Below are positions 1-64,000 of a stretch of 64,000 nucleotides of DNA, piece by piece. A program made the translations under genes and the position numbers. The notes beneath the pieces were generated by a model. That model did no database searches. It was given only the letters and a program-made list of their open reading frames with translations, and was not told where the DNA came from. Position 1 is the stretch's first letter; each line of letters begins with the position of its first letter. The stretch is from Astrocystis sublimbata (taxonomy: Eukaryota; Ascomycota; Sordariomycetes; Xylariales; Xylariaceae): contig JAJNNY010000058.1 in the NCBI GenBank assembly GCA_022453515.1, positions 166,122 to 230,121 on the forward strand, given 5' to 3'.

Positions 1-2745
1 CGTCCAGCATCTTGCTCATCTCATCGACACTTCGTTTCCGAACAGGGGAGTATCTACTGGCCTTAGCTACCGGTGGGTCTGGTAGGGCATCTTGTGGTGG
101 TGGGCTGACCGAGTTCAGGAGGAGCGAGGAGCGGGCTTCACTCTTAACTGGCGACTCCAGTCCCTCGGCAGCGTCGCGTGATCGAGCTGCGCTCCGCAGA
201 GCCGCCAACATCCTGTCCTTGTCGTCCAGCCTCGCCCGGAGCTCCGCGATCTCGGCATCCTTCTCCCTGAGCGCTGTGGACACACTATGATCCTCACCGA
301 CCATGATACCCTTGTTCGGGGCGGAGAATCCTGCCGATGCCCTCGATGAGCTGGCCCGACGAGCTTGATTTAACCTCTTCTCAAGTGTAGCAATGTATCG
401 ATTCTTGTCGGCAATATCGGATTGTAATGCTTGGTTTTGAGCATGTAAAGAAGCTGTGCCATCGCCATAATCTCCAGCAGTATCCTCGTCTTCGTTCGCC
501 GTCGCTTCTTCGCTGCTCGAGTGGCGTGGATTTATCGACCTGCGGCCTATTGTCGAGGCTGACGACCCTCTAGATGTTGCTCTTTCGATCGCACCTGGCG
601 TTGTGAGCGAAGTGCGAACTGAGCTTTGTGAGAAACGGTTGTGAAATCCTAGGGCGCTGAAGGTGCCGTTCGAGTTTACTCCGGTAGACTTGGAGCTCAA
701 GATCAGACGGTTCAGATGGTCGATTCGCTCCTTCAAGGCCGTACGGGCGAGTTGCATCTCCAGGATCTGCTCTTCGTGTCTCGCCTCCGCTTCTTTCTCT
801 CGAGCAAGTTCCTCTTCCATGTCCTTTTCGGTGTCGGGTACTTCCGCAGGCTTGTTATTATCCTTCGCCTTGGCTTGGGTGTCAAGCTGCTGCCTCAGTT
901 CGACAATTTCCATTCGGTAGCGCTCAAGAAGAACCCGCGCACCACCTTCCCCGCCAGCACCGAGAGCTTCCTCGGCTCGTTTTGCATGGCTCACGATGCT
1001 GTTCTTTGCTCTCGAAGCAAACTTGAGCGTGTTAAGGGTCTCGGTCGCGTGGGTATTAACTGAAGCAGCGCTTCCTGCCGCGCCGGTTTGGATTGTACAC
1101 AGGATGCTTACGAGCGAATTACCAGACAATGCGCCTTGCAATAATCTGGTGAGCTTGCTGTCTCTGTAGGGTAAATGCTTTCCATCTTTGTCGGCGCCCT
1201 TTCCTTCCTTCTCCTTGTGCTCGGAGAGTTTGGATATGACAGTCCCCAGGGTTAGCAAACTCTTGTTGATGTGAGATCCTTCTTGCCGTCGTTCCTTCGA
1301 TTCGGCTGCCTTTTCGGAGCCTGCCAGATCAATGAGGCTCAACGTGGATACACGGACACCGCCTGGGACAAGCCCTGAGCGTTTGCCTTCTCCGCCCGAG
1401 CCTCCTGGTAAGCGTTCCCTGCTCTCGACAACAATCTGCACAACCGCATGACTGCGGGAACTTCTTGCGTTGAATTGTGTGCTTGCGGTTCTTCGGGCTT
1501 GATCACCGCGGGCAATCACCCGTAATAACTGAGTGGGGCTTTGTACAATCTCCTCCTTTAACGGGGTCGCATAAACACCTCGTTTACTGTCCTCTCGAAG
1601 CTTGATTTCGTCTTGAGCAGCGCCGGCGGCGGCGGCATTGGCAGTGGACATACTGAGAAGATCGTGTATCCTCTCGTTGTATATTTCGAGGTAGCTTACT
1701 CTAAGCAGGAACTCTCTGGTCGGCGTTTCGCGGATGTATGAGAAGATATCGGTTATGGCCAGCGGAATGACGCCGGGAGAGGATGCGGTGCCCTGCATAG
1801 AGAACGTCTTGCCTGTACCTGTCATTCCATACGCAAACACTGTTCCGTGGTAACCTTCCATCACTCGACGGACCAGACGCTTCGCACAATGATCGTATAC
1901 GCGGCTATTGTCATCGTGGGTTGTGAATACGTTGTCTGTGGACGGTTAGCAGGGTCGATCGCCGTAGAACGTGGCTTGAAAGACTGACCGTAGTAATAAT
2001 CGCCTCCTTCACGTCCACGGTAGGCGACCAAGGACTTTCGACCATCAACCATCCATTCCCCCTCCGCTTGGCTTTGACCACCAGCATCTGGTCGGACACG
2101 AATGCTAACAATGACGTTGCCTTTACCATCCAAGCCTTTGGAGGAGCGTTTCTCCCTGAGGGCAACACCGTTCGATTCGGGGGGGTCGTCATACGTGGTA
2201 GCTGATGTTGAGCAGGAGCCTTGTGCCGAAGAGCTACGGCTTTGTGGGGGTGAGGCTATACTAATCAAGCCGTCCGAATGTCTGGTGCCTGCACCTCCGC
2301 CTACCAGCGATTTACCCTCACCACCTCCATTAAGCAGGCTGGGTGCTGTGCCAGATTGGTGACTTATTTTCGATGTCGGTTGCGGAGTCCGGGCTTTTCT
2401 CGCCGGTGTGACAGCGCCAGACAGGGGACTCGGAGGCAAGCTTCCCCCTCGACTCGGAGGTTGGGGAAAAGAATTGATGCTAACGGTCTTTCGAATGGTT
2501 CTCCCAGCACTGTTCACTCCAGCACCGCGTGGTACCGGAAGAGCGCCGGTGGGCGCTGGGGTCAAAGGGGCGCCATGTATCGACGCTGCAGATGGTATCC
2601 TCAATCCGCTTCTCGGTGTACCGGAGCCTCTGACGGGGCTCGCAATTCCGCCGGTGCTCTTGCGGCTTTTCGGCATGGGTAAAGCTGGAAGGGCGCCCGT
2701 GGGCGGATCGTTGGATCCTCGCAATCGTGGTAATGTGGTGGCCAT
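1..2745 (-). CDS. kipA: Kinesin-7 motor protein, KipA/Kip2 type (3' end beyond window)
   Basis: Plus-end-directed microtubule motor of the kinesin-7 Kip2/KipA group, which in fungi carries polarity and plus-end factors along cytoplasmic microtubules. Exon 1 is 2745-1989 and exon 2 runs 1935 to the window edge with no stop. The 53-bp intron has donor GTCAGT, branch GCTAACC and acceptor CACAG. I start at the ATG at 2745 because its context (CACAATGGCC) is good and only a GTG lies upstream in frame. The first ~205 residues are Ser/Pro/Arg-rich, as in KipA. The motor follows from about residue 208, with P-loop GMTGTGKT (near 1810-1835), switch I NARSSRSH (near 1447-1479) and switch II DLAGSEK (near 1306-1338). 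Charged heptad-like coiled-coil segments come after it. About 897 residues are visible, close to my recollection of KipA length (~890), so the stop should lie just outside. Kinesin identity is certain; subfamily is very likely. Confidence 0.92.
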
Positions 2746-5700
2746 TGTGGTGTGTGATAAGGATAGATGCGAGTAGCGCACGGTTTTGTGAGTTCGTGCC
2801 TATGTGGTCTGCTCTTTACGCCTCCATTAGAGTCGTGGCGCCAGGATACGTCAGTGCGGAATGTGATGTTGCAATACTGGATGGGACGATTAATTCAATA
2901 GAGTTCGCGCTGGCAGGTTTCGCCCCGCACACATAACCTAGACACGAGGGATCGAAGTTCCCAACGGTATGGTCGGATATATTAATTATGTTTGAAGGAC
3001 CCGGGATGGCTGCAGTGGAGGGACAGGTGAGTTGGGTAGCTCGTTGATTGGCCGGTGCCTCGCCGTCCTCGCTGGGCTGGGCAACCAGAGTTGGGCAGGA
3101 ATAAATCTCCAATTGGGGGAACTGAAAACGCGCGGTCTGGCTCTATCGTCCAGGTCTATCCCAGCGGTCCGTGTTAGTAAATCTTAAAGGGCCAACAGGT
3201 TGACGGATTAACGAGAACTCTAATTGGTGGGGAGGCAGATTGTGCTCCCTCGCAGCACGTGGAATGGAATACTCGGCAGAGAGGAAATTTGGGGAAAACC
3301 CGAACTACTCACGAGAGGCGGAAGCTAATGTCAAATGTGAGAAGGGAGTATCACGGTGTAGCGAGCGACCTGGCCGTCAGCACCCATCCAGGATAGAGGT
3401 TGTGCGAGCCGGTACAACGAGTGATAGAGAGCGTAGGGCGTGTGTCAGTCGTAGGGTGTTTCTCGTTGAGACAAAGCGTACGATGTCTCAACCAGATTTA
3501 AGATCCGGCGCTTTCCTCTCCCACGGCTCCGTAACTGATTCCCGCCGAGGTCGATCCACGATGGAGGAATGCGAAGAGAATAAAGCTGGTCGGCTGTCGT
3601 ATATATTGACGCGATTATTGTCGATATGGTCTGGCTTTTCTCGACCCAGGTAGGTGAGAGTGAACGTCGTTTCCCGTTCGGTCGATGTCAGCCGTCAAAT
3701 GTTGTGAGGCAAGCGACAGCGAGAGATGGCGTGTGGAAGGCCTGCGTGGAAGAACAGAGGCAGGTTGTACGGGCAGCTATCTAAGCTGACCAAGATCCAG
3801 CGTGGGTGACTATGAGTGATCGATGTGTACGTCGCGGCCCAATTCCACTGGAAGGCCGAATCGCACTCGAGCGAGTATACCAGGCAGCTAAACAAGCCTG
3901 AGATCGCGTGGTGGTCGAGTATCACGTCGGTATGTTGTATGCTGCAGTCATCAGAGTATGGATGCGCAGCGCCGACAGCAGGAAGTATTACCCTCCGGAA
4001 GGTAGACCTGGGTTCGTGATGAATGTGGGTAGCACCAGCACGAAAAACAACGAGCTGGTTATCTCGGTATCGATTGATGATCGAAATACTCAAGCAAGGT
4101 AGGTATCATCAAGTGATGGAACCGTTCAGCTGCAGTGCTTCCGTCCCGTCGTCGTTCAAGTGGTCCGTTTAGGGGTCAGGACGATCAGGACCAAGTGCGA
4201 GCCCGTCCAAGCCCAGTCCAAGCCAGGTCTGGTCGGGGTTGGTTACTTGGTCGGTCCAGGGCACGACGGGCTCGACAGGGGGGGGAACTGGTCACTCAGG
4301 TGCTTGCCCAGGTACACAATGAGCCATGACAAGCATCGCAACGGCGCTAACAATAGCTAATGGGGGGCCAGCGGGTCGCACTAGTCGAGACCGTACCTAG
4401 GTACCGATATTCCCAAATGTAGGTACTATAGTCACAACCAAATATCCAGTATTTCAGCTGTAGCACAGCCTCGAGTCTCAAGTAGAGATACTTAGGCGGT
4501 GCGGTCATAGGCAGTCGTAGCGGAGATCTCGTCGTCAAGATGGAAGCTAAATGCACTGGCGATGTTGGCCGCTCCCATCGAGGACTAGCAGAAGCCTTAA
4601 CAGCGGCCTAAGAACCCAAGTTCCAGACTTCGCCCACCGCACGCGCTGGACCGAGGCGAGCGAGGAACTGCTCCCTGCACCAACCACAGCCTGCTCAGTG
4701 CGCATAATGCAATCCCGCCATCCCCAATATCACCCGTCACCATAGTCCTGGTCACGGCCCTGGAGAGATCGCCGCCCTTGCTTGCGAGCTCATCTCATCA
4801 ACTCAAAGCCACACTGCAGTGGAGGCGTGCGAGGTGCACCCGACATATGTAGGTCATTCGACATTTGGTACTTTGGTACGGTACATAGTACACGTAGATA
4901 GATACCTGATAGACGCCTGCAGTTGGCTTACAACGTGGCAGACAACACTTCCAAGAACGAATTAGGCGAATAGGATGCGCAACCCGACTTCAAAGTATCA
5001 GGGCTCTGCCACCAGCCCAGACGGGGGGACGGACTAGACTGGCCCCCTCGTGTTTCTGTTTCTCCCTCTCTTCTACTGTACAGTATAAGAGGTATAGTAC
5101 CGAGCACCAATCTCATCACACTACTACTAGGTAGGTACTTACCTACCCTAACCTAGATAGCATCTTGAATCCTACCGCCGCTGCGCTTGTGCATGTGAAT
5201 TTTCACCACTGTCGAGACTGTCACCCGACCCCTGACCGGGTTCGACCTCCTAGGGCAATTTCCAGCATCCGCCCAACATAGCCCGTCCCAGCCAATCGCA
5301 TTCCGTCATCCCTGCTCTTTTGCCAATATACACTGCGCCGGCATCGACCTACCCTCAGATCACAATTGTGGCCTGGGCAAACGTACCGGGCGACGGAGCA
5401 GGTAGTGTAAATATCCAAGTATAATCTCTACATTATACGCATGGGCACATGGTGAGTGCAACGTAAATGAGAGATTGACGAGCTCGGCTAGAATCTCGGA
5501 CAGGAAGCTCGATACGTTGTGCCAACATCTTTGTGAAAGCATACTCGTATGTCGTTTAACGACCAAGGAGGCTGGCTGAGCGCATACTAACGGCATGAGA
5601 TAGCAATGGATAGATACAGTAATCCCCCCCAAGGTAACGAACTGGCAATGAGTATGTATACCTACCTCTTTAACGACTAATCTGATGGCAATGGGGGGCC

Positions 5701-8700
5701 AGCCTGGACTTTCTTTGACCAAAGGTATCTCTCACCTCCCTTGATAAGAAGCAAATTACGGTTAAATTTCCCAGCCAATCGACCTGTACGAATCCCTACA
5801 TCACCTCAAACAGCAATGGTTCTTTCTCCCGCACTCTTCAATGAACTGCTGCCCGCCTCTATCTACCTATCAAGTGAGCTTGGAATCTCCGCTAAGCTGG
5901 TCCGCGACTCATCTGATAACGGATCGGGTCCTGGATTGGACTGGACTATAGCTGTCAGCAAAGGTGCTACCGGCGCGTTCCCGCGATGTGACGCGCCACC
6001 ACGCGCTTTCGTTCCTCGGGTCGACGCCACGTCGATTTAGTATAGAAAAAAAAGAGATTGGACAGAAGAGAGCCAGTCAAAGCCACGGATCCGCGAGTTG
6101 TGTGTAGTTGCAGCTACAACCTCTTCAACGCAGGTCCAATGCAACGCGCTGCTCATTTCCAGTCGGCCGTGCCGCACCCAAGCAAGCACTCAACACCACG
6201 GTAACGTCGCCGAATGCGTCGTCGGATACAACGTCCTATGCTATTGAAATATGGTTCACGATGCTTGAATCTACCCAGTAATCGCCGACAATCCCAGTTG
6301 TGCCCAGGAAAGGCAGCTCGAACCAATGCGATCCTCCCGAGAGCTCCCTCCCTCGCCTCCCTAGGCATCTCCTCTATTTGCGGAACTTACCTTCTCAGAA
6401 TGGCATTCAGGATTCTCCGATGGCTACCGAGGGAAGCTGCTAAACTGGGTCGGAGAGAGCTGCATAGCATCATGCGCTTCAGCCTTTCCTCGTCACATCT
6501 GGTTCCAGCGGGCTTGGTTACCAAGCTAGCTAACGATCAACAAGCGCGAACGAGATAACTCGAGCTTGACCTTGAGCTTGGGAGTTAGACTTTCGAGCTG
6601 GTACTTTTTTTTCTCCACGCTTGTCCCGAACCAGAGATGGGCCGTTGGGATGCAACCCGCCACTCCCCTGTCCGAAGCCTGTCTTGTCCACTTTGCATTT
6701 GCCAATTTCCCACGCCGGCGCCACTTCGTGCTCTGGAACTGCTACGCTACCCCGCAGTGCAGCAAAGGGAGCTTGGCGGCCGAGCGCGACGAGAACTACT
6801 ACCGACTATTACTATGCATGAGGTGTCATAGCTCCAGATTTGAGAGCATTGCTGGGTCGCGTTCCTGATCGTGTCGTGGCCGTGTTGAGTAATACAAATG
6901 CCTACTTTTTGGAAACATAGCGAACGTTACCATGGCGCTTCGTGACACTTGATAAGACTAGGGATCTATGATATTGCGCCAGGGAGGAGTCCAAAGCGAG
7001 CTCCATAGTGGCATACCGTGACGAACTATTAAGGGATTGATTGGGGTTGGGGGTGCAGATATATACTCCGATGTCATAAATCACCTTTCGCATTGTTGGC
7101 CTGTCTCACTAGCCACCTCCTTGGACTTGGCCAGACAAGAAAACCAGCACTGAGCCTAGTTCATCAACTTGTTGCCTTGAGGAATTTATATACAGTACAT
7201 ACATACATAAATACCTAGGTACATTCAAGAAGGGTTCTTTCCTACAGGTTACGCAACTCGATCCCGACCTGCCTACCAGAGGAGAAGCTAAATTGTTGTG
7301 GTTCACGACCCAGATGAGCAGCACACGTATACCTAGCACATAGGTATCATTGAATTCTAGTCACACCGATACGCTTCGCGCGGTCAGTGCGATATAGTTA
7401 GTGCCGTTTTCCGTCACCGAGGGCTAAAATGCGAGATGCGCGTTGGGTGATCAGGAGTCGGTACTAAAAAGACAAAGCGCTTATCAAATTGCGTCTTGAT
7501 GAGCTATATCTGCACCCGGAAGCGTCGTCAAGAGTGCCGATCGAATATTACAGTTCAAATGGATGGCTTATGCTAGGTAGAGTGAGTATGAGCGATGTAA
7601 CTTTACGTGGGCAGATCGTGCGTGGTCTTGGGAAGCTATGAAAATGTACGTGTTTTGGGTCTTCACGAGCTTTCGATGAGAGCACGTCTCTCCTAATGAT
7701 TGCTACACCCAATACTATGAAAGCATCGCTCCCGAGGCGGCCATACTCTGCGAATCAATATTATATCTATATACTGTAGGTAAACGTGTGGCACATTGCA
7801 TGCGCAACGATAACAAGATCGATGGCGGAAGCCTACCCGGCGGGACGATATTAACGGGTAGATCAAAGTAGTATGGTCCTGGCAGTATATCAGATCAACC
7901 AGCGGGATTCCCGAAACGCTCGAGGGAGTGTGTGACGGGCGCAGCGAATTAATGTTTATCGAACAACTTGATGGTACAATATGATAGGGTAAATCGGTGG
8001 TAAAATGACATCTAATTATCGCTTGTGGGATGTACCGCATGAAATCTGATCAGGCTTGGTTATTATCTGGCTGCACCGTTACATATGGTGTTTCCCCAAA
8101 TCCATATTACGCGATATATCAGACGACTCGCCTGCGTCTCAGGTTACCTACCGCCCTATGGCTATATAAAACCAATGATCGTGCCTCGCGTCACGATATC
8201 ATCCCAAGACTCACTCAGGCTTATGTAATATCGATTTTAACGTCCCGTAATTACCGGGCCATGAACCGAAGCGGACGGCAGCCTGCCATACATATCTTGA
8301 CCTCCCCATGCCCAGTCTACATTTTGGGAAGTAAATGGCTGATCTTGCGCTTCCCGAATGTCAGAACGGCATTGTTGGACAGGGTCTGCAGTTTGACTTT
8401 GAGTATGCAGAGAGTAGGGAGACACGAAGAGGGAGCAAGACGACATGAAAGAAACGAAGTAATGGAGAGACAGACAGGCAACAAGACCCGAGCTGGTCAG
8501 ATAGTAGTTTCCCATTGTCATAATTATGAAACACGGCGAAGGCGCCGCGAATCAACACCTCTCGAGACCCGAGAGATTCTAGACAACCCTCACACAATCT
8601 ACACGCTACCCGGATTCACATGTACGCGCATCTATACTACTTACTTATATATGTATGTACAGATACGGCCCGTACGAGCCACAACGCCCAGCCATTGGCC

Positions 8701-10182
8701 CTCCAGCCTCGTGGCATGACGGCTGGTGTCTCGGAGCGGGTTATGCCGGCACCTCACCTCACGTCGGACAGGTACCGGGTGAGACAATGATCTCAGAGAC
8801 ATTGTACGCCTATGTAAGATCAGGCAATTGTACAATTCTGAGACTCCGGTCGGTGTTCCCCGATCAGTGCTCGAATCCGAATGTGTATACAGCGCCGGAT
8901 GAGTGCATCGGAAAACATACGGTACACATGCACAGAGTTATCTCCAGGCTACATCTACCTGGGTCACGGCGGATATGCCGGTATTTGGTGTCTGTTGTAT
9001 GCATGCTGTGCTGTAAACTACTGCAGCCTGCAGCCTACGACTTTCTCATACGTACTTACCGTATACATATAAAATAGAACGAGTTCGATGTCTGCGATGC
9101 GATGCTCCTAGAGCCACTAAGTGCTTTGGTCCTTATACCAAAGAGCGCGGATTGGTTTTCATCTGTCTACACCAAGCGCCATCCGGTCTGAGCGTACATA
9201 TGCACGGCACTCCAGAGCGCACTTCAAGTTGGTCCGAACGTATGTTGATGTGTATGTATGCGTGCATGACTTTAGCACCTTGCAGTAGCAGCATATCTCA
9301 AACGACCGATGCACTGCAAAGACTGTCTCATACCAGGAGTTGCCTGCGAGCTTGCCCAATATATCAATACACGAATGCATACATCAGACGACACTCTCCG
9401 CCTCCGCATCATCGATTTGGTCTCTGCGTATCTAGCGGTGTTTTTGCTCATTTACAGACACAAGCGCAGTAGCTGACGTGCTAGGATACATAAGCGCCTG
9501 CTGGGCCGGTTTCATACAATCTAGGGTGTGATATATTCAATGGAAACACACCAGTGGCGTTATGAAACATGAGGCTATATCAAGCGAAAATGTTTTGACC
9601 ATTCTGACTTCGATGCAGAAACCGTAGCAAGTGACGGTGTACAGAAACCGCACCGATTCCCAAGCTGAACACCCTAGGATTCACATCACTGCAAAAAGAC
9701 AACACGACAGGTAAGCAATAGGAGTAATAAAAGACACTAGGCATGGTCTAAATTGGCACGAAAGGAGCGCCCCGAGCCGTTATCATGTTGTCGATACGCT
9801 CGCTTGCTACGCAACCTTGTACTGATCATTGTTTGCGGGCCATCCCTGGCGGACTCGCAGACCTCTTCAATCCGGCGTGAACTTACCGATTATATGTACA
9901 GTTGATACTAGCGAGGGAAGAGCGATGCCGATCAAAGATCTTCGATGTAGAAAGCATCGAAGTTGTTTGTTGTTTGTTATTCTACATATGCTACCGCTAT
10001 CGTTGAATCTACGTTACGCCGTTCCTCTGGTATTTATAGTAAAGTCTTCGGAGTATATATATAGCCGAGGCAGTGCGCTTTGCTTGCGGTGTAAATGGTA
10101 TATACCAAAATGGTGATGTAGGATGTAGGCAGTCTCCATGCTCACTTTTTCATTGGCAATCATCTGCTTGATCAGAGCAGAG
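2746..10182. other. 7.4-kb intergenic stretch without a convincing gene
   Basis: No open frame here has family motifs, plausible composition or coherent splice sites; the longest (8030-8719) reads as random Arg/Thr/Tyr-rich peptide. Several TACCTAGGTA-type palindromes are present (4394-4405, 5128-5150, 7213-7222). The segment nearest 2745 is the kinesin promoter/5' UTR. I see no tRNA-like box A/box B pair, no rRNA and no transposase motif. Confidence 0.6.
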
Positions 10183-11457
10183 TCAACCCAGTGCGCGAAC
10201 ACCACGTCCAACGCTGCGCGTCTCGAAGACTTCCACAAGCCCAGCGCCCACGGCCTCCTGCAAAATCCAGTCAAACATGAGGCCGTAAAACTGGCGCCAC
10301 TTCCTCGTCTGCCCAGGCAGCACGCCAGCGAACTCACCACGCGCCCTCCTCGCCGACGGCTGGTCGATCTTGAGAATGCCACCGTCCCAGAGCTCGCGGA
10401 GGCCAGACTCGGGGCCTTCGCGAAATTTGGACTTACTCAGCAATGATGTAACATGATCCAGAGCCGTAGACACCAGCTTTAGAAACGAACCTGCCCCCGG
10501 CACGGCGAGTCTGTATTCTGTAGATGGGGACTGCGTCAGAGCGTTGACGGACAAGGAGCCGCCACCGCTGCCACCAACTTCACGCAATGCGCCCTCGCCA
10601 CCCACGGTGCCGAGGGAGCCAGTGGCCTGCCGCGACACGGTCTCCAAGGATGTGAGGGTGATCTTGTCCTCGGGACGAGTGTATGAGCGCATGGTGTTGG
10701 ATATGGCGCCGTGGCTCACAACGCCGCCGATATGATGCGCTGTCAAAAAGCCTGCATGGACGAGCTCTTGTATCTCCAATGGCTTCAGCGCATCTCCTCC
10801 TAGAACTTGTAGACCTGGATTCGCCGCCAGGAAGCCGAGTAACTTTTCCCGGGCCCCGTTGCTAAGTTGTGCGTCTTTCTTCAACGACGCCTCATAGTCG
10901 GAAGCCAATATGACGAATTCGCCGACGGTTCCACGTCGCGGAACTACAATGCGATGCAAGAAACCCTGGCGCGTGAGCTCGGCGATCTCTCTCTCGACGG
11001 CGCTTGGCGACGACAGCAGCGCCTGTATGTGTGCGATGCTCACGATGGGCGGGAGGTTGCGCTGATAGTTGAGAGTCTCGGCAATGCGTGTAGAAGTCAT
11101 GCCGGCGGCCGAGTCAGGGATCGGCGCAAACATGCGCGCGCGTATGTACTGGATCGCTTGCGGTGTGTCGCGAAGATGAAGGTCGGTCGCAAGGGCTGTG
11201 ACAAGACCGAAGTCGTCAAGCTTGTCGTCGCCGAAGTAATCATCATCGTTTCCGCTTTTGCTCCTGGTCGCCGTGCTCGCGCCGACGCCAGGTTTGCGCC
11301 GCGGCAACGAAGAGGTCCATGATGATGGTGAAGGCGATGCGGATGCGGATGCGGATGACGAGGAGGGGGATCGCTTTGCGGTTGGTACGCTCGATAGCGT
11401 CGAGGTGGTCTTCTTCTTAACCCGCCCCGAGCCCCCCAGTATCTTCCTGAGGCTCAT
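10183..11457 (-). CDS. Stk19-family (winged-helix) nuclear protein
   Basis: A single-exon 424-residue protein that I match to the Stk19 family. The human member was first called a serine/threonine kinase and is now regarded as a DNA-binding winged-helix protein linked to transcription-coupled repair; the fungal role is not established. Residues 1-75 are Ser/Pro/Lys-rich and disordered. The conserved part starts near DLHLRDTPQAIQYIRAR and includes TSTRIAETLNYQRNLPP, an REIAELTRQGFLHRIV helix-turn-helix-like segment, and a C-terminal block with WDGGILK, FDWILQE and GLVEVFETRSVGRGVRAL. No protein-kinase motifs (VAIK, HRD, DFG) occur. The ATG at 11457 is the first in-frame Met. The 3' end faces the gene-poor stretch to the left. 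The family match is from recognised motifs, without a search. Confidence 0.8.
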   Translation of the reverse strand: MSLRKILGGSGRVKKKTTSTLSSVPTAKRSPSSSSASASASPSPSSWTSSLPRRKPGVGASTATRSKSGNDDDYFGDDKLDDFGLVTALATDLHLRDTPQAIQYIRARMFAPIPDSAAGMTSTRIAETLNYQRNLPPIVSIAHIQALLSSPSAVEREIAELTRQGFLHRIVVPRRGTVGEFVILASDYEASLKKDAQLSNGAREKLLGFLAANPGLQVLGGDALKPLEIQELVHAGFLTAHHIGGVVSHGAISNTMRSYTRPEDKITLTSLETVSRQATGSLGTVGGEGALREVGGSGGGSLSVNALTQSPSTEYRLAVPGAGSFLKLVSTALDHVTSLLSKSKFREGPESGLRELWDGGILKIDQPSARRARGEFAGVLPGQTRKWRQFYGLMFDWILQEAVGAGLVEVFETRSVGRGVRALG

Positions 11458-12379
11458 TTTCGAACATGAGGGGGTAAATCATGGCAAGTGCGAGAGCCTT
11501 AGGCTTCGAAAGAGTGAGTCACGTCTGGAAACAAATCTGAATAAGTTGTTTCAAAGCACACATACTTTCGAGGTGGGCATGTGGGGGTAAGATTAAGTGT
11601 CCGGTGTAGGTGTAGTTGAGTGTAGGTAGATGTCGGCATATAGTATAATAAATATTCCTTTAATCATGGAATAACTATTATATAATTAATAAACTGTATA
11701 AATAACTACTATTTAACTAGGTAATACTAATACAATAAATAGTATATATTACTTTCTAAGGGGGTATAAACTACGAAGAACCTGGAAGTGTCTCGTCTAT
11801 TTTGTGGCAACTAGGACACGGGATACTTAATGTGACTCCCCCTTGGTGGGATGGATGCTACCATAGGTGTTCAATGGGTCACACGGCGGCAGATACAGGG
11901 CTGTACCAAGGGTCCTCCGGCGCCCGGACATGCCTAACGCCTCCCACTATCAGTGGCGGCAGTTTGACAGTAGGGGCCTCCCTCATTTACTTAGCCTTTA
12001 GGTGAGCCTTTTGCCACCAAACCGAAACCTCATGCAATGTAGAAGGTTAAAGCTATGTCACAAGCTTACATGAGAAGAACAATACAAAAACCGACATTTA
12101 TCGGAACAAACTAGAATGATAAGCCGTGCTCGTAATTTGTGATACCTACCTAGATACACAAGGATAAACAATCTCAAGGCACTGGCAAACTGGGAGCGAG
12201 GCATTTGGACCAGCAGATCCACCAAAGTGGCCCCTCAAGTGTGACTCTCTCAATCTTGCCGGCGGCATAAGATACGACGTCGCATCGAAACCACCAACTG
12301 TACATGTACAGAGCAGTAATATTGATGACTCCGTCCTCCTATTCTTTTGGACAACTTTATTAATATTCGAATTGTGAAG
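11458..12379. other. Intergenic spacer with an A/T-rich repeat relic
   Basis: Divergent promoter region between the Stk19-family gene (minus) and the phosphatase gene (plus). Its left half contains the A/T-rich block 11640-11812, listed separately. The remainder (11813-12379) has no coding signal. Confidence 0.6.
11640..11812 (+). repeat. Degenerate A/T-rich repeat relic, related to the palindrome centre
   Basis: About 130 bp of almost pure A/T is followed by a 30-bp motif at 11776-11805 (AAGAACCTGGAAGTG... TCTATTTTG). The same motif occurs at 49431-49460 (plus) and, inverted, at 49223-49252, in the A/T-rich centre of the big palindrome. Of 30 positions 26 match, and all four differences are C/T or G/A with the A/T state at the centre copy, as repeat-induced point mutation would leave. 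After the motif a TGGCA follows in both, offset by 2 bp. It is probably the end of an inactive transposon; I cannot name the family. Confidence 0.5.
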
Positions 12380-13118
12380 ATGCCGCCCACGGTGGTTCTC
12401 ATCCGCCACGCACAGGCCTTACACAGTGAGTACATCTGATCTAGCTTATTAGATTCAGCAAAAGCTAACAGTCGCAAGATGTCGCCAATGACTGGTCGAT
12501 CTTTGATCCCAAGTTGACAGACTTGGGCATCGAACAATGCAAAACTCTTGCACACCATCTCGAGGCAGACTTCCCCTACGCCACCGAAGGCTGTCGTATC
12601 GTGGTGAGCCCATTATCACGCACGCTGCAGACAGTGCAGCACTCACTTGGGTGGCTGATAGACCGCGGGGTATCTGTCGTGGCACGTGCAGAATGGCAGG
12701 TAGGAGACTATCATTTCAGACTGCTCAAGCACCCGAGCTCAAGCTTACCAGAAGTAAATAGGAAGACACAGCCAACCCCTGTGATGTCGGCGCCGAGAGA
12801 TCTGAGCTGGAGAAGGACTGGCCGAGCTACGACTTCTCGCAGCTAGATCCAGTCTACCCCCAGAAAATTGGCTTGTATGGACCGGAGCAGGAAACAATCA
12901 GAAAGAGAGCAGCAGTGGTGAGAAAATGGCTCTACGAACAAGAGGACAAGGTCGTCGTCGTCGTTACCCATTCAGGCTTTCTCCACAGAGTCGTGACAGG
13001 ACCGAGATACAGGAACGTGGAATACCGAACCTACAGACCAGAGATGACCGATTCAGGCGAGGTTGATCTGGTCGAGTTGCCAGCCCAGAGTAAGCACATA
13101 CCATCACGAGAACATTAA
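12380..13118 (+). CDS. Histidine phosphatase (phosphoglycerate mutase-like) family protein
   Basis: Three exons, 12380-12425, 12479-12699 and 12762-13118, join in phase into 207 residues. Introns start GTGAGT and GTAGGA; the first has branch GCTAAC. The catalytic set of the branch-1 histidine phosphatases is present: N-terminal LIRHAQALHN with the phospho-acceptor His, SPLSRTLQT (phosphate-binding Arg), the acid EWQED, and the second His in VTHSGFLHRV. The block ANPCDVGAERSELE after exon 2 is typical of small fungal PGM-like proteins, and it fixes the acceptor at 12760-12761 rather than AG 12770-12771, which would frame-shift. The family includes sugar-phosphate and nucleotide phosphatases, so the substrate is unknown. 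No signal peptide; probably cytosolic. The last dozen residues are poorly conserved-looking, and a further small intron at the 3' end (AGAGTAAGC) is possible. Confidence 0.88.
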
Positions 13119-14625
13119 TCGCTCCTGTGTGGCTGGCAGTCCCACGAAAGGTGTGGTGACCTTCTGTCCATCACGTAGTACTAGATACGGGCTCGGTCAT
13201 CTAAGCCTGCTCCCCAGGCACGCCAGGGTGCTTTCATAGATAGGGTACAATAGACAATAGCATTGATTTCACGTGGCTTTGGTGTGGCCGAGATAAACCA
13301 TGGGAAACCAGCTTGTTGGCATAAGCTGGCCTCCCTCAAACGAACGGCTACTTTACTCTCGCACTGGATTCAACTCGAAAGACTCTGGGGGTGAAATGGC
13401 CTGCCGAAGCAATCAAAACTGACTGTGAATTGGACGTGCTGATGAATGTGAAGAGGAAAGCCAGAACAGAAAAATTGGCGCGCATGACCCTGAGAAAATA
13501 GTCAGAGTGGTTGTTCCTCGATGGGTCTTATCGACAAGAGACAATGCTAGACCAGTAACAGCCTAGACTATACCTACCTGCAGGCAGCCATGCAGCAACG
13601 GATGTCGGGCAGGGCGTCTCCTTCAGCTGACCGGGCGTCACGCAACAACGTCATACTGGAGCATTTGAGTAACACAAGGAAAGCCTAACGCTGCAACTCG
13701 ATGCGAACAAGACCTATTTCCAATAGCGAACGTCCCAACTTGGCGGGCTTGGATTGCATTAGTTTAGTTGCACTATCTTGTACTATCAGAGTGCGAACCA
13801 TCAGGGTTCTCGTCGTCTGACCGAAAGCTCGAAAGGCTTGACTCTGCTGACCGACCAACTGGCCATCGTAGCATTATCGCCGCTGGGCAGCCCCTGTCTC
13901 CCCTGTTAACCTGGGGCAACGGGGCAACTTGTCATCCAGAACATACGCCATGTGCTCATGACCCGTTACATTGTCGAGCTCCATGGCCTGAGTTTTTCAC
14001 ACGTGCAAAATGCAGGCCCATGATTCGCTGCAAGCCGCCTTACTTCCAATAAATCGAAGACGACACATCGTATACACAGAATTCTGTAGGGGCCCGGCGT
14101 GAAACAAGAGATTGGGGGATAAAAGACTTATCAGCTTGGCTGGCGCCTGTTTCGCCTGCCTGGCTCTGTCTCGAAGGCTTTCTTCTAGCTTTTTGTTAGC
14201 TCTGGGTTTGTGCATCTCGGTTTGCACGGCAACTTCGAAAAAAGAGTCTATCTCTTGATTGATTCTAGCCTTCTTGTACCAGGCCATCTCATAGGCTACT
14301 GAGGATCCTTCAGACCCTTCAGGATCGGATCCGTGCCTCGCCGCCAGTCGATCGCCCGTCACACTTATCCCAATCCGCCGCGATCAGAGCTGCCAAGTTC
14401 GCAGATAATGACCTGGGGCGTTGTTTGATGTTAGATGACGGAATCGCACCCAAATTACCTGCCTACCCATCACTATCCACGCGGGGGGGGGGAAAATAAA
14501 ATACACGTCTTAATTATTAAATTCGAAATTCGATGCTATCTTGGGGTCTTCTCCCACCACCTCCTTAGTTTCAAACCTTGTTGTTGTTGTTGCGGTGCTC
14601 AGCTCATCCTCCAAGGTCTTGCAGC
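13119..14625. other. Intergenic region upstream of endopolyphosphatase
   Basis: No confident gene. A minus-strand frame at 13997-14362 has a Lys/Glu-rich, helix-like composition but no start context, splice partners or recognisable domain; it may be a decayed exon. A G10 run occurs just before the A/T-rich segment near 14500. Confidence 0.5.
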
Positions 14626-16925
14626 ATGGCACCGCTAAGAGCGCTCCAATGGGCGACGCTGGCGGTCCCCAGCTTGCTCGCTCAGCTCCCTTCCAGCGCA
14701 TCAGCAATCGAAACTCAGGCTGGTCTGCAGCAGCCTCCATTCGATCCCGGCAACCACCGACAGGCCCTTGCTGCTGCTGCTGCTACCACCTCGCAGCGTC
14801 ACCTTCGCGGCAGGTTCCTTCATATCACAGGTATGCCCACTACACCCACCACTCCCCGCCCTCGCAGTCGCAGTCGCAGTCGCGATGGGTTGATGGCGTG
14901 CCGAGTCTGAGCCCGGAACTGTCGCTGACAAGGGCAGATCTGCACCCCGACGAACACTACAAACCCCACACGTCGACCGAAGAGGACATCGCATGCCATC
15001 GGGGCGATGGCCTTGCTGGTGTGTACGGCGCCGAGACCTCGGATTGCGACTCACCCCTGGCCCTCGTCAATGCCACCCTGGCCTGGGTGAGGGAGCATCT
15101 GGCAGATGAGGTCGACTTCGTTGTCTGGACTGGTGATTCTGCGCGCCACGACAGCGACGAGAAACTACCAAGACACAACAGCGACATCTTATCCATGAAC
15201 CAACGCATTTCCGATCTCTTCGTCGACACCTTCTCCGACGACCGGGGCTTGGTCATTCCCGTAGTGCCCACCTTCGGCAACAATGATATCTATCCGCACA
15301 ACATTCTGATGCCTGGACCCAACGACATCCTCCAGACATACACCAAAATATGGAAGCCCTTCATCCCCGAGGCCCAACGCCACTCGTTCGAGTTTGGCGG
15401 CTGGTTCTACGTCGAGGTCATACCCGACAAGCTTGCTGTCTTCAGCCTCAACACCATGTACTTCTTCGACCGCAACGCTGGCATTGACGACTGCGTCCAT
15501 CCTTCTGAGCCTGGTTATAAGCATTTCGAGTGGCTCCTCGTTCAGCTCGACTACCTGCGAACTCGCGGTGTAAAGGCCATCCTCATGGGCCATGTTCCTC
15601 CTGCTAGAACCTCTGGCAAGCAGTTGTGGGAGGAGACATGCTGGCAGAAGTACACCTACTGGCTGCACCAGTACCGCGACGTCATTATCACGTCTTTGTA
15701 CGGGCACATGAACATCGACCACTTCCTGTTGCAAGACGCAAAGGACATCGACATGGATTTGATTCAGGGTCTATCCGAGAGCTCCGTCTCCACGCGCGAG
15801 AACATGGAAGAGGAGCTATCGGCTCAGTCCAGCGCTAATTACCTGAAAGAGCTCCGTGATGATTGGGCCAAGTTGCCTAGCCCCGTCATTCGGAAGCGAG
15901 ACACTGATGCGACCAAGAAGAAGAACAAGAAGCACAGGGGCAAGAAGGGTAAAAACAAGCTTGGCGGCAAATGGGCAGAGCGATTCCAGCTCTCGCTCAT
16001 CTCACCCAGTGTCGTGCCGAACTATTTCCCAAGTCTACGGGTGTTTGAATACAATATCACCGGGCTCGAAGACAGCCGTACATGGGTCGATCCAGCCAGG
16101 ACAGCACAGCTCGATGAGGAAGCCCCTAGTCGCAACGACATCTCTGGCCAAGACGACGAGCCCGACGTTGGCGAGCTGAAAAGACGCGACGATTCCGATT
16201 TTGAGACCGAAAAGAAGAAGAAGCACCACAAGGGCAAGAAAGGGCACAAAAAGCCCAAGAACCCGAACCTACGCCTTCCAGATGGACCGCCAAAGCACTC
16301 GCCGCCCGGCCCCGCGTATAGACCGCAAGCCCTGACCCTGCTCGGTTTCACGCAGTACTACGCAAACCTCACATACATCAACAACGACGTGGTTGAGGAT
16401 GAGGACGTGTCGTCCTGGTGGTGGTCACCCTGGGGATGGAACCCTGGGAAGCACAAGGGCAAACATCCCAAGCACGATAAGCCGCAGCCGAAAGAGTTTG
16501 ATTTCGAGGTCGAGTACAGCACATTCGACGACAAGGTGTACGGACTCGACGACCTCACGGTCAAGAGCTTTGTGCGACTTGCGCATCGCATCGGGCAGGC
16601 TTCCAAGAGTGATAAGTCGGCTGTAGAGAATGGAGTCAGTGAGGTATTTGATGAGGAAGATGAGGCTGAATATGAGGAGGAAGACGCGTACGACACCAAT
16701 GACGACGACGATGAAGAGGACGATGAAGAGGATGATGAAGAGGACGAAGAAGACACAGTTGATAGCGATGAAGACCTAGAGGAATCCACCAAGAAGGGCA
16801 AGAAGAAGCACAAGGGCAAGAAGGGCAAGGGGAAGAAGCGAAGAAAGGCTCGCAAGACGTGGCTTCATTTCCTCAACCACGCCTTCGTCAGCACGAAGAC
16901 GCAGGACGAACTCAAGGACCTGTAG
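14626..16925 (+). CDS. PPN1: Endopolyphosphatase (calcineurin-like phosphoesterase)
   Basis: Hydrolyses long-chain polyphosphate in the vacuole. Exons 14626-14830 and 14938-16925 give 730 residues. The 107-bp intron splits the first metal motif, restored as HITDLHPDEHY (D69, H71). I start at 14626 because a clean signal peptide/anchor follows (RALQWATLAVPSLLAQL). Metallophosphatase motifs follow in order: TGDSARHD (near 132), GNND (near 183), MGHVPP (near 285) and YGHMNIDHF (near 324), as in Ppn1. The C-terminal half is unusual: Lys/Gly-rich patches (KKKNKKHRGKKGK near 394 and again near 500) and a 50-residue Asp/Glu run (near 636-686) followed by a Lys-rich tail ending FVSTKTQDELKDL. Fungal Ppn1 proteins are 600-700 residues and often have charged inserts. 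The gene converges on the Ofd1 gene downstream. Confidence 0.93.
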
Positions 16926-17517
16926 TCGTACGCCTTCCTCCTTCCGCCTTCCGCCCTTTCTTTCTTGCGACTGTCATCTTGGTGTCCTGGTTTTTGAGGA
17001 CTTGAACGTTTCATTTTTGGTATTTATCCAGCAAGCTAGGCGTTAGGGAGAGTGGGTTGATTGACATTTCATTGACTCGAGCATCGGGATGGCGCTAGGT
17101 ACCTGAAAAGTGTGTATCGAATTTCATCGTTCACTCATGGTCCCTGGTTTTTTCTTCATTGCCTAGAGGGTTAGACAGAAGGGAAAGGGTTAGAAGATCC
17201 GCTGAACTATTTCATACACCTATATGCATACCTGATTTACGGTAGATCTTTAGAAGTGAGAAGTAAGAAAGAGACACATACGTATTATAAACCTTCGGAG
17301 TGTTTCGAGTCAGAAGTTTCGAGGGAGAAGTTCCGTCAACAGTGAAGCTTGTCAAGAGACATTGCCAACATTTATTGATTGATATAAAACGACTATATCC
17401 TGGTATCAAAATACGCAACACACGGATTATACCTACTAAGTAGGTACTAGATGCCCATCTCATCTCATCTCAACTCATCGTAACTTTCCACAAGCAAATC
17501 ACGCTGCCAACCCATTA
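16926..17517. other. Convergent 3' spacer
   Basis: 592 bp between the stop codons of two converging genes. It holds their 3' UTRs and no coding signal. Confidence 0.6.
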
Positions 17518-19644
17518 TTAATCCGAATCGCTATCCTGCTCATTATCCGAGAAACCATGCCACTCTTCCTCGGTATCATCATCAACACCAACACCAACCC
17601 CAACCCCAACCCCAACCCCATCCTCGCCCTCATCAGAATCATCCTCCTCCTCAAACTCGAACGTCCCACTGACATCCCACCTATCCCCCTTCGCGCGTCT
17701 CGAGACGTACTTGACGAACCTCAGCACGCCCTTATCATGCAAGACAAGACTCAGCCGGTTCCACGCCGCAGGCTGGACGAGCAGAACATCGTCATCGTCG
17801 CCCGACTTGTACACAGCCGCGTCCTCGTTATCGTCGCCCTCGTCCGTGGCCATGTATAACTCGTGGCCGCCTACGTCTATTTTCTCTTCTTCCTCTTCCT
17901 TATCCTCTTCTTCCTTTCCGCCCTTATTCTTCCGTTTCTTCTTCTTCTTATCTGCCTTGCCCGCTTTCGACTTGGACTTGGAAGTAGACTCTTCGTCCTC
18001 GTCCTCGTCCTCGTCCTCATCCTCTTCACCTCGCGGATCCCATCCGTTTGTGGGCGTGATGCCAAGGTTCAGCTCGAGGCGCGGCTTGCTGTCCGGCAGG
18101 CCCGTGGCCAGTGTATAGTCCTTGCCGCGCCGGAAGCGGCGCAACAGGTAGTCGTGGCTCTCGATCTGGCAGTGCGTCGCGATCCGCAACCAGTGGCGGA
18201 ACTGCGGGCTAGGCAAGAATTCGTCGAGGAGTTCGCGGAGGGGGTTTTCTTCTTCGCTGCCGCTCTTCTTCTGTTTGTTTTTCTCCTGTTTGTTTTTCCC
18301 ATCTGAAACAGATAATGAGGATGGTGTTTGGTACAAGTATCGGTGCTTATGCGGCGGCCGCGCCACCCGCCAGGAGGTCTCTTTCTCGATCGTCGGAGTG
18401 TCTTTAGGGAGGGCGCTGTTATTCTCTTCCTGCGCCGTCACGTAAGCGCGCAGTCGTGCGGCGAACTTCTTCCCTAGCAGATCTGGTAGCTCGATACTTG
18501 AGTCTTCCAAGAAGTGCTCCCGGATTTGTTGGAGGGTGTCGGGCGTCAGGTAAGTAGGAGCCATGAAGCGGAGGAGGAACTCGAGGTCAGCCTCGTTGAA
18601 CTCTTCCTCTTCTTCCTCTTGCTCCTTCTCCTCGTTGTCGGGCTTCACAGACACAGGCTGCGACCTAGGTGCATCGTATTGATCCGGGTTCCCCTGCAGC
18701 TGCATGAGGCCGCTATTTCGTGTATTCTCCTCCTCGGCGCCCTTCACATAGCCGTCTTCCCCTTGCTGGGGTATGTGGAACCACCCGGAAATAGCCATGC
18801 GCACACGGCCGCCCTGTCGCACGAGCTGCTCCTTGGAGTCGGCGTGGTACACCTCCTCAACGTCATGAAAGCTGCGGCCGGGCTGCACGGCGAAGAAACT
18901 CAGCTGGTTCCAGGCGGGCGGAATGACCTTGGTGACGTCGGGCACGGGGGTGTGCGCGACGCCCTCGCCGTCGGCGCCCTCGATGGTCTCGACGGGGAAC
19001 AGGCGCAGGGCGCCGCCCCACTCGGGCTTCCAGGGGATGTCCGGGTCGGTCAGGTACAGGATGTAGCTGACGCGGCGGCTGCCGATGACGTCGTCGTGGC
19101 ACAGCAGGTAGCAGCCGGGGGTGTAGACGTTGATGGCCATGTCGGTCTTGCGCCCGCTCAGGGGCCCGCAGCCGGTGACGGTGGCGACGTAGTCGCGGAA
19201 GGACTGCGAGTATAAGGCGTCGCGCAGGGACAGGAGGGAGGGCAGCTTGGCCAGGGCGTCGTCGCCGAGCCCGTCGAGGTTCGCGAGGTCGCCCGACTGG
19301 TGGATCTTGTAGATGTCGGTCTCCTTGGGGGTGAACATGACGTTGTCCTTGATCTCGGTGCGCACGGAGCGCAGCAGCTGGTCGTCGATCAGGGAGTGAA
19401 TAACGGCATGCTTGTACGGCGCCGACGAGGCGTACTCGGTCGTGTACTGCTCGAGCACCTCGGTATCGAAGAGGCCTTTACGGAAGCGTTCCTGGGCATC
19501 GTCTCGGCTTAGAGCTGGCAGTTGTTCCAAGGTTAGTTATCGGTTCTTCTGGCGCAGGTGGGAAAAGAACTGACAGTTTTTGGTCTTCTTCTTCCTGGGG
19601 GGGTTGCTGCCCGCAGCAGACTGTGCCCCAGCTTTGCGCTTCAT
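17518..19644 (-). CDS. ofd1: Ofd1/Tpa1-type 2-oxoglutarate/Fe(II) prolyl hydroxylase
   Basis: Dioxygenase of the Tpa1/Ofd1/OGFOD1 family. It hydroxylates a prolyl residue of ribosomal protein uS12 and, in fission yeast, its C-terminal part controls the sterol factor Sre1N. Exon 1 19644-19575 (basic, MKRKAG start) and exon 2 19514-17518 give 688 residues; the 60-bp intron has donor GTCAGT, branch CTAAC and acceptor CCAG. The catalytic domain shows YTPGCYLLCHDDV (HxD, H163 and D165), a distal His in PGRSFHDVEEV (H240) and the 2-oxoglutarate-binding Arg in GRVRMAISGW (R262). The second double-stranded beta-helix-like domain runs from the middle to the C-terminus. It is broken by Glu/Lys/Asp-rich insertions and ends in a Gly-Val dipeptide run plus an acidic tail (17522-17650). 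Whether it regulates the CYP51 gene 5.5 kb away is unknown; the adjacency may be chance. Confidence 0.93.
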
Positions 19645-22412
19645 ATTCGACAGCTGGGGTTTTGTGATGCCGAGCTCGAATGGTTCGAATCAGGCGGGCG
19701 TTGAACAATTGAAGGTCAGGGTCCGCTCGTACAAAACAATCGAGGCACAGCTCGAGCAATTCCGTGCAGAATCTGCGTGGAAACCCGTCGCAAGGTGGTG
19801 GTCTGATTGCCCCCCAATACTTTTTTCCAGTATCGAACGAGGGACAGCCGAGACAGCTGCGTTTTCGGGCCCTTGAGCTACAAAAACCGAGGCCCCACTC
19901 CACTTAGACCTCGAGCCAGGCGAGTCCAGGTACGGTACGGAGGTACCTAACCGTTTAAGTACGGTGTAAGAAAGGTACATACATGTACCTTAGGTACCTA
20001 CCTAGAGCTAAGTTCAATGGCTTGCTGAATTATCGCACCATGTTTGAAAATAAACAAAAGTCAAGGTTTGATAATACACCGTCGAACAGGAAATTTCAGG
20101 GTTCTTATACAGACAGGAAAAAAGCAACGACAACCTGCATCTCTGTCTCCCCGCACCTCTCAGCTTGTATCAGGGCCAGGCAAGGTAGTGTGTAAGGATT
20201 ACAGTATCACACCACCCGTTCCTGTGATACCAATCAAACCCATGGTTTCAATGCCTGCTTCAATGCCGCTCGAATACCTATCTATACATAGATAAGTTTA
20301 CCTCCCAGTGAGCCATCTCTGTCCGAATACCCAGGTTGGTGGAATCACTTGCCTGACTCTTCGGCCCCAAGCGCCTGGCCTGACCTCCTTTTCGGAAACC
20401 CCCAAATGTGGCGGGTTGCCAAACTGACTGGCTAGCAAGTTCTGTGCCGTGAATGTCGAAATCGGCTCCTAAACTTGCCTGTGTCGTACTCAAGACATGC
20501 AGCCATTTGAGACTTGCTGTACGCTGTAATACCCAACAAACTGATCCGGAGACCGGACCGGGGCTGTGCCGCTCCCTCACCAAGCGGTTAGGGAGCGATG
20601 CGGGCCGTTCACCTGCAGTATACCGGTAGCGTCGGTCCGCCCCCGATGTAGGGGCGTGCGGATTGGATGGAGGTAGTCGAGGTAGTCTCGGATGGGTGCA
20701 TATCTAAGGCGCCCTAGACGACTGGGCGAAGTTCTGATGGGGACGCGGGCATTTGCGATGTGTCACTTACATTCATACCTCCTAGCATGCCTAGGTGCTC
20801 TTCCGCTAATTCTATTCCTTGACCTCTTTCTGCATCTATGATTTTGGCCCCTCCTATCTCCTGGCGTGCTGTACTTCACATAAACTTGGAACATATCGTC
20901 TGTCGGGTGTCAACCTTAAGTATCTGTATCTGCGCAAGGCACGTATCTAGTATCCAGTTCGGCATCCATCCACTCGGCGTGATTCCCGGGACGGCGAATG
21001 CTGTGCCACTTATTCCGGCCCAAACCGGCGCCGGCAGGCTGTTGGCGAGCCTCAATGCTGACCTACCTGGGTATAGTATCGGTAGGCAAGCCACCGCAGA
21101 AATGGGTCCTGGCCCCTCGGCCCCAGACCTAGGTACTTTACATGACACCGTTACTACCCTAGACACTTCATGCAAGCCATGCCGTCGATGCCGTCATGAG
21201 CAAAAGGCACTCGTCTCGTCTGTATACTTTCGATGCCCTCAAGCAGATGAAAGAAAGTATATATGCCAGCATGCCTGCCTATTTTCACGTTGGGCTTATC
21301 GTCCCTCAACTCGAGCAGTTCAGCGTGTGCGTATATGATATGCCAAAGGTCTTTGATAGTGCCCGTCTTTGTCACTCCACCATTGTGCCTCATGGCCATG
21401 TTGCTGTTTTAAGATCAAACGATGGCTCCAAGAACCAGCGCGTCGCATCAAGAAGCTTGCGCAAGTCTTAGCATTTCCACATACATTTCCATATTTGCCA
21501 TGATGAGCTATTGACCCAATGAACTCTTGGCACTCATAGGACTACGACGCGGTCAAAGGTGCTAGTTCAACTAGAGTTTTCAATAAATCGAGTCAAGCCT
21601 TCCCAGGACATAAAGCTAAACCATTGCAGCTGCTTTCAGAATGCCATATCAGAGATTGCGACGAGCTTCATTTCTCCACAGCGACAACCTGGAGTTTAAT
21701 TCACGGTGACCTTTGACACACGCGGATGAATTCGTTTTGGGACAATTCCGAACCCCAGATCAGGGTCCAGATGCCGCTATATCCCTCTGGCTAAGATGCA
21801 CCGCTTGATGGAGATAATCATGATTGGCCGAGTATGCGGCAAGGGGTTGGCCAGTTCATCAAAGTCACGCTAATCTGAAGGAATGCCAAGTGCTCTAGTG
21901 GGATCGGACCCCTATCCAAATATAACCGTTATGATCCACCTCTCCAAGCAAAAAGCCAACGGATGTTTTTGTTGCCCAGCCGTGAAAAATGAAGCCAGCA
22001 ATTCGTTTTGCTTGCAGAACTTCGTATAGCCTTTTCAGCTGACATCAGCCTTGGCGCCTTACGAATGATGAAGACACTCTTGAACTCTGTATCCGTCGCA
22101 TCTTGCTTCTTGTTTTGACCCGAAGGGAACTTAAGTAAGGGAACAACGGCAATGCCACAGGCGAGACATCCTCTGCGACTTTACCTCTCTGGGCGGATGT
22201 AAGGTGTCCATTCATTCAGACAGAGGGCGTCACGAAACGCAGGCCATTCAGATCAATGAGAAAACGCGGGTTCGATCGTCTCATAGCATATTTGGATCGC
22301 GCAAGGCATTCATAACCGATAATCGCTGGTCCGGATTTATGCTTTCAAACTGCAGCTCGCTCCCCTTGCAGCTCTCACCTTGCTCATCATTATTTGGATA
22401 ACTGGGCAAAAA
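19645..22412. other. 2.8-kb intergenic region
   Basis: Divergent promoter region between the Ofd1 gene and the glycosyltransferase. TACCTAGGTA-like motifs cluster at 19938-20003 and recur near 21127. No supported gene: every frame of up to 166 codons lacks domain motifs or plausible composition. Confidence 0.6.
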
Positions 22413-23909
22413 ATGGCATATCGAACGTCGAGATCAAGACTACGAAGGCTACGGCCTGTAGCGCTCCTAGCTGTGATTGTATTCACTGTATATATCTATT
22501 TTCAACCGATATCATTACCAACGCGCAGCGGCACATCGCGCGCTGTCTCAACCCGGAATGAAGACCAGGCGGAGGCGGACGGCGGGGTCGTGTGCCCCGA
22601 CTCGCCGTTAATGAAAGATGTCTTCCTCGTCATTCGGACGGGCGCAACAGAGGCTCAGGAAAAGCTGCCTGTCCATTTCAAGACTATCCTCACCTGTGTG
22701 CCGGATTTCGTCATCTACTCCGACATGGACGAGATCGTAGATGGCCACCAAGTCTACGACGTGCTCGGCGGGGTGAACAAGACGATCAGGCAGACGACGC
22801 CCGAGTTCAAGCTCTACGAGCACCTCCGCACACGAGGCCGCGACGACCTCGACTACCAGACCATCTTCGGCAGCGGCCCGTCCGGCGCCCTGGAAAACCC
22901 GGGCTGGAAGCTGGACAAGTGGAAGTTCTTACCAATGGTCGACCGCGCGCTGCACGAGCGCCCCAAGGCGAAGTGGTTCCTCTTCAGCGAGCCGGACACG
23001 TACCTGATGTGGACAAACGTGCTCGAGTATCTGCGGCACTTCGACGCCGAGAAGCCGTGGTATCTGGGGAAGCACATGTACGCGAGCGGCGTGCTCTTCG
23101 CGCACGGCGGGTCCGGGTTCGCGCTCTCGCGGCCGGCGGCGGAGAAGGTGTCGGCGCACTGGCGGGAGAAGAAGTCGGAGATCGAGCAGGCCACGCTCAA
23201 GGGCTGGGCGGGCGACATGATCCTCGGCAAAGCCCTTAGCGACGTCGGCGTGCCCATGTTCTGGGCGTACCCGCACCTGCAGGGCGACAGCCTGACGGCG
23301 CTGGACTGGTCCGTCGAGAAGCTTGAGCGGCCCACGTGGTGCTACGCCGCAGGGACCTTCCACCACATGAGCGCCGAGGAGATCTCGGATCTCTGGACCT
23401 TCGAGCAGACGTACTACCGCCGCAACCCTCACACCGGCCCCGGCAGCAAGCCGTTGCGGTTCCGGGATATCTTCAATAATCTGATCAGACACCGCCTGCG
23501 CGAGGAGAGGACTTCGTGGGACAACATGTCCATCGGCCGCGAGTATAGCGAGGAGGTGCTGCAGGAGATGTCGCAGGACAAGGTGGACAACCTGTCGATG
23601 GTGGAGCAGAATGCGCACAACTCGTTCGAGATGTGTCGCGCGACCTGCGAGCAGCAGCCGAGGTGCATCCAGTTCTCCTTCCTACCGGGGAAGTGCTCCG
23701 TGTCGGACCAGCTGCGGCTGGGCCACACGGCGGACTCGCAGTGTCTGGAGTACTCGAATGCCGCGGGGAAATGTGTGAAAGAGGCTGCGACCACGGGGGA
23801 GGAGGACGATATCGTCAGGTCGGGATGGATCATGGAGAGGGTCCCGGGTTATGTGTACTGGTTAGATGAGTTTTGCGATAAGGTCCATAATGTCTGGATT
23901 ACGAAGTAG
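22413..23909 (+). CDS. GT31-like type II Golgi glycosyltransferase with C-terminal Cys-rich (PAN-like) module
   Basis: Intronless, 498 residues. I start at 22413 (AAAAATGGC) because the N-terminus is then a short basic tail followed by one membrane span (about residues 14-30), the type II topology of Golgi glycosyltransferases. The catalytic domain resembles the fungal GT31/DUF604 group: VFLVIRTGATEA strand, DFVIYSDMDE, then KAKWFLFSEPDTYLMW, where E-x-D stands in for the DxD metal motif (near residue 193). GGSGFALSRPA and GWAGDMILGKAL follow. The last ~100 residues carry six or so cysteines in a CRATCEQQPRCIQFSF pattern, as in PAN/Apple modules often fused to fungal GT31 enzymes. Sugar donor and acceptor are not deducible. 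A generic cell-wall or glycoprotein-processing role is inferred. Confidence 0.85.
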   Translation: MAYRTSRSRLRRLRPVALLAVIVFTVYIYFQPISLPTRSGTSRAVSTRNEDQAEADGGVVCPDSPLMKDVFLVIRTGATEAQEKLPVHFKTILTCVPDFVIYSDMDEIVDGHQVYDVLGGVNKTIRQTTPEFKLYEHLRTRGRDDLDYQTIFGSGPSGALENPGWKLDKWKFLPMVDRALHERPKAKWFLFSEPDTYLMWTNVLEYLRHFDAEKPWYLGKHMYASGVLFAHGGSGFALSRPAAEKVSAHWREKKSEIEQATLKGWAGDMILGKALSDVGVPMFWAYPHLQGDSLTALDWSVEKLERPTWCYAAGTFHHMSAEEISDLWTFEQTYYRRNPHTGPGSKPLRFRDIFNNLIRHRLREERTSWDNMSIGREYSEEVLQEMSQDKVDNLSMVEQNAHNSFEMCRATCEQQPRCIQFSFLPGKCSVSDQLRLGHTADSQCLEYSNAAGKCVKEAATTGEEDDIVRSGWIMERVPGYVYWLDEFCDKVHNVWITK

Positions 23910-25167
23910 GAGCCTACGCTGGACGGATACCGACAAAGTGAGGTATCATGGGATGTTCTGGATAACAAAAACATAGGATTGCATTTCTATATATACTACA
24001 ATTATACGATACCCCCTATCTTTGACCCTGGGTATCAGATTCCAGTGTCTCTTTTCAGCATCAATGTGGTTGCCCATAAGCCTCTGAAACGAAAGTATCA
24101 TGAAAATTGCGATTGAAGTTCAACCGTATTATCTCGATCACATGCAAGATCTCAGAAGGGAGTTTTGCAATTCGTTCAGGAGACATACACACCTCTTCAA
24201 GTACCTAATCTATTCCGACCGTATGTCATCATGTCATCGGTGATTGGCTCGTGCCATAGAAATACATGGTGTGTATGTGTGAGATCCATATTCATGGCTG
24301 CTGTACTGATGACACGACCCACCGTACTCGCATCGTATTACTGAAGATGCTAATGGTGCACCTCGCATGGAGTATTACAGGCAGCAAACAGCAACCCGCC
24401 TCGTACGAGAGCTAGCTGAGGTTCTCGGAGCTTTTCGCTGGAGGGCATGCTGCTTGTCTACCGCTAAGAGGGTTCATACCATTCTTTGGCTGAAATGCTA
24501 GGGTCCGGTCAATTGGCACGATGAAAGTCATAGCATGATGGGCTGATGACTCGGAGACGATGGGACTTTAATTCGCGTTGAATTTGCGGTATGTCCATAC
24601 ATAGCACTATGCGCATATTGTACCTAGGAATCGACACAACCTTGGAACATGGCGGTAGACCGCTACAATATCGATATACTCTTGAAGAGATTGTGCTTAT
24701 GGAATCCAAGTTGTCAAGGAGACCCGTCGAGCCCGTCGGGTTGATGAGCTCCAGGCCCGCTGTCTCGGGTGTCGTATTCGTATCTCACTAACTGAGCATT
24801 GTTGAATCGACTTATCCGATTGGGAAACGCCGCTATGCGATTGGCCGGTACCTGGACCCCTCCCCACAGCACCCCCTGATCCCATCATCGTTGTGGTGCC
24901 AATCGATTGGACAATGCCCTGAAGACGCCCTGGAGAAAGGGCGGCATCCCTGTAGAAACCATGCGATGCAGCAAGCAAGCTGGGCATGTGGAAAGTAAAG
25001 TCGCTTTTGCATTTGCATGCCATTTATTTGCTTTTATAAAATCCTCCAGCCCTCGAACTCTTCAGCCCGTCACCACCACCTAATCCCACGAACCCACCTC
25101 CCACACGACTACGCGGTTCGACGGATGCACAGAGCATCGAGAGTTGGAGGACGACACTATCGCTAGA
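23910..25167. other. Intergenic region with CYP51 promoter
   Basis: No gene seen. The last ~350 bp before the CYP51 start hold a cluster of CCAAT pentamers, listed separately. The proximal part is pyrimidine-rich (CCTCCAGCC... CACCACCACC), like many fungal 5' UTRs. Confidence 0.6.
24819..24910 (+). promoter_or_regulatory. CCAAT-box cluster upstream of CYP51
   Basis: Four CCAAT/ATTGG pentamers lie within 92 bp: 24819-24823, 24840-24844, 24899-24903 and 24906-24910. They are 258-349 bp upstream of the CYP51 ATG. The last two form a tight inverted pair. The CCAAT-binding complex is known to modulate sterol genes in Aspergillus. Binding here is inferred from the motif alone. I see no long tandem duplication in this promoter. 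Confidence 0.4.
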
Positions 25168-26875
<1,708 letters not shown>

Positions 26876-28036
26876 TAGCGCGAGGAGTTCAATGGAAAGA
26901 GTGAAAAAAAGAACAAGTAAATGGAACGATGATGTTAATACTTGGCTAGAGGAGAGACAATTCCTGTATTACTACCTACCGAAAAGAGATTGGAAGTACA
27001 GGTGGCCTGGGGAGTGGTAGAGGGTTTCACGTCTCCTCCCAAAGGCATGTTACGAGAACATGGCATAGACTTATCATACACTACTACTACCTACTTAATA
27101 TATAAATGATTCAAGACTGAAGTTATAGCAACGATGATCTTATATCAACAATTTTACCATGAGCACCTACCTAAGCACATGTACATACAGTAGGTAGCAT
27201 CGAGAATCGCCAAGGTTCAGCTGCATATCATAAGTGCCGTCCTTGCATGTTGGATCGGGATCTGCTGTTAATTGGGAAACAACAATACACTAGGTACTAC
27301 TTACTGCCTTAAGCCCCAGAGGCGGCTTGAGCTTAACCCGTAGTGCGATAATTAAATGTAAGTGCTTTCCTTACCTACTTAGGTAGATATTTCAGAGGAT
27401 ACTTTCTATACTAAATTCATTAAATAACCTATGGTGGTTGTTTCTAATCTGACTATGTAGAGCTTATTTAAGACGAGTTTTTTCTGTTTTATAAATAGTT
27501 TTTATTACGAGATTGAACAACATTAACTGATTAGAGGCTGTGTATAGATATTTCATTTATTTTTTCCCATCATTTACCTGACCCCTGACTCAAGCAACCA
27601 ACTTAACGTTACGGAGACGCCAAGCCCAATATGGTAGCTTACCTACGGACTAGGTAGAACCTTGGTTCAATTGTTTCGGGAGCTATGGACCTTTGGGGAG
27701 GTATTTGAGTAAACTTGATGACGCCCAATCGCTCTTGCAACCTACTTCTAACATAGTACTTGAACAATGCAAGCGAATTCCTGCCATGCTCGCCATGGAC
27801 ACTTTGTCTACATCTGCGGTTCGTTCTTGACTATCGCGTTGTCAGTTGCATGAAAACATATGCTTCTTCACTGTCGCTGAACACGACACCCATCCATTCT
27901 GCATCCTTCACTTCATATAATGTACTTCGACATCTAAGCAGCTATCAGGACATCCAGCAGTGCCACCCATATAATACGTTGCTCAACTGCCAGACATACC
28001 CAACATTCTATCTCTCCACGCAATTCATCCTCCCAG
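26876..28036. other. Intergenic region
   Basis: CYP51 3' UTR followed by an A/T-rich tract (about 27350-27560), then the promoter of the DUF3074 gene. No coding signal; TAGGTA motifs occur near 27294 and 27376. Confidence 0.6.
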
Positions 28037-29182
28037 ATGGCGTCTTCACCAGTGCCACTTGGCCCTCTCGTGCGTCGCTGGGGTCTGTCCATATCGCAAC
28101 TCCCGAACGAGACACCCGAGCCCGCCGAATTCAGCGCGTTTCTGCAGTCGATTCTCGAAGAGGCACTCCCTTTCATCGACGAGGCCGCGCCCAAAGATGC
28201 GACCCTGCCCAGCGCCCCCTTCATCACGCCCGAATTTCAGGCCAATCCCGTGGATCTGAACAAGACAGCCCTTCAGAAGGCCAAGAAGGACTGGAAAGGC
28301 GTGGCTCAGAAGACCAGCCGCGATTCGACCTCCCCCGTCAGCGTCTTAAAGCGCGTCATCCCGGCCGAACAGCTTCAACAGATCGCGACGCAGCATAAGG
28401 TCGCGGGCCAGAGCAACGCCCGAGAAGAGACATGGGCCGTCCGCCTCAGCTACCACGAGGACACGGTCATCAAGGGCACGGCGGACTGGGCCGAGTTCGA
28501 CCGCGGCTTCCGTCTCGACCACGCCCAGACGGAGAAGGCCTTCACCCCCAACGTCATTGAGGCGCTCGAGAGTCAGCGTTGGAACTGCGACGGCATCAAG
28601 CTCCACGTCGCCGGCGAGCAGTGGCATCAGTTCCAGCTCATCGTCGTGGAGATGCGCCACAAGATCGGCCGGCCGTTCCTGAAAGATCGCACGTTCCCTG
28701 TTATCCAGCTCTCGTGCACCGTCGATGCAGGCGATGCCCCGCACGCGTCGTCCGAGTTCGTCGTCGTCAGCATCCCCGTGCACGATTTCGCCAAGAGCCC
28801 GAAGGCTCAGCTGTCGAACCAAAAGGACGCCCAGATCGCCGACTACGTCAGCGTCGAGCGCATACGCAGGCTCGCCAACGGCCAGATCGAGTGGCTGCTG
28901 GGCACGGCTAGTGACGCCAGGGGCATATTACCCCTGGGGATCCAGGACTTGGCTCTCCTCAACATCGTCTGGAAGGACGTCCCGATGTACATGAAGTGGG
29001 TTGAGCAGAACAGGGGTAAGTCGTCAGACCAGAACCAGAACCAGAACCACAGCACTGATTCTTCTGCTCCAACGGCTCCTGTTGCTGCTCCAACGCCTTC
29101 TGCTGCTGCTCCAACGCCTCCTGCTGCTGCTAACCCGCATGATGCTAATGCTCCTGCTGACATGACGGCTGGTGGGCAATAG
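28037..29182 (+). CDS. DUF3074 (START-like fold) domain protein
   Basis: Intronless, 381 residues, of unknown function. The core (about residues 60-310) matches my recollection of fungal DUF3074 proteins, which fall in the START/SRPBCC lipid-binding superfamily. Seen here are W-containing blocks ETWAVRLSYHED, TADWAEFDRGF, DGIKLHVAGEQWHQFQLIVVEM, TFPVIQLSC and YVSVERIRRLANGQIEWLLGTASDARG, followed by WKDVPMYMKWVEQ near the end of the core. The C-terminal 60 residues are Gln/Asn then Ala/Pro/Thr-rich repeats, probably disordered. There is no signal peptide or membrane segment. Any lipid-binding role would be an inference from the fold. The ATG at 28037 follows a pyrimidine-rich leader. Confidence 0.75.
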   Translation: MASSPVPLGPLVRRWGLSISQLPNETPEPAEFSAFLQSILEEALPFIDEAAPKDATLPSAPFITPEFQANPVDLNKTALQKAKKDWKGVAQKTSRDSTSPVSVLKRVIPAEQLQQIATQHKVAGQSNAREETWAVRLSYHEDTVIKGTADWAEFDRGFRLDHAQTEKAFTPNVIEALESQRWNCDGIKLHVAGEQWHQFQLIVVEMRHKIGRPFLKDRTFPVIQLSCTVDAGDAPHASSEFVVVSIPVHDFAKSPKAQLSNQKDAQIADYVSVERIRRLANGQIEWLLGTASDARGILPLGIQDLALLNIVWKDVPMYMKWVEQNRGKSSDQNQNQNHSTDSSAPTAPVAAPTPSAAAPTPPAAANPHDANAPADMTAGGQ

Positions 29183-30170
29183 ATCCTTATTTCTTCGACC
29201 GTTAGGAGACGGCCATGGTCCGCGACGCCGAAAACATGAGGGCCGCTCGCGATGCGTCACGGCCTCCAGATAAAATTGCAAGACGGCGTCTAGGACAGAA
29301 TTATAAAGCATCCCCTTGTCGTGATAAATATGGGTGTACCGGCGGTATCAAGTTCCGACCTAGGAAGCACCGACCTAAGAAGTACTGACTTACAGCGTAA
29401 TGGGATTCCCCCCTTCGCCAAATACATGTCTTACTTGGAAGCTTTAATACTGTTCAGTTTTTCTAGATACCATTTGTAGCGTTTGGTAGACGAGGGGTGG
29501 ATCGGTGGACGGCGCAGCGTTAACAATAAATAATGCATTCACACTTCCCTCTAGTAGTGATCAGCATTTTGCTTCATCCCGTAATATCTATCGTATAAAC
29601 CGTTGATAATCAGACAGGAAACAATAAATATAATCAATCTCATTTTAAAGAGTACTTTTGTTTAACCTTTGGCCCACGGACTATTCTATACGCACATTGC
29701 TAGCGACATTATGATTGAAAATCATTTTTCATGGCATAGCCTAGGCGCCTACTGTTTGTATGCATTTGAGTAGATTCGAAACCTTGGTTGACAGCATGAA
29801 GAAGTATATAGGCGTGGTATCTTGTAAGCATCAGCAAGTGTTACTCGAAAGAGCAAAACCCTACCTGCGTGGACTGCAGTTACGTCATTCCTATCTAAGT
29901 AACCACCACCCCAGGATTTCACGTCGTATCACATCACCTAAACAATTAACAACACATCGAATCATTCAACAAGGTGTTAATTAAACTCGGCAAATTGTAC
30001 GAGCTCACTGGTTCGGTAATCAAGCATCTTTGCTCAACAACACTGCCTCATTACGCCAAGAAATTATCCGTCTACGCAGCCTGACATCCCTTGCTCTACC
30101 CAGCGTAGGTACTTGCCTTCACATTATCTCGTGATCTTGAAGACAGACGAAGCAAGGCAAGCAAGCAAAA
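29183..30170. other. Intergenic region
   Basis: Moderately A/T-rich DNA without a supported gene. The end, 30120-30170, has GCAAGCAAG-type leader sequence before the small gene model. Confidence 0.5.
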
Positions 30171-30555
30171 ATGGCCACAAACAGCGGACGCGGGAACGTC
30201 AGTATGTGCCAACCTATCATACCATACCATACCTACCCACCTCTACCTTGCCTCCTCTTTGCCACCTATTCACCTAACGTAACTGTGACCAACCTACCTG
30301 TCCTGTCTGCATACTAACAGCCCCCCTCCCCTATCGAAAGTCGCCGCATCCGACGACGCCCCCAAAGGCGGCGCAGATGTTGCCCCGCCACCGGTCTCCA
30401 GCGAAGTCAAAGAGGCAGTCGCGAAAGAGGCTTCGTCGTCCGCCGCTGTGTCGGACGGGGCCAAGCACGCGTCGGGACAGGAGCCTGGTATGGAGCCGGA
30501 TCCGACGCCCAAGGTGGAGGTGGAGGTGGAGGTGCCCCCGAAAGACGGGAGGTGA
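30171..30555 (+). CDS. Possible small two-exon gene, frame unresolved
   Basis: An ATG in good context (AAAAATGGCC) at 30171 is followed by donor GTATGT at 30202, branch CCTAACG and acceptor CTAACAG at 30320. From 30321 one frame to TGA at 30553-30555 has convincing protein composition: Ala/Asp/Pro/Lys-rich, ending in a Val-Glu dipeptide run and PPKDGR. However the visible splice leaves exon 1 one base out of phase with it. The in-phase frame instead gives an Arg-rich peptide ending near 30574. So either the junction is misplaced, an exon is missing, or this is not coding. No family recognised. Confidence 0.3.
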
Positions 30556-31710
30556 GAGAGTGGCTCTGGAGTGAGGGTGATGCAAATGGAAAGCGGTGTG
30601 GATGTGAATGGAATGTTGCTTCATTGGTGCGGGCGGTGAGCGGTCTGTCTTGGTGGTATCTTGTTATCTTAAGGGGAGAATGCAGTGAGATTGTCGGGGT
30701 GGGAACTACGCAATGAACATGGGCATCAGATTTGAGCCATTACGCCTAGAGTGACTACCTAATCCTGCATACACATCATGGAATAAATGAATGTAGCCAG
30801 TAGAATTCATGTTTGTTATACACACTAGCATCACATGCAAGAAACGGTGGAAGATGCCAGACCCCCCCATCGCACCCAAGGAAGTGGGTCCCTTCCTTTG
30901 CACATTGAAGTCAGGTAGCTGCCCCAAAAACGGCTTTACGTTTTGTTTGTGTACCTTCCGCACCTTCCTATCCATAATGGGGTCGGTAATGTGTAGGGAA
31001 ACATCCGATACTACTGCCTGTATTCGATATGGACCTCTCTATCTTTGTTGCAACTAAAGAAATCTCTCTTGGTCCGTTTTAATGTCTAGCGGCCCTTTGC
31101 GACGAAGGGCGCCTACTGTTGTATCCCGTTTGGGAACAAAATATTCCCATACCTAGTTATTTACCTTAAATTTGTTCCCTATCTTGTCGTTTACTCGCCC
31201 TAGGTAGGTCATGATCCTCCATCTACCTCTGGATCTATTCTCTGCGTTCGAGCAGTATTCTAACTCCGTTACCGGCTTGTATCTTCAGCTTGATCGGCCT
31301 CCCTGTGCGGCTGTTCCTAGGTACTAAGCACGGGATAAAGTGGAGGAACATTGTGTAGATACCTCAGTAGGTGAGTTCCTACCCTAGCACCTAAACATGA
31401 CTCAATTGCGCCTGTACCTAAGGTTACCTACGTAGGTACTTACCTAAGTAGGTGCTCGGGTGCTTGCTCAGAAACTCACGTCAAAAGGTTTCTGGTGCTC
31501 AGATATACAAGCTTCATTTGATTCATTAACAGTCGCACTCAAAGTTGGCAAGATATCAGGTATTTATACAGCTTACACAAACTATGAAGTTGTTTACTCG
31601 GCTGTTATACAGTTCTGTGGTGTTCTGGGGTCTCGTTTGCGGGTACCGGTTTACGTCCTTACTGGGCACCTAGCAGAACAGCAACCTCATTCAGCCAGGG
31701 TCCATCCATC
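30556..31710. other. Intergenic region
   Basis: No gene seen. TAGGTA/ACCTA motifs are dense at 31199-31208, near 31317 and across 31371-31452, just upstream of the CRT10-like gene. Confidence 0.55.
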
Positions 31711-34232
31711 ATGGCTCTAGACATCAGCAATTGTCATTGCAGCACGGGCCACGAGAGGGTGAGCTTTTTCCATGCCGGAATCATCAAGATGGTTTGCTTC
31801 AGTTTTCTAACACTCTGCGCGGCTTCTGTTAGTATCGCCTCGCAGACTCGGTCAAGTTACCATGGGATAAACGATGTTTCCCCCCTTTGACCGACCCCGT
31901 GCCAACTTGGCGCTCAGAGTCCGATCTTTCTTCCGAATCCGACGAACTTGCCTCTCATATCTCAGATGGAGATACGAGCGAAAGCTCGAGCGGAGAGTTG
32001 TCTCTTGGACAAGTGGAGGATAGTGACCAGGAGCTACCGGAGGAGGCTGCTCACCTCGGCCCCGAGAACGCCGGCGGTGTTGATAGTTACCCAGTTCCCG
32101 ACATTGCCGACTGGCGGCTCAACCTCACCACGCTATCCCAGCGTTACAACATCTATGCTGTTGCTTATGGAGAAGTGATACATATCTTCCGGGTCCGCAG
32201 CTGCGTCGACCATACTCTGCCAGCACGTCCAGGTGGGCCGTCTTTTCGTTGTCTCGGTCTCATTTAATATGCATGTTGATCTAGATAGCGACTTACCCGG
32301 GTAGCATCCATGGATCTCTCAACCTAACACTCCAAGTCTAAAGTAGAGGAGAGGTCATTCATACTGATCACTTCACAGATCTTACCTTGCGGCCCGTCCA
32401 AAGCGAAGCAGGCTGTGCTGTAGGCGGATACCTCGATGAAGAGAATGGGCATTACATAAATCACATGATCATTGGCGACCTAGGTGATATGGAAATACTC
32501 TTGTTTGCCTGCGACGACGGCGACGTACTTGCTTATTATACCTCCCACATCGAAAATGCACTCACGCTTTCTAGCAACAGCCATGTCCCTGGTTCTAATG
32601 ACTTGGTACCATTTTTTCATGAGAATGTTGGGATATCAGCTTGGGGACTTGCAGTGCACCAGAAGTCGCGGCTCATTGGTGTTGCTAACAACAGTCACCA
32701 AGTACATGTTTTTGCAATGGCATTGACGGACCCACGACTCACAGACGGTGAGGCTCTCCCACGACCTCATGGATGTGAGCCATGGATATCCTTTAATAAA
32801 GACGAGGGGGGTGACCTAGGTTGGATCTTGTGGGAGTGTAAGCATCAACAAACAGCGCCCCAAAAGCCGGAACCACACAGACGCCAATACGCTTATCATC
32901 TTTCCTTCAATCTGGGTATCGAGGGTGCCAACATGCCAAACATAGCCTTCAGCAGCAATAGTGAGGGTGATGCTGTAGCTGTTTACGCCTTCGACATTGA
33001 AGAGCGCCTGTGGATCTTGGACATCTGGTCGGACTCTGCCCCTATGCAGCATGAATGGGGGTTATACCGAACACATTCACTCAGACGACAAGGGTAAGTT
33101 TGGCAATCTTGCATGGTGTAATGGAGTAGGGGATGGTGGCAATCGAATAAACGCTGTCAACTGCACGATGTTTACTGATCTGATGATTACAGCTACCCTA
33201 GAGGGTGGGGTGTTCTCGTGTTACCCGAAAGTAGTTTTCTGCCCACCAACACTTATCAAGAATCGTTGGGTTTGCGTCCAGAAGAGGCGAAATACGTATT
33301 TATTCCTAAAGCTGGTTACTACATCGATACCGAAGAGGCTATTGAACATATCAAAAACAATTCCACTCGTCACCCTTGGGTTAGGGCTCGAAAGACTCAT
33401 CGTTTCAACCGTAGCCGCCCCCAGCGACCGCGCTCTAAGTGGTACAGCATTGGACCAAGCATGGGACCAACTCCCTCATGGTGGAACGCAGGCCACGACA
33501 AAGTCGCCGATAATTTGCCATTGGGCACAAATTTAACCAAAAAGCCGTTGTCCAAAACCACATATCGACTTCATCCACTTGATGCCGATAACAGCAGCGG
33601 TAGGGATATTTTCCATTATTTTTTAGCGCCTTCGTAACGCTTTGATGCCGCCCTTTTCACCGCCCTTCTCACAAGATCCCTGAGCCGTTACTAACGTCTT
33701 GATGGTAGTCATGAGAACCTATGAGACGGATATTGAACTCCTAGGTGGAGATCGGGACAATCCTGGCATTATGTTTTCGCATTCTATAGACCAGAAAAGA
33801 CCCAACGACACCTATATCGACGAGGAACCAGACGACGGGGACCCAGATCCGTGGGGAGCCATAACCGGTGATAGATCCCGTCTCGCCAACCTCCTGCACG
33901 TACCGGAGCTGTGCCTGGTTGTGGCGGGCTCGCCATGCGGCCGAGTGGCGTTGGTCACGTTGACGAGGCCGACAAGCTCCAGCTATTCCTTCAAGCGCGG
34001 GTTTAGGGTTGACGCCATCCTGCCGAGAACCATCGAAGAGGATCGCCAGCTGCGACCCATGTGCCCCCTTATCGGCGTCGCTATCGGGCCTATCCCCACA
34101 GCTGGATATTCCCGAGATAAACGTCTCTTCGACGAGCGCCGCTATCGCCTTATGCTCCATTATATGGATCACCGGATCCTGAGCTACGAGGTGTACCGTA
34201 ACATGAACAGCAAAGAGCTCTCGATCATCTGA
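31711..34232 (+). CDS. CRT10: CRT10-like WD/propeller protein (five exons)
   Basis: Five exons join in phase into 697 residues: 31711-31758, 31833-32232, 32379-33093, 33193-33599, 33709-34232. Introns are 74-146 bp with GT-AG ends and CTAAC branches (the last near 33690). The sequence matches fungal Crt10, a propeller-like protein named from the yeast regulator of ribonucleotide reductase genes. Blocks seen: GHYINHMIIGDLGDMEILLFACDDGDVLAYYT, broken here as GHYINHMIIGDLG then ILLFACDDGDV; FFHENVGISAWGLAVH; SRLIGVANNSHQVHVFAM; GWGVLVLPESSFLPT across the exon 3/4 junction; RTYETDIELL at the start of exon 5. The N-terminal ~90 residues are Ser/Asp/Glu-rich. The start at 31711 rests on a short first exon and is less certain than the rest. 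The 3' end is about 460 bp from the visible left limit of the palindrome. Confidence 0.82.
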
Positions 34233-34645
34233 TCCTTGGGACGACCAAGTTGCCTCACATAAGGCGTACCCTTAGCAGTGTTGTATACGAAGCATCAATG
34301 TATTTAAGTCCAATCTTCACATCATGTCAGCTTCTAAGACACAAAAAAGCGGCTTTCCTACTAAGTATAGTCATAGTAAAGTTTTTGAGAAGTATAGTAT
34401 ATGAAGTTAATCAACGGACACTTGAACAAAGAAACTAACGTGGTAAGAAGTTGTAGCAAAGGCAATTTCTTGGTTGTGACCAAAACCGGACTCTCTCTAG
34501 CATCTGGGTTTATATATAGAAATGGACGAAATAAATTTGTTGCTGGTAAGCATTGTATACTATATAGATCCCTACATATGATCATAGAACGTATAAAGAG
34601 GTAAGTTTTCTTATTAATGCGTCCCGGCCTACTCACATCGGAAGC
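34233..34645. other. A/T-rich spacer before the kinase-like gene
   Basis: A short frame at 34401-34604 contains NVVRSC... LVVTKTG, faintly like the N-lobe strand of fungal APH-type kinases, so it may be a 5' exon or remnant of the next gene. I could not find a splice that joins it with all expected N-lobe motifs. The left boundary of the palindrome lies here or further left; the matching right-arm sequence is outside the window. Confidence 0.4.
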
Positions 34646-35362
34646 TTGCGCCATGCAGCTCTAGGACAGATCTCAGGACTCGTGGGAAGCCCTGTATACT
34701 CCCAGAATAATCTCCTCCATAACAAGGAAGTGGGATTTGGGCCGTTTGGATCGGATTTAGAGTTATGGCATGCCATCGAGCAACGCTTGAGGAAGGGGCG
34801 AAAGGCCATCGACAGGGACACTATAAGATTCTTGAGAGACCATATGCCCCCCTCTTCACCATGTGTTTTGACCCATGGCGATTTATCCAGCACAAACATA
34901 ATCGTGCACAAAGGGACAGTCGTCGCGATCAAGGGCTTCGAAAACGCCGCATCACTCCCTGCGTGGGCGGAGTATGTTAGCATGCATTTCTGCTACTGCG
35001 CTGAGGATCAGCAATGGAAGTCACTCTTAAGCAAAAATATGCCGAGCTACCGAGCTGCGCTAGACTGGTGGTCTCTTTGGACGGCGGTCGAAGAAGGTAG
35101 TGCCGACCGAGCGAGACTGCGACACCTCAAAGACAACTGTCGGCGATGGGGCACAACGACGATTCGGGGGCAGCCGTTCAGTCCCATGAGGCTAGGTGAT
35201 GAACGTAGCCCCCCCAAACGTCTGAACGTCAACCAGGCAGGGAAAAGGGTCAAGACACGGAGGAGAGATCACGAGGACTCAATGAATGAGGAATTGTGGA
35301 CATCGAGCGCAGGAGATGATGAGATAGATGGCATTATTAATGACGATAATATCGATATGTAA
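34646..35362 (+). CDS. APH/choline-kinase-type phosphotransferase-like protein (5' end unresolved)
   Basis: This open frame encodes the C-lobe of a fungal aminoglycoside-phosphotransferase-like kinase. GPFGSDLELWHAI aligns with the GPF.S...F block, and CVLTHGDLSSTNIIV is the catalytic loop with Asp and Asn intact. It is followed by VVAIKGFENAASLPAWAEYV, where the family has IDWE.AG..P...EY. The metal-binding Asp is therefore Gly here, which would cripple catalysis. A basic tail (RRWGTTTIRGQPFSP, GKRVKTRRR) follows. The frame is open back to about 34568, but the first in-frame codon at 34646 is TTG, and the N-lobe with its Lys/Glu pair is not identified. The stop is TAA at 35360-35362. Substrate unknown. 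It may be a decaying gene, a pseudokinase, or a larger gene read through the stop (next entry). The position is inside the left palindrome arm. Confidence 0.65.
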   Translation: MRHAALGQISGLVGSPVYSQNNLLHNKEVGFGPFGSDLELWHAIEQRLRKGRKAIDRDTIRFLRDHMPPSSPCVLTHGDLSSTNIIVHKGTVVAIKGFENAASLPAWAEYVSMHFCYCAEDQQWKSLLSKNMPSYRAALDWWSLWTAVEEGSADRARLRHLKDNCRRWGTTTIRGQPFSPMRLGDERSPPKRLNVNQAGKRVKTRRRDHEDSMNEELWTSSAGDDEIDGIINDDNIDM

Positions 35363-36049
35363 CAGCTGAGTGAAAAGAGAAGCGAGCTAGATGCCAATCA
35401 ACGCCCGACAACACAACAACAACCAAAGCATCATAACGCAGCCAGAGCCACTAGCGAAGACAATACCCATATCGCCAGCCCAAACTCGGAGCAAGAATCC
35501 GAGTCCGATCACAAGCCTTCTACTACACAGATCCGGCCCTTGAGCAGACTAAGCCGACAGCTATCTGATAGTCCAGGGCGAGATTCCACAGGTCTGCGCC
35601 CCCTCAGCCTTCCAGCCTACGCTCTATCAGAGAGCGTGCGTAAGAAACTCCGTAGGACAGCGGAAATATGGGACATAGAAACGGACGCTAGTCCCTCGAC
35701 CGAGGAACCCATGAGTGCAAGGACGCCGCGTTCTCTATCTTCTCTGCGGGCAAACACTCTCAGTAGAACATCGATGAGTACGGCGGAAAAGGAGGACGGA
35801 GGGTGGTCCCCGCAGCATGCCAGTAAGCGCACGTCGATGTTGAAGAAAAGGGCCGCACCAGGCTCTCTGTATGCGGATATTAGTGCGGTATCAGCGCAAA
35901 ACAGACCGGGGCGACATGTTCGAAGTAAGTCAGAAGAGCGCAGTCCGCTGCATGGAGGGAAGATAGATAATCTCAAGACGAGGCGACAACGGCCGAAAAG
36001 TATGATGCAGCCGCCCAAGCCGACATTTGCGGAGGGTGGGACGAGATAA
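35363..36049 (+). pseudogene. In-frame continuation beyond the TAA: basic Ser/Arg-rich region
   Basis: Directly after the TAA the same frame stays open for 229 codons to the stop at 36047-36049. The peptide is coherent low-complexity sequence: a Gln/His/Asn-rich start, then Ser/Thr/Arg/Pro-rich blocks (SLRANTLSRTSMSTAEK, RHVRSKSEERSP, KTRRQRPKSMMQPPKP). Composition and codon usage continue those of the kinase tail before the stop, so the two parts were probably one gene. ATG-TAA-CAG would be ATG-CAA-CAG before a C-to-T change in a CpA context, the preferred RIP target. Alternatives are a separate gene starting at an internal Met or stop-codon readthrough. No domain recognised. Confidence 0.45.
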
Positions 36050-36471
36050 AGTGTTGGAAAAAGAGCATTCGTTGGGCGACTGCCTTGGGTTTCTATACGT
36101 ATCAGGCCATCAAGGAAACTGCAGCGTCCTTCCCTTTCTCACATATACAAGTTCCAGAAGCCTGGATTATCCCTAGGCGAGTCACGGATTAAGTCACTTT
36201 GGGATCAAGCATGTTATGAGACGTAGGGTATAGTGAATAGGTATTGAGGTCAATGCGATACAGCTAACATTACTTGTTTAGTCCCTTTTTGCAGTCGTGA
36301 TCCCTTTCCCCAAAAGCGAGAGTGTAACATCTTGAGATGTCTAAGGAGTTGTGTAGGATGATGTCTTTTAAAGCCCATAAGCTCCTCCCATCACCGCGTC
36401 TCATACTTCCAACCCCTCTCCACTTTCGGTGGCATTGTCCTCACCTCGGCATCCGAGGATTCATCAAGCAC
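36050..36471. other. Convergent 3' spacer (left arm)
   Basis: 3' flanks of the kinase-like gene (plus) and the small secreted protein gene (minus). Nothing else seen. Confidence 0.55.
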
Positions 36472-37002
36472 TCATGGGGCAAAGTTCATAGGGAAAGCAT
36501 CAGGCCCAGTGTAGATTACCTGTTCCGCAGAGCCGACTTGCTGTACAGGAAAAGTGTTTGTACTCCACTGGTAGAAACCGGTGGTGACGCCGCCGAGCGG
36601 CGGGGCGAAACTAACAATAAGGCGAGCCGTACCTTCATTGGAGGAAGGGATAGTGAAAGCCCAACTGACGGCTGGGTTGTCGCAAGCCCTCTGGCCAACT
36701 CCTGGTAGCTGCGGGCCCGTGTTGAAGCTGAAGTATTGGCAGTGAGCACTGACGATGTCGGGCAGAACGAAGTTAAACATCATCCTTCGGGGAATTGAGT
36801 CAGCCTTTTCGGACACACTTCGGCATCATGTAGTCGGGATTGTGATCATAGAAGCAGAAGCCACTCACCAAGCACCGTTGCCGAAACCCACGGTTCCGGT
36901 GGTGAAGTTGCTGACGGATGCCTGAAAATTTTCCACCTTCGGCGGGCTTGGGGCCGCTGTGACGACTGGGAGGAGAGAGGCGAGTAGCGTGAAGTACTTC
37001 AT
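36472..37002 (-). CDS. Small secreted protein (left-arm copy)
   Basis: Exon 1 37002-36869 and exon 2 36784-36472 give 148 residues. The 84-bp intron starts GTGAGT, has a CTGAC branch and splits a Trp codon (GNGA-W-MMFNF). The N-terminus is a classical signal peptide (MKYFTLLASLLPVVTAAP), so the mature protein is about 130 residues and secreted. It has two mature cysteines (HCQYF, ACDNP), possibly one disulfide, and many aromatic/Gly/Pro residues suggesting a beta-sandwich (SNFTTGTVGFGNGAW, FYQWSTNTFPVQQ). I do not recognise a family with confidence; AA1-like small secreted proteins are similar in size and pattern. An effector or surface role is only a possibility. A (GGATGAT)n microsatellite lies in its leader at about 37145-37175. 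Confidence 0.75.
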
Positions 37003-39193
37003 TTTTGATCCGGAAGTATGTGATGATATTGGATTGCTTTTGATGTTTCGAATACGGTAGCAAGGCAGGCTTGGAGTTCCAAAACGAGTATGCGAGAGTA
37101 GAATGGTGGAATGGTGGAATGGCGATGCACGATGGTCCGCGAGGGTGATGATGGATGATGGATGATGGATGATGGGCTATGTTGTTGTTCTTGTTGTTGA
37201 AGGTCGCCAGGTTTCCAGTTCAGCATCCGATGAATAAATACTTAAACACCCGAGGCAGCCCAGTGTTGGGAGGAGCATCGTCGCTGCCGAGTATGGCAAG
37301 GCAACTTAACGGCAAGAGCCTCCTGATGCCCACCTGCAACATTTGGAAGCCATGCCTCAACCTCGAACCTGTCCGTAGGTACACGAGCTGCAGGGGAAAC
37401 ATTGAATCTACCTAGGCAAACCAAAGCACATGATGTCATGAGTGATCGAGTGATCATGTCTTCGAGGTGTCGTCTGAGCATCCTCAGGATTTGGTCTCTC
37501 TGGAGGCAGTTGCAGACAGCGATGACTCATAGATGAAGCCAGGAAGACAGTGTATGTGTTCAGTGCGCAAGATCACGAGGAAAGAAGGCAGCCGCGGCCA
37601 GTCAAAGTGGTCTACGGTGGCCCATTGCTGCATCTCTAAATCTGTGCCATATCCCCCGTAATTTCTTGATTCACACACACCCTCTCACACCCTCTCACAC
37701 CTACGCGATTAACGTATGCCTACGCAGCTCCTATTTCGCATGCGCGCTTTCTATTTCGTAGGCGTACTATATGGGTACTAAGTAGGTACATAGGTACATA
37801 TACGCGTCGTATGTGGTTTGTGTAGGTGACTGCCTAGCGCGGCGGGCTTGGCATTGGCTTGGCATGTACTCCGGCGTAGGCTGTGGCGTAGGCTGTGGCG
37901 TGGCCTAAAAGAGTGGGCCTGTATGAGCTACGCGGGCTAGGAATTACCTACGCAGGGAGCCCGTGGACTGTAGCGTAGGGTAGGTAGGCACCTACACAGA
38001 CACCTTCACTCATATATTCCTACACCCTAGGGTAGACGTACTAAAATTATGGGGGATCTGGCACAGATTTAGAGATATAGCAATGGGCCACCGTAGTGGT
38101 CTCTACCTACCTAACATGCTGCCTACTTAATGTACTATAAGTAGGTACCTACCTAGGTAGGCACTTGGACTGTACTTGAAGTGGTGATATCAATCAATGA
38201 TAAATTGTGTTGTACTTACTAGGTTGGTTTCAAGATCCATAGGACTTTTAACTTCTTGTACGCCAAATGTTCATCACTTCACAGCATTGATGGCCATTCT
38301 ATTCTTTGGGAACCAGAATGGCTACGACCTAGGTACCTATAACTGCCACCCGTTATTCAAACCGTGAGCTGCTTGCATCGTATTCACCACAAGTAGGATG
38401 ATCGGGGAGCAAGTGGAAGGAACCAGGTGTTGCAATGCTCGGTCGCGATAGCCGTCGCGGTCGAGAATGAGAGAAAGACTAGCGCGAAATGACGCGACGA
38501 AGTTGACTGCCTGCCTCGACTGCCCACAGGTGACGACAGCAATTGGCCGTCACTACCTGAGGTACATTCTATATTGGTACCTACAATTCGCCCATGGGCA
38601 ACCACTCTCGTCACTACTGATATGTAACCTACCTCACGTCTTATTGCCTTTTCATACTAAGTACCTATTCCAAATGCCGAGAACCTTATATTTCAGGCTC
38701 GAGGCAGATCGAGTAAGCACAATTTCTGCACCCCTGCCACTCACAGACAAAAGAGGCGTTTTCAGCTTCCAATTTCCCCAAGAAACTGCCCGGATCCTGC
38801 CCCGGCTCACCAAATCACGGCCTTTCCCCGCATCCGACAATCTGTGTCACCAATCGGACAGTATGACATGATTGGATGCCTCTTCGACTCCCTGGAGGGT
38901 TGTTGCGACAGTATGCAGGGCCCACAGGGGTTCGGACAAGCCAACGAGACCACCGTACCAAAGAACCGCAACGCGGCGGTGAATCAAGATGGCGGGCAAC
39001 GCTTACAGTCATAACCATAACCGACTTGATCAAGCCTGCAGTACGGCTGTTCTAACTTTCCACGCGCATGAACCGCGGCAGGGGTTGGCCAGACTAGGAA
39101 GTCGACCTAAGTTTCTCACAAAGCAGAATCAGCCCGAAATCTGAGACTCGCAGCGACGATAGTCACTGAATCGCAATTGCCTCGCACTCCATC
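37003..39193. other. Intergenic region holding a MITE (left arm)
   Basis: Divergent promoter region between the secreted-protein gene and the MFS gene. It contains the 479-bp inverted-repeat element (listed separately) and many TAGGTA motifs at 38101-38160 and 38326-38340. No supported gene. Confidence 0.6.
37615..38093. mobile_element. MITE-like element with ~50-bp terminal inverted repeats (left arm)
   Basis: The element starts CGGTGGCCCATTGCTGCATC and ends with its inverted counterpart ...CAATGGGCCACCG; the ~50-bp ends match at 46 positions. Three of the four mismatches are G/A or C/T. A TA dinucleotide flanks both ends (37613-37614 and 38094-38095), the target duplication of Tc1/mariner/pogo-type transposases. 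The 479-bp interior has no open frame for a transposase, so it would be a non-autonomous element moved in trans. The interior contains repeated GCGTAGGCTGTG units and TAGGTA motifs. Confidence 0.75.
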
Positions 39194-40917
39194 ATGACAG
39201 AAAAAGAGATAGGCGTCGACGTAGAGGGGCACAAGCAGCAGCAGCAGCAATTCGAGGAGCATGAGGGACAGCATGCTGTCAAAGGCGAGCCAGCTACTCC
39301 TGCCGTCCTCGCCTCACCTAAAGAAGTGAGAGCGCTGCTCCGACGCCAGGACAAGCGTATCATCCCTCTGAGCGCGACCATCTACTTCCTCGCGTACCTC
39401 GACCGGTCGAACATCGGCAACGCGAGGGTTCTTAACGCAAATACGAAGAATGACATGATGACGGAGACGCACACCACCGATTTCCAGTTCACCATAGCCC
39501 TGATGATCTTCCTCGTCGGCTATTTTCTATTCGAGGTGCCTTCCAATATTCTACTTAAAAAGTTCCGGCCGTCGAGATGGCTGGCCTTTTTGATGGGGTC
39601 TTGGGGTCTTATAACCATTGGACTTGGCGGTGTTCGTAGCTACCCTCAAATCACTGGAGTACGGTTTCTACTAGGCGTGTTCGAAGCGTGAGTTCTTCGT
39701 GTCTTGCTTCGAGATGTTTTGGCTTTGCGAGGAATGCAGTTTGCTGACTTAATCATGGCAGTGGCCTCTTTCCAGGTCTCGTCTACTACTTGACGTTCTG
39801 GGTAAGTTACTGTTACGCGCCACGAGCAGTCTAGATGCTAGATGTCATTACTGGAATCTTTTTATGATTTCAAGACATGTAAACTGACGTTATTCATACG
39901 ATCACAGTACAGGACAGATGAACGCAGCGTCCGGGTCGCTTTCATTCTATCCAGCGCGACGCTGGCAGGTGCTTTCGGCGGAGCAATCGCTTACGGTGTT
40001 GGTAACATCAACCAGGTCCATGGGCTCTCCGGCTGGCGCTGGCTTTTCATCCTCGAAGGCATTCCATCAGTCCTGTCGTCATTATTCGTCTGGTTTATCC
40101 TCCCCGACTACCCGGAAAGTGCTGCATGGCTCTCCGAGGGCGAGAAGGAGCTTGCAGCACAGCGCCTGGCCATTGAGGGTGCCAAAGGATCAGAGTCCGC
40201 TCTCACTTGGAGTGATGTCAGAGAAACCCTGACCGACTGGAGGCTGTATGGGCACTATGCCATCTATTTCGCTGTTTCGCTCCCCTTCAGCTCGCTATCC
40301 CTCTTCACGCCTTCGATTGTGTCCGGGCTGGGATACAAGGATCTCCACGCCCAATTGCTGACGGTGCCCCCTTGGGCTATCGCCTATGGTACGTCTGTCT
40401 CGATTCTCATGCACGCATACAAAGGCAACTGTAGCTGACGATAGCAGTCGTATCAATCCTCAACTCATGGTCTGCGGACCACTTCAATGCCCGTGGCGTC
40501 CATTGCGCCGGGCTCGCAGCAATTGGCGCAGCAGGCTTCCTAGCATCCGCGCTCTTGCCGCCAACCGCGTACGCGAGCCGATACGGCACCCTGATTGTTG
40601 GCACATCGGGTGCATTTGCATGCATCCCGCCCATGCTGGGGTGGCTGACCTCTAACATGTGGAGCACGGGTTCGATTGGGCTGGCCGTCGCGCTCAATGT
40701 CAGCATTGGTGCGGGGTTGGGCCAGATGCCTGGCGTCTGGATCTACAAGACCGAAGAGGCTAAACGGGGATATCCGACGGGGCATGGCGTTAACGCTGCC
40801 ATGTTGTTCTTTGTCACCATCGGTGCCTTGTGCCTGAGGGTATTCTACGGTCGGAAGAACAAGCAGGCCGTCAGGGCCGCACCCGAGGGCACCACGCCTA
40901 GATTATACGCACTGTAA
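39194..40917 (+). CDS. MFS transporter, anion:cation symporter (Dal5/allantoate permease) family, left-arm copy
   Basis: Four exons, 39194-39687, 39762-39801, 39908-40388 and 40448-40917, give 494 residues with about 12 membrane spans. Intron donors are GTGAGT, GTAAGT and GTACGT, and branches are CTGAC. The first span carries the ACS signature FLAYLDRSNIGNAR; next come EVPSNILLKKF and SGWRWLFILEGIPSV (loop 4-5), and FLPDYPE is represented by ILPDYPES. The family takes up small organic anions such as allantoate, nicotinate, pantothenate and aromatic or sugar acids. The N-terminal 50 residues are cytosolic and include a Gln run. The tannase gene starts 688 bp downstream on the same strand, so a released phenolic acid is a reasonable guess for the substrate (inference). 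Confidence 0.95.
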
Positions 40918-41605
40918 AGGGTTCTAGCCAGAGCTTTCATATCTGTTTAATATGCGTGATAGGATACCAGGACAACTGATAGGTAGAATGACGTAGTCAA
41001 ATTCTTTAATTTCCAGATTTGTCAGTTTGAGTTCGGTCCTATTGCTCGCCGATGAAAATGGCGTCTATCGTGACGCCGTCACAACGCCGCATTGGGAAGA
41101 TCTGGAGATCTGCAGTCCGTACCTAGGGGGTAGCAGTTCTTTGTACCCCAGATTTTGGTCGACCAGCTCCTGATAGACCTGCGGCCTAGATCATAACTAG
41201 ACAAAGGTGTGTTTCGACGATGTGAACTCGTCGGTAGATCGTCGTACCCCGCGTTGCGACGCCACCGGGGAAATAATATGTTGGTATCCAATGATCGTCC
41301 CGGACGACCTATCATGGCGGCCGCGGAGCTAGATTGTCTACCCAAATCACCAGCCGTATTCACGGTTCGTTCCGGTCTGCCAATTTGAAATGGGAATCAT
41401 GCGTTACTTTGCGCGGTCGCACACAAAGAAGCCAGGGCGCCGGTTGTGTAAGAGTGTTGTGTGCGTGTGTCGGCGAATGAGTTGTGTAAGTGATATCTGG
41501 AGTAGCATAAGAGCAAGGGAGCTCCCAATCGTGGTGACCGCCACTCCGCACACCACCAGGCCAGTAAAAAGCGCACAAGGCCCTCCCTCAGGTTGATTAA
41601 AAAAG
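40918..41605. other. Spacer between MFS and tannase genes (left arm)
   Basis: 3' UTR of the transporter gene and promoter of the tannase gene. No coding signal. Confidence 0.6.
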
Positions 41606-43547
41606 ATGCGTTCATACTGCTTGGGAAAGCTGGCAGCGATTGGCCTTGCTACGTTAGTAGCGACGGCCGCGTCGTCCATTCATGACGGAGGACAGAAAGG
41701 CGCTGGCTGCAACGCAACGGCATTGGCCAAGGTCCTACCAGCCAACGCGAAGATCCAGCGGATCGAGGCTGTAGAGGCGGGTAGTACGTACGGCGATGGA
41801 GAAGAAGACGATCTCAACTATCCCATCCAGCCCACCAATCTACCGGCGCTATGTGCTGTGACAGTCGAGGTGACGAGCTCCAACATCTCGTCATACCGAG
41901 TCGGCATCTTCCTCCCCGTGGAGTGGAACAACAGGTTCCTGGCGACTGGTAATGGCGGCTTTGGAGGTGGCATCAACTGGATCGACATGGGAGCCGGGGC
42001 CCAGTACGGCTTCGCGGTGACCTCGACGGACACGGGCCACAATTCCAAGTCCACGGACGTGGCCTGGGCCCTCGACAATCCCGGATCGAAGATCGACTGG
42101 GGCTGGCGCGCGATCCACGGATCCGTGACGATCGGGAAGCTGATCACGGAAGCGCACTATGGGCATCCGTCCTCCTACTCGTATTACAGCGGCTGCTCGA
42201 CCGGCGGCCGCCAGGGTCTCAAGGAGATACAGAAATTCCCCGACAGCTTTGACGGCGTCTTGGTGGGCAGCCCGGCATGGTACACCAGCCACTTGAACAT
42301 GTGGGCGATCCAAGTCGCGACATACAACTGGCCCGAGGACGAGCCCAAGCACATCCCCTGGGAACTCCTGCCCGAACTCGGCACCGAGATCCTCAAGCAG
42401 TGCGATGACATTGACGGTGCTGCGGACGGCATCGTCAGTCTCCCAGGGCTCTGCGACGTGGACCTCGGGAAGCTGCTGTGCGACAAGCCCGGCGCGAACC
42501 AATCGGCCTGCGTCACGGAGGCGCAGGCGCAGACGCTGAAAAACGTGTACAGCGACTGGAAGAGCTCGAGCGGCGAGCTCCTGTACACGGGGCTGTCGCC
42601 GGGTTCCGAGGCGCAGATGTACACGGTGCTGAACTACTCGGAGTCGTCCGGCTACGGCATCAACTACGCGCGGTATTTCGTGCTCGACAACGCATCCTTT
42701 GCCTTCCAAGACTTCAACGAGTCCGTGGCGTTGCTGGCGCAGCGCACAGATCCCGGAAATCCCACGGCCGACAAATACGACCTCGCCGACTTCCGGGACC
42801 GCGGAGGTAAGATGCTCATGTACCATGGCGCGGCAGACGGACTTGTGCCATTCACGGGCTCGAACTTGTATTACAATCGTGTGGTGGACAAGATGGGGGG
42901 CAACCTGACCGCGACTCGCGATTTTTTCAAGTATTTCCAGGTCCCCGGAATGCAACACTGCTATAACACGCCAGTGGGTGAGTTGATTTTCCAAATACAG
43001 CATGCAGTGTGCAGTGTGGCATGCATGCACACGATTCACGTTTGCCACAAATGCTGACATCTCGCTTCTGAAAAAGACGCACCGTGGGCCTTCGGCGGCT
43101 CATCTCAGGCGAGCACCATGGGCAATGATACGTGGTCTGTGCCCGGGTTCAAAGATGCGAAGCACGACATCCTCCTCGCGCTTATAGATTGGGTGGAGAA
43201 GAATGTTACAGTCGACCAAATCGTGGCTACGACCTGGAACGAGCCCACGAACATCACGTCAGGAGTGCTCAAACAGCGACCGATTTGTCCCTACCCAGAG
43301 ATGGCAAGGTGGGACGGCGAGGGTGACATCAACGACGCGCAAAGCTGGAGCTGCGGGTGAGTCTATTCCTCTGTATCATTGTGTTGACACAGATACGCCG
43401 TATTAGATGAGCTGACATTGAAGCGAAAGCGGCAATGTGCATACTCGCCCTTCTTCGACACCTGCTCCAACCAGCGAGGCACAACGATTGTGGTGGGAGT
43501 CTGGCGTGGCGTTGGTTACTATTCTGGCAGTGATTCTCTCGTGGTAG
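41606..43547 (+). CDS. Tannase/feruloyl esterase with C-terminal membrane anchor (left-arm copy)
   Basis: Secreted serine esterase of the tannase/FaeB family, which cleaves gallate or hydroxycinnamate esters. Exons 41606-42977, 43077-43356 and 43424-43547 give 591 residues. An N-terminal signal peptide (KLAAIGLATLVATAAS) is present. The CS-D-HC catalytic signature is complete: SGCSTGG with Cys197-Ser198, AADGLVP with Asp411, QHC with His451-Cys452, the two cysteines forming the disulfide that joins Ser and His. A calcium-loop-like DDIDGAADGIV lies at 267-277. The third exon is my call: reading through the GTGAGT donor at 43357 would stop two codons later, but splicing to 43424 adds a Ser/Thr/Pro linker and a hydrophobic end (SGVALVTILAVILSW). 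This suggests a tail- or GPI-anchored enzyme. Without exon 3 the protein would end WSCG. It sits between the MFS gene and the ammonium transporter. Confidence 0.93.
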
Positions 43548-44090
43548 GTGTGTATTACCCCGTGTCCATCGGTGTTTGCACATAAGCTGAATGACAGGCT
43601 TGTGCTAGGATTGTGGTAATGAGCCATTTACCCAAAAACCCTTGATTCAGCCCTGCCGTAACATATCAGATGCTAGCTGTATATAACCTCAGATAGCTTA
43701 GAAGAGACTCAATGCGTGAGCATCTCGTCCGAAGTCGCAGTCCCACACTGTATTTGTGGAGGGAATGAGAGTTACCCGCCTCCGAGTTGTCCAAGCAAAT
43801 GTACCTTCACATCGCGAGTAAAACTGTTGTTCCAATACGGTGGAATCATCCAAGTTTCCGTCTCGCGAAGACGTCAAGTAAGAATAATTGGGTATTATTG
43901 TGTGTAGGGATAGAGACCCCTTCTTTTGCAAATAATGCTGTGTATGGTCCCGCCAGCACTTGGACTGAGATAAATAGACTTAGACATATGTTCCAGCCAT
44001 ACAATATACATAGAAAACCAAGTACAAAAAATCAGGGATATCTCAAGTAAACCAGACAAGTGAAAGATCTAGCGAACATCATCTAGTTCC
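43548..44090. other. Convergent 3' spacer (left arm)
   Basis: 3' flanks of the tannase (plus) and ammonium transporter (minus) genes; nothing else seen. Confidence 0.55.
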
Positions 44091-45942
44091 TTATTTTGTT
44101 GAGCCTCTCGACACCGGTAGTGAGTTCCCAGTGCTCTCGGCGGCACTCTCGGCGGCCGCCTCCTTAGCTGGGGCCCGAGCAGACGCTCCTATTTTCTCCT
44201 GCTCCTCCATAAGTCGCGAGGAGCTCGGCGGCGACATGCCGTTGGTGTTGGCCAAATTCTGATGCTCTTCAATGCCGTGCTGAGGCACAAAGCGGTGACC
44301 GTCGGCAATGGGCTCCTCCTTGACCGGGGTCCAGGCAAGGAAATCACGACGCACTTCGACGTAGTCATACGCGAACTCGCCGAGCTGGTCATCATCCATA
44401 CCCATAAGCTCTGCTTCTTCCGAGGCGCGGAGATGCAGACCGGGCACCAAGTCGATCAGCTTCGCGATGATTGCAGACACGACGAACGAGTAGGCACATG
44501 TGGCGACGATGTACGCGATTTGAATGTACAGCTGTTTGTAGTTGTGGTTTAACCAGCCACCAGGGAAGACGCCATTGTTCACGCCATCCAAGCCAATGAT
44601 ATAAGTGGCACCGAAGAGAGCGTTGAAGATGAGTCCTACAATGCCGCCGACTGCGTGTTCCGCGAACACGTCAAGGGAATCGTCGATACCGACAAGAAAT
44701 TTGACTAAAGAGAGAATTGTTAGATGGTAGACTTTCTAGAATTGGAGGGCGAGCTTGGTCTTACCTTTGGTGGCAAAGTTGCAGCAGATGCCGGTCACAA
44801 CACCCAAGATGATAGAGGCCCACGGAGGGATGAAACCTGACGCCGGTGTAGCTGCGACAAGACCAGAGATAGTACCCGAGCACCAGCCGACCATAGACCA
44901 CTTCTTTGCAAGGCGGAAATCGAGTAGACACCAGGTCATGGCAGCGAACATAGCCGTAAGGCAAGAGTTCCAGCAGGCAATAGTGGCACGCAAGTTTGCA
45001 CCGAAGGCAGAACCTCCGTTGAATCCCAGCCATCCGAACCAAAGCAGGATCGTTCCGAGGGTGACGAGGGAAACGTTGTGGGGCCGGAAGTTGAGCATCA
45101 TCTTCTCATGACGGCGGCCGAGGACCCATGAGTATGCGAGCGCCGACATACCGGAACCGATCTCAACCGGACCACCTCCTGCATAGTCGAGCACACCATA
45201 GTTGAAGGCCCATCCATTGATATTCCAGATCCAGCACGCGAGGGGGCAGTAGACGATAGTGGCCCAGAAGAAAACGAAGATCATGGCAGGGAGCACGCGA
45301 CCGCGCTCAGCGACCGCACCGATTACGAGAGCCGCGGTGACACCACAGAACATCATCTGTCATTCTTCATCAGCTGTTTGTTTCGTATATTATGGATGTG
45401 GCGAGAATGGTATGCTTACCTGATAGAAGGAGTATAGGAGCTCGGGGATAAGAGGTGATCCGGGGGACGGCACCGCTAATGTGTTGGTGAGGCCAAAATG
45501 ATGTAAGTCGCCGATAAACCCGCTCTTGCCCGTAGTGCTGAAGGCGAGGGAATAGCCCCAAAAGTACCATTGGAAAATGACCACTGAGAACGACATCATG
45601 ACAACCCAAATGAGGGACAAGGCCGACTTTCTACGTGATAGTCCCGAGTACAGGAAGGCGATACCCGGTACCATCACTAAAACCATGCATGCTGAAATGA
45701 TAATGAAGGCTTGGTCTCCTGATTGGTACCATTGGTTCAGGTTTTCGGTGTCTGTGCAAAATATGGTGTATCAGTTAGCCACTGGCTTCTTCTTGGTATT
45801 TGCTCTTCGGTTGTCATGTATCCAGTGTCGCTATTAAAGTTGATGGGAGATGTCACATACTGGAGTCACCTCCAGTCTCCTGGTTGGTGCCATTGAACTC
45901 AACGGGGGCCCCCGTCCACGAGTACGAAGGGCGCCACGACAT
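44091..45942 (-). CDS. Ammonium transporter, Amt/Mep family, Mep1/Mep3 type (left-arm copy)
   Basis: Plasma-membrane ammonium channel/transporter. Exons 45942-45861, 45751-45420, 45356-44765 and 44704-44091 give 539 residues with 11 expected spans. Signatures: GIAFLYSGLSRRKSALSL, the DYAGGGPVEIGSG family motif, LLWFGWLGFNGGS and DVFAEHAVGGIVG. The pore twin-His pair is altered: the first position is Glu203 (PVEIG) while the second, His352, is kept. The same Glu is known in yeast Mep1 and Mep3, unlike Mep2. The cytosolic C-terminus (about 120 residues) ends in an Ala/Glu/Ser-rich tail. Expression is probably under nitrogen control: a TATA-like box and a GATA site lie upstream (separate entry). 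It is identical to the right-arm copy. Confidence 0.96.
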
Positions 45943-46218
45943 GGCGCTGGCGCGAAAAACAAGAATAGAAAGTTCACGATGCCGTTGATTTCTGTCAAAT
46001 CAGAGGCTGATCGTGGAAGGGACAGTAAGAACGTGAGACGGCGGCAGGTTTTCGGTTCTCGATTGGGAGGGCGCTGTAGACAAGATTGAAGCAATGATTG
46101 AAAAGAAAAAAATTGAATACTTCAAAGGCTGGGTATATTGCTTGTAGGACGGGAATTCTTGAAGGGGAAGGGAAAACATTAACATGTGAGCGAGCGCCGA
46201 TGCGGAAGTCCATACTCT

Positions 46219-46429
46219 CTATATAGGAAGAAATCGGGACCCTGTTCGGCGCGCCAGCTCTTCGCAGTAGACTAACGTAACCTTAAGCTGCACTATGTAC
46301 GGTACTGTATGTACTCACAGCGTTTCCTTGTGCCTCTCACACACGCAAACACACGACAGGATCCCGATTTGGGGATCTTCAACAGCTAGACATCGAACAG
46401 TCTCGGCCAATCAGACGGGGCAAGATAAG
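46219..46429 (-). promoter_or_regulatory. TATA-like box and GATA site upstream of ammonium transporter (left arm)
   Basis: On the minus strand TATATAG (46219-46225) is about 280 bp before the ATG at 45942. A GATAAG core (46424-46429 as read on plus) is about 480 bp before it. GATA cores are bound by AreA/Nit2-type nitrogen regulators. A single core is weak evidence. The right-arm equivalents are 52460-52466 and 52256-52261. Confidence 0.3.
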
Positions 46430-48405
46430 AGTGCCACTAGCAGAACCCTAGCTCATTGTTAGCACAATGCAAGTCCCGCGCGAGACATGGGACATGGGAT
46501 ATCGGGCCAGAGAGTTGGAACCGATGGAGACCCCCATGTCCTGCCCATGTGCTGGCTGCACTAGACGAAAGGACGCATAAGCAGCGAGAGAGTCATTCCA
46601 CCGTACGGGTTGTAGCCTCGCCTGAGCCCGACAAAAGTAATTATATTATAAACGACGAGCGTTTTGGTGGCATGGTTGGGCATAGCCGTGGCGTTGCGCT
46701 GGAATCCATAACCTTGGCTGTTGGTTCCTGGGGAGCGATATCATCCTCAGCCTTCCGCCTAGGTGCGGACTTTCCCCCGAAGATCTCATTGGGAAGCGAG
46801 CTTTCGCTGGACCAGCATGCCAGGTAGGATGAGCACAAGAATCCTGACCCTTGATATTTGACATTGGTTTCTATGCGTATGCAGATGCGTACTGCAGGCT
46901 TCTGCAGAAGCACGTATATGTGTGTGTGCTCTGTCCTGGGAGCGAGCATCGGGCTGACCAGCCGGAGAGGGATAGAAGAGGGACGGACGAAGGGGAACGA
47001 ATGCTGTATTCCAGCGCCCTGGGCTCCGAGCAGGGCTCCGAAGGTTGGATCTATGGTAGGCAGGTACATATGTCTTCAAGGACGGGAGGATCTCCAACAG
47101 CAACCTATTACCACTGGCCATCATGTCATGGCTGTCGCTCGCGCCTATCGGCGATAGCTTGTGCTGTAAGTATCCAGGTGTCTAGCTGAAACGATCTGTG
47201 GTGACGATAGCGAGGAATTAGAGGGTGGTCCGAAGATGGATGGTCTAGAAAGACAGAAAGCCTTGGTGCTAGGTGGGCGCTGGCACGGCTGGGTGATTGT
47301 TGTGGGGTGCTCTGTGGCTGCAGGAAAGGCCCCACACGTAGCCGTCGGCTGGCTGGGCTGGTACGCGATCCTCGGAGCCCTCTGTCCTGCTGTCCTCCAG
47401 TACCTAGGTACCTAGGTACTGCCTATGACGCAAATCTTGCATTGTTTCCTGGGGAACTTATCGCCATGCAGGTCTAGCTTCAGCGTTCAATTCTTCCCAT
47501 TAACATACAGCAGATCCTTTGGAAATCGGCGCAGCCCGTGCCTAGCTACAATTATCATTCATGACCGAGGCTCATGTGCGAATTTACAGAGACATCAAGA
47601 CTACCAAAATGACCGAGGACCCTTGAAGCTCGGCAAAGCTCGAGCCCTCTTGAATGACAGGGATGCTCAGTATTTGTTACGAAATAGATTGCTCCGTCGT
47701 CTCATTTCCATTTGCAATAGCTTGCTATGAACGAATCAGATGCTGAGCCACTGGTCCCGGACATTTCCTATCTTTGTGTGTATATTTATACACACCAAGA
47801 CTAGGTAACGTCTTGTTCGTTGTTCGCGCAACTTCAATGCTGTTTGTTAAGCGCAACGAAACCTCAAGGTCCAGCTACGCAGCCTCAATTTCAGCGTTAC
47901 ACCCACCAAGGTTCCAGTCCATATGCTGCCAATGGCTGTGCCTCGACACAATACCTACCTACCTAGTTCGGGGTCTGTTCTGCATACAGTCTAGCCTTGA
48001 AGTGTGGGTGGCGAGGGTGGTGCCTGCATGGCACCGAGAAGCATGCCGTCATCTCTGTTGTCAGACTCGCTGGATGTTCTATGCATGTTCTATGCCACTT
48101 TCTCCAGTTGGAGTGAATCTCCCCACGTTGAGACTGAGGGGGTGTCAGCTAGTTGCCGCTCCTACCCAAGTCGGGTTGACTGGCTGGACTGGGTGCATGA
48201 GTGGCAAGGATAATTACAGTTACAGCCTTCGAAGTTGGCGAGGTTGGCATCTCACTAATGGTTCTACTCATTTGCGCAGCCAAAACTGACAGCTCGTTTT
48301 GTTCGCCCTGACGGAAAATTTGCTCTCACCCGGCCCCGGGGAGAACCATCCCTATCTCCTTTGGGCGCAAGCAGACCATTGGGATTTTGAATGGTAACAG
48401 GACCT

Positions 48406-48445
48406 GCTCGCCTCGAGAGGAAAGTTAACTGGGGACGAGGCGAGC
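48406..48445. repeat. Short perfect inverted repeat (10-bp stem, 20-nt loop), left arm
   Basis: GCTCGCCTCG at 48406-48415 pairs exactly with CGAGGCGAGC at 48436-48445. It lies in non-coding DNA and has no U-run like a bacterial terminator. Function unknown; mirrored at 50238-50277. Confidence 0.5.
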
Positions 48446-49222
48446 GGTGATGTTGTCATTGTTTCAACCTGTGACAATAACTCCCAGTCCTCTCAAGTTG
48501 GAAACTAAGTGGAAGGAGGGTGCTGACGCTATGCGCGCATGAGTCGTGACAAGCGAGACAAGTAATACACATGAATATGACTTTCCGGGTCGGAAATCGC
48601 AGAACGGGAACGTATCTTAGCTGACGCCTGTGATGATGGTGGGACAAGCTAGGCACGGTAGCCTGTTGGCTTATCTTTCACCAATGAGAGGTGGGTAGCT
48701 CGATCGGAATTGCTCATTGCTCGATCAAATCGACTCTTGGCGAGTCGAGTCTCAGCTCCACTGGAAATGCCGGGGATGGGCAAGGTGGGCTCATTCAAGC
48801 AACGTCGTGTACATCACGGGAGAATTGCAACAGAAGCAAGCAATCTTTTGATGACAACTCCTACAAGCTCATATCTTATCGACCATTGTCCAAGCTCGGA
48901 GAATGTCACGCCTTGAGCCTCATTCGGCAATGCTGTCGACCCAGACCCAATGGGGCGGGCCGTAGGGCTTAGCTTGAAATGACCACTTGTCTCGAGTACG
49001 TAAAAGTTTGGTGATCGATTCTCTTTAAGCACGAGCTTGATTGCTGTTTCTGGGATTATAGATCAGGTCCGGGCACGCCCGATACGCCCTCGGCAAGCTT
49101 TGATGGCCAATGGCCAATCCCTGCACTCGATATGATGCTGCTGCAGTGAATTGCGGTTAATCGTTGCCTTTTACCAATGTTGGGTCATCGCATATTCTCA
49201 AAGATCGCGCCCGAGGTGCCAC

Positions 49223-49460
49223 CCAAAATAGATAAAACACTTCTAGGTTCTTATTATAAACTAAACATAAATTTAAATAATGTTTATTATTTAATTACTA
49301 CTTATTTATAATATAACTATTCTTTGATTACTATATGTTAATAAACATAATATAATCAAAGAATAGTTATATTATAAATAAGTAGTAATTAAATAATAAA
49401 CATTATTTAAATTTATGTTTAGTTTATAATAAGAACCTAGAAGTGTTTTATCTATTTTGG
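49223..49460. repeat. A/T-rich repeat relic spanning the palindrome centre
   Basis: Both ends carry the 30-bp AAGAACCTAGAAGTG... TCTATTTTG motif (49223-49252 inverted, 49431-49460 direct), with A/T-only DNA between them. The motif ends at the sharp change to G/C-normal sequence. It is RIP-like relative to the 11776-11805 copy. Confidence 0.6.
49331..49352. repeat. Palindrome centre (imperfect 22-bp hairpin)
   Basis: The arms match exactly up to 49330 and from 49353. Inside, TATGTT (49334-49339) still pairs with AACATA (49344-49349) around the loop AATA, with a 3-by-3 mismatch at 49331-49333/49350-49352. So the spacer is effectively 4 nt. The flanking ~100 bp on each side is nearly pure A/T and belongs to the repeat relic also found near 11.7 kb. 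Confidence 0.9.
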
Positions 49461-50237
49461 GTGGCACCTCGGGCGCGATCTTTGAGAATATGCGATGACC
49501 CAACATTGGTAAAAGGCAACGATTAACCGCAATTCACTGCAGCAGCATCATATCGAGTGCAGGGATTGGCCATTGGCCATCAAAGCTTGCCGAGGGCGTA
49601 TCGGGCGTGCCCGGACCTGATCTATAATCCCAGAAACAGCAATCAAGCTCGTGCTTAAAGAGAATCGATCACCAAACTTTTACGTACTCGAGACAAGTGG
49701 TCATTTCAAGCTAAGCCCTACGGCCCGCCCCATTGGGTCTGGGTCGACAGCATTGCCGAATGAGGCTCAAGGCGTGACATTCTCCGAGCTTGGACAATGG
49801 TCGATAAGATATGAGCTTGTAGGAGTTGTCATCAAAAGATTGCTTGCTTCTGTTGCAATTCTCCCGTGATGTACACGACGTTGCTTGAATGAGCCCACCT
49901 TGCCCATCCCCGGCATTTCCAGTGGAGCTGAGACTCGACTCGCCAAGAGTCGATTTGATCGAGCAATGAGCAATTCCGATCGAGCTACCCACCTCTCATT
50001 GGTGAAAGATAAGCCAACAGGCTACCGTGCCTAGCTTGTCCCACCATCATCACAGGCGTCAGCTAAGATACGTTCCCGTTCTGCGATTTCCGACCCGGAA
50101 AGTCATATTCATGTGTATTACTTGTCTCGCTTGTCACGACTCATGCGCGCATAGCGTCAGCACCCTCCTTCCACTTAGTTTCCAACTTGAGAGGACTGGG
50201 AGTTATTGTCACAGGTTGAAACAATGACAACATCACC

Positions 50238-50277
50238 GCTCGCCTCGTCCCCAGTTAACTTTCCTCTCGAGGCGAGC
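50238..50277. repeat. Short perfect inverted repeat (right arm copy)
   Basis: Mirror copy of the 10-bp-stem hairpin at 48406-48445. Confidence 0.5.
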
Positions 50278-52255
50278 AGGTCCTGTTACCATTCAAAATC
50301 CCAATGGTCTGCTTGCGCCCAAAGGAGATAGGGATGGTTCTCCCCGGGGCCGGGTGAGAGCAAATTTTCCGTCAGGGCGAACAAAACGAGCTGTCAGTTT
50401 TGGCTGCGCAAATGAGTAGAACCATTAGTGAGATGCCAACCTCGCCAACTTCGAAGGCTGTAACTGTAATTATCCTTGCCACTCATGCACCCAGTCCAGC
50501 CAGTCAACCCGACTTGGGTAGGAGCGGCAACTAGCTGACACCCCCTCAGTCTCAACGTGGGGAGATTCACTCCAACTGGAGAAAGTGGCATAGAACATGC
50601 ATAGAACATCCAGCGAGTCTGACAACAGAGATGACGGCATGCTTCTCGGTGCCATGCAGGCACCACCCTCGCCACCCACACTTCAAGGCTAGACTGTATG
50701 CAGAACAGACCCCGAACTAGGTAGGTAGGTATTGTGTCGAGGCACAGCCATTGGCAGCATATGGACTGGAACCTTGGTGGGTGTAACGCTGAAATTGAGG
50801 CTGCGTAGCTGGACCTTGAGGTTTCGTTGCGCTTAACAAACAGCATTGAAGTTGCGCGAACAACGAACAAGACGTTACCTAGTCTTGGTGTGTATAAATA
50901 TACACACAAAGATAGGAAATGTCCGGGACCAGTGGCTCAGCATCTGATTCGTTCATAGCAAGCTATTGCAAATGGAAATGAGACGACGGAGCAATCTATT
51001 TCGTAACAAATACTGAGCATCCCTGTCATTCAAGAGGGCTCGAGCTTTGCCGAGCTTCAAGGGTCCTCGGTCATTTTGGTAGTCTTGATGTCTCTGTAAA
51101 TTCGCACATGAGCCTCGGTCATGAATGATAATTGTAGCTAGGCACGGGCTGCGCCGATTTCCAAAGGATCTGCTGTATGTTAATGGGAAGAATTGAACGC
51201 TGAAGCTAGACCTGCATGGCGATAAGTTCCCCAGGAAACAATGCAAGATTTGCGTCATAGGCAGTACCTAGGTACCTAGGTACTGGAGGACAGCAGGACA
51301 GAGGGCTCCGAGGATCGCGTACCAGCCCAGCCAGCCGACGGCTACGTGTGGGGCCTTTCCTGCAGCCACAGAGCACCCCACAACAATCACCCAGCCGTGC
51401 CAGCGCCCACCTAGCACCAAGGCTTTCTGTCTTTCTAGACCATCCATCTTCGGACCACCCTCTAATTCCTCGCTATCGTCACCACAGATCGTTTCAGCTA
51501 GACACCTGGATACTTACAGCACAAGCTATCGCCGATAGGCGCGAGCGACAGCCATGACATGATGGCCAGTGGTAATAGGTTGCTGTTGGAGATCCTCCCG
51601 TCCTTGAAGACATATGTACCTGCCTACCATAGATCCAACCTTCGGAGCCCTGCTCGGAGCCCAGGGCGCTGGAATACAGCATTCGTTCCCCTTCGTCCGT
51701 CCCTCTTCTATCCCTCTCCGGCTGGTCAGCCCGATGCTCGCTCCCAGGACAGAGCACACACACACATATACGTGCTTCTGCAGAAGCCTGCAGTACGCAT
51801 CTGCATACGCATAGAAACCAATGTCAAATATCAAGGGTCAGGATTCTTGTGCTCATCCTACCTGGCATGCTGGTCCAGCGAAAGCTCGCTTCCCAATGAG
51901 ATCTTCGGGGGAAAGTCCGCACCTAGGCGGAAGGCTGAGGATGATATCGCTCCCCAGGAACCAACAGCCAAGGTTATGGATTCCAGCGCAACGCCACGGC
52001 TATGCCCAACCATGCCACCAAAACGCTCGTCGTTTATAATATAATTACTTTTGTCGGGCTCAGGCGAGGCTACAACCCGTACGGTGGAATGACTCTCTCG
52101 CTGCTTATGCGTCCTTTCGTCTAGTGCAGCCAGCACATGGGCAGGACATGGGGGTCTCCATCGGTTCCAACTCTCTGGCCCGATATCCCATGTCCCATGT
52201 CTCGCGCGGGACTTGCATTGTGCTAACAATGAGCTAGGGTTCTGCTAGTGGCACT

Positions 52256-52466
52256 CTTATCTTGCCCCGTCTGATTGGCCGAGACTGTTCGATGTCTAGC
52301 TGTTGAAGATCCCCAAATCGGGATCCTGTCGTGTGTTTGCGTGTGTGAGAGGCACAAGGAAACGCTGTGAGTACATACAGTACCGTACATAGTGCAGCTT
52401 AAGGTTACGTTAGTCTACTGCGAAGAGCTGGCGCGCCGAACAGGGTCCCGATTTCTTCCTATATAG
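52256..52466 (+). promoter_or_regulatory. GATA site and TATA-like box upstream of ammonium transporter (right arm)
   Basis: CTTATC (52256-52261, a reverse GATAAG) and TATATAG (52460-52466) precede the ATG at 52743 by about 480 and 280 bp. The region after the TATA-like box is C/T-rich, as fungal leaders often are. Confidence 0.3.
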
Positions 52467-52742
52467 AGAGTATGGACTTCCGCATCGGCGCTCGCTCACA
52501 TGTTAATGTTTTCCCTTCCCCTTCAAGAATTCCCGTCCTACAAGCAATATACCCAGCCTTTGAAGTATTCAATTTTTTTCTTTTCAATCATTGCTTCAAT
52601 CTTGTCTACAGCGCCCTCCCAATCGAGAACCGAAAACCTGCCGCCGTCTCACGTTCTTACTGTCCCTTCCACGATCAGCCTCTGATTTGACAGAAATCAA
52701 CGGCATCGTGAACTTTCTATTCTTGTTTTTCGCGCCAGCGCC

Positions 52743-54594
52743 ATGTCGTGGCGCCCTTCGTACTCGTGGACGGGGGCCCCCGTTGAGTTCAATGGCACCA
52801 ACCAGGAGACTGGAGGTGACTCCAGTATGTGACATCTCCCATCAACTTTAATAGCGACACTGGATACATGACAACCGAAGAGCAAATACCAAGAAGAAGC
52901 CAGTGGCTAACTGATACACCATATTTTGCACAGACACCGAAAACCTGAACCAATGGTACCAATCAGGAGACCAAGCCTTCATTATCATTTCAGCATGCAT
53001 GGTTTTAGTGATGGTACCGGGTATCGCCTTCCTGTACTCGGGACTATCACGTAGAAAGTCGGCCTTGTCCCTCATTTGGGTTGTCATGATGTCGTTCTCA
53101 GTGGTCATTTTCCAATGGTACTTTTGGGGCTATTCCCTCGCCTTCAGCACTACGGGCAAGAGCGGGTTTATCGGCGACTTACATCATTTTGGCCTCACCA
53201 ACACATTAGCGGTGCCGTCCCCCGGATCACCTCTTATCCCCGAGCTCCTATACTCCTTCTATCAGGTAAGCATACCATTCTCGCCACATCCATAATATAC
53301 GAAACAAACAGCTGATGAAGAATGACAGATGATGTTCTGTGGTGTCACCGCGGCTCTCGTAATCGGTGCGGTCGCTGAGCGCGGTCGCGTGCTCCCTGCC
53401 ATGATCTTCGTTTTCTTCTGGGCCACTATCGTCTACTGCCCCCTCGCGTGCTGGATCTGGAATATCAATGGATGGGCCTTCAACTATGGTGTGCTCGACT
53501 ATGCAGGAGGTGGTCCGGTTGAGATCGGTTCCGGTATGTCGGCGCTCGCATACTCATGGGTCCTCGGCCGCCGTCATGAGAAGATGATGCTCAACTTCCG
53601 GCCCCACAACGTTTCCCTCGTCACCCTCGGAACGATCCTGCTTTGGTTCGGATGGCTGGGATTCAACGGAGGTTCTGCCTTCGGTGCAAACTTGCGTGCC
53701 ACTATTGCCTGCTGGAACTCTTGCCTTACGGCTATGTTCGCTGCCATGACCTGGTGTCTACTCGATTTCCGCCTTGCAAAGAAGTGGTCTATGGTCGGCT
53801 GGTGCTCGGGTACTATCTCTGGTCTTGTCGCAGCTACACCGGCGTCAGGTTTCATCCCTCCGTGGGCCTCTATCATCTTGGGTGTTGTGACCGGCATCTG
53901 CTGCAACTTTGCCACCAAAGGTAAGACCAAGCTCGCCCTCCAATTCTAGAAAGTCTACCATCTAACAATTCTCTCTTTAGTCAAATTTCTTGTCGGTATC
54001 GACGATTCCCTTGACGTGTTCGCGGAACACGCAGTCGGCGGCATTGTAGGACTCATCTTCAACGCTCTCTTCGGTGCCACTTATATCATTGGCTTGGATG
54101 GCGTGAACAATGGCGTCTTCCCTGGTGGCTGGTTAAACCACAACTACAAACAGCTGTACATTCAAATCGCGTACATCGTCGCCACATGTGCCTACTCGTT
54201 CGTCGTGTCTGCAATCATCGCGAAGCTGATCGACTTGGTGCCCGGTCTGCATCTCCGCGCCTCGGAAGAAGCAGAGCTTATGGGTATGGATGATGACCAG
54301 CTCGGCGAGTTCGCGTATGACTACGTCGAAGTGCGTCGTGATTTCCTTGCCTGGACCCCGGTCAAGGAGGAGCCCATTGCCGACGGTCACCGCTTTGTGC
54401 CTCAGCACGGCATTGAAGAGCATCAGAATTTGGCCAACACCAACGGCATGTCGCCGCCGAGCTCCTCGCGACTTATGGAGGAGCAGGAGAAAATAGGAGC
54501 GTCTGCTCGGGCCCCAGCTAAGGAGGCGGCCGCCGAGAGTGCCGCCGAGAGCACTGGGAACTCACTACCGGTGTCGAGAGGCTCAACAAAATAA
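52743..54594 (+). CDS. Ammonium transporter, Amt/Mep family (right-arm copy)
   Basis: Exons 52743-52824, 52934-53265, 53329-53920 and 53981-54594 give the same 539-residue protein as the left-arm copy, including Glu203 in place of the first pore His and His352 at the second. Donors GTATGT, GTAAGC and GTAAGA and all acceptors are identical. If the palindrome is an assembly artefact this gene does not exist as a second locus. Confidence 0.93.
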
Positions 54595-55137
54595 GGAACT
54601 AGATGATGTTCGCTAGATCTTTCACTTGTCTGGTTTACTTGAGATATCCCTGATTTTTTGTACTTGGTTTTCTATGTATATTGTATGGCTGGAACATATG
54701 TCTAAGTCTATTTATCTCAGTCCAAGTGCTGGCGGGACCATACACAGCATTATTTGCAAAAGAAGGGGTCTCTATCCCTACACACAATAATACCCAATTA
54801 TTCTTACTTGACGTCTTCGCGAGACGGAAACTTGGATGATTCCACCGTATTGGAACAACAGTTTTACTCGCGATGTGAAGGTACATTTGCTTGGACAACT
54901 CGGAGGCGGGTAACTCTCATTCCCTCCACAAATACAGTGTGGGACTGCGACTTCGGACGAGATGCTCACGCATTGAGTCTCTTCTAAGCTATCTGAGGTT
55001 ATATACAGCTAGCATCTGATATGTTACGGCAGGGCTGAATCAAGGGTTTTTGGGTAAATGGCTCATTACCACAATCCTAGCACAAGCCTGTCATTCAGCT
55101 TATGTGCAAACACCGATGGACACGGGGTAATACACAC
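54595..55137. other. Convergent 3' spacer (right arm)
   Basis: Mirror of 43548-44090; nothing seen. Confidence 0.55.
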
Positions 55138-57079
55138 CTACCACGAGAGAATCACTGCCAGAATAGTAACCAACGCCACGCCAGACTCCCACCACAATCG
55201 TTGTGCCTCGCTGGTTGGAGCAGGTGTCGAAGAAGGGCGAGTATGCACATTGCCGCTTTCGCTTCAATGTCAGCTCATCTAATACGGCGTATCTGTGTCA
55301 ACACAATGATACAGAGGAATAGACTCACCCGCAGCTCCAGCTTTGCGCGTCGTTGATGTCACCCTCGCCGTCCCACCTTGCCATCTCTGGGTAGGGACAA
55401 ATCGGTCGCTGTTTGAGCACTCCTGACGTGATGTTCGTGGGCTCGTTCCAGGTCGTAGCCACGATTTGGTCGACTGTAACATTCTTCTCCACCCAATCTA
55501 TAAGCGCGAGGAGGATGTCGTGCTTCGCATCTTTGAACCCGGGCACAGACCACGTATCATTGCCCATGGTGCTCGCCTGAGATGAGCCGCCGAAGGCCCA
55601 CGGTGCGTCTTTTTCAGAAGCGAGATGTCAGCATTTGTGGCAAACGTGAATCGTGTGCATGCATGCCACACTGCACACTGCATGCTGTATTTGGAAAATC
55701 AACTCACCCACTGGCGTGTTATAGCAGTGTTGCATTCCGGGGACCTGGAAATACTTGAAAAAATCGCGAGTCGCGGTCAGGTTGCCCCCCATCTTGTCCA
55801 CCACACGATTGTAATACAAGTTCGAGCCCGTGAATGGCACAAGTCCGTCTGCCGCGCCATGGTACATGAGCATCTTACCTCCGCGGTCCCGGAAGTCGGC
55901 GAGGTCGTATTTGTCGGCCGTGGGATTTCCGGGATCTGTGCGCTGCGCCAGCAACGCCACGGACTCGTTGAAGTCTTGGAAGGCAAAGGATGCGTTGTCG
56001 AGCACGAAATACCGCGCGTAGTTGATGCCGTAGCCGGACGACTCCGAGTAGTTCAGCACCGTGTACATCTGCGCCTCGGAACCCGGCGACAGCCCCGTGT
56101 ACAGGAGCTCGCCGCTCGAGCTCTTCCAGTCGCTGTACACGTTTTTCAGCGTCTGCGCCTGCGCCTCCGTGACGCAGGCCGATTGGTTCGCGCCGGGCTT
56201 GTCGCACAGCAGCTTCCCGAGGTCCACGTCGCAGAGCCCTGGGAGACTGACGATGCCGTCCGCAGCACCGTCAATGTCATCGCACTGCTTGAGGATCTCG
56301 GTGCCGAGTTCGGGCAGGAGTTCCCAGGGGATGTGCTTGGGCTCGTCCTCGGGCCAGTTGTATGTCGCGACTTGGATCGCCCACATGTTCAAGTGGCTGG
56401 TGTACCATGCCGGGCTGCCCACCAAGACGCCGTCAAAGCTGTCGGGGAATTTCTGTATCTCCTTGAGACCCTGGCGGCCGCCGGTCGAGCAGCCGCTGTA
56501 ATACGAGTAGGAGGACGGATGCCCATAGTGCGCTTCCGTGATCAGCTTCCCGATCGTCACGGATCCGTGGATCGCGCGCCAGCCCCAGTCGATCTTCGAT
56601 CCGGGATTGTCGAGGGCCCAGGCCACGTCCGTGGACTTGGAATTGTGGCCCGTGTCCGTCGAGGTCACCGCGAAGCCGTACTGGGCCCCGGCTCCCATGT
56701 CGATCCAGTTGATGCCACCTCCAAAGCCGCCATTACCAGTCGCCAGGAACCTGTTGTTCCACTCCACGGGGAGGAAGATGCCGACTCGGTATGACGAGAT
56801 GTTGGAGCTCGTCACCTCGACTGTCACAGCACATAGCGCCGGTAGATTGGTGGGCTGGATGGGATAGTTGAGATCGTCTTCTTCTCCATCGCCGTACGTA
56901 CTACCCGCCTCTACAGCCTCGATCCGCTGGATCTTCGCGTTGGCTGGTAGGACCTTGGCCAATGCCGTTGCGTTGCAGCCAGCGCCTTTCTGTCCTCCGT
57001 CATGAATGGACGACGCGGCCGTCGCTACTAACGTAGCAAGGCCAATCGCTGCCAGCTTTCCCAAGCAGTATGAACGCAT
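55138..57079 (-). CDS. Tannase/feruloyl esterase with C-terminal anchor (right-arm copy)
   Basis: Exons 57079-55708, 55608-55329 and 55261-55138. The 591-residue product is identical to the left-arm copy: signal peptide, Cys197-Ser198 / Asp411 / His451-Cys452, and hydrophobic C-terminus from exon 3. The same doubt about locus duplication applies. Confidence 0.9.
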
Positions 57080-57767
57080 CTTTTTTAATCAACCTGAGGG
57101 AGGGCCTTGTGCGCTTTTTACTGGCCTGGTGGTGTGCGGAGTGGCGGTCACCACGATTGGGAGCTCCCTTGCTCTTATGCTACTCCAGATATCACTTACA
57201 CAACTCATTCGCCGACACACGCACACAACACTCTTACACAACCGGCGCCCTGGCTTCTTTGTGTGCGACCGCGCAAAGTAACGCATGATTCCCATTTCAA
57301 ATTGGCAGACCGGAACGAACCGTGAATACGGCTGGTGATTTGGGTAGACAATCTAGCTCCGCGGCCGCCATGATAGGTCGTCCGGGACGATCATTGGATA
57401 CCAACATATTATTTCCCCGGTGGCGTCGCAACGCGGGGTACGACGATCTACCGACGAGTTCACATCGTCGAAACACACCTTTGTCTAGTTATGATCTAGG
57501 CCGCAGGTCTATCAGGAGCTGGTCGACCAAAATCTGGGGTACAAAGAACTGCTACCCCCTAGGTACGGACTGCAGATCTCCAGATCTTCCCAATGCGGCG
57601 TTGTGACGGCGTCACGATAGACGCCATTTTCATCGGCGAGCAATAGGACCGAACTCAAACTGACAAATCTGGAAATTAAAGAATTTGACTACGTCATTCT
57701 ACCTATCAGTTGTCCTGGTATCCTATCACGCATATTAAACAGATATGAAAGCTCTGGCTAGAACCCT
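57080..57767. other. Spacer between tannase and MFS genes (right arm)
   Basis: Mirror of 40918-41605; nothing seen beyond promoter and 3' UTR. Confidence 0.55.
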
Positions 57768-59491
57768 TTACAGTGCGTATAATCTAGGCGTGGTGCCCTC
57801 GGGTGCGGCCCTGACGGCCTGCTTGTTCTTCCGACCGTAGAATACCCTCAGGCACAAGGCACCGATGGTGACAAAGAACAACATGGCAGCGTTAACGCCA
57901 TGCCCCGTCGGATATCCCCGTTTAGCCTCTTCGGTCTTGTAGATCCAGACGCCAGGCATCTGGCCCAACCCCGCACCAATGCTGACATTGAGCGCGACGG
58001 CCAGCCCAATCGAACCCGTGCTCCACATGTTAGAGGTCAGCCACCCCAGCATGGGCGGGATGCATGCAAATGCACCCGATGTGCCAACAATCAGGGTGCC
58101 GTATCGGCTCGCGTACGCGGTTGGCGGCAAGAGCGCGGATGCTAGGAAGCCTGCTGCGCCAATTGCTGCGAGCCCGGCGCAATGGACGCCACGGGCATTG
58201 AAGTGGTCCGCAGACCATGAGTTGAGGATTGATACGACTGCTATCGTCAGCTACAGTTGCCTTTGTATGCGTGCATGAGAATCGAGACAGACGTACCATA
58301 GGCGATAGCCCAAGGGGGCACCGTCAGCAATTGGGCGTGGAGATCCTTGTATCCCAGCCCGGACACAATCGAAGGCGTGAAGAGGGATAGCGAGCTGAAG
58401 GGGAGCGAAACAGCGAAATAGATGGCATAGTGCCCATACAGCCTCCAGTCGGTCAGGGTTTCTCTGACATCACTCCAAGTGAGAGCGGACTCTGATCCTT
58501 TGGCACCCTCAATGGCCAGGCGCTGTGCTGCAAGCTCCTTCTCGCCCTCGGAGAGCCATGCAGCACTTTCCGGGTAGTCGGGGAGGATAAACCAGACGAA
58601 TAATGACGACAGGACTGATGGAATGCCTTCGAGGATGAAAAGCCAGCGCCAGCCGGAGAGCCCATGGACCTGGTTGATGTTACCAACACCGTAAGCGATT
58701 GCTCCGCCGAAAGCACCTGCCAGCGTCGCGCTGGATAGAATGAAAGCGACCCGGACGCTGCGTTCATCTGTCCTGTACTGTGATCGTATGAATAACGTCA
58801 GTTTACATGTCTTGAAATCATAAAAAGATTCCAGTAATGACATCTAGCATCTAGACTGCTCGTGGCGCGTAACAGTAACTTACCCAGAACGTCAAGTAGT
58901 AGACGAGACCTGGAAAGAGGCCACTGCCATGATTAAGTCAGCAAACTGCATTCCTCGCAAAGCCAAAACATCTCGAAGCAAGACACGAAGAACTCACGCT
59001 TCGAACACGCCTAGTAGAAACCGTACTCCAGTGATTTGAGGGTAGCTACGAACACCGCCAAGTCCAATGGTTATAAGACCCCAAGACCCCATCAAAAAGG
59101 CCAGCCATCTCGACGGCCGGAACTTTTTAAGTAGAATATTGGAAGGCACCTCGAATAGAAAATAGCCGACGAGGAAGATCATCAGGGCTATGGTGAACTG
59201 GAAATCGGTGGTGTGCGTCTCCGTCATCATGTCATTCTTCGTATTTGCGTTAAGAACCCTCGCGTTGCCGATGTTCGACCGGTCGAGGTACGCGAGGAAG
59301 TAGATGGTCGCGCTCAGAGGGATGATACGCTTGTCCTGGCGTCGGAGCAGCGCTCTCACTTCTTTAGGTGAGGCGAGGACGGCAGGAGTAGCTGGCTCGC
59401 CTTTGACAGCATGCTGTCCCTCATGCTCCTCGAATTGCTGCTGCTGCTGCTTGTGCCCCTCTACGTCGACGCCTATCTCTTTTTCTGTCAT
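57768..59491 (-). CDS. MFS transporter, ACS/Dal5 family (right-arm copy)
   Basis: Exons 59491-58998, 58923-58884, 58777-58297 and 58237-57768 encode the same 494-residue transporter as the left-arm copy, with YLDRSNIGNAR in the first span and the loop motif SGWRWLFILEGIPS. Confidence 0.92.
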
Positions 59492-61682
59492 GATGGAGTG
59501 CGAGGCAATTGCGATTCAGTGACTATCGTCGCTGCGAGTCTCAGATTTCGGGCTGATTCTGCTTTGTGAGAAACTTAGGTCGACTTCCTAGTCTGGCCAA
59601 CCCCTGCCGCGGTTCATGCGCGTGGAAAGTTAGAACAGCCGTACTGCAGGCTTGATCAAGTCGGTTATGGTTATGACTGTAAGCGTTGCCCGCCATCTTG
59701 ATTCACCGCCGCGTTGCGGTTCTTTGGTACGGTGGTCTCGTTGGCTTGTCCGAACCCCTGTGGGCCCTGCATACTGTCGCAACAACCCTCCAGGGAGTCG
59801 AAGAGGCATCCAATCATGTCATACTGTCCGATTGGTGACACAGATTGTCGGATGCGGGGAAAGGCCGTGATTTGGTGAGCCGGGGCAGGATCCGGGCAGT
59901 TTCTTGGGGAAATTGGAAGCTGAAAACGCCTCTTTTGTCTGTGAGTGGCAGGGGTGCAGAAATTGTGCTTACTCGATCTGCCTCGAGCCTGAAATATAAG
60001 GTTCTCGGCATTTGGAATAGGTACTTAGTATGAAAAGGCAATAAGACGTGAGGTAGGTTACATATCAGTAGTGACGAGAGTGGTTGCCCATGGGCGAATT
60101 GTAGGTACCAATATAGAATGTACCTCAGGTAGTGACGGCCAATTGCTGTCGTCACCTGTGGGCAGTCGAGGCAGGCAGTCAACTTCGTCGCGTCATTTCG
60201 CGCTAGTCTTTCTCTCATTCTCGACCGCGACGGCTATCGCGACCGAGCATTGCAACACCTGGTTCCTTCCACTTGCTCCCCGATCATCCTACTTGTGGTG
60301 AATACGATGCAAGCAGCTCACGGTTTGAATAACGGGTGGCAGTTATAGGTACCTAGGTCGTAGCCATTCTGGTTCCCAAAGAATAGAATGGCCATCAATG
60401 CTGTGAAGTGATGAACATTTGGCGTACAAGAAGTTAAAAGTCCTATGGATCTTGAAACCAACCTAGTAAGTACAACACAATTTATCATTGATTGATATCA
60501 CCACTTCAAGTACAGTCCAAGTGCCTACCTAGGTAGGTACCTACTTATAGTACATTAAGTAGGCAGCATGTTAGGTAGGTAGAGACCACTACGGTGGCCC
60601 ATTGCTATATCTCTAAATCTGTGCCAGATCCCCCATAATTTTAGTACGTCTACCCTAGGGTGTAGGAATATATGAGTGAAGGTGTCTGTGTAGGTGCCTA
60701 CCTACCCTACGCTACAGTCCACGGGCTCCCTGCGTAGGTAATTCCTAGCCCGCGTAGCTCATACAGGCCCACTCTTTTAGGCCACGCCACAGCCTACGCC
60801 ACAGCCTACGCCGGAGTACATGCCAAGCCAATGCCAAGCCCGCCGCGCTAGGCAGTCACCTACACAAACCACATACGACGCGTATATGTACCTATGTACC
60901 TACTTAGTACCCATATAGTACGCCTACGAAATAGAAAGCGCGCATGCGAAATAGGAGCTGCGTAGGCATACGTTAATCGCGTAGGTGTGAGAGGGTGTGA
61001 GAGGGTGTGTGTGAATCAAGAAATTACGGGGGATATGGCACAGATTTAGAGATGCAGCAATGGGCCACCGTAGACCACTTTGACTGGCCGCGGCTGCCTT
61101 CTTTCCTCGTGATCTTGCGCACTGAACACATACACTGTCTTCCTGGCTTCATCTATGAGTCATCGCTGTCTGCAACTGCCTCCAGAGAGACCAAATCCTG
61201 AGGATGCTCAGACGACACCTCGAAGACATGATCACTCGATCACTCATGACATCATGTGCTTTGGTTTGCCTAGGTAGATTCAATGTTTCCCCTGCAGCTC
61301 GTGTACCTACGGACAGGTTCGAGGTTGAGGCATGGCTTCCAAATGTTGCAGGTGGGCATCAGGAGGCTCTTGCCGTTAAGTTGCCTTGCCATACTCGGCA
61401 GCGACGATGCTCCTCCCAACACTGGGCTGCCTCGGGTGTTTAAGTATTTATTCATCGGATGCTGAACTGGAAACCTGGCGACCTTCAACAACAAGAACAA
61501 CAACATAGCCCATCATCCATCATCCATCATCCATCATCACCCTCGCGGACCATCGTGCATCGCCATTCCACCATTCCACCATTCTACTCTCGCATACTCG
61601 TTTTGGAACTCCAAGCCTGCCTTGCTACCGTATTCGAAACATCAAAAGCAATCCAATATCATCACATACTTCCGGATCAAAA
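59492..61682. other. Intergenic region holding the MITE (right arm)
   Basis: Mirror of 37003-39193 with the same inverted-repeat element and TAGGTA motifs; no gene. Confidence 0.55.
60592..61070. mobile_element. MITE-like element (right arm)
   Basis: Mirror copy of the 37615-38093 element, flanked by the same TA dinucleotides (60590-60591 and 61071-61072). It was inserted before the inverted duplication, since position and flanks are shared. Confidence 0.72.
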
Positions 61683-62213
61683 ATGAAGTACTTCACGCTA
61701 CTCGCCTCTCTCCTCCCAGTCGTCACAGCGGCCCCAAGCCCGCCGAAGGTGGAAAATTTTCAGGCATCCGTCAGCAACTTCACCACCGGAACCGTGGGTT
61801 TCGGCAACGGTGCTTGGTGAGTGGCTTCTGCTTCTATGATCACAATCCCGACTACATGATGCCGAAGTGTGTCCGAAAAGGCTGACTCAATTCCCCGAAG
61901 GATGATGTTTAACTTCGTTCTGCCCGACATCGTCAGTGCTCACTGCCAATACTTCAGCTTCAACACGGGCCCGCAGCTACCAGGAGTTGGCCAGAGGGCT
62001 TGCGACAACCCAGCCGTCAGTTGGGCTTTCACTATCCCTTCCTCCAATGAAGGTACGGCTCGCCTTATTGTTAGTTTCGCCCCGCCGCTCGGCGGCGTCA
62101 CCACCGGTTTCTACCAGTGGAGTACAAACACTTTTCCTGTACAGCAAGTCGGCTCTGCGGAACAGGTAATCTACACTGGGCCTGATGCTTTCCCTATGAA
62201 CTTTGCCCCATGA
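61683..62213 (+). CDS. Small secreted protein (right-arm copy)
   Basis: Exons 61683-61816 and 61901-62213 encode the same 148-residue secreted protein as the left-arm copy. The leader (about 61510-61540) carries the CCATCAT microsatellite with the same unit number as the left arm. Confidence 0.72.
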
Positions 62214-62635
62214 GTGCTTGATGAATCCTCGGATGCCGAGGTGAGGACAATGCCACCGAAAGTGGAGAGGGGTTGGAAGTATGAGACGCGGTGATGGGAG
62301 GAGCTTATGGGCTTTAAAAGACATCATCCTACACAACTCCTTAGACATCTCAAGATGTTACACTCTCGCTTTTGGGGAAAGGGATCACGACTGCAAAAAG
62401 GGACTAAACAAGTAATGTTAGCTGTATCGCATTGACCTCAATACCTATTCACTATACCCTACGTCTCATAACATGCTTGATCCCAAAGTGACTTAATCCG
62501 TGACTCGCCTAGGGATAATCCAGGCTTCTGGAACTTGTATATGTGAGAAAGGGAAGGACGCTGCAGTTTCCTTGATGGCCTGATACGTATAGAAACCCAA
62601 GGCAGTCGCCCAACGAATGCTCTTTTTCCAACACT
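62214..62635. other. Convergent 3' spacer (right arm)
   Basis: Mirror of 36050-36471; nothing seen. Confidence 0.5.
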
Positions 62636-63325
62636 TTATCTCGTCCCACCCTCCGCAAATGTCGGCTTGGGCGGCTGCATCATACTTTTCGGCCGTTGTC
62701 GCCTCGTCTTGAGATTATCTATCTTCCCTCCATGCAGCGGACTGCGCTCTTCTGACTTACTTCGAACATGTCGCCCCGGTCTGTTTTGCGCTGATACCGC
62801 ACTAATATCCGCATACAGAGAGCCTGGTGCGGCCCTTTTCTTCAACATCGACGTGCGCTTACTGGCATGCTGCGGGGACCACCCTCCGTCCTCCTTTTCC
62901 GCCGTACTCATCGATGTTCTACTGAGAGTGTTTGCCCGCAGAGAAGATAGAGAACGCGGCGTCCTTGCACTCATGGGTTCCTCGGTCGAGGGACTAGCGT
63001 CCGTTTCTATGTCCCATATTTCCGCTGTCCTACGGAGTTTCTTACGCACGCTCTCTGATAGAGCGTAGGCTGGAAGGCTGAGGGGGCGCAGACCTGTGGA
63101 ATCTCGCCCTGGACTATCAGATAGCTGTCGGCTTAGTCTGCTCAAGGGCCGGATCTGTGTAGTAGAAGAAGGCTTGTGATCGGACTCGGATTCTTGCTCC
63201 GAGTTTGGGCTGGCGATATGGGTATTGTCTTCGCTAGTGGCTCTGGCTGCGTTATGATGCTTTGGTTGTTGTTGTGTTGTCGGGCGTTGATTGGCATCTA
63301 GCTCGCTTCTCTTTTCACTCAGCTG
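62636..63325 (-). pseudogene. Ser/Arg-rich extension after the TAA (right-arm copy)
   Basis: Mirror of 35363-36049 in the same frame, with one extra in-frame codon (Ser) from a 3-bp unit gain near 63163-63171. The same TAA separates it from the kinase part. Confidence 0.45.
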
Positions 63326-64000
63326 TTACATATCGATATTATCGTCATTAATAATGCCATCTATCTCATCATCTCCTGCGCTCGATGTCCACAATTCCTC
63401 ATTCATTGAGTCCTCGTGATCTCTCCTCCGTGTCTTGACCCTTTTCCCTGCCTGGTTGACGTTCAGACGTTTGGGGGGGCTACGTTCATCACCTAGCCTC
63501 ATGGGACTGAACGGCTGCCCCCGAATCGTCGTTGTGCCCCATCGCCGACAGTTGTCTTTTGAGGTGGTCGCAGTCTCGCTCGGTCGGCACTACCTTCTTC
63601 GACCGCCGTCCCAAAGAGACCACCAGTCTAGCGCAGCTCGGTTAGCTCGGCATATTTTTTGCTTAAGAGTGACTTCCATTGCTGATCCTCAGCGCAGTAG
63701 CAGAAATGCCATGCTAAACATACTCCGCCCACGCAGGGAGTGATGCGGACGTTTTTCGAAGCCCTTGATCGCGACGACTGTCCCTTTGTGCACGATTATG
63801 TTTGTGCTGGATAAATCGCCATGGGTCAAAACACATGGTGAAGAGGGGGCATATGGTCTCTCAAGAATCTTATAGTGTCCCTGTCGATGGCCTTTCGCCC
63901 CTTCCTCAAGCGTTGCTCGATGGCATGCCATAACTCTAAATCCGATCCAAACGGCCCAAATCCCACTTCCTTGTTATGGAGGAGATTATTCTGGGAGTAT
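63326..64000 (-). pseudogene. APH-type kinase-like gene, frame broken by 1-base indels (right-arm copy, cut by window)
   Basis: Mirror of the gene ending at 35362. Between 63555 and 63850 there are nine single-base gains and one single-base loss against the left copy, so the frame shifts repeatedly through the catalytic region. Eight of the ten simply lengthen an existing base or run by one. The left arm reads through the same stretch as one open frame, so the left is the correct version. These are more likely sequencing errors than real decay. Confidence 0.7.

Follow-up and report, generated by a model that had tools for sequence, protein, structure and literature searches.

Palindromes are a described product of long-read sequencing. 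They were reported in 40-50% of amplified PacBio reads, some of which carried up to 15 of them, and in 0.5% of the reads from an unamplified control, where they arose partly from missed adapters (PMC6218980). About a third of the reads were palindromic in amplified nanopore data (PMC13265396). The chimeras formed by multiple displacement amplification are similar in several ways to the locus that we describe here: they are exact inverted duplications with a small loop and arms of read length, they include serial inversions (to which the two fold-backs in contig C182, below, may correspond), and they have spoiled long-read assemblies (PMC6218980, PMC13265396). The present palindromes, including the C182 series, differ in that they are known from contigs and not from reads, and in that their centres are strongly AT-rich, a property that is not mentioned for amplification chimeras in the portions of PMC6218980 and PMC13265396 drawn on here. 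Palindromes that result from missed SMRTbell adapters are also mirrored at the level of the read and also give palindromic contig ends, but their axes are expected at random fragment ends, which does not fit centres that are AT-rich hairpins and whose loop contains unmirrored bases from the genome.

Inverted duplications also form in living cells. Fold-backs of the ODIRA kind use short interrupted inverted repeats (PMC10766183), and our locus resembles both ODIRA and the hairpin-capped fold-backs of yeast in that an interrupted inverted repeat was already in place where the inverted junction lies (PMC10766183). Unlike ODIRA, it shows no amplified segment, no selected gene and no second junction in the assembly, and it is accompanied by many other fold-backs at the contig ends of a single assembly. 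A brief literature search found no publication on this particular assembly.

A giant palindrome that stops with its contig

The stretch of DNA that we analysed (the window, 64,000 nucleotides) consists of bases 166122-230121 of contig C144, which is 230,121 bp long and belongs to a 42.6-Mb assembly of 189 contigs. Alignment of the window to itself returned a single inverted match, 34696-64000 against itself at 99.877% identity (2 mismatches and 34 gap letters, with every difference counted double), so the giant palindrome noticed in a preliminary description of the sequence is present as described. The arms are each about 14.64 kb long and 99.88% alike, and the axis is at 49341.5. Between the strictly mirrored arms (Table 1) lie 22 nt that form a partial mirror, with a 6-bp stem, a small loop and three mismatched pairs. 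The spacer of 4 nt given in the preliminary description fits the innermost loop, but the unmirrored or partly mirrored centre is really 22 nt long.

Over the interval 35517-49330 the arms are without any difference except for one unit of a TG microsatellite (46918 versus 51766). All the other differences are confined to the centre or to the outermost ~830 bp (63170-64000). In this tail, which forms the final ~830 bp of C144, the right arm has 12 extra bases and lacks 1 relative to the left arm, and these differences resemble uncorrected read errors. The predicted proteins had been described as identical for all the duplicated genes, which does not hold for the outermost one, an APH-like ORF that is frameshifted on the right arm and recoverable there only across two frames (61-65%).

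Table 1. Features of the palindromic half of the window, in window coordinates.
Feature	Position	Strand	Remarks
Outermost APH-like ORF	34646-35362		Open on the left arm
Left arm	34696-49330	+	True genomic sequence; runs on from the unique part 1-34695 with no junction at 34696
MFS transporter exons (PF07690)	39194-40438	+	Genuine; mirror copy, almost certainly a phantom, at 58247-59491 (-)
Tannase/feruloyl esterase ORF (PF07519)	41606-43057	+	Genuine; mirror copy, almost certainly a phantom, at 55628-57079 (-)
Ammonium transporter exons (PF00909)	44091-45356	-	Genuine; mirror copy, almost certainly a phantom, at 53329-54594 (+)
AT-rich element region	49211-49472	.	Both mirrored halves of the centre
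Fold-back centre	49331-49352	.	22 nt, partly mirrored, in the AT-rich quasi-palindromic element
Right arm	49353-64000	-	Mirror copy of the left arm, very probably an artefact; stops with the final base of C144
Contig-end tail	63171-64000	-	Relative to the left arm, 12 bases added and 1 lost; ORF split over two frames

Position 64000 of the window is the last base of C144, and the sequence there is ordinary arm sequence. The palindrome stops at this point because the contig stops there, so the position is a contig end and not a biological boundary. A stable biological palindrome would have unique sequence outside both of its arms, and here the right arm runs to the end of the contig. We also looked for a biological boundary at 34696 by searching the assembly with window 34200-35600 and found none: this segment matches C144 alone, at its own position and at the contig-end copy. 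Queries made from the arm ends and the centre match only C144, contig C66 and pieces of a repetitive element (see below), so the arms of the window are single-locus sequences.

An unfolded path through the same centre

Contig C66 is 19,684 bp long, and its bases 8524-19684 match window 49.36-60.52 kb with one indel outside the centre. C66 then continues beyond the window centre, unfolded, into 4.15 kb of other sequence that we call X. The assembly thus contains both a folded path (in C144) and an unfolded path (in C66) at the centre of the window. On the far side of X, C66 reaches a second AT-rich element and there turns back on itself, its bases 1-4272 mirroring 4308-8579 with zero differences. 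We dropped the idea that an 8.5-kb transposon in C66 splits the palindrome, the 8.58 kb being ordinary sequence, 4.15 kb of it, folded back on itself. Among the 40 of 84 candidate matches that were scored, X occurs only in C66 and in its own mirror, apart from pieces of the element, and in the chromosome the left arm is probably followed by X. X (C66 4311-8459) contains methyltransferase-like ORFs and a 263-aa ORF that has no Pfam match. We searched for a gene bridging the junction between the arm and X and found none; the 263-aa ORF stops before the element.

The unmirrored bases beside the window centre (ACTATAT) match what C66 has, unfolded, immediately beyond the axis; two differences lie nearby. 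The match is what is expected if a copied strand overran the axis before snapping back, while the two differences between the window junction and C66 remain unexplained in an artefact account.

Fold-backs at other contig ends

The palindrome in the window has many counterparts. We searched the assembly with the outermost 200 bp of each of 36 contig ends, a non-random sample whose members were nevertheless not picked for fold-backs. In 9 of the 36 this terminal sequence is repeated in inverted orientation in the same contig at 98-100% identity (95% interval 12-42%). The 36 ends comprise two samples. The first consists of 21 ends from 15 contigs, 14 of which we had met through element searches (giving 20 of the 21 ends) and one, C15, through a telomere search; four of its ends are folded back (the ends of C127 and C159 and the starts of C179 and C57). 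For the second we took 15 contig starts at steps through the contig numbers, and at least five of them are folded back, with 40 of 85 candidates scored (the starts of C20, C35, C45, C55 and C120). Altogether 60 contig ends were fetched and 41 were queried, and the 19 omitted ones were AT-rich or telomeric, belonged to contigs already known to fold back at another end, or were just not used. Five of the 41 queried ends were chosen knowingly and stand outside the 36 (the starts of C144, C65 and C146, and the ends of C66 and C52); among these, the start of C65 is a fold-back. The start of C25 was rejected as a fold-back and counted as a dispersed repeat, as it has a 97% inverted copy and a 97% direct copy in C25, and one copy in C127. 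Two 97% copies of this start sequence, inverted relative to each other, lie at bases 29759-34712 of C25, and the sequence is also present in C127.

All seven of the single fold-backs for which the end piece was fetched (C144, C66, C75, C52, C111, C132 and C141) reach the last base of their contig, and none of the seven has a unique right flank; C132 and C141 were read at their ends. At least four of the recurrent fold-backs turn at different points of the same type. A folded and an unfolded version also exist at a second locus, where contigs C75 and C52 have an identical far end: C75 folds at a copy of the element, and C52 passes straight through that copy and then folds ~790 bp later. Contig C182 folds back twice in series, first near 97.70 kb and again near 113.07 kb, and the contig ends in a tail that is 96% identical. 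The mirror that we first predicted for the C182 end was mismatched, and the second fold-back accounts for this.

Some of these contig ends have further features. The terminal 100 bp of C182 are also present within C100, in both orientations. C141 contains, at about 217.7-259.5 kb, a palindrome larger than that of the window, with arms of ~20.9 kb and a mirror that extends as far as the final base of C141. Each of these arms also contains the end sequence of C113, and C141, C58 and C113 have a common end sequence.

AT-rich centres and a MITE-like element

The centres of the fold-backs are strongly AT-rich. In 16 of 17 the GC content over 200 bp is 0.27 or less, the exception being C159 (0.40), as compared to 5 of 506 background windows drawn from non-overlapping loci (1.5% of 613 windows in a version with overlapping loci). 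The window centre has a GC content of 0.135 over 200 bp. The mirror is plain inside the 200 bp at 14 of the 17 centres, and the axis is not clearly mirrored in C52, C55 and C35.

Copies of an AT-rich, palindromic, MITE-like element form the centres of C66 and C75, and apparently also those of C159 and C65. The element region at the window centre has 67-68% similarity to the element at which C66 folds back (4148-4432), and further partial copies of it occur elsewhere in the genome. Taken in its unfolded form from C66, the window-centre element is predicted to form a hairpin with imperfect pairing (-9.3 kcal/mol, z -2.16), which beats shuffled sequences modestly (5 of 200 shuffles fold as well). 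Another copy of the MITE-like element, ~80% similar to the C66 copy, is located at window 11659-11845, where there is no fold-back, and related copies are found at many interior places of the assembly. We examined loci of roughly 3 kb around 22 interior copies and found no inverted repeat longer than 300 bp at any of them, so the presence of the element alone is insufficient for a fold-back.

One fold-back is anomalous. In C132 (274500-281000) it is set in AT-rich sequence that contains internal repeats of the telomere type, and its arms are 5% diverged, with 153 transitions among 158 differences, situated ~0.5-2.75 kb from the centre. The outermost 2.2 kb of these arms differ by one indel only. 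The pattern of transitions is unlike read error, and could be due to RIP-type divergence or to consensus mixing of repeat copies. We also considered a telomere-linked hairpin end for C144 and rejected it: telomere repeats are present in the assembly, but none is in C144 among the places listed.

Origin of the palindrome

The preliminary description offered two readings of the palindrome, a recent real fold-back or a chimera, and made no choice between them. We favour the chimera because of the unfolded path in C66, the recurrence of fold-backs at 9 of 36 contig ends, and the involvement of other folding points in at least four of these. The arm stops at a contig terminus, the phenomenon recurs at unrelated places in the assembly, and unfolded versions exist for two loci (C66/C144 and C52/C75), all as expected of an artefact. 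With high confidence, we conclude that the palindrome is an assembly artefact, a snap-back fold-back at an AT-rich quasi-palindrome that the assembler took for the continuation of C144. What we observe directly is the palindrome itself, its stop where the contig ends, the unfolded alternative, the repetition of the fault at other contig ends and the AT-richness of the centres; we infer that the folding back took place in vitro, at the level of reads, while the DNA was amplified or made into a library. The simplest account is snap-back priming at AT-rich hairpins in one of these steps. A strand being copied from the left arm would meet the AT-rich quasi-palindromic element at ~49.3 kb, its 3' end would fold onto itself a few nucleotides past the hairpin axis, and synthesis would run back along its own product, giving molecules that consist of the arm, a hairpin loop and the reverse-complemented arm. 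The assembler would have extended C144 with one or a few such reads and halted where the reads end, at window 64000. The true chromosome would instead run from the left arm through the element and into the sequence at C66 4311-8459.

Palindromic subreads can also arise when SMRTbell adapters are missed or missing and the polymerase reads both strands of a fragment. In PacBio sequencing of unamplified DNA, palindromic reads are known to arise in this way (PMC6218980), and palindromes at contig ends would likewise result, but the axes should then be random fragment ends with no genomic loop. What we see instead is the AT-richness of 16 of the 17 centres, and unmirrored bases at the window centre that match the unfolded genomic sequence; the serial fold-backs in C182 also fit repeated snap-back better. 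We therefore consider missed adapters unlikely as the source, and such an origin would still mean an artefact, leaving the verdict on the palindrome unchanged. It is even harder to credit that the assembler collapsed or mis-joined inverted homologous or subtelomeric repeats without any chimeric read. Inverted copies do exist in other contigs (C141, C58 and C113, with their common end sequence), and the diverged arms of C132 are in an AT-rich region bearing telomere repeats, but the arms of the window are single-locus sequences and an exact mirror at a hairpin is not expected from a mis-join, which makes this explanation highly improbable.

A real fold-back in the organism would begin with an in vivo break or a fork-level template switch at the AT-rich hairpin, leading to a hairpin-capped end and then to an inverted duplication, either fixed or mosaic among nuclei, in the manner of ODIRA or breakage-fusion. 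ODIRA junctions have an interrupted inverted repeat within about a hundred bp, and the 22-nt centre in its AT-rich quasi-palindrome is a site of the kind used in vivo (PMC10766183). The near-identity of the arms is as expected after a very recent event, but it is equally expected of an artefact. Against a real event, the unfolded path and the other folding points coexist with the palindrome in the assembly, the unique right flank is absent at all of the single fold-backs that were checked, and the frequency of folded contig ends would demand many events in one genome, each of them cut by a contig end. We consider such an origin very unlikely. The same low probability applies to a broader version in which the AT-rich elements are fold-back hotspots in vivo, some nuclei or broken chromosomes are hairpin-capped, and this mosaic instability has been assembled at many loci. 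The palindrome is almost certainly not real in the fungus, and a real fold-back in some of its nuclei is very unlikely. Neither C132 nor the two unexplained differences at the junction alter our verdict that it is an artefact.

Consequences for gene content and annotation

The nearest named relatives of the tannase ORF are proteins from Xylaria, Nemania and other Xylariales (best match 74%), so the fungus is Xylaria-like. Its second copy on the right arm, and those of the ammonium transporter and MFS transporter genes, are almost certainly phantoms, as the preliminary description had foreseen for the case of a chimera. A real doubling of this transporter-tannase-ammonium permease block, its other suggestion, is unsupported in view of the unfolded path in C66 and the recurrent fold-backs at contig ends. 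The right half of the palindrome should stay unannotated, because it yields a false second tannase/feruloyl esterase, ammonium transporter and MFS transporter. Splitting palindromic reads before assembly should improve this assembly, in which a similar fault probably touches a sizeable share of the contig ends, judging by the ends that we sampled, and any apparently recent inverted duplication of genes close to one of its contig ends should be viewed with suspicion.
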